Origin: Halichondria panicea
Lineage: Eukaryota > Porifera > Demospongiae > Suberitida > Halichondriidae
NCBI RefSeq assembly: GCF_963675165.1
Contig: NC_087386.1
Span: forward strand, 608,931 to 672,930
Direction: 5' to 3'
DNA: 64,000 nucleotides
Position 1 is the stretch's first letter. The number at the start of each line of letters is the position of its first letter. Below, in pieces: positions 1-64,000 of this stretch. The notes under the pieces were generated by a model. It did not search any database and had not been told where the DNA came from. It saw only the letters and a list, made by a program, of their open reading frames with translations. Made by a program: the position numbers and the translations under genes.

Positions 1-3000
1 TTCTCCAGCTCTCCCAGCAGTTGTTTCCGGTCCTGGTCAGTGATGTCACCAGACAGTCTCTGTTGGAGGGCAGCTCTTCTCTGGGGGAGTAAAGAATTTA
101 TATACGACTGAATGAACATTCCACCAAATAAAACATGCAGCTAGCTGATACAAATGTACAAATTATCAAAATCAGCAACCACCAACCTAAATAAACTTGG
201 CGAGCATATCATAATATTATATTTACCTGCAATACGGTATAACCTCACACAGTCAAACAGTAAAAGTGGACTTATAAAACGTACACAAAGGTAGACAAAG
301 AGCAACCATTCATCATACAATGGACAGTACATGTACACACATTGTCGTTCTGCTAGACTACGTGTACCACTCTTACCACAAGAGTAGTAAGTGCAACTGT
401 CAACACTCACCGTCTCATGATGCTTCAGTTCACTCTCATACTCAGCCTTCCACTGGACAAGGTGAACAAGAGTGGGTTAGACTGTGTGTTTGTGGTCACA
501 CATTATGAGTTGTCTATAGGAGCAACCAGTGTAGCTACTAGAGTCGGGTAAGGATATGAGACTATTACAAACTGAATGCATATGAGGTGTACGGTATGTT
601 TGCCAACATTGTTTGACTCACTTCCTATCGTTCCAGATATTCAGTAACCATGGAAATGTAGGGAGAGAGAAAAGAATATAATCACAAACCTGTACACTAT
701 GAATGCCAATACACATGTACTCATGCAACTCAAACATTACTGACACAAGTACAGTCACAAGTCAGTGCAGTGTCCCGCGCTCACCTTCTGTTTAGTCCAA
801 TGAGACACCAGCGCCAGACACACATGGAAACAGAGAGAGGGGGATGATGGTAGAAGCAGTGAGTGCATTCATACATGTCTGTATATACTGTAACTTACAT
901 TCTGTTGTTCCAGTAATCATTAGCAGTAGTCATATTAACAAGCAGTAGGACACGGACATGTAGAGAAATGAACATGTTCAAATACACGAATGCATTCACA
1001 CATGTATACATCAATTATTGCAAGTACACGTCTGTACAGCATGAAACTTTCAGTACGTACTAATCCTAAATAAAGTCACGCAAGTTATTCTTTCTGCCTT
1101 CATGCAGTAGTACATGTATACAAGTCAGCCTAGTACGCCATTATATGTACATGCAATAAACTCACCATCTGTTGTTGAGTAACAGTCCACAGAGGGTACA
1201 TGTGAGGAGAGAGGGATATGAACACTGGTAGTACACACACTGGCTAGTACACACACAGGTACTCAGTACTAGCAACAGCAGATAATGGAAGGGTCAGTGG
1301 GTGGGTCAGTGGAAGGGACGGTAAACGGTACAACAAGCATCTTACATGTACAACTTTGATACGTATGATTTTGTTTGTCGTACAATACAACACCTGCACT
1401 TCATGAGACACACACACAATCACAACATACCTCAATGGCACGCTGAGACACATCAAATGGTACATGTGAGGGAGAGATTTAATCTTAACACACATAAAAG
1501 ACTTGAGATCAGTTGAACGCTGGTGTGTATGGGACTGACTACACATAGCAACAAGTGGCTAGACCTGGCATAGAAAATCAAAGAAATAAAGAAACATTGA
1601 GAAATAGGCAACAAGTTTTAGGTTCAGTAGGCACTTAATTGGTTGGGGAATTTACATAAACACAAATTTACATGTACACAATGTACACAATGGTGGTATT
1701 TCGAACTTGTGCCCGTAAAATGGGATTACGAATTGAACAAGTTTAAAGCCGTGGTCTACCCTATACGAGGGAGAGGGTCAGCTCTAGAGGACAAGGGACA
1801 CACGCTAATGATGCTAGGTAACCAGTACATCCGTACACATTGCAGCTGAACCATTTTAGTGTGTGGACATTGAGTACTCGTAAGAAGCTCACCTCCTACA
1901 GTAGTCCAAATCAGTGTGTGGTCCAACATAGGAATGAGTGTGTGCATGGGAAGAGACAAACACGATAATGTACGTACCAACTAATGAACTTAGGTGTATA
2001 TTCTACGAATATTAAAACTACAACCTAATAAGTTGTGTGGGCCTCGGCTAATACCAAGTTGGCAATAATTATGGAAAGAGACAAAATACAATTTACGAGC
2101 TCCTATAGTAACCATTAAAATGAGTGTGCACGTGCAAACACAACTTACACACTGTTGATCCAGATAGGGAGAGTCCACAGGGCAAACACGTGGGAAGATA
2201 GTAAATGAATGATTACGAGGTTGAATGTGATCATACTAAATATTTCCCTATATAACACTATGGCACTGCACACACACAAGAGTAATAATGGGGAAGTAGA
2301 AACATCACAGAATATCCAACAGACGCTAAACACTCTGACAACACACACCAACTTACAATCTGTTGTTTCAGAGGGTCAGTCAAAGGTGAGGTGGAGATAC
2401 ATGAAATGGAAGGAAGAGAACATTAGTGCAGTGATACAGTACACTGGTGATTGCATGACACAGGGGAGGGGAAACAATTGTGGACAGCCAAACATGCAGA
2501 CTGAAACACTTGATTAACCATGCATACTTTCAGGTACTACTACGAGTAGCCTCGATCCCAGGCCGCACTTCCCACTTCACTTAGGGAAGTGGGCCTGGTA
2601 TCGACTGCTTCCGCATGCGCTAATATCCCCCCGGTATCTGGGGGCTTTGGATAATATCGTATATGCTCAGTAAAACTGTAACATCACAACGAACGAAAAT
2701 GGATTGAGGGAAGTAGATAGAAAGTTGGATTGAGTTTCTAGCCCATCTGATAGCATTCTCTGATAGCTACTCTTAGCCTGCTATGTTAACAAAAGACTCA
2801 CAGCCTGCAACAGTGTGGATGACGATCATCTGAACAGAGTGAAAGCTGACAAGAGCCTATATGGACAGGCCACGCCCATTTAACACTATCTTTGGTGAAA
2901 GTCTACTATACTACTGCTACTGATTCTATCAGAAGAAAATAGCTGTACAACAAACCTACACAGCTCTGTCTCTAGCTAGCTAGCTATATAGCTCTGTGAT

Positions 3001-3563
3001 ATTTTCTCTGATGAATCTAGTGTTATAGGAAAATTTACGGGAAAAAATATCCAATAATTTGGCGCATGCGCAAGCAGTCGATAGCAGGCCTTCTTTTCTA
3101 TGAAGGCCGGTGAAGGAGGCTACACTACGAGTAGATCTACTTGTCTTAATTAAGGAATAGTATCACATTCAGTTATCTGTATGTGCTCTTCTTTACACTG
3201 TCTACCTCCTAACAACAAGTGCTCAGAGCACAAGCATGTCAGCTTGGTAGAATGTGATTGCACACAACGTACCTTAATCCCTTTCTGTTGTCCATCCAGA
3301 GAGAGTGGTACATGTGGAGAGAACAACAACATGAGATAAAACACCTCACACTGACAGGGTAGAGTGTAGGCACTATACTGTGATGAATGAATGATGACAA
3401 GTGTGTTTATGGGTGGTCAACAAGTACATCTAGGCACTAGGAGAATGCACTGATCATTGAGTATCTATCTATCATGTGAATATCATACCCTTTCCTGATC
3501 AGTGAGCCCATCCTCCATCAACTGTAGGGAACTAGCAGCATTCAGGGTTGTAGATTCAGCCAT
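1..3563 (-). CDS. Hypervariable heptad micro-exon coiled-coil gene, copy A (3' end outside window)
   Basis: Twelve phase-0 exons, read from high to low coordinate: 3489-3563 (ATG at 3563), 3273-3284, 2357-2359, 2149-2151, 1893-1895, 1431-1442, 1166-1168, 899-901, 785-787, 622-624, 411-452 and 1-80 (cut by the window edge). Each lies between AG and GTRAGT-type signals. Decoded after exon 1 (ending GLTDQER) the exons give KGIK, I, C, E, RAIE, M, N, K, E and WKAEYESELKHHET, then the helix continues with RRAAL. Exons 2-5 and 6-9 each spell one heptad (positions fgab, c, d, e). The frame is open as far as visible. Compared with copy C, 13 of the 29 codons in exons 2-11 differ, every one by replacement. 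I recognise no family; a coiled-coil recognition or dimerisation role is inference. It is divergently arranged with SEC22. Confidence 0.8.
2549..3123. mobile_element. Non-autonomous element in micro-exon gene intron, copy A
   Basis: 575 bp beginning GCCTCGATCCCAGGCC and ending GAAGGAGGCTAC, flanked by direct repeats ACTACGAGTA (2539-2548 and 3124-3133). Inner segments AGCAGTCGATAGCAGGCC and its near complement form imperfect inverted repeats. The same insertion lies in copy C (34946-35533) and is cleanly absent from B and D. No coding capacity is seen. Class is uncertain. Confidence 0.75.
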
Positions 3564-3756
3564 TTCAAGAAAAGGAACGCCCTTATATTTCTTTGTGGGT
3601 GGCTAGAGGCATGAGGGGGTGGGGCTTGTAGCAACACCCACACATTGTTCAATAAAGAAAGGGTTCAAAGGACACATAATTATTGTTCCAAATAGAGCAC
3701 AGAACATACATAAAGCAAGTACGTATCAGAAGAAGAAGCACTGAAGAAAGAAGAGC

Positions 3757-4757
3757 TCCAGTGATGGACTACCTCTGTCCTCATCCATTGTCAATGAAGA
3801 GGTAGAGGAGCTACAGTAGATAATACAGTACAATCTGCATTGGTCCCATCAGGACACTGTACTGTATGCAGCTCAGTGACATGAATAGTTGTCAAGTCAT
3901 GATTCTGTAGACATATAAAGAGAACCTTGCTAGAATAATACGTGTGTAGTGTGTGCTATCTTTAACAGCTTGAATTAACTGAATTGTTGCATTCTCCCTC
4001 TGCAGTCTGGCCGGGATTATGCTGAATACCAACCCAAGGCCAAGCAGATATTCCGCAAGCTGTCGTCAGTCAGCCCCCCTCGATGCTCAATCGAGTGTGA
4101 CCCGGGTCGTATGGTGTTCCAGTAAGCACTCTCCTGTGAATGTCATTATTGCCTCGTGGTGTGTATGATGATTGGTGCTCTGTCATGGTATAAACTGATG
4201 CAATGGATGGCCTTTTGTTTGTGAGCATTTGCTTAACTGTACCATACACATTGTAAGTGGTGTGTGTTATACATAGGTCCCTCTATAGTGATTGTCTAAC
4301 AAGGAACTACCAGTGTACATGTAGTCTAAGAATAGTTGGAACTTGGTTGGTGATATTATACTCCAGTTTAATGGTGGATGAGGGGCGATGACTTTGAGCT
4401 TGAAGCACACACACTAACATGGACCCCCCACATAGCTACATCCTTGAGGAAGGGATATGCTACCTCGCCCTGTGTGACCCCACCTATCCTGTCAAGCTGG
4501 CCTTTAACTACCTCGAGAATCTACACAAAGACTTCAGTGAGCAACATGGCAACGATGTACACAAGGCCAGTCGACCGTACCACTTCATTGAGTTTGGTAC
4601 GTAATTATAAGGTCATGCTTTTTCCTATGTCAGCATTGGACATGCACAGCTGGGCAACACCAGCACTTGCAGTTTCTTGTGTGTGTACTGTTTCAATTCA
4701 GTGTTGCTACCACTGTTATATATAGTACAGAATGTCCTTCCTCTCACACCCACTCAC

Positions 4758-4805
<48 letters not shown>

Positions 4806-4860
4806 AGATCTCAGTGACAAAGTGGGGAAGCTGGTCGACCACTCTTGTGCCAGAGGCTAA
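3757..4860 (+). pseudogene. SEC22B: SEC22-like longin gene, copy A, start codon deleted
   Basis: The remnant of exon 1 (about 3757-3801) encodes SDGLPLSSSIVNEE. Relative to B and C, about 35 nt that hold the ATG and the first residues (MAHLTLIAR) are deleted at GAGCTC/CCAGTG. Exon 2 (4006-4121; SGRDYAEYQPKAKQIFRKL) and exon 3 (4436-4596; ends RPYHFIEF) match the vertebrate SEC22B longin domain. Exon 4 starts at 4808 and ends in TAA at 4858-4860. No SNARE motif or membrane anchor follows. In SEC22 the longin domain is the regulatory N-terminal half of an ER-Golgi SNARE. Without a start this copy should not make the protein. Confidence 0.8.
4751..4802. repeat. (CA)n microsatellite before SEC22 exon 4
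   Basis: Uninterrupted CA dinucleotides directly upstream of the exon-4 acceptor. Copy B has a C-rich interrupted version at about 16710-16767 and copy C a CA run at about 37230-37278. Confidence 0.95.
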
Positions 4861-5390
4861 TGGCTGATCAGCTAATGCAGCATGTGAGCATCTCCTGGCT
4901 ACTGTGGATTGGTTCTTGACTGCTAGTTTATGCTCTTGTCTATTGGAGACAATATCTGCCAAGTTTCACCAGAGATGTGTACAAGTATGGTAAGCTGAGG
5001 AGTGAGAGTGGCTGGAGCTGGATGAGCCCTAGTGTGCCCAAGACTCAAGGAGGTCAGTGAGGGTCAATATATACAGTGTATCAGTTTACCTCTTGTAACG
5101 AGAACCCCTTACAAGTCTAGCTTGTAACACCTAGCTAAGTACTGGATTGTGATTTACAATAGTGAGCTCCCTAGCTGAGACTGTCCTGACTTGTAGTTGT
5201 TGTAATTGCATTGTCCCAGTCTAAGGAGGTCTTTATTACCCTCTGCAGGTGGTTCACCCACTTCTACGTGTGGGGGATGGTGTGGAACTACTCTGTATTC
5301 CTCTACTATACCAGCCACTGTCTACTGCACACACGACTACCGCTATTGGGACCAACAGCACTGCTGCATTTGAATTCAGGTATAGTCATA

Positions 5391-5575
5391 CCGTATAGCG
5401 GGTATTTTTCGGGGGACAAAATATTTGTTGTTCAGCAATATTGAGACATTTCGTGGGTAATATTTTCGTGGTTGGAGCAGGTAACGGTAGGCAAAGTCGC
5501 TTCATTCGTGGTTAGAGGTCCAACCACGAACACCACAAATATTTTGCCCCACGAAAATTACCCACCTCTGTACGG
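5391..5575. mobile_element. Small inverted-repeat element (CCGTATAGCGGG family), copy A
   Basis: 185 bp flanked by TA, with short inverted ends (ACCGTATAGCGGGTA / TACGGT) and an inner complementary pair around GTGGTTGGAGCAGG and CCAACCACGAA. Present at the same site in B and C, so it predates the duplication. It belongs to the same end-sequence family as the elements inside the ODAD3 minisatellite. Confidence 0.65.
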
Positions 5576-5577
5576 TA

Positions 5578-6186
5578 TCAAGGGCGTATACAGAGAAGAG
5601 GGCATGCAACTCGCCCAATTCTCAGAATCATCCGACTTCGTATTGAGCTATTTTTAGAACTGCCCACAAAACGCCCACGCGTAATCTTTGACCGCACAAG
5701 GTAAATCAAAGTCTTTTTTATATCTGTGCTAGCTAGCTAGCTCGATTGCAGCATAATAAAACTAGTTCTCAGCAGCAGTATGGCTCGTACTAGCAGTGTC
5801 AAGGCAAACCATCCAACAATTGCAACTCCAAGAAGATGAAACCTAGGTACAATAAACCTGTCTTCCTGAGTCTCTGGTACTTCTTAACAATGCGCCCAGC
5901 ACTTAACTTCCCGCTCGAAGGGGTTGTCTTGGACCTGGCTGGACTAGGACTGGTCATGACACTTCTCTAAAATAATACTCCACTGTTAGCTAGCTAGCTA
6001 GCTAGCAAAGGCTAGGCAGCTCTGATGTACACGCCCATAATTATAACTCCGTAAACAACACCGCCCACTTGTTCACGTCCGTATACTGGATTCTATTTTT
6101 AGCATATTCGGTCTCTGATACGAAGTCGGATGAGTACGTAGGGTACATAGTGAGTTGCATGCCCTCTTCTCTGTATACGCCCTTGA
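5578..6186. mobile_element. 609-bp inverted-repeat element unique to copy A
   Basis: The ends TCAAGGGCGTATACAGAG and their complement are at least 30 bp long. The element is flanked by 5-bp duplications CGGTA (5573-5577 and 6187-6191). B and C have the uninterrupted target. The termini resemble those of the 221-bp palindrome at 6243-6463 (CCAAGGGCGTATAAAAGA), so the two are probably relatives. No transposase frame. Confidence 0.75.
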
Positions 6187-6242
6187 CGGTATTCAGTAGT
6201 AATTGTACATACCTTGATTAAGTATTAATTGTAAGTGTACTA

Positions 6243-6463
6243 CCAAGGGCATATAAAAGAAGAGAGGGCATGCAACTCCACTATCAGTACACGTAACTAG
6301 CAGAGTTCAAACGTGGGTGGAGGAATGTGTGCATTTGCATGAAGTGCTAAAAATAGAAATTTCTATTTTTAGCATTTCATGCACTGTCATGCACATTCAT
6401 CTGCCCACGTTTGAACTCTACTCATAGGAGTTGCATGCCCTCTCTTCTTTTATACGCCCTTGG
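6243..6463. mobile_element. Near-perfect palindromic element, copy A
   Basis: 221 bp folding on itself around AAATAGAAATTTCTATTTTT, with ends CCAAGGGC.../...GCCCTTGG and flanking TA. Orthologous copies are at 19126-19348 (B) and 39174-39396 (C). It lies just upstream of the last recognisable SRD5A3 exon, inside its intron. Confidence 0.8.
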
Positions 6464-6839
6464 TACTACTGTGTAATTGTCGACTTGTGTGGGTTGTTAA
6501 TTCTTGTTTAGGAGTCTCTATTTGAATGTCAGCCTTGATGAATGTTTCATTGCAGACTCACCCCTTGCTGGCCTGATTGTAGCCACTCTGTTGTTCCTCT
6601 GGGCCTACACACATCAGTACCGATGTCACGTCATCCTTGCACAACTCAGAGCAGCCAAGAACAAGCCACAGTACAGCGGCTGTCACTGCCAAGCAGACTC
6701 ACGTTTGCTATAGACACAACAGACAAATTGTTATGACCATTTGTTTATTAGTTGCTAATATAATTTATGCTATGTACATGCAGTACTGTATGGTATCATT
6801 CATATTCTCCAATCAATAATCTATCAAATTAATGATCGA

Positions 6840-7177
6840 AAAAATTAATTTTGAATTTGCAGTGAATATAGTGACGCTTCTTATGCTATTATTTGTACAT
6901 GCAGTACATGGTACATTGAATTAGTATGACATCATTTATTGTTCAAGCAATAAACCTTCAAATGATCGAAAAAATGAATTTGAATTTGGACAATAATTCA
7001 GTAATTTGCTAGCTATACAGTTTTGTCCACTTTTCTCCTAGTGAGTGTTCTGGTTTCGTCTATTCGTGCCTTGTGTATCTGGAAGGAGGGCGTGACCCAC
7101 TGCCCACACGAGCACTGATCACCTGACCAGTTGAATGACCCCAGACGAGCCGAGCACTTGAGACACAGAATCTGCCG

Positions 7178-7213
<36 letters not shown>

Positions 7214-7658
7214 CGAACAGTTGAATTCTAGAAAATAACACAAGGCTATATAGTCTTTGTTAAAATTGGATTTTGACTAATCACAAAACTAGTATGTATC
7301 TAAGCACACCATTGGAAAGGTAATTCTGAGAGCTCTTGAATGCATCAATTAGTTTGAAATTGGACACTCAGAACACAAATTACGAGCTTTCAAGATACGT
7401 ATCTATTTTTAGCTAATGCACAAGTAGCAGCCTCACCTTCCCCTCCACTTTGCCCAGTAGAGAGCTTTCCTTTTTTTTTTTTCGGTTAAAGTAACATCAT
7501 AGTACACAGAGGGACACTGACTTGTTGGGCTGAGAGACGGTCGTGTGGTGTGCCACTCTCAGCAAGACATCTGATGGCATCTTGCAGGCAATGGCTACTC
7601 TTGGGACCAAGACCAGTATTGCTGCACATACAGGTGTGTGTGTGTGTGAGGGTGTACA

Positions 7659-7691
<33 letters not shown>

Positions 7692-7917
7692 ATAATTATG
7701 AGGAATATATAGCAAATTCTACGAGCTAAACAGTTGAATTCTAGAAAATAACGCAAGGCTATAGTCTTTGTTAAAATTGGATTTTAACTTATCACAAAAT
7801 AGTACATGTATCTAAGCACACCATTGGAAAGGTAATTCTGAGAGCTCTTGAATGCAGTTTGAAATTGGACAATCAGAACACAAATTATGAGCTTTCAAGA
7901 TACGTATCTATTTTTAG
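6840..7917. repeat. Spacer with local tandem duplication, copy A
   Basis: AT-rich intergenic sequence between the convergent SRD5A3 and EDEM3 fragments. A segment of about 245 bp (7219-7465) is repeated at about 7730-7972, extending into the EDEM3 last exon. B and C have it once. (TG)n runs at 7180-7211 and 7664-7691. A possible short exon-like frame at 7510-7640 (minus) is not recognised. Confidence 0.7.
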
Positions 7918-8856
7918 CTAATGCACAAGTAGCAGCCTCACCTTCCCCTCCACTTTGCCCAGTAGAGAGCTTTCCATCCACTGTACTGGCTCGATGAACC
8001 ATGAACTACACACATCATGAGTGGGCCCCTGCTCGTTATAATCCACCTCTGATTGAGTGGGTGGAGTTTGCCCTTGCTTTGTCCTCTTATACCATTTGAC
8101 AGCAGCCTCTCCTTTACCCACCTCGTGAGGGAGGACACTCTCGTCAGTGAACAAGAGACGCCTGTGTGTGTGTGTGTGTGTGTGGGGGGGGGTTAGTGAT
8201 GGAGGTGTACAAGTTTGGAAACCATCTCCAGACAAATACAGTAGCTACTTAATTCATGGTGTGTGTGTGTGTGTGTGGGTGTGAGGGGGTGTATAATTAT
8301 AAACAACTACAACTGTGCTGACTAGACGGGATTATTGGCTACTACTGTACATGGTGTCTAGTGTGTGTTTCAGTGAACCTTTAGTGAAGCTGTCAGCGAC
8401 TGGTTTGTTCTTTGCTGCCTTCCCGGAAGAGTCTGGATCCGCTAGTGGTGACAGTGACAGTGCTCATATTCACTAGGTCTGTGTTCTTCACCAGTAACTA
8501 CACAGAGAGAGAACATCACATGACACACTCACACACAGCCAGGCTACCATAATCTCATTCAAAAGAAGGTACTCTCTATAAAAGAGCTGCCCCCCCCCCC
8601 ACCTATAATTTGTAGTTGTCAAAAAAATGCATAAAAATATGTTCTGAAGTAGCATGGCCGCTACACTGTGTATGTATTGTACCCACTCACTGCCTCTTGG
8701 ACGACTCTATTGAGGGTGGTGTTAGCGCTGGCGAGGGAGAGGGGGAAGAGGTGGGCCTCAGTCGTAAACACAAAGTCATCCAGGGGACTGTCCCCCTCGT
8801 CAGCAAACAACAAGAACAGATACTTGAACGTCTCAGCCAGTACGAAGGAGTCCATT
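7918..8856 (-). pseudogene. EDEM3: EDEM3-like alpha-mannosidase, copy A, truncated and rearranged
   Basis: Contains the GH47 C-terminal exon starting [17 protein letters not shown] (about 8651-8856), with a 6-nt in-frame deletion relative to C. The following exon (about 8382-8476) has one extra A (GGATCCGC instead of GGTCCGC), which shifts the frame. The exons for the protease-associated domain are missing. The last exon (7918 to about 8160) ends in the family C-terminus but has a different 5' part (FTDESVLPHEVGKGEAAVKW). A segment at 8214-8262 matches sequence near EDEM3 exon 3 of B and C, so the deletion junction is patchwork. All exons upstream of MDSF are lost at the 8930 junction. Not functional. 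Confidence 0.8.
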
Positions 8857-8929
8857 CTATACAGTATCGAAGATTGCCAATGAAATGATATCGTACTACT
8901 AGAATATTAAACCCTTTGTGAATGAGTCT

Positions 8930-9273
8930 ATTAAGACTTCACACTCTGAAACCCTTGACTACTCTGCACTGGGGGTCTCTCAAACAACCTGGGGGGTATA
9001 GTACAACCAGGTGGACGAGTAATATCACAGTTGAAAGGACCAGCCTATACACAGAGAGTAGAAATAGGGTAGAAACAGAGCTCTAAATTGCCTTAGGTGA
9101 TCTACACAGACGTGGAAACAGTGTGTTCGTATTGGTTTCCCCGAAACAACCACGTCTATTAAAACCGTAATAAATATTCCTGGTAATGATGAGGCTAACG
9201 GTAACCTAGCAACAATACACACCATGGACCACTGACCTTGTGGCACTAACGAGATTCTGTGGCAGGGGCTCAC
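8930..9273. other. Unassigned spacer left of XDH fragment
   Basis: No exon of XDH, EDEM3 or another gene was recognised here. The downstream XDH exons would be expected but are not seen. Confidence 0.5.
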
Positions 9274-12200
9274 TCCAAACGAGAGAGGACGGTGAGATAG
9301 AACTTGTAGAAGAAGGATGTGACAAGAGAGCGCCTGTAGTCCGGCATGCCCCCAGGTACATCAGGGGAGAGGGGCAGGTCCTCCAGGAGTAGTGGACACA
9401 CCCCCTCCAGTGTAGACTCACACCATGGCCTGGTGATTAATGAATGAAATAATTTAACGCAATATTATTATACTAAAAACACATTACTGTTGTATGTGTG
9501 TACTCACTTTCCAATGAGATAAGCCTGCGTCTTCTTGGCCACTGTAGTTATGTAACTCATCCCTCCGTAACTAAGGCAACAGTCCTGGACCGTCCAATCG
9601 GAATCACCCGCTGGTGGTGCTAAGACGACTCTAAGACCAGCGTTGATGATGGCAATGTCATCCTCTCTCCTCCTAGCCTGCTTGTAACTCAGCACAAACT
9701 CATACTGCAAGGAAAAAATGGGGGATAGTGACAAACTCAGTACATGGTAGTGATTCGTGCATGCATGTCAGACCTCCCCTGCCCTTCACTACCATGACCT
9801 CCCCTGCCCTTCACTATACCATGACCTCCCCTGCCCTTCACTACCATGACCTCCCCTGCCCTTCACTACCATGACCTACCCTGCCTTCACTACCATGACC
9901 TCCCCTGCCCTTCACTACCATGACCTCCCCTGCCCTTCACTACCATGACCTACCTCTTTGGTGAAGGGGATGAGGATTGATAGTAGTATTTCCCCCGGCT
10001 TAATGGATGTCTTCTTGTAGCCAGTGAAGAAGCTGGGGTCCATCACTATCACCCCGGTTACTGTCTGTAGAGATCAGAGGAGATCTTTGCTAGTGCAATA
10101 GGATAGTTTAGAAAGGGTTTTCTATATACCTATACGTATAACAAGAAAATTTGGCAGGTATGATATCTGGCGAATGAGCCATTTAAACCGACTTAGCGGT
10201 TTTTTAATTTAACATCCGTGGCAATACAGCAATGACATTGTGTCCACAGGAAAACTTTAATTTGGCAGTCTTCGGTTCAAATTTCCCAAATTTTGGTAAC
10301 ATCACTACCTTTGGTTGCTATGGTTAGCTTCACTCCGGCCGCTAACAGAGTTGGATTGAGGTCTGAGATTGGACTAGCGTTGCAGATATTTCCCCCAATA
10401 CCCTGAGGGGACACAGTTACAGGATACAGAGTACCTTAGAGCCGGTTATTTTCTTACGTAGGAAATGTTCGTTTTTCGAGCATTAATACAAAAATTATAA
10501 ACTGCAAAATTATTATGTGCAACAGGTTCTACGTCACTATTCTCAGCTGTACAAATATTTAGAATCCGAAATATGTAATTGGGTAGTTCATACGAAAATG
10601 TTCACCAACGAATATTACCCGCTATACGATATTAGGGAGGGGTACTGACCGACACATTCCTGATCTGTTGTCCTGCAAACCACCGCAGCATCTCCAGGAG
10701 AGCAGAGAATGTCCTCTTCTTGTTCTCTGTATAATATAATCTAAACACACCATTGGAAAGGTAATTCTGATCAGTTTTGAAATTGGACAATCTGAACACA
10801 AATTACGTTAGCACAGATAGAATGCATGTGTGCGGACGTTAGCATTAATTAGTAGAACATCACAAAAATGCCACTTCATATAATCAAACCTGGTAGAGAC
10901 TCCACTAGATGCTTGAGCTGTTCCTCCAGTCGGGTGAGTGTCACAAATGCTCCCACTGTCAGTCCCTCGTCAGTGACCGCCATCTTGTTGAGCTCAGGCA
11001 CTTAAGAGCAGCTGATGAGAGTATCGTAGAAGGCCCCCTTAAATTTTACCTCCACGCCTGTGTGTATGTGTACGGCAGTGGGTATGCGGCAGAAACAGGA
11101 GAATACACACAAACACAACATGAGCTACTGCAAATCAAATCATTGTCATTACTGTAGTCTGTAGCAAGTATATAAAGTATACAGTAGGAATCAAATATCG
11201 CATAGTAAGAACGTTATTATAATACGCTTGCTAATACAGTACCTCACAGTCTCCTTGACAACTACTCACCTATCTCCGTGTTTCCAATGACCAACTTGCT
11301 CTGAGGGAACCTTGCTCTCAACACCAGCAACTGGTCCAGGGTCAAAGGTCGATACCATGACACCCTCGGCCCCTTGATAGCCAATGGGATGAGAAGCTCC
11401 GTCCTGAGTGCTGGGGGAAAGGTGGGTTCCTGGGTGGGGTCAAGGGGTCGGAATTTGGAGGCATCAAAGAGGACAGAAGGACCTTTGATAGTCTTAATTC
11501 CATCAGAGCTTTTGACGTCCATACAGCATTTGGTAGCACCGCCACAGCAGCCAGTCTGTGGGGGGCATTGTGTGTGTGGGGTCAGTATGTGGGGGGTGTG
11601 GTGTGTAGGGGGGGTCACAGGTGAAGCTCACCTGTGAGAAGGTTTTGAATCCCTCTAGGATGGGCCTGTACCCAGTACACCTGCACAGATTGCCTGAGGA
11701 CACACACACACACACTAGAGATACAGAGGTGACTTTGTACACATACGTACCTTCGAATGCTCCCTCAATCTGCTTCTCTGAGGGGGCGTGGCTGTTCCTG
11801 AGGAGAGTGTACATGGACATGACAAAACCGGGGGTGCAGAAGCCACACTGTGACCCATGGGCACGCACTATACGCTCCTGCATGGGAGGAGAGGAGGAAC
11901 ATGTTGTGAGATATCGTAGTTGGAAGTAATAATTTCATCTGATATCTATGAGGAAAAGTGAGAAGTCTTTGAAAAGAATCAAAAGACTGCAAAACTGTTA
12001 GCAGGAAGGAATTAAGCGAATGCAAACTGACTTTGTATCGTATATGATCACCTGAACAGGATGAAGGAGATCGCGGGAGCTACCAATCCCCTCCACTGTG
12101 GTGACCGCCATACCATCCACAGAACAGAGGGGGGCAAGACAAGCGTTGACGGCAGCATGTGTAACCACGCCCACTTGATACCAGGAGAGCATCACCGTAC

Positions 12201-12730
12201 AGGCACCACACCCACCCTCTCCACACCCAAGCTTAGTATCTGTTAGGCGGACTAGAGGGACGGGGCGCTAAGGAAAGTACTCGTGCAATATACTCAATAT
12301 ACGCATACGCGGGTAATTTTGTTGGTACACATTTTTGTATAACTACATTTTACCCATTTTTAATAAATATTCGTACAGCTCAGGATAGTGACGTTGAATC
12401 TATTGTAATATAGAATGTAGAATGTAGAATAATTTCGTAGTTTTAATTTTCGTATGATGCTCCTCAATACGAAATATACATTTTGCATGAAAGAGGTTTA
12501 CGAGGATACGCTGCGTTCTTAGGAAGTACAATAGAGTGGTCTCCGAGTCCGGGCTCTCCACAACAACCTGCACACACGGTGTATATATAATTATCATAAT
12601 TAAAATTAATTTAATGTGTATCCAGGATGCAATGCAGTTTAGCTAGCAGTATACTAGCATGCATACTTCACACTTTTCCTCCATTCACATAGAAGGAAAT
12701 GCTTTCTTTGGCTCCCTCTAACTCAGCCAT
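9274..12730 (-). pseudogene. XDH: Xanthine dehydrogenase, N-terminal half, with in-frame stop
   Basis: Exons (high to low): 12674-12730 (ATG; MAELEGAKESISFYVNGGK), 12510-12567, 12052-12251 ([11 protein letters not shown] [2Fe-2S] motif), 11751-11877 ([20 protein letters not shown]), 11632-11693 ([16 protein letters not shown]), 11270-11555 (ends VIGNTEIG), 10890-11057, 10650-10726, 10309-10402 (GGNICNASPISDLNP), 9954-10064, 9508-9704 (YKQARRREDDIA), 9274-9429. These cover both iron-sulphur domains and the FAD domain of a xanthine oxidoreductase, a purine-oxidising enzyme of about 1330 residues. The whole molybdopterin domain is absent. In exon 10890-11057 the joined frame reads GVEVKFKGAFYDTLISCS, TAA (11002-11004), VPELNKMAV; the stop lies where the family has a residue before PEL. 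Truncation plus stop argue for a dead fragment. Confidence 0.85.
9767..9955. repeat. 25-bp minisatellite in XDH intron
   Basis: About seven copies of CATGACCTCCCCTGCCCTTC plus ACTAC, ending at the splice donor of the 9954-10064 exon. Some units are longer or lack bases. Confidence 0.9.
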
Positions 12731-13321
12731 GATGCTCCCGATGGTTCATGTAATTAATATTAGGGAAGTGGGTAAAGAGATCTCCATGCATCCTTAGCCC
12801 CTCCTCCTTTTCAGTGCATAAAAGGCCTCATCTTCAGTGCGGCCTTGGATCGAGGCTAAAAGATCCCCTTCCTCCTACGTTTTTGACTTGTTGCAGTTCA
12901 CCCATGTGGCGTGTGGGTTATAAACCGGGGCTCCGGAGCTGTAGTGGGTGGCCGGGAAACTGGTCACTCACTTTCCTGTATACGTAGTCTTTCATTGTGA
13001 TAGTAGACAGCCCTCCTGTAGTCTTTCATTAGATCACAGCCCTCCTGTAGTCTTTCATTGTGATAGTCAACAGGAGCCAGCCCTTCCTGTAGTCTTTCAT
13101 TAGATCACAGCCCTCTGGCCTGTAGTCTTTCATTGTGATAGTCAACAGCCCCGGCTACAGTGATAGTTTTTTTTTTATGTTTTTTTTTTTTATAATGTAA
13201 AATACACTAGCACAGTGCAGTTCGCAACATTCCTTATAATTATAAAACAATTGACAAAAGCATCTTTTCTAAAGATAATATATAACGGCCACAAAAAATG
13301 TTACCCTCACTAGCACGAGTG
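12731..13321. other. Spacer between XDH start and STOML2 stop
   Basis: Contains a tail with the dispersed-repeat end GGATCGAGGCTA (12848-12859), a short tandem of TGTAGTCTTTCATTGTGATAG (about 12985-13150), poly-T tracts and AT-rich sequence. No gene seen; it should include the XDH promoter and the STOML2 3' UTR. Confidence 0.6.
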
Positions 13322-14101
13322 TTACTTTTCGTCGTCAGTTGGTCTCGTTGGTGAAGTATCTAGAGTGAAGTGTGTATCTCTGTCCTTCTTTGCTGCCTTC
13401 TCTTCGCTGAGCACGGACCTAAATACACTCTCATCGATTGTCTTGTCAATAGAGGCAGTGAGTTGCTCCAGTGTCTGCTCTGTGGAGGGTGGGTCGTGGG
13501 GGGTCCCCTCTTCACCATCAGCGGACTTCAAAGGACTGTTTGATGTCATGTGACCAAATATTCCAACAGCCTGCGATCACAGAACAAGAAGCAATATAAT
13601 CATTATCATAAATGCACTCTATGAACAAAATTATTGGACGTTCCTAACACAGTTATGGACAATGCAAGATAGCTCTGAAAACAGGCCTGATTTAGAAAAA
13701 ATATACACTAATATGCGGTGTTTTTACACACAGCACACATCACACACACAGCACACCTGTGAGACCATTGAGCTGATGTCACCAGTCTTTTCTGGCAGGA
13801 TGAGAGTGTTGGTGGTCCTGGCCAGTTGGGAGAAAGCTGCCACATACTGTTCTGCCACTGCCAGTGAGGCTGCCTTATCGCCATTCTACAAGATAAATAA
13901 ATAAAAACAGCAGCTGGTACAGATAAGCTATATTTAAAATTGCAGCGAATATATTAAAACAAGTAGACAGCTACCTGTCTTCCAATGGCTGCCCCCAGTG
14001 TGTTGAGAGCCTGAGCTCGGGCCTGAGCCTTGGCAAGAATGGCGACGGCCGGACACTCTTTCACCGGCTCGCTCCCCACCAGATTGTAGCCGTACGTCAC
14101 T
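13322..14101 (-). pseudogene. STOML2: Stomatin-like protein 2, C-terminal exons only
   Basis: Three exons: 13980 to about 14101 (PAVAILAKAQARAQALNTLG), 13757-13885 (NGDKAASLAVAEQYVAAFSQ ... ILPEKTGDISSMVSQ) and 13322-13570 (AVGIFGHMTSN ... PTDDEK, stop). They match the helical C-terminal part of mitochondrial STOML2, a prohibitin/SPFH scaffold of the inner membrane. The SPFH domain and mitochondrial presequence would lie at higher coordinates but the sequence changes to copy B at about 14105-14130. The visible frame is open; the gene is truncated by the junction. Confidence 0.8.
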
Positions 14102-14372
14102 GGGTTTTTAAAGTTGGGAAATTGTAGTATGTTCAGTAGGGCACTTAATTTACAAATTTACATGTACACAATGGTAGTATTTCGAACTTGTGCCCAAAAA
14201 AAGGATTACGAATTGAACAAGTTTAAAGCCGTGGTCTACCCTATACGAGGGAGAGGGTCAGCTCTAGAGGACAAGGGACACACGCTAATGATGCTAGGTA
14301 ACCAGTACATCCGTACACATTGCAGCTGAACCATTTTAGTGTGTGGACATTGAGTACTCGTAAGAAGCTCAC

Positions 14373-15440
14373 CTCCTACAGTAGTCCAAATCAGTGTGTG
14401 GTCCAACATAGGAATGAGTGTGTGCATGGGAAGAGACAAACACGATAATGTACGTACCAACTAATGAACTTAGGTGTATATTCTACGAATATTAAAACTA
14501 CAACCTAATAAGTTGTGTGGGCCTCGGCTAATACCAAGTTGGCAATATGGAAAGAGACAAAGACAATTTACAAGTTCCTAGTAACCATTAAAATGAGTGT
14601 GCACGTGCAAACACAACTTACACACTGTTGATCCAGAGAGGGAGAGTCCACAGGGCAAACACGTGGGAAGATAGTAAATGAATGATTACGAGGTTGAATG
14701 TGATCATATTAAATATTTCCCTATATAACACTATGGCACTGCACACACACAAGAGTAATAATGGGGAAGTAGAAACATCACAGAATATGCAACAGACACT
14801 AAATACTCTGACAACACACACCAACTTACAGTCTGTTGTTTCAGAGGGTCAGTCAAAGGTGAGGTGGAGATGCATGAAATGGAAGGAAGAGAACATTAGT
14901 GCAGTGATACAGTACACTGGTGATTGCATGACACAGGGCAGGGGAAACAATTGTGGACAGCCAAACATGCAGACTGAAACACTTGATTAACCATGCATAC
15001 TTTCAAGTACTACTACGAGTAGATTTACTTGGGAATAGTATCACATTTAGTTATCTGTATGTGCTCTTCTTTACACTGTCTACCTCCTAACAACAAGTGC
15101 TCAGAGCACAAGCATGTCAGCTTGGTAGAATGTGATTGAACACAACGTACCTCAATCGTCCACTGTTGTCCATCCAGAGAGAGTGGTACATGTGGAAAGA
15201 ACAACAACATGAGATAAAACACCTCACACTGACAGGGTAGAGTGTAGGCACTATACTGTGATGAATGAATGATGCCAAGTGTGTTTATGGGTGGTCAACA
15301 AGTACATCTAGGCACTAGGAGAATGCACTGATCATTGAGTATCCATCTATCATGTGAATATCATACCCTATCATAATCAGTGAGCCCATCCTCCATCAAC
15401 TGTGGGGAACTAGCAGCATTCAGTGTGTAGATTCAGCCAT
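14373..15440 (-). pseudogene. Micro-exon coiled-coil gene, copy B (frameshifted, 3' truncated)
   Basis: Exons 15367-15440, 15151-15162 (WTIE), 14830-14832 (T), 14622-14624 (C) and 14373-14375 (E). Exon 1 is 74 nt instead of 75: one base lost in the ACAACCCTG region gives MAESTH then TGA. Exons 6-12 are absent because the copy starts at the STOML2 junction. Micro-exon positions and splice signals are otherwise preserved, and the codons differ from those of A, C and D, so it diversified before it broke. Confidence 0.8.
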
Positions 15441-15648
15441 TTCAAGAGAAGGTCTGGAATGCCCCATATATTTCTTTGTGGGTGGCTAGAGGCATGAGGG
15501 GGAGGGGCTTGTAGCAACACCCACACATTGTTCAATAAAGAAAGGGTTCAAAGGACACATAATTATTGTTCCAAATAGAGCACAGAACATACATAAAGCA
15601 AGTACGTATCAGAAGAAGAAGCACTGAGGAAAGAAGAGCTCAGGAACA

Positions 15649-16835
15649 ATGGCCCACCTGACACTAATTGCCAGAGCCAGTGATGGACTACCTCTGTCCA
15701 CATCCATTGTCAATGAAGAGGTAGAGGAGCTACAGTAGATAATACAGTACAGTCTGCATTGGTCCCATCAGGACACTGTACTATACTGTATGCAGCTCAG
15801 TGACATGAATAGTTGTCAAGTCATGATTCTGTAGACATATAAAGAGAACCTTGCTAGAATAATACGTGTGTAGTGTGTGCTATCTTTAACAGCTTGAATT
15901 AACTGAATTGTTGCATTCTCCCTCTGCAGTCTGGCCGGGATTATGCTGAATACCAACCCAAGGCCAAGCAGATATTCCGCAAGCTGTCGTCAGTCAGCCC
16001 CCCTCGATGCTCAATCGAGTGTGATCCGGGTCGTATGGTGTTCCAGTAAGCACTCTCCTGTGAATGTCATTATTGCCTCGTGGTGTGTATGATGATTGGT
16101 GCTCTGTCATGGTATAAACTGATGCAATGGATGGCCTTTTGTTTGTGAGCATTTGCTTAACTGTACCATACACATTGTAAGTGGTGTGTGTTATACATAG
16201 GTCCCTCTATAGTGATTGTCTAACAAGGAACTACCAGTGTACATGTAGTCTAAGAATAGTTGGAACTTGGTTGGTGATATTATACTCCAGTTTAATGGTG
16301 GATGAGGGGAGATGACTTTGAGCTTGAAGCACACACACTAACATGGACCCCCCACACAGCTACATCCTTGAGGAGGGGATATGCTACCTCGCCCTGTGTG
16401 ACCCCACCTATCCTGCCAAGCTGGCCTTTAACTACCTCGAGAATCTACACAAAGACTTCAGTGAGCAACATGGCAACGATGTACACAAGGCCAGTCGACC
16501 GTACCACTTCATTGAGTTTGGTATGTATTTATATCTGCCATCCATATTTTGTAGACTTAATTATAAGGTCATGCTTTTTCCTGTGTCAGCATTGGACATG
16601 CACAGCTGGGCAACACCAGCACTTGCAGTTTCTTGTGTGTGTACTGTTTCAATTCAGTGTTGCTACCACTGTTATATATAGTACAGAATGTCCTTCCTCT
16701 CACACCCACTCACCCCCCACACACCCACTCACCCCCCCACCCCCCACACACACACACACACACACACGTGCAGATCTCAGTGACAAAGCGGGGAAGCTGG
16801 TCGACCACTCTCGTGTGCCAGAGGCTAATGGCTGA
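15649..16835 (+). CDS. SEC22B: SEC22-like longin-only protein, copy B
   Basis: Exons 15649-15720 (MAHLTLIARASDGLPLSTSI...), 15930-16045, 16360-16520 and 16774-16835. The first three match the longin domain of SEC22B, an ER-Golgi R-SNARE, through RPYHFIEF. The fourth adds DLSDKAGKLVDHSRVPEANG and stops at TGA 16833-16835. The SNARE coiled coil and C-terminal anchor of canonical SEC22 (about 215 residues) are missing, so this would be a soluble protein of about 137 residues. The SRD5A3 ATG at 16828 lies inside the last codons (8-nt overlap). Start chosen because the first residues match SEC22. Divergent from the micro-exon gene. Confidence 0.75.
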
Positions 16836-17362
16836 TCAGCTGATGCAGCATGTGAGCATCTCCTGGCTACTGTGGATTGGTTCTGGACTGCTAGTTCATG
16901 CTCTTGTCTATTGGAGACAATATCTGCCAAGTTTCACCAGAGATGTGTACAAGTATGGTAAGCTGAGGAGTGAGAGTGACTGGAGCTGGATGATCCCTAG
17001 TGTGCCCAAGACTCAAGGAGGTCAGTCAGGGTCAATATATACAGTGTATCAGTCTACCTCTTGTAACGAGAACCCCCTACAAGTCTAGCTAGCTTGTAAC
17101 ACCTAGCTAAGTACTGGATTGTGATTTACAATAGTGAGCTCCCTAGCTGAGACTGTCCTGACTTGTAGTTGTTGTAATTGCATTGTCCCAGTCTAAGGAG
17201 GTCTTTATTCCCCTCTGCAGGTGGTTCACCCACTTCTACGTGTGGGGGGTGGTGTGAAACTACTCTGTATTCCTCTACTATACCAGCCACTGTCCACTGC
17301 ACACACGACTACCGCTATTGGGACCAACAGCACTGCTGCATTTGAATTCATGTATAGTCATA

Positions 17363-17547
17363 CCGTATAGCGGGTATTTTTCGGGGGACAAAATATTTGT
17401 TGTTTAGCAATATTGAGACATTTCGTGGGTAATATTTTCGTGGTTGGAGCAGGTAAAGGTAGGCAAAGTCGCTTCATTCGTGGTTAGAGGTCCAACCACG
17501 AACACCACAAATATTTTGCCCTACGAAAATTACCCACCTCTGTACGG
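17363..17547. mobile_element. Small inverted-repeat element (CCGTATAGCGGG family), copy B
   Basis: Orthologue of 5391-5575, with the same TA flanks and ends and a few substitutions. Confidence 0.6.
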
Positions 17548-17549
17548 TA

Positions 17550-19110
17550 TTCAGTCTAGTAATAGTCCTATTCTCGTTTAAGAACCTGGAATTTTGATTG
17601 CTATTTCAACGCCCACTAACTACTTCCTGTATAGCTTCCGCAGTAAAATTGTGCTGAGCTGGCACACCTTTTTACATTGAAGTCATTGTAAAATCAATGC
17701 CTTTTTGCAGCCTCTGCATTCTGCATATGGAACGCCGTTTGCGACAAAATTCAGGCAGAATGTGATAGGCGTGTGCATCCAATATAAAATCGATTTTTAA
17801 TAATCGATTTTTTACAGTTGATTTTCGATTTATACGTGAACGATCTTTGACAATCGATCTGATAATCGATTTTTGAAATTCCAATTTTGATAATCGATTT
17901 TTGATAATCGATTATTGAAATTCGATTTTTGATAATCCATTTTAGAACTGCTCTGAGGTGGGCTGGGGGGGCCCCCCCTGTCTAAAGCTGTATCACGTGA
18001 GACTATCCTTAGAGCATTAAAGAAGCCACTATTCATGACTTCTATTCTACACATTTTATGTATCTGGAATCACCAAACTCTTTCTCAGCTCTCTAAGCAC
18101 ACACAAGATAGCCAAATAAAACAGTGCTGGCGAGAAAGCATACAAAAATGGGTGCACAAAGGAACTAAATAAGATAGCATCAACTGAACAGTTCTAAAAT
18201 TAATGATTTTTACTGTGACTTATGGCCCTTCTTTTTTATGGTTCCAAAAAACAATAATATTTCGCTTTTGCGTTTATATAGTCTATCATGTGAGATAGCT
18301 AACCAAGCCAAGCTTTGATTCCAGGCCGCGGAGAAGGAGTTTGTGCATGTTCTGAGTTTCAAGGGCGGCCTAACTGTAGCCTTGAATCCATTTTAATCGG
18401 CCTGGATTCGAGGCTAGTGTCAATTCAAAAATCGATTATCAAAAATCGAATTTCAAAAATCGATTATCAGATCGATTGTCAAAGATCGTTCACGTGTAAA
18501 TCGAAAATCAACTGTAAAAAATCGATTATTAAAAATCGATCTTCAAAAATCGATTTTATATTGGATGCACACGCCTATCAGATTCTGCCTGAATTTTGTC
18601 GCAAACGGCGTTCCATATCTGCAATGCATGCGCTATTATTCTAAATAAAGGAAGTTTGTGAAATATTGAAGTAAGAGCTACACAATGGTTTTTGTCCCAG
18701 AGAGTGTTTGTCAACTGTCAGTGAGCTAGCTGGTCTTGAAGATACCTACTATATACACAGTAAGTGCAGTATAGTGCAGTAGTAGTAGATCTAAGAGGTA
18801 AACTAATGCTCCAAGATGGTGGAACATCTCCTCTACACAATTCTGCAGATGCCTACTATGTATATAAGATGTTCCATCATCCTTGAGCATTAGACTACCT
18901 CTTAGATCTACTACTACTGCACTTACTGTATATAGTAGGTATCTTCAAGACCAGCTAGCTCACTGACAGTTGATAAAAACTCTCTGGGACAAAAACCATT
19001 GCGTAGCTCTTACTTCAATATTTCACAAACTTCCTTCATTTAGAATAATAGCGCATGCATTACAGAATGCAGAGGCTGCAAAAAACGCATTGATTTTACA
19101 TTAATTGTAA
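17550..19110. mobile_element. Large palindrome, copy B, interrupted by a nested element
   Basis: The left arm starts near 17575 (AACCTGGAATTTTGATTGC). The right arm is recognisable from about 18880 to 19110 and is partly lost. The central part around 18790-18900 folds on itself (TAGTAGTAGATCTAAGAGGT and complement). The uninterrupted version is at 38077-38806 in C; copy A has none. Confidence 0.7.
17726..18617. mobile_element. 892-bp inverted-repeat element nested in the copy B palindrome
   Basis: Starts TATGGAACGCCGTTTGCGAC and ends with the complement; arms of about 220 bp contain many AATCGATTTTT motifs. Flanked by TCTGCA (17720-17725 and 18618-18623), possibly an 8-bp duplication with one mismatch. 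Copy C keeps the empty site (CATTCTGCAATGCATG). The interior has a piece ending GGATTCGAGGCTAG that resembles another dispersed family. Confidence 0.75.
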
Positions 19111-19125
19111 GTGTTAAGTGTACTA

Positions 19126-19348
19126 CCAAGGGCGTATAAAAGAAGAGAGGGCATGCAACTCCACTATCAGTACACGTAGCTAGCAGAGTTCAAACGTGGG
19201 TGGAGGAATGTGTGCATTTGCATGAAGTGCTAAAAATAGAAATTTCTATTTTTAGCATTTCATGCACTGTCATGCGCATGCATCCGCCCACGTTTGAACT
19301 CTGCTCATATAGGAGTTGCATGCCCTCTCTTCTTTTATACGCCCTTGG
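19126..19348. mobile_element. Near-perfect palindromic element, copy B
   Basis: Orthologue of 6243-6463 and 39174-39396, with CCAAGGGCGTATAAAAGAAG ends. Confidence 0.75.
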
Positions 19349-20086
19349 TACTATAGTGTAATTGTTGACTTGTGTGTGGGTTGTTAATTCTTGTTTAGGA
19401 GTCTCTATTTGAATGTCAGCCTTGATGAATGTTTCATTGCAGACTCACCCCTTGCTGGCCTGATTGTAGCCACTCTGTTGTTCCTCTGGGCCTACACACA
19501 TCAGTACCGATGTCACGTCATCCTTGCACAACTCAGAGCAGTCAAGAACAAGCCACAGTACGACGGCTGTCACTGCCAAGCAGACTCACGTTTCTATAGA
19601 CACAAGTTTGAGGACTATCCAAACAACAGACAAATTGTTATGACCATTTGTTTATTAGTTGCTAATATATTTATGCTATGTACATGCAGTACTGTATGGT
19701 ATCATTCATATTCTCCAGTCAATAATCTGTCAAATTAATGATAGAAAAAATTAATTTTGAATTTGCAGTGAATAATAATTGACGCTTCTTATGCTATTAT
19801 TTGTACATGCAGTACATGGTACATTGAATTAGTATGACATCATTTATTGTTCAATCAATAAACCTTCAAATGATCGAAAAAATTAATATTTGAATTTGGA
19901 CAATGATTCAGTAATTTGCTAGCTATACAGTTTTGTCCACTTTTCTCCTAGTGAGTGTTCTGGTTTCGTCTATTCGTGCCTTGTGTATCTGGAAGGAGGG
20001 CGTGACCCACTGCCCACACGAGCACTGATCACCTGACCAGTTGAATGACCCCAGATGAGCCGAGCACTAAAGACACAGAATCTGCC

Positions 20087-20090
<4 letters not shown>

Positions 20091-20174
<84 letters not shown>
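20091..20174. repeat. (TG)n microsatellite, EDEM3 3' flank, copy B
   Basis: About 42 uninterrupted TG units. The same site holds about 50 units in C and a much shorter tract in A. Confidence 0.95.
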
Positions 20175-20177
<3 letters not shown>

Positions 20178-20399
20178 ATTATGAAGAATATATAGCAAAT
20201 TCTACGAGCTAAACAGTTGAATTCTAGAAAATAACGCAAGGCTATAGTCTTTGTTAAAATTGGATTTTAACTTATCACAAAATAGTACATGTATCTAAGC
20301 ACACCATTGGAAAGGTAATTCTGAGAGCTCTTGAATGCAGTTTGAAATTGGACAATCAAACACAAATTACGGGCTTTGAAGATACGTATCTATTTTTAG

Positions 20400-22055
20400 C
20401 TAATGCACAAGTAGCAGCCTCACCTTCCCCTCCACTTTGCCCAGTAGAGAGCTTTCCATCCACTGTACTGGCTCGATGAACCATGAACTACACACATCAT
20501 GAGTGGGCCCCTGCTCGTTATAATCCACCTCTGATTGAGTGGGTGGAGTTTGCCCTTGCTTTGTCCTCTTATACCATTTGATAGCAGCCTCGTTGGAGAG
20601 CAGCTCTCGGAGTAGGAGTGCGTCCAATCGCTGCATGAACACAGCCGGTATTATGATGTCACTGGATCCATCCCCACTCATGGAGAAGGGAGGGACCTGG
20701 GTCGTATTGTACTGCTTGACATTATCTGGGAGGGGGGGGGACCGTTAAGAGAGCATATTATACAATTTCACAAAGACCACAGAATGGTGTGCAATACTAC
20801 TATATACGTACGTACAGTCAAGGACTTTTATAAACAGAATTTTATCTAAAGTTACAAGCTCTTGGACAGTGTAGTTTACCTGTGATGATGACCCCAGCTG
20901 CACCAGCTTTCTGAGCAGTCCTGGCCTGTAGAATACAATTAGTGAACAATTGTTCCTAAAACAATAATTATATCACAGGCACTTTAAGAGAAACATTTAG
21001 ATAACGTAACGTAACCATTAATAGGCTCCACATGGTTATGGTGTACGGTACAACACTGTGTACCTTGAGTACAAGGAGGCAGCCTCCTCTGTTAATGAGC
21101 AGGATCTTCCCCATAATATCCCGGGCCTCCTGGGGGTCATACTCGGAGCATCCATTGTCCAGTACTCCACCGATTGGCTTCATCTCCACCAACTCCCCTC
21201 CCACTTGGAACTCCCCCACGCCCAGCTCTGGCCCGAACATGGCTGGACCTACAGTGAACTCGTGTCGTATGCCCCTCTCCTGGAGGTCAGCAGGGGTCAG
21301 TATACGAGCCAGCTTCGGTGTCTGTCTCTGACTACCATCTAATAGGAGGCGTAATACAGTTGCAGTCATTGCTATGGGAAACAGATTATTCAAATTTGGC
21401 AAATAAAACTATAGGATGGAGGGTTTTGTGTACTGTATGTATATATCAATTCCTATATGTACCTCCATACATTAAAGACGCTGCACATTGAAGTACATTA
21501 CATGTGGTTGAAAGCTGTACATGTACTATTACCAACAACACTAAAAGCATTTTACCTGTGACGTGCTGCTGATTCATGAGCTTGACAATATCCTGCATGA
21601 GGTACCATCCCTCCTCTGCGTCCTCAGGGCTATTGGCCTTGGCCATATTGTGGGAGACCTGCACTTTGTCTCCCTCCACCACTTGAACCACAATGCCCAG
21701 CTCAGTGAGGATCTTCAGGTGACCTGGGTTCTTGAAGTCCAGAGAATTGATCGAGAGACGAGGAGGAGTGAGACGCTTACGCTTGGCACTGTATGTGTGT
21801 GTGTGGGCGTGTGTGTGTGTGTGTGTGGGGGAGGTATCAATAGCACACTTTATTCGAATTTGAGAGCAAATTTGAAAAGGCTTCATAATTATTGTGTATT
21901 GACTACAATGAACCAAGCTGCTGCTGTTACCTGGTTGGTCGTTTGTTGAACCTTGAGCTGGTGCAAAGTTTGAAGACCATCTTCTCAAAGCGGTCCAACA
22001 GGACAAACGGTCGTCGGTCATTAGGGCACGTCAGGTACGCACTGATCACCACAGA

Positions 22056-22122
<67 letters not shown>

Positions 22123-24290
22123 TGTGTGTGTGTGGGTGTGGGTGTGTGTGTGTGTATATAAACAGAACTAGACAACTGTGCTGACTAGACAGATTATTGG
22201 CTACTACTGTACATGATGTCTAGTGTGTGTTTCAGTGAACCTTTAGTGAAGCTGTCAGCGACTGGTTTGTTCTTTGCTGCCTTCCCGGAAGAGTCTGGTC
22301 CGCTAGTGGTGACAGTGACAGTGCTCATATTCACCAGGTCTGTGTTCTTCACCAGCAACTACACAGAGAGAGAACATCACATGACACACTCACACACAGC
22401 CAGGCTACCATAACCTCATTCAAAAGAAGGTACTCTCTATAAAAGAGCTGCCTTACCCCCCCCCCCCCCCCCCTACAATGTGCAGCTGCACCTAAAAAAT
22501 GCATACTGAAGTAGCATAGCCGCTACACTGTGTATGTATTGTACCCACTCACTGCCTCTTGGACGACTCTATTGAGGGTGGTGTTAGCGCTGGCGAGGGA
22601 GAGGGGGAAGAGGTGGGCCTCAGTCGTGAACACAAAGTCATCCATGTTCAAGGGACTGTCCCCCTCGTCAGCAAACAACAAGAACAGATAATTGAACGTC
22701 TCAGCCCCAGTACGAAGGAGTCCATTCTATACAGTATCGAAGATTGCCAATGAAATGATATCGTACTACTAGAATATTAAACCCTTTGTGAATGAGATTA
22801 TTATGACTTTACGATCTAACCTTTACATTCTGGTAAGGATAGTGATGTCATACAAGTACTGATATAGGTTTTTGCGAGATCTACATGGGGAACTAAATTC
22901 TAACTATTAGTAGATACACAGACACATGGTTCCCTTGACTTACCTGTCCTCGTGAGCGTTGGTCCTGAGGTCCTTGATGGCAGCGAAGCCACACCTCACT
23001 CTGGCGTACTTGTTCAAGTTGTTCACCACTGATCGACCCACGTCCAGGTAGTATGGATCTCCAGTCGCCTGCAGTAGCAACACAACATAATCGTTCATTA
23101 ACTACTTAGCCATCAAAATAATACAGAGAGTAGAGTTAGAGCAGTAGCATCACAAGCTTTGGTCAATTACAGTACTTACAGAAATATTCCAATTACTGAG
23201 ATGCTTTCTTCGAAACAACAGAAAGTGATATATACATGTACAGCTAATGCCCACCCACCCCACACACACACACACACCCACCCCCACCCCACACACACAC
23301 ACCCACCCCCCCCCACACACCCATCCACCCCCAAATTAAAATTAACTGCAACTCCCCCCCCCTCAATTTATCAGCTGCCATAACTTGAATTCCGTGGATC
23401 CAATTTCAACGATAATATTATTTTCTGAAAGCTTAGAAACACTCCTTTCAAATAGCATCATCAAAATTCTTATTTGAACGATAAAAGTATTTTCCAATTT
23501 GGCGATACCATAATAGCCCATGGTCCAAGGCCAAAAAATGACAAATTATGGCCCCGACAAATTTTTGGATTGAAATATATCATTTGAAAGGAAATTTTCT
23601 AAGCTTTCCGAAAATCACAAAATTTTGGAGATTCGATCAACGGTACTAAAGTTAATAGCTGTTGAAATTAACTGCAACTCTCCCTCCCCCTCAATTTAAT
23701 TATTCTTTTCAGTTGCCATAACTTGAATTCCGTGGACCCCCACCCACCCCACACACACACACCCACCCCCATCCCCCACACACAAACACCCACACACCCC
23801 ACACACACATGACAGTGTACCTTGTAGAGGAAGTAAGTGCTCTCAATGAACTCAGGCCTGAGAGGGTGGTTTCCCCAGTGGACCCTGAAGTCATGAGTGA
23901 ATGCCTCGGGTAGGAAGTTGTGTCTCTCCATCACATGATAAAGCATGTCGTGAATGTGGATAGCTGTGTCTACATCACCCCACAGAACCTGGAGATAGAT
24001 ACAGCAACCCCCGTCATTTTAAACATGAAGGTTAGGTAAGTACAGTATATACAAAAATGTATACTGCATACTACAATAGACGGACGGCCTCTAAGAATTA
24101 CTTTTCTATGTCAAACCGTTCTAGAGAGGTTCAGAGATATTAAGGCAAAACAGAAAACTACGGCACGAAAAACAATTGTTGATCTTAGCCTACCATCTTG
24201 TACTACCTTTATCAAAGAGCTACAAATAAATTCTAATATGGACACAAGTTACGGCCCCTAAAGGGAGCTAGTGGTTTCTCTTAGTCAGTG

Positions 24291-24323
<33 letters not shown>

Positions 24324-26507
24324 CTGTAGACCAGGCCAAAACGCCAGAAGTGAGTCCATGAAAGATCTAGTCATTCGATGAGGTGAATTCATGCTCACCT
24401 CCACTAGCATGGGCCCATTCGTGATGTATCTCTTGATGGCATCATAATGCTGTAGGGGAGGGGGTAAAGAAAGAAAATGAAGTTGCTGACCTTGCATGAA
24501 CATATTAAAGCTCTGTACTGTATACACAGTTTCTGTTAACTCCTTTACCTCACAATTTTAACTCTAACAGTAAGCACCAAGTGTTTCAATAACCCCTCGC
24601 TCACCTTCCCAAACCTCTGCAGATACTTCCTGTCCCCCAACAGGATGTAAGACTTGAGACAGTACTCATAGTATGAGTCAATCCCCGCCCCCACACCACT
24701 ATCCACTCTCGTCCACTCAGCACTGTGTACGTTGATGACTGAGCCAACCAGATTGTGCCCTCGGTGTCTACTACGCCAGATTGCCTCCATTGCTTGGTGG
24801 GCTTTCACCTCAAACTGAGGATCACCTGATGGGAGAGAGAGAGAGCTTGACCATTACACAATGTATCTATCAAATGTAACCAACAATCTAAGCCTAGACA
24901 ACTCTTAGAGCTACAAAATGCATTTGGTAATGTACACACACACACAACGCACGCACACACACAACGCACGCACACGCACACACACACACACACAATCACT
25001 GCACCTGTTAGTCTACTGAGGGCAGCAAACTCAAGGATCATGGACCCAGCACATGCCGTGCACGTTGTCTTCTCCATGTTAGGGTAGCCCATACCGTGGC
25101 GAAGGTTGATCTGAGGAGAGGCACAATATAATACAGCACATGTAACGGTTGTATTATCTACCAGTTTCAATTTTAGTACAGAATGGACTGTATTTTCTGT
25201 TGGCAAGTTTGCACAGTACAGTGGATTGCAGTGCACTTGCAACAGAGATTTGCCTACAATAAAGCACTTTCTACACATGTACAGGTTGTATTATCCACAT
25301 GACATACTGTACACTTAGGACTAAGACCAGTTTCAAATTTGGTATAAAATTTTGAAATGTATTTTCTGTTGGCTATTTTCCAGAGTACAGAGCAGTCACC
25401 TTTGGATAGGGGAGACATGTGGTGGTGTTGAAAGCAGGCAGTAATCTGTTCCCCACTTCCACTGCCATTCTGAGCAGCCCCCCATCATACCAAGCCAACT
25501 GATGGTAGCCCTTCTCTTTGAGAGCCAGGGCAGCAAAGTGACCTCCCAGTAAACCACCTAGCACACGTATGTTGGCCTCAAACACTGATACCACCAAGTC
25601 ACTGTCGAAGCTAATATCTGTCATGACTTTTTGTACAGCCGAGGAAAACTCATCAACCGAACCAATTACCTGAGGGGACAAACACATGTACATTGGTGGA
25701 GGGGGAGATTGCTCCTGCCCCTTTAATAATAACAGGCTACCATGTACAGTACAGTTAGAGTACAGCTTCCTCTCCTATAGTGTATTGTACTGATTCAGAT
25801 ATAGGGGAAGGAAGTCAAGGTAAGAGAGGAGCCTCTGGTGGAAGCATCTATATTAACTATTCAATACAGGAAACCATCTCCAGACAAATACAGTAGCTAC
25901 TTAATTCACGGTAATGGCTTCTAAATAAGTTACATAGCTTCTCCTCCAATAGGGCCCCTCAGGGGATGTGGTTGCCCTGACCACCCACACACTATATGTA
26001 TATACTTGACTCACAGCCAGAGTGTCCAGTGTGTCTATGAGGGTGAGGGAGAACCTGCCCAGGGTAAAGTCAATGTCCCCTCGTCCTTGCTCCACCCCCC
26101 GGACACGCCCCTTACACGTCAGTGGCATCAACTCATCAGCAGGATATGCAAAGTCCTGTCAGCAGTGTAAATCAAAGTCATGTGATTAGATAGACACGTC
26201 ATGTGATAGGCTCACCATGTATGAACGGTAGGCATGATTGAACATCTCCAGAACCTTGTCCCTGGAAACCAAAATATTAAAATCAAATCATACAAACCAA
26301 AATTCCTCCCACACAATAAAGGCTGAGGTAGGTACACAATAAGGCCAGTATGGGAACCTCTAGACTACTACTAGGACTAGGGTAATGTGTACACACACAC
26401 ACTTACTTGTAGTGTTTCTTTTCAGTGGGGCCCATTGATAGTGCGCCATTGTGATGAGTGAGTAGTAGGGAGCACACAATCACCACTCCCCACACGTACA
26501 ATACCAT
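20400..26507 (-). CDS. EDEM3: EDEM3-like ER alpha-mannosidase, copy B (frameshift in exon 10)
   Basis: Sixteen exons; the main ones are 26407-26507 (ATG; signal peptide [16 protein letters not shown]), 26216-26261, 26015-26155 ([12 protein letters not shown]), 25400-25669 ([16 protein letters not shown]), 25005-25110, 24605-24824 ([16 protein letters not shown]), 24324-24449, 23821-23988, 22944-23068, 22553-22726, 22241-22339, 21931-22057, 21556-21788, 21064-21371 (protease-associated domain, [11 protein letters not shown]), 20880-20925 and 20400-20725 (stop). EDEM3 trims mannose from misfolded glycoproteins for ER-associated degradation; the order GH47 then PA domain and the TTEAH motif fit it. 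Exon 10 has two extra bases near 22706 (CAGCCCCAG, against CAGCCAG in A and C), so MDSFVL is followed by a wrong frame. If real, this kills the catalytic domain; a sequencing error is possible. Confidence 0.85.
22059..22155. repeat. (TG)n microsatellite in EDEM3 intron 11, copy B
   Basis: TG tract with GGTGTG interruptions, adjoining the exon-12 acceptor. In C the site is a shorter GGTGTG-rich tract (42145-42203). Confidence 0.95.
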
Positions 26508-26884
26508 TGTCACTATCTGTACAATGGTTCTACTTTAGACTAGCTCTATGTGCTGCACTGTACACTCATTTGATAAGTATTATATTGCAACTCACCCTGT
26601 CAGCTATAACCTGTTCATAGTAGGAGGAAAGATAAACAAAGCACAGAGTCTCTAAAGGTCTTGAAGGTTGGATTTCAATATTTCACGACCATGATTTTTA
26701 CAAACTGCACTTTGACCTTAGCGGTGTGACGGTATATTTCAATGTGTGGGCGTTGCTAAATTTTAATACTGCGCATGCTCAGTTCAACTTCTCACTCTCA
26801 CAGAGACTACAAATAATGTGTTCAGAAAAGCAAAGCATTGCAGACAAAATAGCATCAATAATATAAAAATCGGTTTCGGTCAGT

Positions 26885-29800
26885 TCAACTCGTATTCTCT
26901 ACAATGAATCTACAAATGTCTGTAGCAGTGTCTCCTCTTCTCAGTCCTATGGCAATTTCTACCAAGGCCCTGAAGGTAGCTCTGGTAGGATTCACTCTTC
27001 GCCACGCTCTCAATGCATGAGCCACTCCAGCTTGATTGCCATAGCGACTTGTGACATCAGTTACATCATCGAGGTCGGCTGGTGTGAGGTTGAGTCGATT
27101 CAGCAGGTTAGGAGTTGTGACTGAATGCAAAGAAAAAAGCTAAGATAATGATAGTCTATATCAAGCACTACACACATGCAGCCAGGCTAATAAAAAAAAA
27201 TACGCAAACATTGAAAATAGTTACCTGTGATGCTATCAGCCAAATTGATGAGCTTCACTGAGGGCTTTTTGAGAGCGTCTGACAGGAGACTCCATGTTAC
27301 ATTTTGCGTACTCAGGAGCTCAGCCAGCATTTCACGCAAGCACAGCACATTATCGCCACGATGCTTGCTATCGATATTGGTGAGAACAGGATAAGTTAGA
27401 CCTAGAGCCAATCCCAGATTGAACCAGTGAGGGCTGGCACTTGCATGTGCAGTGTGTAGTTTCTCGTAAACATGTTGCAGATCGTTAATTGTCAAAGCCT
27501 GTACAAAAGCAACAATCAACAGGGTTTCATTTGGTGGGAGTTGCCTTCTCAGAAATCTAGAGGAAACTCAAAGGGAATACAATTGAAGGAACAATATTTT
27601 TAATAGAACAGGTTGTATAATGAATTCCTAGGGGCATGCCACGAACCCAGAGGAGGATGTCAGGGTCAAAGGTCTTCTGTTTTACAGAGAACTTAAAAAT
27701 ATCAGTAGGAAATTAATGAAGAATGGAGGTACAAAAGAAAAATTAGACGATCGGAATGCAAAATCCTTGGGAAGTAAATTTTTGACTATCCTTTTCTGCC
27801 ACGAACCATCTAGATACATGTACACTTTACGTCACTTTCACAAATATCTTACATATACCATTTGCTCGATCAATCCCCTTACTAAAATGTTAGGTTGCAC
27901 ACTCAGTAGGTGAGGAAATTTCTCCGCAAATCGAGTGATGTCACTCTCAGGGATTTCTTGATCGAGCTGTTGATCAGTCACTCCAGTCTTCCTGCACATG
28001 TCTTCCATTACAGAGGATGATTGCAATTTATCTGAAGAGAGAAATTCAATATTAGCAATCACTTGAATATAGATGGTTTAACTTTCATACTGCTATCTGA
28101 TCATACCAGAGTATTGCTGCTGATCACTCTTTCTCTCAGTCTTCGTACAAGTACCTCCCGTAGCAGAGGATGGTTCACCTATATACATTAGGAGGGAACA
28201 AAGAAGTAAATTTCAATTTAAAAACCACTGTACTCACCAGAACCTTCGCTATTGTCCAGCCAGATTCTATGTTCGTCACTGAGCTCTTCCCACACATCAG
28301 CCTCAAGGGAGCACATCCAAAACTTACAGCCATTTCGTTCGCTCACATCGGCAAGGTGTAATTTGCGTATGCTTCCGGTGCTCTTCTTGCATGGGCAAAA
28401 GATTCCTGTCTCGGGTGTGTCGTTGTTGTAATGCAACGCTTGACAGGACAATCTAATGCTTTTCAAAATTTCGTTACGGACCGCAGGGCAAAGTTCTTTG
28501 CGAAGAGAAAAAAGGACCTTGATATATACTTCAAGATACGAGAAGGAGTCGATCAGAGTCACGGTACACGGGAGCTTGGGAAGTTTTAGCTGGATACAAT
28601 TTTTAGCAAAGCAAATTGGTTTCCCTGAAGGAAGTAAAACTTTCCAGCCCAGCCTCTTGATTACGTCAACAACTAGACAGCAAAAGACTCCAGAGCGAAT
28701 ACACCCACTACGAAAGTAGATAGCGAGGGGTGATATTGTGAAGGAGGAACGGATTTTGTCTAGCTCAGCAGGTGGGATCGATGTGAGTAGAGATGGCATG
28801 AAGAACTCGGCTTGGTGGGAAGTGGCTTCCACTAGAGGAATGGGAGCAATCACGAGAAGATATTTCATGATCAACAGCATATCTTCTGGAGAAAAGATGC
28901 CTTCAACGTAATGCTTCTTAAAGAATCGTAGAAACTTTAAAGTGATTATGCCCTCGTCTCGAAATCTCTTCCATTCGGCCCCTGTCCCTCCTGGGCTAAT
29001 AGTAGAGTGTGCATTCCTCAGAAAAATGGCGTGCTGTGAGAGCTCGGTGATCTTGTCTAGTGGAATCTGGGCATCCACAAACACTGTGTTGGGGAGAATG
29101 GAGGGATAGTAGTGCGCTATACACACGTTGTCAAAGAAGACCAGAGCAGCTTCAAGATCTTTGAGCAAATAACCAAATCGAGTGGCTAATTGGAGACATT
29201 CTTCAATGCCTAGTACACCTCGCTCAAGACTGGCAGATAAACTCTGGAGAAGTGAATCCAAGAAGGACCACCAGACAGGAACTTCGACTTGTAGCGGAAT
29301 AGAGTCCTCAATAGCAATTCTAATCCTATTGGCAGTGGTCAGTGAATCTTCTTCTCGGCTGATTGTGTTGAGACCAAAAATCAGATTGTTCAATCCAAGA
29401 TTTTCGTACACCAATAGCTTCTTGATATCGGGTGGAAGCATGTCGAGAATCTCTTGATTCCTCTCGATAAGTGTATCCGAGCTCTTCAGCTGATCAAAGA
29501 ATGTGCCCACAAAGATCATCTTCGGCTTCTTGTCTTGTGAGGTATGGGACTCAATGGATCGAATGAGACTCTGAAGTGTCTCCCCAAGGGTCATGTGAGA
29601 TGCACGAGGACTACCAACAAGCTGCCCATCCTTGTAGTACTCGTCAGAAGGGAAACTGGAGAGTTTGTCAATCAAACGCAGGACTATCAACGCCACCGAA
29701 ATGTGCTTGATGAAGAGAGGGCTGATGTCGTGGAATTGCGGCTGGCCGCCACAGTCGGTAACATACACCCAGTTGGAATCAAACAGTTCTCCTTCTTGCT

Positions 29801-30358
29801 GGTCACTGCTCGACAGTTGGTCAGTTTCCTGTATGGGTGGCTTCAGCTCTTCTGCCACACCACTCACTACACTCGCTATCACTTCATCAACGGCTTTCTT
29901 CAACATTCTTGCAGATCCAGAAAGTGTATCGGAATCGTTCCTCAATGGGCTCGAAATGGAATCAAAAATTTGCTCATCGGAACCAGAAATTAGCTCGGTT
30001 GTGGTCATCTTCTTCAAGCTCTCGGCAACCCTTGATGCTGTGGATGGATCGGCGTTTTCTTTTGGTAACTTAGCGATGATTTCAGCAAGTAGCTTGCGCA
30101 GCTTTGGCTGAGACATCTCTTCCCAGCCTCTTTCAGTTGACTTGAATTTCGTGTTGGACACGGGTCGAATGCGTATTGGCTTTTCCATACAAGGAGTGCT
30201 TTCACGCTGTGGTGGAGGGGGCTTGTCGGTTAGCAGGTGCTTGAGGTTGGTCTTCCCTGTTCCCGCCGGTCCAAACACAAGCATGTTGACAATGTTGACC
30301 GAGACGTGTCCGTGCTTCATCGCCTCATCAAACAACCGCTTTGCTGATAGCTTCGATT
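26885..30358 (-). CDS. Roc/COR-like GTPase with death domains, copy B
   Basis: Exons: 28238-30358, 28107-28178, 27893-28031, 27225-27498 and 26885-27120 (stop). The large exon starts SAKRLFDEAMKHGHV. It has a P-loop GPAGTGKTN, a DCGGQPQFHD switch motif typical of Roc/ROCO GTPases, and VGTFFDQL at the fourth G motif, where Roc proteins usually have THxD. A COR-like region (VWWSFLDSLLQ ... FVDAQIPLDKITEL) follows. The 27225-27498 and 26885-27120 exons look like death domains (HWFNLGLALGL ... LREMLAELL; DVTSRYGNQAGVAHALRAW). Such proteins are expanded in sponges and resemble innate sensors; that role is inference. No upstream exon was found, so the N-terminus is open. Confidence 0.75.
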
Positions 30359-30853
30359 CTAATGTGTATATGTGGTGTATGTAATGCTAATAACCACATG
30401 TACAGTAGAGGGATATACGAACAATGTACATTGGGGTGGGGAAAACATGTGAATATATAGAATTGCCAAAGCAACAAGAAAGCTCTTCTGTGTTATTTAA
30501 TTACACCGTTGCGTAGCCTCAAGGCATAAATTGGTAAGGGGTCATCGTGATATAAAACACATAATAATATATAATCATCGCACTCGATCGTCACTCGGGC
30601 TTCTGCCTGTATGTCATAAAATGCATGTTTGCAAGGATAATACCGATAACGCGATTAGAACACGATGGGCATCAGCTATATATGTTCAGTCCTACAGTAT
30701 ATTACTACAATGTCCAATAAACAGTGTCCATATACCATGTAGAGTAGCAAAAGGAACGATGCTCAGTTTAGTATGCCTAAACTGTACTACGTACATGTTA
30801 AAAAAGTCAGTTGCCTAGCCAATGAAGTGTCAGTGGAAAGGCAACTGGACTAC
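30359..30853. other. Spacer upstream of GTPase, copy B
   Basis: AT-rich. No exon recognised, though the GTPase first exon and promoter should be in or beyond it. Confidence 0.5.
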
Positions 30854-31405
30854 TAGCCTCGTTCCCAGGCCGATCTGTCTCCAATTTAATTGAACGCTAG
30901 GTAGACTCCTAGGCCGATCCGTCTCCAATTGAACGCTATATAGGCCTAGGCCTGGTATTGATTGCATTTGGGCGTGGTTGGAATTCGCTCAAACGAGCGA
31001 ATTCCTAAGCGATTAAGGATTTCGATGGAGCAATAGCTTATAAATTCCCTGTACGAAGCAAGAAGCCTTACTCTCTTGAAGGAATAGGCCCTCAAGCTCC
31101 TGTCTGAGGGAACGGATGTGTTTGTGTGGTTCCCAACAACAGGGTATGGCATATCTCTTTGCTACCAGTTGTTATCATTTTTGATGGACTACAAGCTTGG
31201 TAGGACCAGCGCTCCCCTTGTCCATCAAAATCCAGAACTGAAGTCTCCATAGTCGAGTCACAGGTAGCTAGCTAGCTTGCTAATAAAAACACATTTAGTA
31301 TTTAATCGCTTAGGAATTCGCTCGTTTGAGTAAATATGCCCAGATACAATCAATACCAGGCCTAGGAGTCGACCTATATAGCGTTCAATTGGAGACGGAT
31401 CGGCT
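30854..31405. mobile_element. 552-bp inverted-repeat element with 10-bp target duplication
   Basis: Starts TAGCCTCGTTCCCAGGCCGA. Arms at about 30895-31020 and 31300-31405 are complementary (GGAATTCGCTC, CAATTGAACGCTATATAGG). Flanked by ACTGGACTAC (30844-30853 and 31406-31415). The start and target-site length resemble those of the element at 2549-3123, so they may be one family. Not found in C. Confidence 0.75.
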
Positions 31406-31885
31406 ACTGGACTACGTGAAGATATTAAGGACATGAAGCAGCTGAACATAAACCACTTTTAAATCGTAAACCTTTAAAGCTTGCTAAGTGGGTGACCCAC
31501 CAATGACAGGGAATACATGTACTGGGTAATAATGATGTGGCTGATCACTACAGGAATGTGCTATGCTTGAATTAACATGATGATGTCATAATTAAGTAAC
31601 ACAGTACAACGTCACGAACCCAAATCATTGAAAGTTGGTATTAAAAAGTCCAATAAACCATATCCATAACACCACAGTGTGTAGAGTAGTAACAGGAACA
31701 ATGCTCTAGTACACTGTAGTGTGTCACAATCAGGGTCAGTTGCCTAGCAACACAACACATGTGATAGGCGAACGAAAATGTTGTGGGTGGAGCAAACGCT
31801 TTTGCAATAACACGATTATATAAAGTATGAGGACCTCACAACAGCTGTAGGTACAGTCTACTAATAACACACTACATGTAAGTTG
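31406..31885. other. Spacer, copy B/C boundary
   Basis: Shares segments with 52768-52960 (for example ACCCACCAATGACAGGGAAT). No gene seen; the 3' UTR of the copy C micro-exon gene is expected in its right part. Confidence 0.5.
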
Positions 31886-34800
31886 CTACAGGTACGAGTG
31901 ATTGCAACTATGAGCATCAACACTCACTGTACTATAAAGTTCCTTGCTCCCCTCACCTTCCTTTCTCCGTCTCTCTGGTCTTCCTCGTATCTCAGCAATC
32001 CTATTCTCATAGTATTGTATATTCCCCTCACAACGTTGTATCTCTGAGACACACTTCTTGATCTCCCCCTCCACCTCCTCCAGCTCTCCGAGCAGTTGTC
32101 TCCGGTCTTGGTCAGTGATGTCACCAGACAGTCTCTGTTGGAGGGCAGCTCTTCTCTGGGGGAGTAAAGAATTTATATACAACTGAAGAAAAATTCCACC
32201 AAATAGAACATGCAGCTGATACAAATGTACAAATTATCAAAATATAAAAATCAGCAACCACCAACCTAAATAAACTTGGCGAGCATAATTATATATTTAC
32301 CCGCTATACGGTATAACCTCACACAGACAAACAGTAAAAGTGGACTTACAAATCATACCTAAAAAAAGGTAGACAAAAAGCAACCATTCATCATACAATG
32401 GACAGTACATGTACACACATTGTCGTTCTGCTAGACTACGTGTACCACTCTTACCACGAGAGTAGTAAGTGCAACTGTCAACACTCACCGTCTCATGACG
32501 CTTCAGTTCACTCTCATACTTAGCCTTCTCCTGGACAAGGTGAACAACAGTGGGTTAGACTGTGTGTTTGTGGTCACACATTATGAGTTGTCTATAGGAG
32601 CAACCAGTATAGCTACTAGAGTCAGGTAAGGATATGAGACTATTACAAACTGAATGCACATGAGCTGTACGGTATGTTTGCCAACATTGTTTAACTCACT
32701 CTCTATCGTTCCAGATATTCAGTAACCATGGAAATGTAGGGAGAGAGAAAAGAATATAATCACAAACCTGTACACTATGAATGCCAATACACATGTACTC
32801 ATGCAACTCAAACATTACTGACACAAGTACAGTCACAAGTCAGTGCAGTGTCCCGCTCACCTTCTGTTTAGTCCAATGAGACACCAGCGCCAGACACACA
32901 TGGAAACAGAGAGAGGGGGATGATGGTAGGAGCAGTGAGTGCATTCATACATGTCTGTATATACTGTAACTTACAAACTGTTGTTCCAGTAATCATTAGC
33001 AGTAGTCACATTAACAAGCAGTAGGACACGGACATGTAGAGAAATGAACATGTTCAAATACACGAATGCATTCACACATGTATACATCAATTATTGCAAG
33101 TACACGTCTGTATAGACTGGCGGCGACAGCCCCTCGCATGCGTAGCGCGAGGGACTGGCAAACTGCCTATCAGTCACTCGTCTCAGCTGCAACGAGCATT
33201 GCAGCCTATCAGATTGCTCAACGTCATATTAGCCCTGTAATTGTAACCGCACTTACACTTTAGGGGATTCAGTATTAGTAGCTGAATCTCATAGCAAAAT
33301 TTAACCACATTATCTATAACGATATTCATGTTTAGTAGTGTCATACGATCTATTACACTTCCGCTGAGACAAGTGACTGATAGGCAGTTTGCCAGTCGCT
33401 CTATCGCCGCCAGTCTAACGTCTGTACAGCATGAAACTTTCAGTACGTACTAATCCTAAATAAAGTCACGCAAGTTATTCTTTCTGCCTTCATGCAGTAG
33501 TACATGTATACAAGTCAGCCTAGTGCGCCATTATATGTACATGCAATAAACTCACAGTCTGTTGTTGAGTACCAGTCCACAGAGGGTACATGTGAGGAGA
33601 GAGTGATATGAACACTGGTAGTACACACACTGGCTAGTACACACACAGGTACTCGGTACTAGCAATAGCAGATAATGGAAGGGTCAGTGGGTGGGTCAGT
33701 GGAAGGGACGGTAAACGGTACAACAAGCATCTTACATGTACAACTTTGATACGTATGATTTTGTTTGTCATACAATACAACGCATGCACTCCACGAGACA
33801 CACACACAATCACAACATACCTTAATCCAATCCTGAGACACATCAAATGGTACATGTGAGGGAGAGATTTAATCTTAACACACATACAAGACATCAGATC
33901 AGTTGAACGCTGGTGTGTATGGGACTGACTACACATAGCAACAAGTGGCTAGACCTGGTATAGAAAAGCTAAGAAATAAAAAAGTTGGGGAAATATTGAG
34001 AAATAGGCAACAAGTTTTAGGTTCAGTAGGCACTTAATTGGTTGGGGAATTTACATAAACACAAATTTACATGTACACAATGTACACAATGGTGGTATTT
34101 CGAACTTGTGGCCGTAAAATGGGATTACGAATTGAACAAGTTTAAAGCCGTGGTCTATCCTATACGAGGGAGAGGGTCAGCTCTAGAGGACAAGGGACGC
34201 ACGCTAATGATGCTAGGTAACCAGTACATCTGTACACATTGCAGCTGAACCATTTTAGTGTGTAGACATTGAGTACTCGTAAGAAGCTCACCTCCTACAG
34301 TAGTCCAAATCAGTGTGAGGTTCAACATAGGAATGAGTGTGTGCATGGGAAGAGACAAACACGATAATGTACGTACCAACTAATGAACTTAGGTGTATAT
34401 TCTACGAATATTAAAACTACAACCTAATAAGTTGTGTGGGCCTCGGCTAATACCAAGTTGGCAATAATTATGAAAAGAGACAAAATACAATTTACGAGTT
34501 CCTATAGTAACCATTAAAATGAGTGTGCATGTGCAAACACAACTTACAGCCTGTTGATCCAGAGAGGGAGAGTCCACAGGGCAAACACGTGGGAAGATAG
34601 TAAATGAATGATTACGAGGTTGAATGTGATCATACTAAATATTTCCCTATATAACACTATGGCACTGCACACACACAAGAGTAATAATGGGGAAGTAGAA
34701 ACATCACAGAATATGCAACAGACACTAAATACTCTGACAACACACACCAACTTACATTCTGTTGTTTCAGAGGGTCAGTCAAAGGTGAGGTGGAGATGCA

Positions 34801-35973
34801 TGAAATGGAAGGAAGAGAACATTAGTGCAGTGATACAGTACACTGGTGATGCATGACAGAGGGGAGGGGAAACAATGTGGACAGCCAAACATGCAGACTG
34901 AAACACTTGATTAACCATGCATACTTTCAGGTACTACTACGAGTAGCCTCGATCCCAGGCTGCACTTCCCACTTCACTTACGAAAGTGGGCCTGGTATCG
35001 ACTGCTTGCGCATGCGCTAATATCCCCCCGGTATCTGGGGGCTCTGGATAACATCGTATCTGCTCAGTAAAACTGTGACATCACAAGGAACGAAAGTGGA
35101 TTGAAGAAAGTAGATAGAAAGTTCGATTGAGTTGCTAGCCCATCTGATAGCATTCTCTGATAGCTACCCTTAGCCTGCTAAGTTAACAAAAAACTCACAG
35201 CCTGCAACAGTGTGGATGACGATCGTCTGAACGGAGTGAAGGCTGACAAGAGCCTATATGGACAGGCCACGCCCATTTAACACTATCTTTGGTGAAAGTC
35301 TACTATACTACTCCTACTGATTCTATCAAAAGAAAATAGCTGTACAACAAACCTACACAGCTCTGTCTCTAACTAGCTAGCTATATAGCTCTGTGTATGA
35401 CTTTTAGGATATTTTCTCTGATGAATCCAGTATTATAGGAAATTTTACGGGAAAATATATCCAATAATTTGGCGCATGCACAAGCAGTCGATAGCAGGCC
35501 TTCTTTTCTATGAAGGCCGGTGAAGGAGGCTATACTACGAGTAGATCTACTTGTCTCAATTAAGGAATAGTATCACATTCAGTTATCTGTATGTGCTCTT
35601 CTTTACACTGTCTACCTCCTAACAACAAGTGCTCAGAGCACAAGCATGTCAGCTTGGTAGAATGTGATTGCACACAACGTACCTTAATCCTTGTCTGTTG
35701 TCCATCCAGAGAGAGTGGTACATGTGGAGAGAACAACAACATGAGATAAAACACCTCACACTGACAGGGTAGAGTGTAGGCACTATACTGTGATGAATGA
35801 ATGATGCCAAGTGTGTTTATGGGTGGTCAACAAGTACATCTAGGCACTAGGAGAATGCACTGATCATTGAGTATCTATCTATCATGTGAATATCATACCC
35901 TATCAAAAGCAGTGAGCCCATCCTCCATCAACTGTAGGGAACTAGCAGCATTCAGGGTTGTAGATTCAGCCAT
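31886..35973 (-). CDS. Hypervariable heptad micro-exon coiled-coil gene, copy C (intact)
   Basis: Exons, 5' to 3': 35899-35973 (MAESTTLNAASSLQLMEDGL TAFDR), 35683-35694 (TRIK), 34756-34758 (N), 34548-34550 (A), 34292-34294 (E), 33821-33832 (DWIK), 33556-33558 (T), 32975-32977 (F), 32861-32863 (K), 32700-32702 (R), 32489-32530 (EKAKYESELKRHET), 31886-32155 (RRAALQQRLSGD ..., stop). All are phase 0 and the frame is open for 143 codons. Joined, the exons give an amphipathic helix with heptad a = I, I, K, L, R, L and d = A, F, Y, H, L. Exons 2-5 and 6-9 each encode one full heptad as 12+3+3+3 nt. The long last exon is highly charged coiled coil. An alternative end is a donor at the GTGAGT after KELYST. 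Family unknown; cytoplasmic, since no signal or membrane segment is seen. Confidence 0.85.
33113..33417. mobile_element. Mutator-like MITE with 9-bp target duplication, copy C only
   Basis: 305 bp beginning TAGACTGGCGGCGACAG and ending with the near complement; the ends include AGTGACTGATAGGCAGTTTG pairs. Flanked by ACGTCTGTA (33104-33112 and 33418-33426). A and D show the empty site. A 9-bp duplication is typical of Mutator-like elements. It sits in intron 7 of the micro-exon gene, which stays intact. Confidence 0.85.
34946..35533. mobile_element. Non-autonomous element in micro-exon gene intron, copy C
   Basis: Orthologue of 2549-3123 at the same intron-2 site, with the same flanking ACTACGAGTA. 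Absent from B and D. Confidence 0.75.
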
Positions 35974-36181
35974 TTCAAGAGAAGGTCTGGAACGCCCCTT
36001 ATATTTCTTTGTGGGTGGCTAGAGGCATGAGGGGGAGGGGCTTGTAGCAACACCCACACATTGTTCAATAAAGAAAGGGTTCAAAGGACACATAATTATT
36101 GTTCCAAATAGAGCACAGAACATACATAAAGCAAGTACATATCAGAAGAAGAAGCACTGAAGAAAGAAGAGCTCAGGAACA
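35974..36181. promoter_or_regulatory. Putative bidirectional promoter, micro-exon gene / SEC22
   Basis: The two ATGs point away from each other with 208 bp between them. The interval is conserved in all copies up to the D junction and contains a GGGTGGCTAGAGGCATGAGG-type G-rich segment and CCACACATTG. No clear TATA box at a standard distance. Assigned from gene orientation, so only inferred. Confidence 0.4.
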
Positions 36182-37238
36182 ATGGCCCACCTGACACTTA
36201 TTGCCAGAGCCAGTGATGGACTACCTCTGTCCCCATCCATTGTCAATGAAGAGGTAGAGGAGCTACAGTAGATAATACAGTACAGTCTGCATTGGTCCCA
36301 TCAGGACACTGTACTGTATGCAGCTCAGTGACATGAATAGTTGTCAAGTCATGATTCTGTAGACATATAAAGAGAAGCTTGCTAGAATAATACGTGTGTA
36401 GTGTGTGCTATCTTTAACAGCTTGAATTAACTGAATTGTTGCGTTCTCCCTCTGCAGTCTGGCCGGGATTATGCTGAATACCAACCCAAGGCCAAGCAGA
36501 TATTCCGCAAGCTGTCGTCAGTCAGCCCCCCTCGATGCTCAATCGAGTGTGACCCGGGTCGTATGGTGTTCCAGTAAGCACTCTCCTGTGAATGTCATTA
36601 TTGCCTCGTGGTGTGTATGATGATTGGTGCTCTGTCATGGTATAAACTGATGCAATGGATGGCCTTTTGTTTGTGAGCATTTGCTTAACTGTACCATACA
36701 CATTGTAAGTGGTGTGTGTTATACATAGGTCCCTCTATAGTGATTGTCTAACAAGGAACTACCAGTGTACATGTAGTCTAAGAATAGTTGGAACTTGGTT
36801 GGTGATATTATACTCCAGTTTAATGGTGGATGAGGAGCGATGGCTTTGAGCTTGAAGCACACACACTAACATGGACCCCCCACACAGCTACATCCTTGAG
36901 GGAATATGCTACCTCGCCCTATGTGACCCCACCTATCCTGCCAAGCTGGCCTTTAACTACCTCGAGAATCTACACAAAGACTTCAGTGAGCAACATGGCA
37001 ACGATGTACACAAGGCCAGTCGACCGTACCACTTCATTGAGTTTGGTACGTATTTATATCTGCCATCCATATTTTGTAGACTTAATTATAAGGTCATGCT
37101 TTTTCCTATGTCAGCATTGGACATGCACAGCTGGGCAACACCAGCACTTGCAGTTTCTTGTGTGTGTACTGTTTCAATTCAGTGTTGCTACCACTGTTAT
37201 ATATAGTACAGAATGTCCTTCCTCTCACACCCACTCAC

Positions 37239-37282
<44 letters not shown>

Positions 37283-37337
37283 AGATCTCAGTGACAAAGT
37301 GGGGAAGCTGGTCGACCACTCTTGTGCCAGAGGCTAA
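36182..37337 (+). CDS. SEC22B: SEC22-like longin-only protein, copy C
   Basis: Exons 36182-36253, 36458-36573, 36888-37045 and 37285-37337. The longin domain runs from MAHLTLIARASDGLPLSPSI to RPYHFIEF, with one residue deleted relative to B (ILEGICY instead of ILEEGICY). The fourth exon adds DLSDKVGKLVDHSCARG and the TAA stop. The SNARE motif and membrane anchor of SEC22 are absent. The stop and the SRD5A3 start share one base (TAATG at 37335-37339), a layout that would allow termination-reinitiation on one transcript; this is inference. The open frame is intact. Confidence 0.75.
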
Positions 37338-37867
37338 TGGCTGATCAGCTAATGCAGCATGTGAGCATCTCCTGGCTACTGTGGATTGGTTCTGGACTGC
37401 TAGTTCATGCTCTTGTCTATTGGAGACAATATCTGCCAAGTTTCACCAGAGATGTGTACAAGTATGGTAAGCTGAGGAGTGAGAGTGGCTGGAGCTGGAT
37501 GAGCCCTAGTGTGCCCAAGACTCAAGGAGGTCAGTGAGGGTCAATATATACAGTGTATCAGTCTACCTCTTGTAACGAGAACCCCCTACAAGTCTAGCTT
37601 GTAACACCTAGCTAAGTACTGGATTGTGATTTACAATAGTGAGCTCCCTAGCTGAGACTGTCCTGACTTGTAGTTGTTGTAATTGCATTGTCCCAGTCTA
37701 AGGAGGTCTTTATTCCCCTCTGCAGGTGGTTCACCCACTTCTACGTGTGGGGGATGGTGTGGAACTACTCTGTATTCCTCTACTATACCAGCCACTGTCT
37801 ACTGCACACACGACTACCGCTATTGGGACCAACAGCACTGCTGCATTTGAATTCAGGTATAGTCATA

Positions 37868-38052
37868 TCGTATAGCGGGTATTTTTCGGGGGACAAAATG
37901 TTTGTTGTTCAGCAATATTGAGACATTTCGTGGGTAATATTTTCATGGTTGGAGCAGGTAACGGTAGGCAAAGTCGCTTCATTCGTGGTTAGAGGTCCAA
38001 CCACGAACACCACAAATATTTTGCCCCACGAAAATTACCCACCTCTGTACGG
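37868..38052. mobile_element. Small inverted-repeat element (CCGTATAGCGGG family), copy C
   Basis: Orthologue of 5391-5575; the left end is mutated to ATCGTATAGCGG. Confidence 0.55.
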
Positions 38053-38076
38053 TATTCAGTCTAGTAATAGTCCTAT

Positions 38077-38806
38077 TCGTTTAAGAACCTGGAATTTTGA
38101 TTGCTATTTGAACGCCCACTAACTACTTCCTGTATAGCTTCCGCAGTAAAATTGTGCTGAGCTGGCACACCCTTTTACATTGTAAAATCAATGTGTTTTT
38201 GCAGCCTCTGCATTCTGCAATGCATGCGCTATTATTCTAAATAAAGGAAGTTTGTGAAATATTGAAGTAAGAGCTACACAATGGTTTTTGTCCCAGAGAG
38301 TGTTTGTCAACTATCAGTGAGCTAGCTGGTCTTGAAGATACCACAGTAAGTGCAGTATAGTGCAGTGCAGTAGTAGTAGATCTAAGAGGTAAACTAATCC
38401 TCCAAGATGGTGGAATATCTCCTCTACACAATTCTGCAGATGCCTACTATGTATATAAGATGTTCCATCATCCTTGAACATTAGACTACCTCTTAGATCT
38501 ACTACTACTGCACTTACTGTGTGTATAGTAGGTATCTTCAAGACCAGCTAGCTCACTGACAGTTGACAAACACTCTCTGGGACAAAAACCATTGTGTAGC
38601 TCTTACTTCAATATTTCACAAACTTCCTTCATTTAGAATAATAGCGCATGCATTGCAGAATGCAGAGGCTGCAAAAACGCATTGATTTTACAATGACTTC
38701 AATGTAAAAGGGCGTGCCAGCTCAGCACAATTTTACTGCGGAAGCTATACAGGAAGTAGTAAGTGGGCGTTCAAATAGCAATCAAAATTCCAGGCTCTTA
38801 AACGAA
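38077..38806. mobile_element. 730-bp near-perfect palindrome, copy C
   Basis: The arms start CGTTTAAGAACCTGGAATTT and end with its complement AAATTCC...CTTAAACG; they contain the pair TAGCTTCCGCAGTAAAATTG and complement. The centre lies near 38430. Absent from A, present in degraded form with a nested insert in B. Confidence 0.8.
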
Positions 38807-38808
38807 TA

Positions 38809-39118
38809 CAGTAGAACCTCGATTATCCGGCCCTCGATTATCCGGAACCTCGATTATCCGGCTTGGCAGTTTTCTTTTTAATCAGATTACATAATTCAGA
38901 AAATGGGCGTGTCCCTCAAATGCGCATGCGCGTTGCAGCTGTTACCATGGAGACATGCCTGCTTTTCTTTTGCGCATGCGCAGACAACATGTGGCACTGC
39001 TGTTCACATCAATAAAGTGGGTGGATCAAGGCGTGGTTTATCTATTCGATTATCCGGCATATTCACTTATCCGGCCTGCTTCTGGAACCAAGGTGTCCGG
39101 ATAATCGAGGTTCTACTG
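38809..39118. mobile_element. Pogo/Tigger-like MITE 1, copy C only
   Basis: 310 bp with ends CAGTAGAACCTCGATTATCC and exact complement, flanked by TA. The ends match the general pogo/Tigger pattern. Interior has CpG-rich GCGCATGCGC. Inserted directly at the end of the palindrome. Confidence 0.85.
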
Positions 39119-39173
39119 TAGGACAATTGTACATACCTTGATTAAGTATTAATTGTAAGTGTTAAGTGTACTA

Positions 39174-39396
39174 CCAAGGGCGTATAAAAGAAGAGAGGGC
39201 ATGCAACTCCACTATCAGTACACGTAGCTAGCAGAGTTCAAACGTGGGCGGAGGAATGTGTGCATTTGCATGAAGTGCTAAAAATAGAAATTTTTATTTT
39301 TAGCATTTCATGCACTGTCATGCACATTCATCCGCCCACGTTTGAACTCTGCTCATATAGGAGTTGCATGCCCTCTCTTCTTTTATACGCCCTTGG
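39174..39396. mobile_element. Near-perfect palindromic element, copy C
   Basis: Orthologue of 6243-6463 and 19126-19348. Confidence 0.75.
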
Positions 39397-40126
39397 TACT
39401 ACTGTGTAATTGTTGACTTGTGTGTGGGTTGTTAATTCTTGTTTAGGAGTCTCTATTTGAATGTCAGCCTTGATCAATGTTTCATTGCAGACTCACCCCT
39501 TGCTGGTCTGATTGTAGCCACTCTGTTGTTCCTCTGGGCCTACACATATCAGTACTGATGTCACGTCATCCTTGCACAACTCAGAGCAGTCAAGAACAAG
39601 CCACAGTACGGCGGCTGTCATTGCCAAGCAGACTCACGTTTGCATAGACACAAGTTTGAGGACTATCCAAACAGCAGACAAATTGTTATGACCATTAGTT
39701 GCTAATATAATTTATGCTATGTACATGCAGTACTGTATGGTATCATTCATATTCTCCAATCAATAATCTATCAAATTAATGATCGAAAAAATTAATTTTG
39801 AATTTGCAGTGAATAATAATTGACGCTTCTTATGCTATTATTTGTACATGCAGTACATGGTACATTGAATTAGTATGACATCATTTATTGTTCAATCAAT
39901 AAACCTTCAAATGATCGAAAAAATTAATGTTGAATTTGGACAATAATTCAGTAATTTGCCAGCTATACAGTTTTGTCCACTTTTCTCCTAGTGAGTGTTC
40001 TGGTTTCGTCTATTCGTGCCTTGTGTATCTGGAAGGAGGGCGTGACCCACTGCCCACACGAGCACTGATTACCTGACCAGTTGAATGACCCCAGACGAGC
40101 CGAGCACTAAAGACACAGAATCTGCC

Positions 40127-40233
<107 letters not shown>

Positions 40234-40464
40234 ATTATGAAGAATATATAGCAAATTCTACGAGCTAAACAGTTGAATTCTAGAAAATAACGCAAGGGTA
40301 TATAGTCTTTGTTAAAATTGGATTTTAACTTATCACAAAATAGTACATGTATCTAAGCACAACACTGGAAAGGTAATTCTGAGAGCTCTTGAATGCATCA
40401 ATTAGTTTGAAATTGGACAATCAGAACACAAATTACGAGCTTTCAAGATACGTATCTATTTTAG

Positions 40465-41879
40465 CTAATGCACAAGTAGCAGCCTCACCTTCCCCTCCAC
40501 TTTGCCCAGTAGAGAGCTTTCCATCCACTGTACTGGCTCGATGAACCATGAACTACACACATCATGAGTGGGCCCCTGCTCGTTATAATCCACCTCTGAT
40601 TGAGTGGGTGGAGTTTGCCCTTGCTTTGTCCTCTTATATCATTTGACAGCAGCCTCGTTGGAGAGCAGCTCTCGGAGTAAGAGTGCGTCCAATCGCTGCA
40701 TGAACACAGCCGGTATTATGATGTCACTGGATCCATCCCCACTCATGGAGAAGGGAGGGACCTGGGTTGTATTGTACTGCTTGACATTATCTGGGAGGGA
40801 GGGGGGAGGACCGTTAAGAGCATATTTTACAATTTCACAAAGACCACAGAATGGTGTGCAATACACTATATACGTACGTACAGTCAAGGACTTTTATAAA
40901 GAGAATTTTATCTAAAGTTACAAGCTCTTGGACAGTGTAGTTTACCTGTGATGATGACCCCAGCTGCACCAGCTTTCTGAGCAGTCCTGGCCTGTAGAAA
41001 ATAGTGAAGAATTGTTCCTAAAACATCAACAGGCACTTTAAGAGAAACATTTAGATAACGTAACATAACCATTAATAGGCTCCACATGGTTATGGTGTAC
41101 GGTACAACACTATGTACCTTGAGTACAAAGAGGCAGCCTCCTCTGTTAATGAGCAGGATCTTCCCCATAATATCCCGGGCCTCCTGGGGGTCATACTCGG
41201 AGCATCCATTGTCCAGTACTCCACCGATTGGCTTCGTCTCCACCAACTCCCCTCCCACTTGGAACTCCCCCACGCCCAGCTCTGGCCCAAACATGGCTGG
41301 ACCTACAGTGAACTTGTGTCGTATGCCCCTCTCCTGGAGGTCAGCAGGGGTCAGTATACGAGCCAGCTTCGGTGTCTGTCTCTGACTACCATCTAGTAGG
41401 AGGCGTAATACAGTTGCAGTCATTGCTATGGGAAACAGATTATTCAAATTTGGCAAATAAAACTATAGGATGGAGGGTTTTGTGTACTGTATGTATATAT
41501 CAATTCCTATATGTACCTCCATACATTAAAGATACTGCACATTGAAGTACATTACATGTGGTTGAAAGCTGTACATGTACTATTACCAACAACACTAAAA
41601 GCATTTTACCTGTGACGTGCTGCTGATTCATGAGCTTGACAATATCCTGCATGAGGTACCATCCCTCCTCTGCGTCCTCAGGGCTATTAGCCTTGGCCAT
41701 ATTGTGGGAGACCTGCACTTTGTCTCCCTCCACCACTTGAACCACAATGCCCAGCTCAGTGAGGATCTTCAGGTGACCTGGGTTCTTGAAGTCCAGAGAA
41801 TTGATTGAGAGACGAGGAGGAGTGAGACGCTTACGCTTGGCACTGTATGTGTGTGTGTGGGCGTGTGTGTGTGTGTGGG

Positions 41880-41913
<34 letters not shown>

Positions 41914-44900
41914 GGGAAGGTATCAATAGCACACTTTATTCGAATTTGAGAGCAAATTTGTAAAGGCTTCATAATTATTGTGTATTGACTACAATGAACC
42001 AAGCTGCTGCTGTTACCTGGTTGGTCGTTTGTTGAACCTTGAGCTGGTGCAAAGTTTGAAGACCATCTTCTCAAAGCGGTCCAACAGGACAAACGGTCGT
42101 CGGTCATTAGGGCACGTCAGGTACGCACTGATCACCACAGACTCTGTGTGGGTGTGTGCGGGTGTGGGTGTGGATGTGTGTGTGTGTGGGTGTGGGTGTG
42201 TGTATATAAACAACTAGACAACTGTGCTGACTAGACGGGATTATTGGCTACTACTGTACATGGTGTCTAGTGTGTGTTTCAGCGAACCTTTAGTGAAGCT
42301 GTCAGCGACTGGTTTGTTCTTTGCTGCCTTCCCAGAAGAGTCTGGTCCGCTAGTGGTAACAGTGACAGTGCTCATATTCACCAGGTCTGTGTTCTTCACC
42401 AGCAACTACACACAGAGAGAACAACACCTGACACACTCACACAGCCAGGCTACCATAATCTCATTCAAAAAAGGTACTCTCTATAAAAGAGCTGCCTTAC
42501 CCCCCCCCCCGCCCCCCCCTACAATGTGCAGCTGCACCTAAAAAATGCATACTGAAGCAGCATAGCCGCTACACTGTGTATGTATTGTACCCACTCACTG
42601 CCTCTTGGACGACTCTATTGAGGGTGGTGTTAGCGCTGGCGAGGGAGAGGGGGAAGAGGTGGGCCTCAGTCGTAAACACAAAGTCATCCATGTTCAGGGG
42701 ACTGTCCCCCTCGTCAGCAAACAACAAGAACAGATACTTGAACGTCTCAGCCAGTACGAAGGAGTCCATTCTATACAGTATCGAAGATTGCCAATAAAAT
42801 GATATCGTACTACTAGAATATTAAACCCTTTGTGAATTTGCGATCTAACCTTTGCATTCTGGCAAGGATTGTGATGCCATACAAGTACCAATTATTATAC
42901 GTTTTTGCGAGATCTACATGGAACTAAATTCTAACTATTAGTATATAATGGTTCCCCTGACTTACCTGTCCTCGTGAGCATTGGTCCTGAGGTCCTTGAT
43001 GGCAGCGAAGCCACACCTCACTCTGGCATACTTGTTCAAGTTGTTCACCACTGATCGACCCACGTCCAGGTAGTATGGATCTCCAGTCGCCTGCAGTAGC
43101 AACACAACATAATCGTTCATTAACTACTTAGCCATCAAAATAATACAGAGAGTAGAGTAGAGCAGTAGCATCACAAGCTTTGGTCGATTACAGTACTTAC
43201 AGAAATATTCCAATTACTGAGATGCTTTCTTCGAAACAACAGAAAGTGATATACAGTTGAGCCTCGGTTATCCGAACACCTTTGTCCCCGGGCCCATTCG
43301 GGTAAGTGAAATATTCGGATAATCAAAAGCTGGCTTTTTGCCAGCCACGTGGGCAATTTCCTACTGCGCATGCTCAGATTGCACTATGCTCTAGCATTCG
43401 GATAATCGAGGATTCGGATAACCGGGATTCGGATAACCGAGGCTCAACTGTATACATGTACAGCTAATGCATAGAGTAACACACACCCCACCCCCCCACA
43501 CACACACCCACCCCCACCCCCACCCACCCCACACACACACACCCATCCACCCCCAAATTAAAATTAACTGCAAGGCTTCCCCCCCCTTCAATTTATCAGC
43601 TACCATAACTTGAATTCCGTGGATCCAATTTCAACGATAATATAATTTTCTGAAAGCTTAGAAACACACCTTTCAAATAGCATCATCAAAATTCTTATTA
43701 ATTTTGAACGATAAAAGTATTTGCCAATTAGGCGATACAGTAGAACCTCGATTATCCGGCCCTCCATTATCCGGAACCTCGATTATCCGGCTTGGCAGTT
43801 TTCTTGTTATCAGATCAGAAAATGGGCGTGTCCCTCAAACACGCATGCGCGTTGCAGCTGTTACCATGGATACATGCCTGCTTATCTTCTGCGCATGCGC
43901 ATACAACCATGTGGCACTGCTGTTTATCAATAAAGTGGGTGGATCAAGGCGTGGTTTATCTATTTGATTATCCGGCATATTCACTTATCCGGCCTGCTTC
44001 TGGAACCAAGGTGTCCGGATAATCGAGGTTCTACTGTACCATGAATAATGGTCCAAGGCCGAAAAATGACAAATTATGGCCCCGACGAAATTTTGGATTG
44101 AAATACATCATTTGAAAGGAAATTTTCTAAGCTTTCCGAAAATCACAAAATTTTGGAGATTCGATCAACGGTACTAAAGTTAATAGCTGTTGAAATTAAC
44201 TGCAACTCTCCCCCCCCCTCAATTTAATTATTCTTTTCAGCTGCCATAACTTGAATTCCGTGGACCCCCACCCACCCCACACACACACACCCACCCCCAT
44301 CCCCCACACACAAACACCCACACATCCCACACACACATGACGGTGTACCTTGTAGAGGAAGTAAGTGCTCTCAATGAACTCAGGCCTGAGAGGGTGGTTT
44401 CCCCAGTGGACCCTGAAGTCATGAGTGAATGCCTCGGGTAGGAAGTTGTGTCTCTCCATCACATGATAAAGCATGTCGTGAATGTGTATAGCTGTGTCTA
44501 CGTCACCCCACAGAACCTGGAGATAGATACAACAAACCCCGTAATTTTAAACATGAAGGTTAGGTAAGTACAGTACCGTATATCTTCTAATTTATCGGAC
44601 ACTTCTAATTACCCGGACACTCTTTTGGGCAATTTTCGTTGTTCTAATACAACGGACACTCCAGTACTTTAATATTACATTTGTTCTAAATATCCGGACA
44701 ATACCTTGAAAAGTTGAGTTACCATTCATAGACGACAAGTAAGACTTAGAGTGCTGCAGTTAGATAGCCTTTGAGTAGCTAGTTTTAGAAAGCTAGTGCA
44801 ACTATTCAGTCGTACCCTGTTCTATTAAACTTAGCTAGCTCGCATGCAGCTGCTTGCTTGTTCTAATTATTCCGGACACTTCGCATGCTCTATAAAAATC

Positions 44901-45210
44901 TGTTCCAATTATACCCGGACAATTTCCAAAATAATTATTTTTTGCTGTCCGATAAATTAGAAGATATACGGTATATACAAAAATGTATACTGCATACTAC
45001 AATAGACGGACGGCCTCTAAGAAGTACTTTTCTATGTCAAACCGTTCTAGAGAGGTTCAGAGATATTAAGGCAAAACAGAAAACGACGGCACGAAAAACA
45101 ATTGTTGATCTCAGTCTACCATCTTGTGGTACCTTTATCAAAGAGCTACAAATAAATTGGACACAAGTTACGGCCCCTAAAAGGGAGCTAGTGATTTCTC
45201 TTAGTCAGTG

Positions 45211-45253
<43 letters not shown>

Positions 45254-47396
45254 CTGTAGACCAGGCCAGAACGCCAGAAGTGAGTCCATGAAAGATCTGG
45301 TCATTCGATGAGGTGAATTCATGCTCACCTCCACTAGCATGGGCCCATTCGTGATGTATCTCTTGATGGCATCATAATGCTGTAGGGGAGGGGGTAAAGA
45401 AAGAAAATGAAGTTGCTGACCTTGCATGTACATATTGTACTGTATACACAGTTTCTGTTAACTCCTTTACCTCACAATTTTAACTCTAACAGTAAGCACC
45501 AAGTGTTTCAATAACCCCTCGCTCACCTTCCCAAACCTCTGCAGATACTTCCTGTCCCCCAACAGGATGTAAGACTTGAGACAGTACTCGTAGTATGAGT
45601 CAATCCCCGCCCCCACACCGCTATCCACTCTCGTCCACTCAGCACTGTGTACGTTGATGACTGAGCCAACCAGATTGTGCCCTCGGTGTCTACTACGCCA
45701 GATTGCCTCCATTGTTGGTGGGCTTTCACCTCAAACTGAGGATCACCTGATGGGAGAGAGAGAGAGCTTGACCATTACACAATGTATCTATCAAATGTAA
45801 CCAATAATCTAAGCCTAGACAACTCTTAGAGCTACAAAATGCATTTGGTAATGTACACACACACACAACGCACGCACACGCACACACACACACACACACT
45901 CACTGCACCTGTTAGTCTACTGAGGGCAGCAAACTCAAGGATCATGGACCCAGCACATGCCGTGCACGTTGTCTTCTCCATGTTTGGGTAGCCCATACCG
46001 TGGCGAAGGTTGATCTGAGGAGAGGCACAATACAATACAGCACATGTACAGGTTGTATTATCTACCAGTTTCAATTTTAGTACAGAATGGACTGTATTTT
46101 CTGTTGGCAAGTTTGCACAGTACAGTGGATTGCAGTGCACTTGCAACAGAGATTTGCCTATAATAAAGCACTTTCTACATATGTACAGGTTGTATTATCC
46201 ACATGACATACTGTACACTTAGGGCTAAGACCAGTTTCAAATTTGGTAAAATTTTGAACTGTATTTTCTGTTGGCTATTTTTCAGAGTACAGAGCAGTCA
46301 CCTTTGGATAGGGGAGACCTGTGGTGGTGTTGAAAGCAGGCAGTAATCTGTTCCCCACTTCCACTGCCATTCTGAGCAGCCCCCCATCATACCAAGCCAG
46401 CTGATGGTAGCCCTTCTCTTTGAGAGCCAGGGCAGCAAAGTGACCTCCCAGTAAACCACCTAGCACACGTATGTTGGTCTCAAACACAGAGACCACTAAG
46501 TCACTGTCGAAGCTAATGTCTGTCATGACTTTTTGTACAGCCGAGGAAAACTCATCAACCGAACCAATTACCTGAGGGAACAAACACATGTACATTGGTG
46601 GAGGGGGAGATTGCTCCTGCCCCTTTAATAACAACAGGCTACCATGTACAGTACAGTTAGAGTACAGCTTCCTCTCATATAGTGTATTGTACTGATTCAG
46701 ATATAGGGGAAGGAAGTCAAGGTAAGAGAGGAGCCTCTGGTTGAAGCATCTATATTAACACAGGAAACCATCTCCAGACAAATACAGTAGCTACTTAATT
46801 CATGGTAATGGCTTCTAAATAAGTTACATAGCTTCTCCTCCAATAGGGCCTCAGGGGATGTGGTTGCCCTGACCACCCACACACTATATGTATATACTTG
46901 ACTCACAGCCAGAGTGTCCAGTGTGTCTATGAGGGTGAGGGAGAACCTGCCCAGGGTAAAGTCAATGTCCCCTCGTCCTTGCTCCACCCCCCGGACACGC
47001 CCCTTACACGTCAGTGGCATCAACTCATCAGCAGGATATGCAAAGTCCTGTCAGCAGCGTAAATCAGAGTCATGTGATTAGATAGACACGTCATGTGATA
47101 GGCTCACCATGTATGAACGGTAGGCATGATTGAACATCTCCAGAACCTTGTCCCTGGAAACCAAATAAAATCATACAAACCAAAACTCCTCCCACACAAT
47201 AAAGGCTGAGGTAGGTACACAATAAGGCCAGTATGGGAACCTCTAGACTACTACTAGGACTAGGGTAATGTGTACACACACACACTTACTTGTAGTGTTT
47301 CTTTTCAGTGGGGCCCATTGATAGTGCGCCATTGTGATGAGTGCAGTGAGTAGTAGGGAGCACACAATCACCACTCCCCCACACGTACAATACCAT
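40465..47396 (-). CDS. EDEM3: EDEM3-like ER alpha-mannosidase, copy C (frameshift in exon 6, altered signal peptide)
   Basis: Same exon plan as copy B: first exon 47290-47396, GH47 exons through about 42570, PA-domain exon at about 41118-41425, stop at 40465-40467. Two insertions in exon 1 (one C near 47385, five bases near 47343) sum to six, so the frame returns but the hydrophobic core becomes [18 protein letters not shown], unlike a signal peptide. Exon 6 lacks one base near 45714 ([10 protein letters not shown] instead of [10 protein letters not shown]), which breaks the GH47 frame. Exon 10 is intact ([17 protein letters not shown]), the reverse of copy B. The introns contain three inverted-repeat elements of the pogo-like type or other families that B lacks. 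Probably a second decayed copy. Confidence 0.85.
43254..43450. mobile_element. Pogo/Tigger-like MITE 2, copy C only
   Basis: 197 bp, ends CAGTTGAGCCTCGGTTATCC and complement, flanked by TA. Copy B keeps the empty site GTGATATATACATG. Inside an EDEM3 intron. Confidence 0.85.
43738..44036. mobile_element. Pogo/Tigger-like MITE 3, copy C only
   Basis: 299 bp, nearly identical to 38809-39118, with CAGTAGAACCTCGATTATCC ends and TA flanks. The empty site in B reads GGCGATACCATAATAG. Confidence 0.85.
44576..44971. mobile_element. 396-bp inverted-repeat element, copy C only
   Basis: Ends CCGTATATCTTCTAATTTAT and complement, flanked by TA; the interior has repeated CGGACAC/GTCCG motifs. The empty site in B is TACAGTATATACAAAAATG. 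Separate family from the pogo-like ones. Confidence 0.85.
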
Positions 47397-47839
47397 TGTC
47401 ACTATCTGTACAATGGTTCTACTTTAGACTGGCTCTATGTGCTGCACTGTACACTCATTTGATAAGTGCAACTCACCCTGTCAGCTATAACCTGTTCATA
47501 GTAGGAGGAAAGATAAACAAAGCACAGAGTCTCTTTGTCATTGATCGAAGGTTGGATTTCAATTTTTCACAACCATGATTTTTCCTTTAATTCTACACTG
47601 CTGCACTTTGACCTTAGCTGTATGACGACATTTTTTAATGTGTGGGCGTTGCTACTGTTCATACTGCAGGCCTCTCTTCGAGCGAAGAGCGGCCTGGAAT
47701 CGAGGCTATTACGTATTTATACTGTACATGCTCAGTTTCAACTTCTCACAGAGACTACTGTACAAATAATGTGTTCAGAAAAGTAAAGCATTGCAGACAA
47801 AATAGTATCAATAAAAACTTAAAAATCAGTTCGGTCAAT

Positions 47840-50800
47840 TCAACTCGTATTCTCTACAATGAATCTACAAATGTCTGTAGCAGTGTCTCCTCTTCTCAGT
47901 CCTATGGCAATTTCTACCAAGGCCCTGAAGGTAGCTCTGGAAGGATTCACTCTTTGCCACACTCTCAATGCATGAGCCACTCCAGCTTGATTGCCATAAC
48001 GACGTGTGACATCAGTTAAATCACTGAGGTCGGCTGGGGTGAGGTTGAGTCGATCGAGCAGGTTGGATTGATTGACTGCATGAAAAAAAGGCACCACAAA
48101 AATTAATATAGTTATGTACATTTTAATGTCTATATCAAGCACTAAAAATGACAAATAAAGCAAACTACACATGCAAACACTGAAAATGGTTACCCATGAT
48201 GCTATCAGCCAAATTGACGAGTTTCACTGTGGGCGCTTTGAGAGCGTCTGACAGGAGACTCCATGTTACATGTTGTGCACTCAGGAGCTTAACCAACATT
48301 TCACGCAAGCACAGCACATTATCGCCACGATGCTTGCCAGTATCGATGTTGTTGAGAACAGAATGACGGAGACCTAGAGCCAATCCCAGATTCAACCAGT
48401 AAGGGGCACTTTCATGTAGAGTCACGTAAACATGTTGCAGATCGTTAATTGTCAAAACCTGTAAATAAACAGTGTTTAATTTGGTGGGGGTTGCCCCTAG
48501 CAAATACCTTCTAGGAAACTCAATGGGAATACATGCAATTGAGTGGTTCTGGTTAACAATATTCTTAATAGGGCAGGTTAAGTAATTCTTGATTATTGGC
48601 ATACCACGAACATGTCATCACCCCCAACTAACATCTTACATGTACTTCCCTTGCCAAAATGTCAGGAGGATAAGTACTTATTAAGATTTAGAGTGCCTAC
48701 CTTGTGCACGCTCAGTAGGTGTGGAAATTTCTCCGCAAATCGAGTGATGTCACTCTCAGGGATTTCTTGATCTAGTTGTTGGTCCCTCACTCCAGTCTTC
48801 TTACACACATCTTCCATTACTGCAGCAGAGGATAATTCACCTGAAGAAAACAACAGTTATACTAAATCATTATCAGGTCGGAGAAAAAAAATTAAACTTT
48901 CAAGCTTGAAATAACTTGTTGAATTTTCTTACTGGTATGTTGATCGCTCATTTTATCAAACACATGTTCCATTGCAGGAGAGGATTTGTCTGAGGAGGAA
49001 ACAGTTATAAACAAAAAAACCACAAAATAAAAAGCCTACCAGAAGTATTTCGCTGATCATGAACATGCACATGTACTTCCGTCTTCTTACACACATCTTC
49101 CATTACAGAATTACCTGAGGAAAAGCAGACACAGCAGTTACGCTCATGTAGTACGTTTATCAATTAACATGCTCACTCAAACAAGGCTGTTGATCACTCA
49201 TTCCAGATCCAGTGCTACTAACAACATTGGCCAGAGTCCCACATTGATGGACTGAACAAAACAAAGGAATTACTAAAACAACAACATGCATATCAAAGTT
49301 AATGTTGTTCTTCCACTCAATAGAGAGCTGCTGTTATGTATACTTACCGGAGTTTTGCTGCTGATCACTCTTTCTCTCAGTCTTCGTACAAGAACCTCCA
49401 GTAGCAGAGGATGATTCACCTAATTTAGGGCAAAATATAGACTGTTTAATTATAAAAATCACTCGGTACTCACCAGAACCTTCGCTATGGTCCAGCCAGA
49501 TTCTATCTTCATCACTGAGCTCTCCCCACACACGTGCCTGAAGGGAGCATATCCAATAGTCCTTCTGTTCACTGACATCAGCAAGGTGCAATTTGCGTAT
49601 GCTTCCAGTGCTCTTCTTGCATGGGCAAAAGATGCCTGTCTCGGGTGTGTCGTTGTTGTAATGCAACATGTCACACGACGATTTAATGCTTCTTAAAATT
49701 TCATTGCGAATGGAAAGACAAAGCTTTTTGCGCAGAGGAAAAGGGACGTCAATGTATACTTCGATATACGAGAATGAGTCGATCAGAGCCACGGTACACG
49801 GGTGCTTGGGAATTCTTAGCTGGATACAATTTTTAGCAAAACAGATTGGTTTCCCTGAAGGCAGCAAAACTTGCCAGCCCACCCTCTTGATTACGTCTAC
49901 AACTAGACAGCAAAACACTCCAGAGCGAATACACCCACTACGAAAGTAGACAGCGAGGGGTGATGTTGTGAAGGAGGAACGAACTTTGTCTAGCTCAGCA
50001 GGTGGGATCGATGTGAGTAGAGATGGCATGAAGAACTCGGCTTGGTGGGTAGTAGACTCCACTAGTGGAATGGGAGCAATCACGAGAAGCTTTTTCATGA
50101 TCAACAACATATCTTCTGGAGAAAAGATGCCTTTAACGTAATGCTTCTCGAAGAATTGTAGGAACTTTACAGTGATTATGCCCTCGTCTCTAAATCTCTT
50201 CCATTCGGCATCTGTCCCTCCTGTGCTTGATTTGATTTCAGGAGTCCTCAGGGAGATGGCGTGCTGTGAGAGCTCGGTGATCTTGTCTAGTGGAATCTGG
50301 GCATCCACAAACACTGTGTTGGGGAGAATGGAGGGATAGTAGTGCGCTATACACACGTTGTCAAGGAAGACCAGAGCAGCTTCAAGATCTTGGAGCACAT
50401 AACCAAATCGAATGGCTAATTGGAGACATTCTTGGATGCCTAGTACACCTCGCTCGAGAGTGGCAGATAAAATCTGGAGAAGTGAATCCAAGAAGGACCA
50501 CCAGATGGGCATTTTGACTTGTAGCGGAAAAGAGCGCTCAATAGCAATTCTAATCCTATTGGCAGTGGCCAGTGAATTATCTTCTCGGCTGATTGTGTTG
50601 ACACCAAAAATCAAATTATTCATTCCAAGATCTTCGTACACCAATAGCTTCTTGATATCGAGTGGCAGCATGTCGAGAATCTCTTGATTCCTCTTGATAA
50701 GTGTATCCGAGCTCTTCAGCTGATCCAAGAATGTGCCCACAAAGATCATCTTCGGCTTCTTGTCTTGTGAGGTATGGGACTCAATGGATCGAATGAGACT

Positions 50801-51579
50801 CTGAAGTGTCTCCCCGAGGGTCATGTGAGATGCATGAGGACTACCAACAAGCTGCCCATCCTTGTAGTACTCGTCAGAAGGGAAACTGGAGAGTTCGTCA
50901 ATCAAACGCAGGACTACCAAGGCCACCGAAACGTGCTTGATGAAGAGAGGGCTGATGTCGTGGAATTGTGGTTGTCCACCGCAGTCGGTAACATACACCC
51001 AGTTGGAATCAAACAGTTCTCCTTCTTGCTGGTCACTGCTCGACAGTTGGTCAGTTCCCTGTGTGGCTGGTTTCAGCTCCTTTGCCACACCACTCACTAC
51101 ACTCGCTATCACTTTATCGATGACTTTGTTCAACATTCTTGCAGAGCCAGAAAGTTCATCGGAATCGTTCGTCGATGGGCTCAAACTGGAATCAGAAGTT
51201 GGCTTATTGGAACCAGAAATTGGCTCAGTTGTGGTCATCTTCTTCAAGCTCTCGGCAACCCTTGACGCGGTGGATGGATCGGTGCTTTCTTTTGGCATCA
51301 TGGCGATGATTTGAGCTAGTAGCTTGCGCAGCTTTGGCTGAGACATCTCTTCCCAGCCTCTTCCAGTTGACTTGAATTTCGTGTTGGACACGGGTCGAAT
51401 GCGTACTGGCTTTTCCATACAAGGAGTACTGTCTCGCTGTAGTGGAGGGGGCTGGTCAGTTAGCAGGTGCTTGAGGTTGGTCTTCCCTGTTCCCGCCGGT
51501 CCAAACATGAGCATGTTGACAATGTTGACCAAGACGTGTCCGTGCTTCATCGCCTCATCAAACAACCGCTTCGCTGATT
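47840..51579 (-). CDS. Roc/COR-like GTPase with death domains, copy C
   Basis: Exons: 49474-51579, 49348-49419, possible linker exons near 49040-49116 and 48932-48990, 48701-48840, 48194-48458 and 47840-48075 (stop). Motifs as in copy B: GPAGTGKTN, DCGGQPQFHD, VGTFLDQL, the COR-like block, then two death-like domains (YWLNLGLALGLRHSVLNNID; DVTRRYGNQAGVAHALRVW). The short linker exons repeat the theme VMEDVCKKT-x-V and DQQ, as if one exon had been duplicated. The frame is open throughout. Amino-acid divergence from B is much higher than for the neighbouring EDEM3 PA exon. Innate-sensor function is inference. Confidence 0.75.
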
Positions 51580-52328
51580 CTAAACAAGATGTCACTATAA
51601 TTACACATGCAATATATTCTATAGTACACTAACTCAACACATGGATATGTAGTCGGTTGCCTAGCTACAAAAGGTATAACATGCAAACATAATAATTATT
51701 GATGTAATAAAAAAAAATGGTGATGTCAGTGGGTGGGGCAATGAGCAATGGGAAAAAAATGTAAAGGGTCATTAATTGAACACACACCAATCAATACAGT
51801 GCTGCCTCTGGCAGCAAAACAGCTGTTTTTTACGAAAACAGTACACAAGACAGCTATTACATTAATTTTAAGTTGACAATGCGCACCCGAGACATAACAA
51901 TATGTACAGCCATGCAGCTGTAGTGTCTTCTCAGGTAGGGCTCCAGTTGGCTGTCATAGTGCGCATGTGCAATGAAGTGCCTCCAATTAAAGCAGAATAC
52001 TATATCTAGCTAGCTCTATAGCCAATGTGTATAGCTTCTTAGCTTTTGCTCGCTTTTAATCCTTTATTAAATATATCTTTTGTGTGGAGGCTATCCTAGC
52101 CTCGATCCCAGGCCGAGCTTTCGTTTTTATAACAGTTAGGCGAACAACTAGAGGTTAGAGGCTATTATTATGTCTTTTATGTGGAGGCTATCCATGCTGT
52201 AAAAGCAGCGCTATGGCATTCAGGTGAGCAGACTCAGAATACACTCAGAATACACACATACACAAATCATATATACTGCATGTACAATAGAGTACATTGA
52301 GTGTGGAAGGCAACTAGGTAGCATATGC

Positions 52329-52694
52329 AGTGGCGGATCCAGGAAAATGAAAGGGGGGTTCCAAACTATGAGCGCATAGCGCGAAATTTTTGGGGTTACG
52401 CCCACTTCCGGTCTCACGTGACTTGGGAAAATCCCATACTCAGCCAGGAGAAGTCCCATAATAGACTTGTGTAGAGCTAGCTAGCTGCCACGAACAGTCA
52501 ACTAGCTAGCCTAGCTAACCTGAACACTCCTTTGGCAGTTGATGCATCAAAACAACAGGTACAATGATTGAATCAAATTACAATAGCTACAAAACTGATA
52601 AATAGCTAGCTGGTAGCTGTAGTAAAGCCACAATAGCTAGACTGAAAGGGAGGATCCATGGCACCCTGGGATATCCCCCTAGATCCGCCACTGG
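52329..52694. mobile_element. Inverted-repeat element with CAGTGGCGGATCCAG ends
   Basis: 366 bp with ends CAGTGGCGGATCCAG / CTAGATCCGCCACTG. No clear target-site duplication. The interior encodes nothing recognised; ends of this kind are seen in hAT-type elements, so that class is a guess. Confidence 0.6.
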
Positions 52695-53023
52695 TTACAC
52701 AAAAGAAAAGCGGAAGGACCGGCATCGATCTGCTACAAACAATGGATACAGCAGCTGTACGTACATAAACCTTTAAAGCTTGCTAAGTGAGTGACCCACC
52801 AATGACAGGGAATGTGGCTGATCATTACAGGAATGTGCTATGAATGAATTAACATGATGATGTCACTAAGTACACAGTACAACGTTACCAACCCAATCAC
52901 TCAATCACAATGACTGTACATGTATGTGCACATATTGATGTACGTATTAATCAACGTCTGATAAACAGTATCCATAATTATAATACATGTACACTGTGAC
53001 AGATGTGTGGAATAGCAAGGAAT

Positions 53024-53380
53024 ATACCGCATATGCTAGATCAGAGGCTGCGGCTACTAAATGTTTCATTTTGCTGGAAGAGGAGGCTACAATTCAAAAG
53101 TGGCGTTTATTAGCTCCAGCTAATTCAACAACCTTTAGTTTGTCCTCAAAAGTTCTTTTCACCTGCATAAACGTGAACTCTGCCATGAGAAAGTCTAGTG
53201 AAGCACTAACAAGCTGCTACCTGTACCTAGCTACCTGTACCTAGCTACTAGGCTAGTAGCTATGTACATGTAGCTAAATCATTAATACTAGCCTGGCTGC
53301 CACGTGCAGAAATGCTAGAGTTAAAGTTCACTGAGGCTACTATTTGAGAGCGGCCTCTGATCAAGCATATACGGTAGCTC
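53024..53380. mobile_element. Inverted-repeat element with TACCGCATATGCT ends
   Basis: The ends TACCGCATATGCTAGATCAG and CTGATCAAGCATATACGGTA are imperfect complements. Non-coding. Confidence 0.6.
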
Positions 53381-53479
53381 AGACGTGTACAAAAGTCAGT
53401 TTCCTAGCAACATAAAGTTTATAAAACCAACAAAAAGAGCGGGATTACGAACATAGTAAAAGCTTTCATTAAATGGACC

Positions 53480-56400
53480 AGCTGTATGTACAGTCTACTA
53501 ATAACACACTACATGTAAGTTGCTACAGGTACGAGTGATTGCAACTATGAGCATCAACACTCACTGTACTATAAAGTTCCTTGCTCCCCTCACCTTCCTT
53601 TCTCCATCTCTCTGGCCTTCCTCGTAACTCAGCAATATCATTCTCCATGATATGTGTACCCCTCTCACATCCTTGTATCCTTGAGACACACTTCTTGATC
53701 TCCCCCTCCACCTCCTCCAGCTTTCCCTGCAGTTGTCTCCGGTCCTGGTCAGTGATGTCACCAGACAGTCTCTGTTGGAGGGCAGCTCTTCTCTGGGGAA
53801 GTAAAGAATATATATACGACTGAATGAACATTCCACCAAATAGAACATGCAGCTGATACAAATGTACAAATTATCAAAATATAAAAATCAGCAACCACCA
53901 ACCTAAATAAATTTGACGAGCATATCATAATATCATATTTACCCGCTATACGGCATAACCTCACACAGTCAAACAGTAAAAGTGGACTTTTAAAACATAC
54001 ACAAAGGTAGACAAAAAGCAACCATTCATCATACAATGGACAGTACATGTACACACATTGTCGTTCTGCTAGACTACGTGTACCACTCTTACCACGAGAG
54101 TAGTAAGTGCAACTGTCAACACTCACCGTCTCACGACTCTTCAGTTCACTCTCATACCCAGCCTTCCTCTGGACAAGGTGAACAAGACAACAGTGAGTTA
54201 GACTGTGTGTTTGTGGTCACACATTATGAGTTGTCTATAGGTGTAGCTACTAGAGTCAGGTAAGGATATGAGACTATTACAAACTGAATGCATATGAGGT
54301 GTACGGTATGTTTGCCAACATTGTTTAACTCACTCTCTATCGTTCCAGATATTCAGTAACCATGGAAATGTAGGGAGAGAGAAAAGAATATAATCACAAA
54401 CCTGTACACTATGAATGCCAATACACATGTACTCATGCAACTCAAACATTACTGACACAAGTACAGTCACAAGTCAGTGCAGTGTCCCGCTCACCTTCTG
54501 TTTAGTCCAATGAGACACCAGCGTGAGACACACATGGAAACAGAGAGAGGGGGATGATGGTAGGAGCAGTGAGTGCATTCATACATGTCTGCATACTGTA
54601 ACTTACATTCTGTTGTTCCAGTAATCATTAGCAGTAGTCACATTAACAAGCAGTAGGACACGGACATGTAGAGAAATGAACATGTTCAAATACACGAATG
54701 CATTCACACATGTATACATCAATTATTGCAAGTACACGTCTGTACAGCATGAAACTTTCAGTACGTACTAATCCTAAATAAAGTCACGCTTTCTGCCTTC
54801 ATGCAGTAGTACATGTATACAAGTCAGCCTAGTACGCCATTATATGTACATGCAATAAACTCACAGTCTGTTGTTGAGTAACAGTCCACAGAGGGTACAT
54901 GTGAGGAGAGAGTGATATGAACACTGGTAGTACACACACTGGCTAGTACACACACAGGTACTCGGTACTAGCAATGGCAGATAATGGAAGGGTCAGTGGG
55001 TGGGTCAGTGGAAGGGACGGTAAACGGTACAACAAGCATCTTACATGTACAACTTTGATACGTATGATTTTGTTTGTCGTACAATACAACACACGCACTC
55101 CACGAGACACACACACAATCACAACATACCTTAATGCCAGTCTGAGACACATCAAATGGTACATGTGAGGGAGAGATTTAATCTTAATACACATACAAGA
55201 CATCAGATCAGTTGAACGCTGGTGTGTATGGGACTGACTACACATAGCAACAAGTGGCTAGACCTGGCATAGAAAAGCTAAGAAATAAAAAAGTTGGGAA
55301 AAATAGGCAACAAGTTTTAGGTTCAGTAGGCACTTAATTGGTTGGGGAATTTACATAAACACAAATTTACATGTACACAATGTACACAATGGTGGTGCAT
55401 AGAAAAGCTCTTGGGAATAATATTCAACAATTAACTTAATTAGTTGTGGAATTTACATGTACACAATGTACACAAAATTAATGTATACACACCAACTTGT
55501 GCGTAAAATGGGCCTACGAATTGAACAGTTAAAATGTGCCCTGGCCTACACCTGGGGTAACCACAAACTGGGAGGCTGATATCGTCCTCGTAGCCATGGT
55601 CTACCCTATACGAGGGAGAGGGTCAGCTCTAGAGGACAAGGGACACATGCTAATGATGCTAGGTAACCAGTACATCCGTACACATTGCAGCTGAACCATT
55701 TTAGTGTGTGGACATTGAGTACTCGTAAGAAGCTCACCTCCTACAGTAGTCCAAATCAGTGTGTGGTCCAACATAGGAATGAGTGTGTGCATGGGAAGAG
55801 ACAAACACGATAATGTACCAACTTAGATGCATATTCAATGAACCACCAAAAGTAATATAAGTACAGCCTAATAAGTTGTGTGGGCCTCGGCTAAATATTA
55901 ATTTACGAGTTCCTAGTAACCATTAAAATGAGTGTGCACGTGCAAACACAACTAACCCACTGTTGATCCAGAGAGGGAGAGTCCACAGGGCAAACACGTG
56001 GGAAGATAGTAAATGAATGATTACGAGGTTGAATGTGATCATACTAAATATTTCCCTATATAACACTATGGCACTGCACACACACAAGAGTAATAATGGG
56101 GAAGTAGAAACATCACAGAATATGCAACAGACACTAAATACTCTGACAACACACACCAACTTACATTCTGTTGTTTCAGAGGGTCAGTCAAAGGTGAGGT
56201 GGAGATGCATGAAATGGAAGGAAGAGAACATTAGTGCAGTGATACAGTACACTGGTGATGCATGAACACAGGGGAGGGGAAACAATTGTGGACAGCCAAA
56301 CATGCAGACTGAAACACTTGATTAACCATGCATACTTTCAGGTACTACTACGAGTAGATCTACTTGTCTCAATTAAGGAATAGTATCACATTCAGTTATC

Positions 56401-56830
56401 TGTATGTGCTCTTCTTTACACTGTCTACCTCCTAACAACAAGTGCTCAGAGCACAAGCATGTCAGCTTGGTAGAATGTGATTGCACACAACGTACCTCAA
56501 TGTCCAACTGTTGTCCATCCAGAGAGAGTGGTACATGTGGAGAGAACAACAACATGAGATAAAACACCTCACACTGACAGGGTAGAGTGTAGGCACTATA
56601 CTGTGATGAATGAATGATGCCAAGTGTGTTTATGGGTGGTCAACAAGTACATCTAGGCACAAGGAGAATGCACTGATCATTGAGTATCTATCTATCATGT
56701 GAATATCATACCCTTTCCCAATCTTGAAGTCCATCCTCCATCAACTGTGGGGAACTAGCAGCATTCAGGGTTGTAGATTCAGCCATTTCAAGAGAAGGTC
56801 TGGAACGCCCCTTATATTTCTTTGTGGGAG
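53480..56830. repeat. Segmental duplication, copy D (first gene only)
   Basis: Contains the complete micro-exon gene and the start of the divergent promoter; similarity ends at about 56830, where the CDK9 promoter region begins. Confidence 0.85.
53523..56786 (-). CDS. Hypervariable heptad micro-exon coiled-coil gene, copy D (intact)
   Basis: Exons: 56712-56786 (... GLQDWER), 56496-56507 (LDIE), 56165-56167 (N), 55957-55959 (W; donor GTTAGT), 55738-55740 (E), 55130-55141 (TGIK), 54865-54867 (T), 54607-54609 (N), 54495-54497 (K), 54334-54336 (R), 54127-54168 (RKAGYESELKSRET), 53523-53792 (stop). The frame is open for 143 codons. Against copy C, 11 of the 29 codons of exons 2-11 differ, none silently. 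The last exon also differs in clusters (SRIQGCERGTHIMENDIAEL against SEIQRCEGNIQYYENRIAEI). Lacks the element present in A and C. Its upstream neighbour is CDK9 instead of SEC22. Confidence 0.85.
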
Positions 56831-56908
56831 TGGCTAGAGGTAATGACCTATTTGTTAGGGGCGTGGTTAGCACAGTTGACTTGGCACACCAAACACACAC
56901 AGCCGGCC
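56787..56908. promoter_or_regulatory. Chimeric divergent promoter, micro-exon gene D / CDK9
   Basis: 122 bp between opposed ATGs. The left half is unit sequence; from about 56830 it is unrelated (ATGACCTATTTGTTAGGGGC). If the join is real, CDK9 has been placed next to the micro-exon gene promoter. Confidence 0.4.
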
Positions 56909-57050
56909 ATGAGTGCTTCAGGCACTACCTCTAGTCAGGCGAGCTCTGGGGGACCCATGAAATCCTCTGCCATCAACTTCCCCTTCTGTCCAGAGATTGG
57001 AAAGTATGAGCGATTGGCCAAAGTTGGCCAGGGAACTTTTGGGTGAGTTC

Positions 57051-57086
<36 letters not shown>

Positions 57087-58342
57087 CACAAAGGGCACAC
57101 ACACACACACACAACGTTGACTTCCCATAAATCGTATTAGGACTCAATTAAGGGAGCTTTCTGATAGAGATACAATCTGTTCACGTTCATGGCAGCACTC
57201 TAGAATCCTGTATGATCAGTAACAATGTCTTCTTCACTATTAGGGAGGTGTTTAAGGCTCGCAATAGGAAGACAAATGCACTCGTAGCTCTTAAGAAAGT
57301 ACGGATGGAGAATGAGACTGAAGGGGTGAGTCGTGGTCACAGTACCGGAACATCTCAATTGAAGGCGGCACTCTAATTATGCAACATTTCTATATTTCGC
57401 CCATAAGCATGCAGCACCACTCATTTGTTTTGTGTAGGTAGTCTTAAGTGTCATAACAGCCTGTTGTTTCAATAAGGTGACATTTCATTCATTGTCACAC
57501 ACTGTGCAGTTCCCCATGACTGCACTGAGGGAGATACGGATACTGCAACTGCTCGACCATGAGAACATTGTGTCCCTTATTGAGATCTGTAGGACCAAAG
57601 GTAATGTACTACCATTGGTAGTTTGTAGCAGTGGAATGTCCATCACAAATTATAATTACTGGTACCGTACATTTAATATCACATGCATGCCAAAAAGCTG
57701 CTATTTCGCGGGAATTAAATCTTCGAAAACCTTTCTAGTGGCCTTTCCGCGAAAGTTTGTACCCTATATATAAACCCGCTATATACGATCTCTCTCTTTC
57801 CTTACAGCGACTCCGTACAACAGAGAGAGAGGAAGCATTTACCTCGTGTTTGAATTCTGTGCCCACGATCTAGCTGGCCTCCTCAGTTGTGAAGATGTCA
57901 AATTCTCCTTGGCAGAGATAAAATCGATCATAAGCCAGTTATTCAATGCCCTTCACTTTACCCACAACAGCAAGATCCTTCACAGAGACATGAAATCTTC
58001 AAACGTCCTCATCACAAAAGACGGGATTCTAAAACTAGCCGATTTTGGACTTGCTCGTGCCTTGTTAAAAGGAGCTGCCCGCTATACGAACAGAGTGGTG
58101 ACCCTGTGGTATCGACCCCCGGAGATCTTACTAGGTGAGAGGAATTACGGTCCTCCCATTGATATGTGGGGCGCTGGGTGCATTATGTGTGAGATGTGGA
58201 CCAGACGTCCCATCATGCAGGGAGAAACAGAGCAGCATCAAATCTTTCTCATCTGTCAGCTTTGTGGGTCAATAATGCCCGACATCTGGCCAAGCTGTGA
58301 CAAGTTGGATCTGTACACGAAATTGGAGCTGCCTAAAGAGTG
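56909..58342 (+). pseudogene. CDK9: CDK9 kinase, truncated after the C-lobe start
   Basis: Exons 56909-57042 (PFCPEIGKYERLAKVGQGTF), 57244-57325 (ALVALKKVRMENE), 57510-57600 (TALREIRILQLLDHENIV) and 57808 to about 58342. The catalytic residues are present: VALKK lysine, LHRDMKSSN, ADFGLAR, VTLWYRPPE, WGAGCIM. These match CDK9, the P-TEFb kinase that phosphorylates the RNA polymerase II tail. Sequence agrees with CDK9 as far as TKLELPKE, then ends abruptly and ODAD3 coding sequence begins in another frame. The last part of the C-lobe (about 130-150 residues) is missing, so the protein is unlikely to fold. Confidence 0.85.
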
Positions 58343-58346
58343 TCAG

Positions 58347-58647
58347 ACATCCAGGAGGTGGTGGATAGGTTCCTGAACCAGGGGGACACTAAGAGACATT
58401 TGGAGCAGCTGAGAGAGGAGAACACTAAGGTGGTGTCACGGCTCAAGGAGGAGAGGGAGAAGCTGCAGGCACAGTTTGAGGACCTCAAGTACTCGGGAGA
58501 GGCAAAGATGTTTACGTAAGAATCATACACACGTGTACTATACATGTATGCAGACAGTACTGTTGTACTAACTTAGTATGTACATGTACACTGCTACTTA
58601 GAAAGTGGTGTACAAAGCATTCATGCTAATAGCTACTACTCCATTTA

Positions 58648-58714
<67 letters not shown>

Positions 58715-61700
58715 GGTCAGTGTATGCTGGAGGAGTTCCAAGGTCACCTTGACGATGCCAAGAGGAAGTGTGCTGAGAGTGAGAGTAAAACCAAGAGTGC
58801 CAATAAACTGTTGGGACAGGTCAACAACGGAGTGGAGCATCTCACAGAGAAGATGCAGCACATCAAAGCAGTAAGAAAGTACTGTGTGTGTGTATTGTAC
58901 GACTACACAAGTACATATCTGCAAATGTAGTACAAGCTTTAGATTAATTGTGGTGCAATATAAAATTGTATAGGACTTCAATTTATTATAGCCTCACTCT
59001 CATGCCCTGTACCAACACATACCCCCTAACCCCTGTATAGTCCCACTCTCATGCCCTGTACCAACACATACCCCCTAACCCCTGTATAGCCTCACTCTCA
59101 TGCCCTGTACCAACACATACCCCCTAACCCCTGTATAGCCCCACTCTCAACTCTCGTGCCCTGTACCAACACATACCCCCTAACCCCTGTATAGCCCCAC
59201 TCTCATGCCCTGTACCAACACATACCCCCTAACCCCTGTATAGCCCCACTCTCATGCCCTGTACCAACACATACCCCCAACCCCTGTATAGCCCCACTCT
59301 CATGCCCTGTACCAACACATACCCCCTAACCCCTGTATAGCCTCACTCTCATGCCCTGTACCAATACATACCCCCTAACCCCTGTATAGCCTCACTCTCA
59401 TGCCCTGTACCAACACATACCCCCTAACCCCTGTATAGCCTCACTCTCATGCCCTGTACCAACACATACCCCCCTAACCTCTGTATAGCCTCACTCTCAT
59501 GCCCTGTACCAACACATACCCCCCTAACCTCTGTATAGCCCCACTCTCATGCCCTGTACCAACACATACCCCCTAACCCCTGTATAGCCTCACTCTCATG
59601 CCCTGTACCAACACATACCCCCTAACCCCTGTATAGCCCCACTCTCAACTCTCGTGCCCTGTACCAACACATACCCCCTAACCCCTGTATAGCCCCACTC
59701 TCATGCCCTGTACCAACACATACCCCCTAACCCCTGTATAGCCCCACTCTCGTGCCCTGTACCAACACATACCCCCAACCCCTGTATAGCCCCACTCTCA
59801 TGCCCTGTACCAACACATACCCCCTAACCCCTGTATAGCCTCACTCTCATGCCCTGTACCAATACATACCCCCTAACCCCTGTATAGCCTCACTCTCATG
59901 CCCTGTACCAACACATACCCCCTAACCCCTGTATAGCCTCACTCTCATGCCCTGTACCAACACATACCCCCCTAACCTCTGTATAGCCTCACTCTCATGC
60001 CCTGTACCAACACATACCCCCCTAACCTCTGTATAGCCCCACTCTCATGCCCTGTACCAACACATACCCCCCTAACCTCTGTATAGCCCCACTCTCATGC
60101 CCTGTACCAACACATACCCCCTAACCCCTGTATAGCCTCACTCTCATGCCCTGTACCAACACATACCCCCTAACCCCTGTATAGCCCCACTCTCAACTCT
60201 CGTGCCCTGTACCAACACATACCCCCTAACCCCTGTATAGCCCCACTCTCATGCCCTGTACCAACACATACCCCCTAACCCCTGTATAGCCCCACTCTCG
60301 TGCCCTGTACCAACACATACCCCCAACCCCTGTATAGCCCCACTCTCATGCCCTGTACCAACACATACCCCCTAACCCCTGTATAGCCTCACTCTCATGC
60401 CCTGTACCAATACATACCCCCTAACCCCTGTATAGCCTCACTCTCATGCCCTGTACCAACACATACCCCCTAACCCCTGTATAGCCTCACTCTCATGCCC
60501 TGTACCAACACATACCCCCCTAACCTCTGTATAGCCTCACTCTCATGCCCTGTACCAACACATACCCCCCTAACCTCTGTATAGCCCCACTCTCATGCCC
60601 TGTACCAACACATACCCCCTAACCCCTGTATAGCCCCACTCTCATGCCCTGTACCAACACATACCCCCTAACCCCTGTATTGCCCCACTCTCATGCCCTG
60701 TACCAACACATACCCCCTAACCCCTGTATAGCCTCACTCTCATGCCCTGTACCAACACATACCCCCTAACCTCTGTATAGCCTCACTCTCATGCCCTGTA
60801 CCAACACATACCCCCTAACCCCTGTATAGCCTCACTCTCATGCCCTGTACCAACACATACCCCCTAACCCCTGTATAGCCCCACTCTCATGCCCTGTACC
60901 AACACATACCCCCTAACCTCTGTATAGCCTCACTCTCATGCCCTGTACCAACACATACCCCCTAACCCCTGTATAGCCCCACTCTCATGCCCTGTACCAA
61001 CACATACCCCCTAACCTCTGTATAGCCTCACTCTCATGCCCTGTACCAACACATACCCACTAACCCCTGTATAGCCCCACTCTCATGCCATGCCCTGTAC
61101 CAACACATACCCCCTAACCCCTGTATTGCCCCACTCTCATGCCCTGTACCAACACATACCCCCTAACCTCTGTATAGCCTCACTCTCATGCCCTGTACCA
61201 ACACATACCCCCCTAACCTCTGTATAGCCTCACTCTCATGCCCTGTACCAACACATACCCCCCTAACCTCTGTATAGCCCCACTCTCATGCCCTGTACCA
61301 ACACATACCCCCTAACCCCTGTATAGCCCCACTCTCATGCCCTGTACCAACACATACCCCCTAACCCCTGTATTGCCCCACTCTCATGCCCTGTACCAAC
61401 ACATACCCCCTAACCCCTGTATAGCCTCACTCTCATGCCCTGTACCAACACATACCCCCTAACCTCTGTATAGCCTCACTCTCATGCCCTGTACCAACAC
61501 ATACCCCCTAACCCCTGTATAGCCTCACTCTCATGCCCTGTACCAACACATACCCCCTAACCCCTGTATAGCCCCACTCTCATGCCCTGTACCAACACAT
61601 ACCCCCTAACCCCTGTATAGCCCCACTCTCATGCCCTGTACCAACACATACCCCCTAACCTCTGTATAGCCTCACTCTCATGCCCTGTACCAACACATAC

Positions 61701-63914
61701 CCCCTAACCCCTGTATAGCCCCACTCTCATGCCCTGTACCAACACATACCCACTAACCCCTGTATAGCCCCACTCTCATGCCATGCCCTGTACCAACACA
61801 TACCCCCTAACCCCTGTATAGCCCCACTCTCATGCCCTGTACCAACACATACCGTATAGCGGGTATATTTCGAGGGTATAAATGTTTGCGGTTTTCGCGG
61901 ATTGAGCCTCTACCGCGAAAATTTATACCCACGAAAATTTATATCTTTATTGAATAGTAGGCGTGTTCAGTATTATTGACCACACCTATCGACAATAAGA
62001 GGTGCCTCACCGTTATGGGCTAGGCCTGGATTCGAGGCTAACGGTGTGGTGGTAACAGCTGCATGTTGATGTGCGCATGCGCCAAAAGGCTGGAACTCAG
62101 ACCACGAAAATAAACTCTGCGAAATCCTTTGTAATGGTCCATCCGCGAAAATTTATACCCTCGAAATATACCCGCTATACGGTACCCCTAACCCCTGTAT
62201 GGCCTCACTCTCATGCCCTGTACCAACACATACCCCCCTAACCTCTGTATAGCCTCACTCTCATGCCCTGTACCAACACATACCCCCTAACCCCTGTATA
62301 GCCCAACTCTCATGCCCTGTACCAACACATACCCCCTAACCTCTGTATAGCCTCACTCTCATGCCCTGTACCAACACATACCCCCTAACCCCTGTATAGC
62401 CCCACTCTCATGCCCTGTACCAACACATACCCCCTAACCCCTGTATAGCCTCACTCTCATGCCCTGTACCAACACATACCCCCTAACCCCTGTATAGCCC
62501 CACTCTCAACTCTCGTGCCCTGTACCAACACATACCCCCTAACCCCTGTATAGCCCCACTCTCATGCCCTGTACCAACACATACCCCCTAACCCCTGTAT
62601 AGCCCCACTCTCATGCCCTGTACCAACACATACCCCCTAACCTCTGTATAGCCTCACTCTCATGCCCTGTACCAACACATACCCCCTAACCCCTGTATAG
62701 CCCCACTCTCATGCCCTGTACCAACACATACCCCCTAACCCCTGTATAGCCTCACTCTCATGCCCTGTACCAACACATACCCCCTAACCCCTGTATAGCC
62801 CCACTCTCAACTCTCGTGCCCTGTACCAACACATACCCCCTAACCCCTGTATAGCCCATGCCCTGTACCAACACATACCCCCTAACCCCTGTATAGCCCC
62901 ACTCTCATGCCATGCCCTGTACCAACACATACCCCCTAACCCCTGTATAGCCCCACTCTCATGCCCTGTACCAACACATACCGTATAGCGGGTATATTTC
63001 GAGGGTATAAATGTTCGCGGTTTTCGCGGATTGAGCCTCTACCACGAAAATTTATATCTTTATTGAATAGTAGGCGTGTTCAGTATTATTGACCACACCT
63101 ATCGACAATAAGAGGTGCCTCACCGTTATGGGCTAGGCCTGGATTCGAGGCTAACGGTGTGGTGGTAACAGCTGCATGTTGATGTGCGCATGCGCCAAAA
63201 GGCTGGAACTCAGACCACGAAAATAAACTCTGCGAAATCTTTTGTAATAGTCCATCCGCGAAAATTTATACCCTCGAAATATACCCGCTATACGGTACCC
63301 CTAACCCCTGTATGGCCTCACTCTCATGCCCTGTACCAACACATACCCCCCTAACCTCTGTATAGCCTCACTCTCATGCCCTGTACCAACACATACCCCC
63401 TAACCCCTGTATAGCCCCACTCTCATGCCCTGTACCAACACATACCCCCTAACCTCTGTATAGCCTCACTCTCATGCCCTGTACCAACACATACCCCCTA
63501 ACCCCTGTATAGCCCCACTCTCATGCCCTGTACCAACACATACCCCCTAACCCCTGTATAGCCTCACTCTCATGCCCTGTACCAACACATACCCCCTAAC
63601 CTCTGTATAGCCTCACTCTCATGCCCTGTACCAACACATACCCCCTAACCCCTGTATAGCCCCACTCTCATGCCCTGTACCAACACATACCCCCTAACCC
63701 CTGTATAGCCCCACTCTCATGCCCTGTACCAACACATACCCCCTAACCTCTGTATAGCCTCACTCTCATGCCCTGAAGCCCCAAGCTCTCCCCTGACAGT
63801 GAGGAGTATGTGATCGAACAGCTGAGCAGTGTGGAGGGCAAGTTAGTGAGTCTAGCGGAGGAGCTCTCTAGTAGGGACCTGGACACTGTCCACAAGGAGA
63901 TGGAGGACGAGGAG
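58347..63914 (+). CDS. ODAD3: ODAD3 (CCDC151)-like outer dynein arm docking protein, internal exons
   Basis: Exons 58347-58515 (DIQEVVDRFLNQGDTKRHLE ... KYSGEAKMFT), 58714-58870 (GQCMLEEFQGHLDDAKRKCA ... VEHLTEKMQHIKA) and 63786-63914 (LSPDSEEYVIEQLSSVEGKL). Coiled-coil protein resembling ODAD3/CCDC151, a docking-complex subunit that holds outer dynein arms on axonemal microtubules. Only the middle of the gene is visible: 5' exons are replaced by CDK9 sequence and 3' exons lie beyond the window. The exon at 58347 follows a CAG but the bases before it are CDK9 coding, not an intron pyrimidine tract. The acceptor of the last exon (CCCAAG before 63786) was chosen to keep phase 0. Confidence 0.75.
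58651..58712. repeat. (TG)n microsatellite before ODAD3 exon
   Basis: About 30 TG units ending at the CAG acceptor of exon 58714. Confidence 0.95.
61852..62182. mobile_element. MITE inside minisatellite, copy 1
   Basis: 331 bp with perfect inverted ends of about 32 bp (CCGTATAGCGGGTATATTTC...), TA on both sides. The interior contains GGCCTGGATTCGAGGCTA. No coding capacity. Confidence 0.9.
62981..63295. mobile_element. MITE inside minisatellite, copy 2
   Basis: 315 bp, nearly identical to 61852-62182 except for a 16-bp internal deletion. It sits at the same phase of the 49-bp unit (after CAACACATA), so it was duplicated along with the array. Confidence 0.9.
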
Positions 63915-64000
63915 GTGAGCTGCTGTGACTTAATTACACTGTGTCTTAGATCCACGAGGCCTGTAATGTGTTGCTGTTATTTTTATTCTAAAGTACATCC

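What the first reader, a model, noticed from the sequence alone, without database searches (positions are those of the whole stretch)
1..56786. Micro-exon codons are hypervariable between copies while introns are almost identical
Exon 2 reads KGIK (A), WTIE (B), TRIK (C), LDIE (D); exon 3 I, T, N, N; exon 4 C, C, A, W; exon 6 RAIE, -, DWIK, TGIK; exon 7 M, -, T, T; exon 8 N, -, F, N; exon 10 E, -, R, R. A against C: 21 of 87 nt and 13 of 29 codons in exons 2-11 differ, all replacement. C against D: 11 of 29 codons, none silent. Flanking intron bases on both sides differ by only one or two per 50. Variation stops exactly at the AG and GT borders. This reverses the normal pattern and points to strong diversifying selection, gene conversion from a pool of variants, or a targeted mutational process.
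Basis: seen in the sequence. Interest (0 to 1): 0.97.

Follow-up and report, generated by a model that had tools for sequence, protein, structure and literature searches.

The report
Receptor-like genes with hypervariable one-codon exons
An animal genome carries dozens of near-identical copies of an apparent recognition gene in which a few single amino acids, several of them sitting alone in exons only three bases long, change almost freely from copy to copy while the DNA around them hardly changes.

Summary
The window lies in a 131 Mb animal genome with at least 40 copies or remnants of this gene on two contigs; I examined 34. Nine micro-exons (12,3,3,3,12,3,3,3,3 nt) follow exon 1. At eight of their codons, copies differ 88-91% of the time, while introns differ 2-3%. 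Pairs without a base difference in 200 flanking bases still differ at 47 of 63 (C10) and 7 of 7 (C13) codons. None of 248 such codons is a stop; differing pairs are rarely synonymous (8 of 1780; 2 of 203). But variability is not a property of micro-exons: exons 5 and 9 hardly vary, and codons in exons 11 and 12 vary as strongly. Variability has a 3.5-3.6-residue period, so the varied residues lie on one face of predicted helices. The protein continues into a Roc-like GTPase and a Death-like domain (both below Pfam cut-offs). Best reading: a recognition-receptor family under extreme diversifying selection; pool-shuffling and a blind mutator fit worse, but a mutational share is not excluded. Splicing of the one-codon exons is inferred, not seen. 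The logic resembles fungal HIC NLRs and brown-algal ROCO genes; one-codon packaging was not found in print.

The parts
3489..3563 (-). copy A exon 1 (MAESTTLNAASSLQLMEDGLTDQER)
3273..3284 (-). copy A exon 2, 12 nt, KGIK
2357..2359 (-). copy A exon 3, one codon, I
2149..2151 (-). copy A exon 4, one codon, C
1893..1895 (-). copy A exon 5, one codon, E (nearly invariant in the family)
1431..1442 (-). copy A exon 6, 12 nt, RAIE
1166..1168 (-). copy A exon 7, one codon, M
899..901 (-). copy A exon 8, one codon, N
785..787 (-). copy A exon 9, one codon, K (invariant in copies tabulated)
622..624 (-). copy A exon 10, one codon, E
411..452 (-). copy A exon 11, 42 nt
1..80 (-). copy A exon 12, first part; the rest of the gene lies left of the window
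   Evidence: locus L009
14373..15440 (-). copy B, truncated and probably dead: exons 1-5 only (15367-15440, 15151-15162, 14830-14832, 14622-14624, 14373-14375), 1-nt deletion in exon 1
   Evidence: sequence beyond exon 5
35899..35973 (-). copy C exon 1
35683..35694 (-). copy C exon 2, TRIK
34756..34758 (-). copy C exon 3, N
34548..34550 (-). copy C exon 4, A
34292..34294 (-). copy C exon 5, E
33821..33832 (-). copy C exon 6, DWIK
33556..33558 (-). copy C exon 7, T
32975..32977 (-). copy C exon 8, F
32861..32863 (-). copy C exon 9, K
32700..32702 (-). copy C exon 10, R
32489..32530 (-). copy C exon 11
31958..32155 (-). copy C exon 12: conserved stretch, then a second set of hypervariable codons (198 nt shown; donor lies just beyond)
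28238..30358 (-). copy C large GTPase exon (P-loop, DxGGQ, Roc-like); borders set by eye
27229..27498 (-). copy C penultimate coding exon (stretch matched), Death-like by eye only; no Pfam match on its own
26888..27121 (-). copy C last coding exon, Death-like domain
56712..56786 (-). copy D exon 1
56496..56507 (-). copy D exon 2, LDIE
56165..56167 (-). copy D exon 3, N
55957..55959 (-). copy D exon 4, W
55738..55740 (-). copy D exon 5, E
55130..55141 (-). copy D exon 6, TGIK
54865..54867 (-). copy D exon 7, T
54607..54609 (-). copy D exon 8, N
54495..54497 (-). copy D exon 9, K
54334..54336 (-). copy D exon 10, R
54127..54168 (-). copy D exon 11
53595..53792 (-). copy D exon 12 (198 nt shown)
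49334..51628 (-). copy D large GTPase exon (stop-to-stop open frame; exact borders not set)
47843..48458 (-). copy D C-terminal exons matching copy C's last two coding exons (48198-48458 and 47843-48076)

Best explanation
The window carries four copies (A, C, D with the full exon series; B truncated) of a large tandem family of intracellular receptor-like genes. The predicted protein is an N-terminal helical (coiled-coil) region, a Roc-like GTPase and a C-terminal Death-like domain. The helices keep a conserved stripe (I, K/E, E or K at heptad places 0, +1, +4) and carry hypervariable residues at +2, +3, +5, +6. These outer residues are under extreme diversifying selection for binding something that itself changes, such as a microbial product or a self/non-self marker. 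In the first helical stretch the residues are cut into one-codon and four-codon exons; exons 2-5 and exons 6-9 each spell exactly one heptad. Introns stay alike because the copies are young and recombine; codons race ahead because amino-acid changes are repeatedly favoured. Binding would switch the GTPase and engage the Death-like domain. Shown by computation: the variability, its decoupling from the flanks, the lack of stops and near lack of silent variants, the helical period, recombination among C10 introns. Inferred: splicing, the coiled-coil and hairpin fold, GTPase and Death activity, the recognition role.
For: 40 exon-1 matches (40 of 50 candidates scored) and 42 exon-12 matches plus one partial. 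Stops: 0 of 184 in C10 (8.8 expected by column shuffle; 0 of 2000 shuffles gave none) and 0 of 64 in C13 (1.3 expected; 20% of shuffles gave none). Synonymous among differing codon pairs: 8 of 1780 and 2 of 203. Pairs with no base difference in 100 nt on each side (indels not counted) still differ at 47 of 63 and 7 of 7 codons. Intron distance does not predict codon difference (rho 0.02, 210 pairs; 0.09, 28 pairs). Variability has a 3.5-3.6-residue period in both stretches (0 of 20000 permutations as strong for exons 2-11; P 1e-4 and 5e-5 for exon 12 codons 37-58). Composition: W 28 of 236 against 4.9 expected from random codons, N 24 against 7.7, D 19 against 7.6; V 4 against 20.7, L 14 against 29.3, P and K short. 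30 of 30 full copies have different 8-residue combinations. 28 of 30 full copies keep all nine micro-exons. 7 of 8 genome relatives of the last exon hit Pfam Death (E 0.11 or better), one above its cut-off.
Against: No RNA: splicing of the 3-nt exons is not shown. Third positions of the hypervariable codons also vary far more than introns (pi 0.35-0.38), and Nei-Gojobori pS in them is 0.34 and 0.30, about ten times the intron level, so pN/pS is only 1.87 and 2.12; paths of several replacement steps can produce this, but extra mutational input is not excluded. Conserved codons in C10 have pN/pS 1.16, not clearly below 1. Four truncated copies still differ at 33% of exon 2-4 codons (90% in full copies), more than their introns suggest if they are dead. 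The hairpin is weakly supported: the mirror comparison of the two stretches peaks at registers 84 (0.80) and 77 (0.78) but is -0.01 at 83, the register expected from the turn, so it may reflect the heptad period alone. Roc and Death rest on sub-threshold scores in the window copies. The structure model of the GTPase exon failed (pLDDT 30). The hypervariable positions were chosen after looking at the data.
Confidence: 0.68

Rival explanations
1. A targeted mutational process (hypermutation or templated mutagenesis, DGR-like in effect) rewrites particular codons, and selection only removes bad results.
For: Decoupling from flanks within a few bases; third positions more variable than introns and pS about 0.3; adjacent codons change independently; truncated copies still vary.
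Against: Exons 5 and 9, built alike, hardly vary; strongly varying codons also lie inside exons 11 and 12; variability follows a helical period; no stops; at five of eight positions 0 of 157 codons carry the silent-transition alternative at the third base; tryptophan about sixfold over random codons. The mutator would have to know the helix.
Confidence: 0.13
2. Old codon variants kept by balancing selection are shuffled among copies by gene conversion, which also homogenises the introns; the micro-exons serve as recombination cassettes.
For: C10 introns recombine (neighbour incompatibility 0.256 against 0.381 overall, 0 of 1000 permutations lower; Rm 35) and nearest neighbours change from intron to intron; exon 11 is identical in L013/L020 and in L014/L022; all four copies with TGG in exon 4, and no other, have a GTTAG donor.
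Against: No raised diversity within 6 nt of the codons on either side; adjacent codons of exon 2 show no co-inheritance, though only 27 informative pairs; the C13 recombination test is not significant (P 0.32, 22 sites).
Confidence: 0.13
3. The 3-nt stretches are not exons but intronic features, so their variation is non-coding.
For: No RNA evidence is held; 3-nt exons are rare and hard to splice (general knowledge).
Against: No stops and almost no silent differences; 12+3+3+3 nt spells one heptad twice and the period continues in exons 11 and 12; the layout persists in diverged paralogues L040 and L042. AG and GT are present at 264 of 264 called micro-exons, but the caller demanded a donor-like motif, so that count is partly built in.
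Confidence: 0.06

Closest known systems
Brown-algal ROCO (LRR-ROC-COR) genes with 72-bp LRR exons (PMC11378527; outline with abstract and two sections read)
   Same: ROC-type GTPase genes, repeat units each in its own in-phase exon, a few codons per repeat under diversifying selection on a predicted binding face, proposed immune role.
   Different: LRR repeats of 23 residues per exon; here heptads cut into exons of 1 and 4 codons, no LRR in the parts scanned, variable part helical and N-terminal; variation seen here is codon replacement between gene copies, not shuffling of repeat number.
Fungal NLRs with high internal conservation, het-d/het-e (PMC12222747; passages read)
   Same: Near-identical repeats kept alike by concerted evolution except for a few hypervariable codons under diversifying selection at the predicted interaction surface.
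   Different: WD40 repeats varying within one gene; codons isolated by introns are not mentioned in the passages read.
Aphid bicycle genes (PMC9168663; passages read) and schistosome micro-exon genes (recalled)
   Same: Many very small exons and fast protein evolution.
   Different: Putative secreted effectors (recalled for the schistosome genes); conserved introns around saturated single codons are not described in the passages read.
Known 3-bp exons: Drosophila homothorax, troponin T, mammalian NCAM (PMC7392893; passages read)
   Same: Exons of one codon exist and are spliced.
   Different: Listed there as single cases; here seven per gene in dozens of gene copies, several of them hypervariable.
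PRDM9 zinc-finger arrays (listing only) and TALE repeats (recalled)
   Same: Near-identical DNA units with a few hypervariable contact codons (recalled).
   Different: DNA-binding repeats; no one-codon exons (recalled).

Membership tests
Roco (Roc-COR) GTPases | Roc domain | tested here: inconclusive
   Copy C: Pfam Roc E 0.018, 15.7 bits against cut-off 27. Roc below cut-off in 4 of 4 distant relatives scanned, of 5 fetched. P-loop residues and DxGGQ invariant in an alignment of 6. Best PDB hit with that profile is Rab-like protein 3, E 0.058.
Roco (Roc-COR) GTPases | COR domain after Roc | tested here: inconclusive
   No COR match listed for copy C or the four relatives; structure model failed.
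Death-fold signalling proteins | Death domain (PF00531) | tested here: inconclusive
   Copy C last two exons joined: E 0.015, below cut-off; last exon alone E 0.085, copy D's last exon and both penultimate exons no Death match; 7 of 8 genome relatives hit Death, 1 above cut-off.
Brown-algal-type exon-shuffled ROCO receptors | LRR repeats, one per 72-bp exon | tested here: not met
   No LRR match in the N-terminal, GTPase or C-terminal parts scanned; exons of the variable part are 3, 12 and 42 nt and longer.
NLR (NACHT/NB-ARC) | NACHT or NB-ARC domain | tested here: not met
   None listed for either half of copy C's GTPase exon at E up to 10; the tool's filters drop most matches above about 0.1.
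Genes under diversifying selection | amino-acid change in excess of the neutral standard | tested here: met
   pN 0.63 in the hypervariable micro-exon codons against mean intron distance 0.027 and 0.020; pN/pS there 1.87 and 2.12, in conserved codons 1.16 and 0.48.
Diversity-generating retroelement targets | template repeat, reverse transcriptase, A-specific change | not tested
   No search for a template or reverse transcriptase was made. Invariant ATT and near-invariant GAG codons beside variable ones speak against A-targeting.
Micro-exon genes | micro-exons present in mRNA | not testable with these tools
   No transcript data are held.

The most novel reading that the evidence does not exclude
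A natural codon-level diversification device: an animal receptor family that packages binding-surface residues as one-codon exons between homogenised introns, so that single residues of a helical binding face can be replaced or recombined independently without disturbing frame or fold, giving an open-ended germline repertoire (30 of 30 examined full copies distinct) for innate or self recognition, possibly aided by a still unknown local mutagenic or conversion mechanism.
Probability: 0.25. Interest if true: 0.97.

Novelty: new variant of a known kind. Interest (0 to 1): 0.87.

Why it matters
It is an unusually clean natural case in which selection on single residues can be separated from the surrounding DNA: saturated amino-acid replacement in codons bordered within bases by nearly unchanged introns. 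If expressed as inferred, it adds a helical sensor with GTPase and Death-like modules to the short list of highly polymorphic germline recognition systems, and it makes the question of how such an animal tells microbes or other individuals apart testable by population sequencing. It also sets a hard problem for splicing: seven one-codon exons in one gene.

Tried and rejected
Structure of the GTPase exon: alignment of two sequences, pLDDT 30, unusable, so no fold search was run. PDB sequence searches gave no informative hit. A relative with the heptads in one uninterrupted exon: the spliced-protein search listed only separate exon-1 and exon-12 matches. A GCT flanked by AG and GT in intron 2, listed by the motif scan, was set aside by eye as part of an insertion. 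The first exon finder mis-assigned late exons and was replaced; exon order is consistent in all 34 copies. Truncated copies as a no-selection control: less variable but related to one another, so inconclusive. Diversity near the codons was first measured on the intron alignments, where C10 downstream values looked raised (0.065 in the first 3 nt); ungapped recounting gives 0.016, 0.009 and 0.038 for 1-3, 4-6 and 7-12 nt downstream and 0.013, 0.015 and 0.007 upstream. Organism: Wnt genes are present, so an animal; a sponge is my impression and is not shown. Papers: ten searches listed no work on hypervariable one-codon exons; the library holds no preprints and few subscription papers. Passages of PMC8242945 and one passage of PMC12909245 did not bear on it.

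Rows dropped before counts: L023 (copy B) from diversity, stop and flank counts; L012, L018, L023 and L039 from full-copy counts; L015 from exon-12 columns (deletion). L039 was fetched only to just past exon 5; no exon 12 is listed near it. L008 (exon 1 of 82 nt, frame broken) and L006 (unusual exon-1 call) were kept. L040-L042 were only scanned by motif. Six of the 40 exon-1 places, all on C13, and several exon-12-only places were not fetched.
Full report
WHAT WAS CLAIMED AND WHETHER IT IS THERE. All exon readings were reproduced at exact coordinates, and the counts for A-C (21 of 87 nt, 13 of 29 codons, none silent) and C-D (11 of 29 codons, none silent) are exact. The window is C10:608931-672930 of a 131 Mb genome in 39 contigs. 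Wnt genes are present, so it is an animal; that it is a sponge is only my impression.

FAMILY. The exon-1 region matches 40 places (40 of 50 candidates scored), 26 on C10 and 14 on C13; exon 12 matches 42 places plus one partial. I examined 34 copies: all 26 from C10 and 8 of the 14 from C13. Thirty carry exon 12, and 28 of these keep all nine micro-exons; L011 lacks exons 5-7 and L028 exons 8-10. Exon 1 has a length divisible by three in 32 of 34; the exceptions are copy B (L023) and L008. Four copies, B among them, show exons 1-5 only.

HOW STRONG IS THE CONTRAST. I took eight micro-exon codons, chosen after inspection: exon 2 codons 1-2, exons 3 and 4, exon 6 codons 1-2, exons 7 and 8. Mean pi there is 0.64/0.70/0.38 at the three positions in C10 and 0.66/0.70/0.35 in C13, against 0.021 and 0.012 in near flanks. 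Intron distance among full copies averages 0.027 (C10, 210 pairs) and 0.020 (C13, 28 pairs), yet 88% and 91% of these codons differ, without correlation with intron distance (rho 0.02 and 0.09). Pairs with no base difference in 100 nt on both sides differ at 47 of 63 (C10, truncated copies included) and 7 of 7 (C13) codons; indels are not counted and pairs are not independent. Diversity within 6 nt of the codons is 0.009-0.016 in C10 and 0 in C13 on either side.

ARE THE CODONS TRANSLATED. None of 184 (C10) or 64 (C13) codons is a stop; column shuffles expect 8.8 and 1.3, and none of 2000 C10 shuffles but 20% of C13 shuffles gave zero. Of differing codon pairs 8 of 1780 and 2 of 203 are synonymous. 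Exons 2-5 and 6-9 each make seven codons, x-x-I-K/E-x-x-E and x-x-I-E/K-x-x-K, and exon 12 repeats the scheme with I at 39, 46 and 53. Variability has a 3.5-3.6-residue period in exons 2-11 (0 of 20000 permutations as strong) and in exon 12 codons 37-58 (P 1e-4 and 5e-5; the stretch was chosen after inspection). That is the sign of helices with a conserved stripe and a variable face. A hairpin folding about the conserved SGDITDQD stretch would put both variable stretches side by side, but the mirror comparison does not fix it: correlations are 0.80 at register 84 and 0.78 at 77, but -0.01 at 83, the expected one. No structure supports it.

SELECTION OR MUTATION. Against a mutator tied to micro-exons: exon 5 is GAG in 25 of 26 and exon 9 AAG in 24 of 24 copies tabulated, the isoleucine of exon 2 is ATT in 27 of 27, and codons inside exon 12 are as variable. 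Tryptophan is 28 of 236 against 4.9 expected from random codons; asparagine and aspartate are in excess; valine, leucine, isoleucine, serine, proline and lysine are short. At five of eight positions 0 of 157 codons carry the silent-transition alternative at the third base; exon 6 codon 2 has two exceptions in 29, and exon 2 codon 1 and exon 7 are mixed. Minority-transition states are 17 of 184 at third positions against 44 and 61 of 184 at first and second in C10, and 6 against 17 and 21 of 64 in C13. Results that cut the other way: third-position pi is still far above introns; pS in these codons is 0.34 and 0.30, so pN/pS is only 1.87 and 2.12; for exon 11 it is 3.35 and 17.6, for exon 12 1.64 and 2.31, and for conserved codons 1.16 and 0.48. 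Paths of several replacement steps carry third positions along, but extra mutational input is not excluded. Truncated copies differ at 33% of exon 2-4 codons (6 pairs) against 90% in full copies (231 pairs): lower, not zero.

RECOMBINATION. Introns of 20 C10 copies show it (119 sites, neighbour incompatibility 0.256 against 0.381 overall, 0 of 1000 permutations lower, Rm 35); 8 C13 copies do not reach significance (22 sites, P 0.32, Rm 11). Sharing a codon does not predict sharing the next one in the C10 micro-exons (for exon 2 codon 1 to 2: 0.04 against 0.08, 27 pairs), while exons 11 and 12 show some co-inheritance. One codon variant does travel with its flank: TGG in exon 4 with a GTTAG donor, 4 of 4 copies. 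So copies recombine, but micro-exon codons seem to be set mostly one at a time.

THE REST OF THE PROTEIN. A large exon (28238-30358 in copy C, borders by eye) has a P-loop and DxGGQ; Pfam Roc scores below its cut-off there (E 0.018) and in 4 of 4 distant relatives scanned. The genome lists 106 matches to it, some of them pieces of one exon (111 of 201 candidates scored). The last coding exon scores Death below cut-off in copy C and not at all in copy D; of its 150 listed genome matches I fetched 8, of which 7 hit Death and one passes the cut-off. No NACHT was listed. Architecture: variable helices, Roc-like GTPase, Death-like end.

HOW IT MOST LIKELY WORKS. The variable helices are the sensor, their outer residues choosing the partner; the GTPase is the switch; the Death-like end signals. 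Recurrent selection for new outer residues drives replacement far beyond the pace of the introns. What the one-codon exons add is unclear: they may be incidental, or they may let single residues recombine safely.

COMPARISON AND NOVELTY. Fungal HIC NLRs and brown-algal ROCO genes show the same logic of near-identical units with a few selected surface codons. Single 3-bp exons are known. The searches named in Tried and rejected listed no report of hypervariable one-codon exons. I call it a new variant of a known kind.

Noticed in passing
window 4006-4122, 15930-16046, 36458-36574 (+): Three copies of an exon identical to one another over 39 residues, SEC22-like by eye (name recalled), carried along in the repeated blocks.
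   Followed up: partly
window 26015-26260 and 46907-47152 (-): EDEM/alpha-mannosidase-like exons (name recalled) behind the C-terminal exons of copies C and D, so the duplicated block carries other genes too.
   Followed up: partly
window 13300-14110 (-): Behind truncated copy B the sequence runs into exons that look stomatin-like (recalled, by eye), as if a breakpoint had joined B to another gene's 3' part.
   Followed up: no
window 58987-63775: Large minisatellite with a 49-bp unit (57.8 copies in the first 49-bp row) and strong GC skew.
   Followed up: no
L028, exon 2 region: A 24-nt tandem duplication puts two different exon-2 versions (RYIE and WRIE) in frame behind one another.
   Followed up: partly
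whole genome: 150 matches (150 of 523 candidates scored) to the Death-like last exon, many on C1, C3, C5 and C7 at 31-47% identity, which suggests a very large family.
   Followed up: partly
L040 (C10:5.26 Mb), L042 (C13:5.00 Mb): Diverged paralogues keep the one-codon exon layout, with E at exon 5 and K at exon 9.
   Followed up: partly
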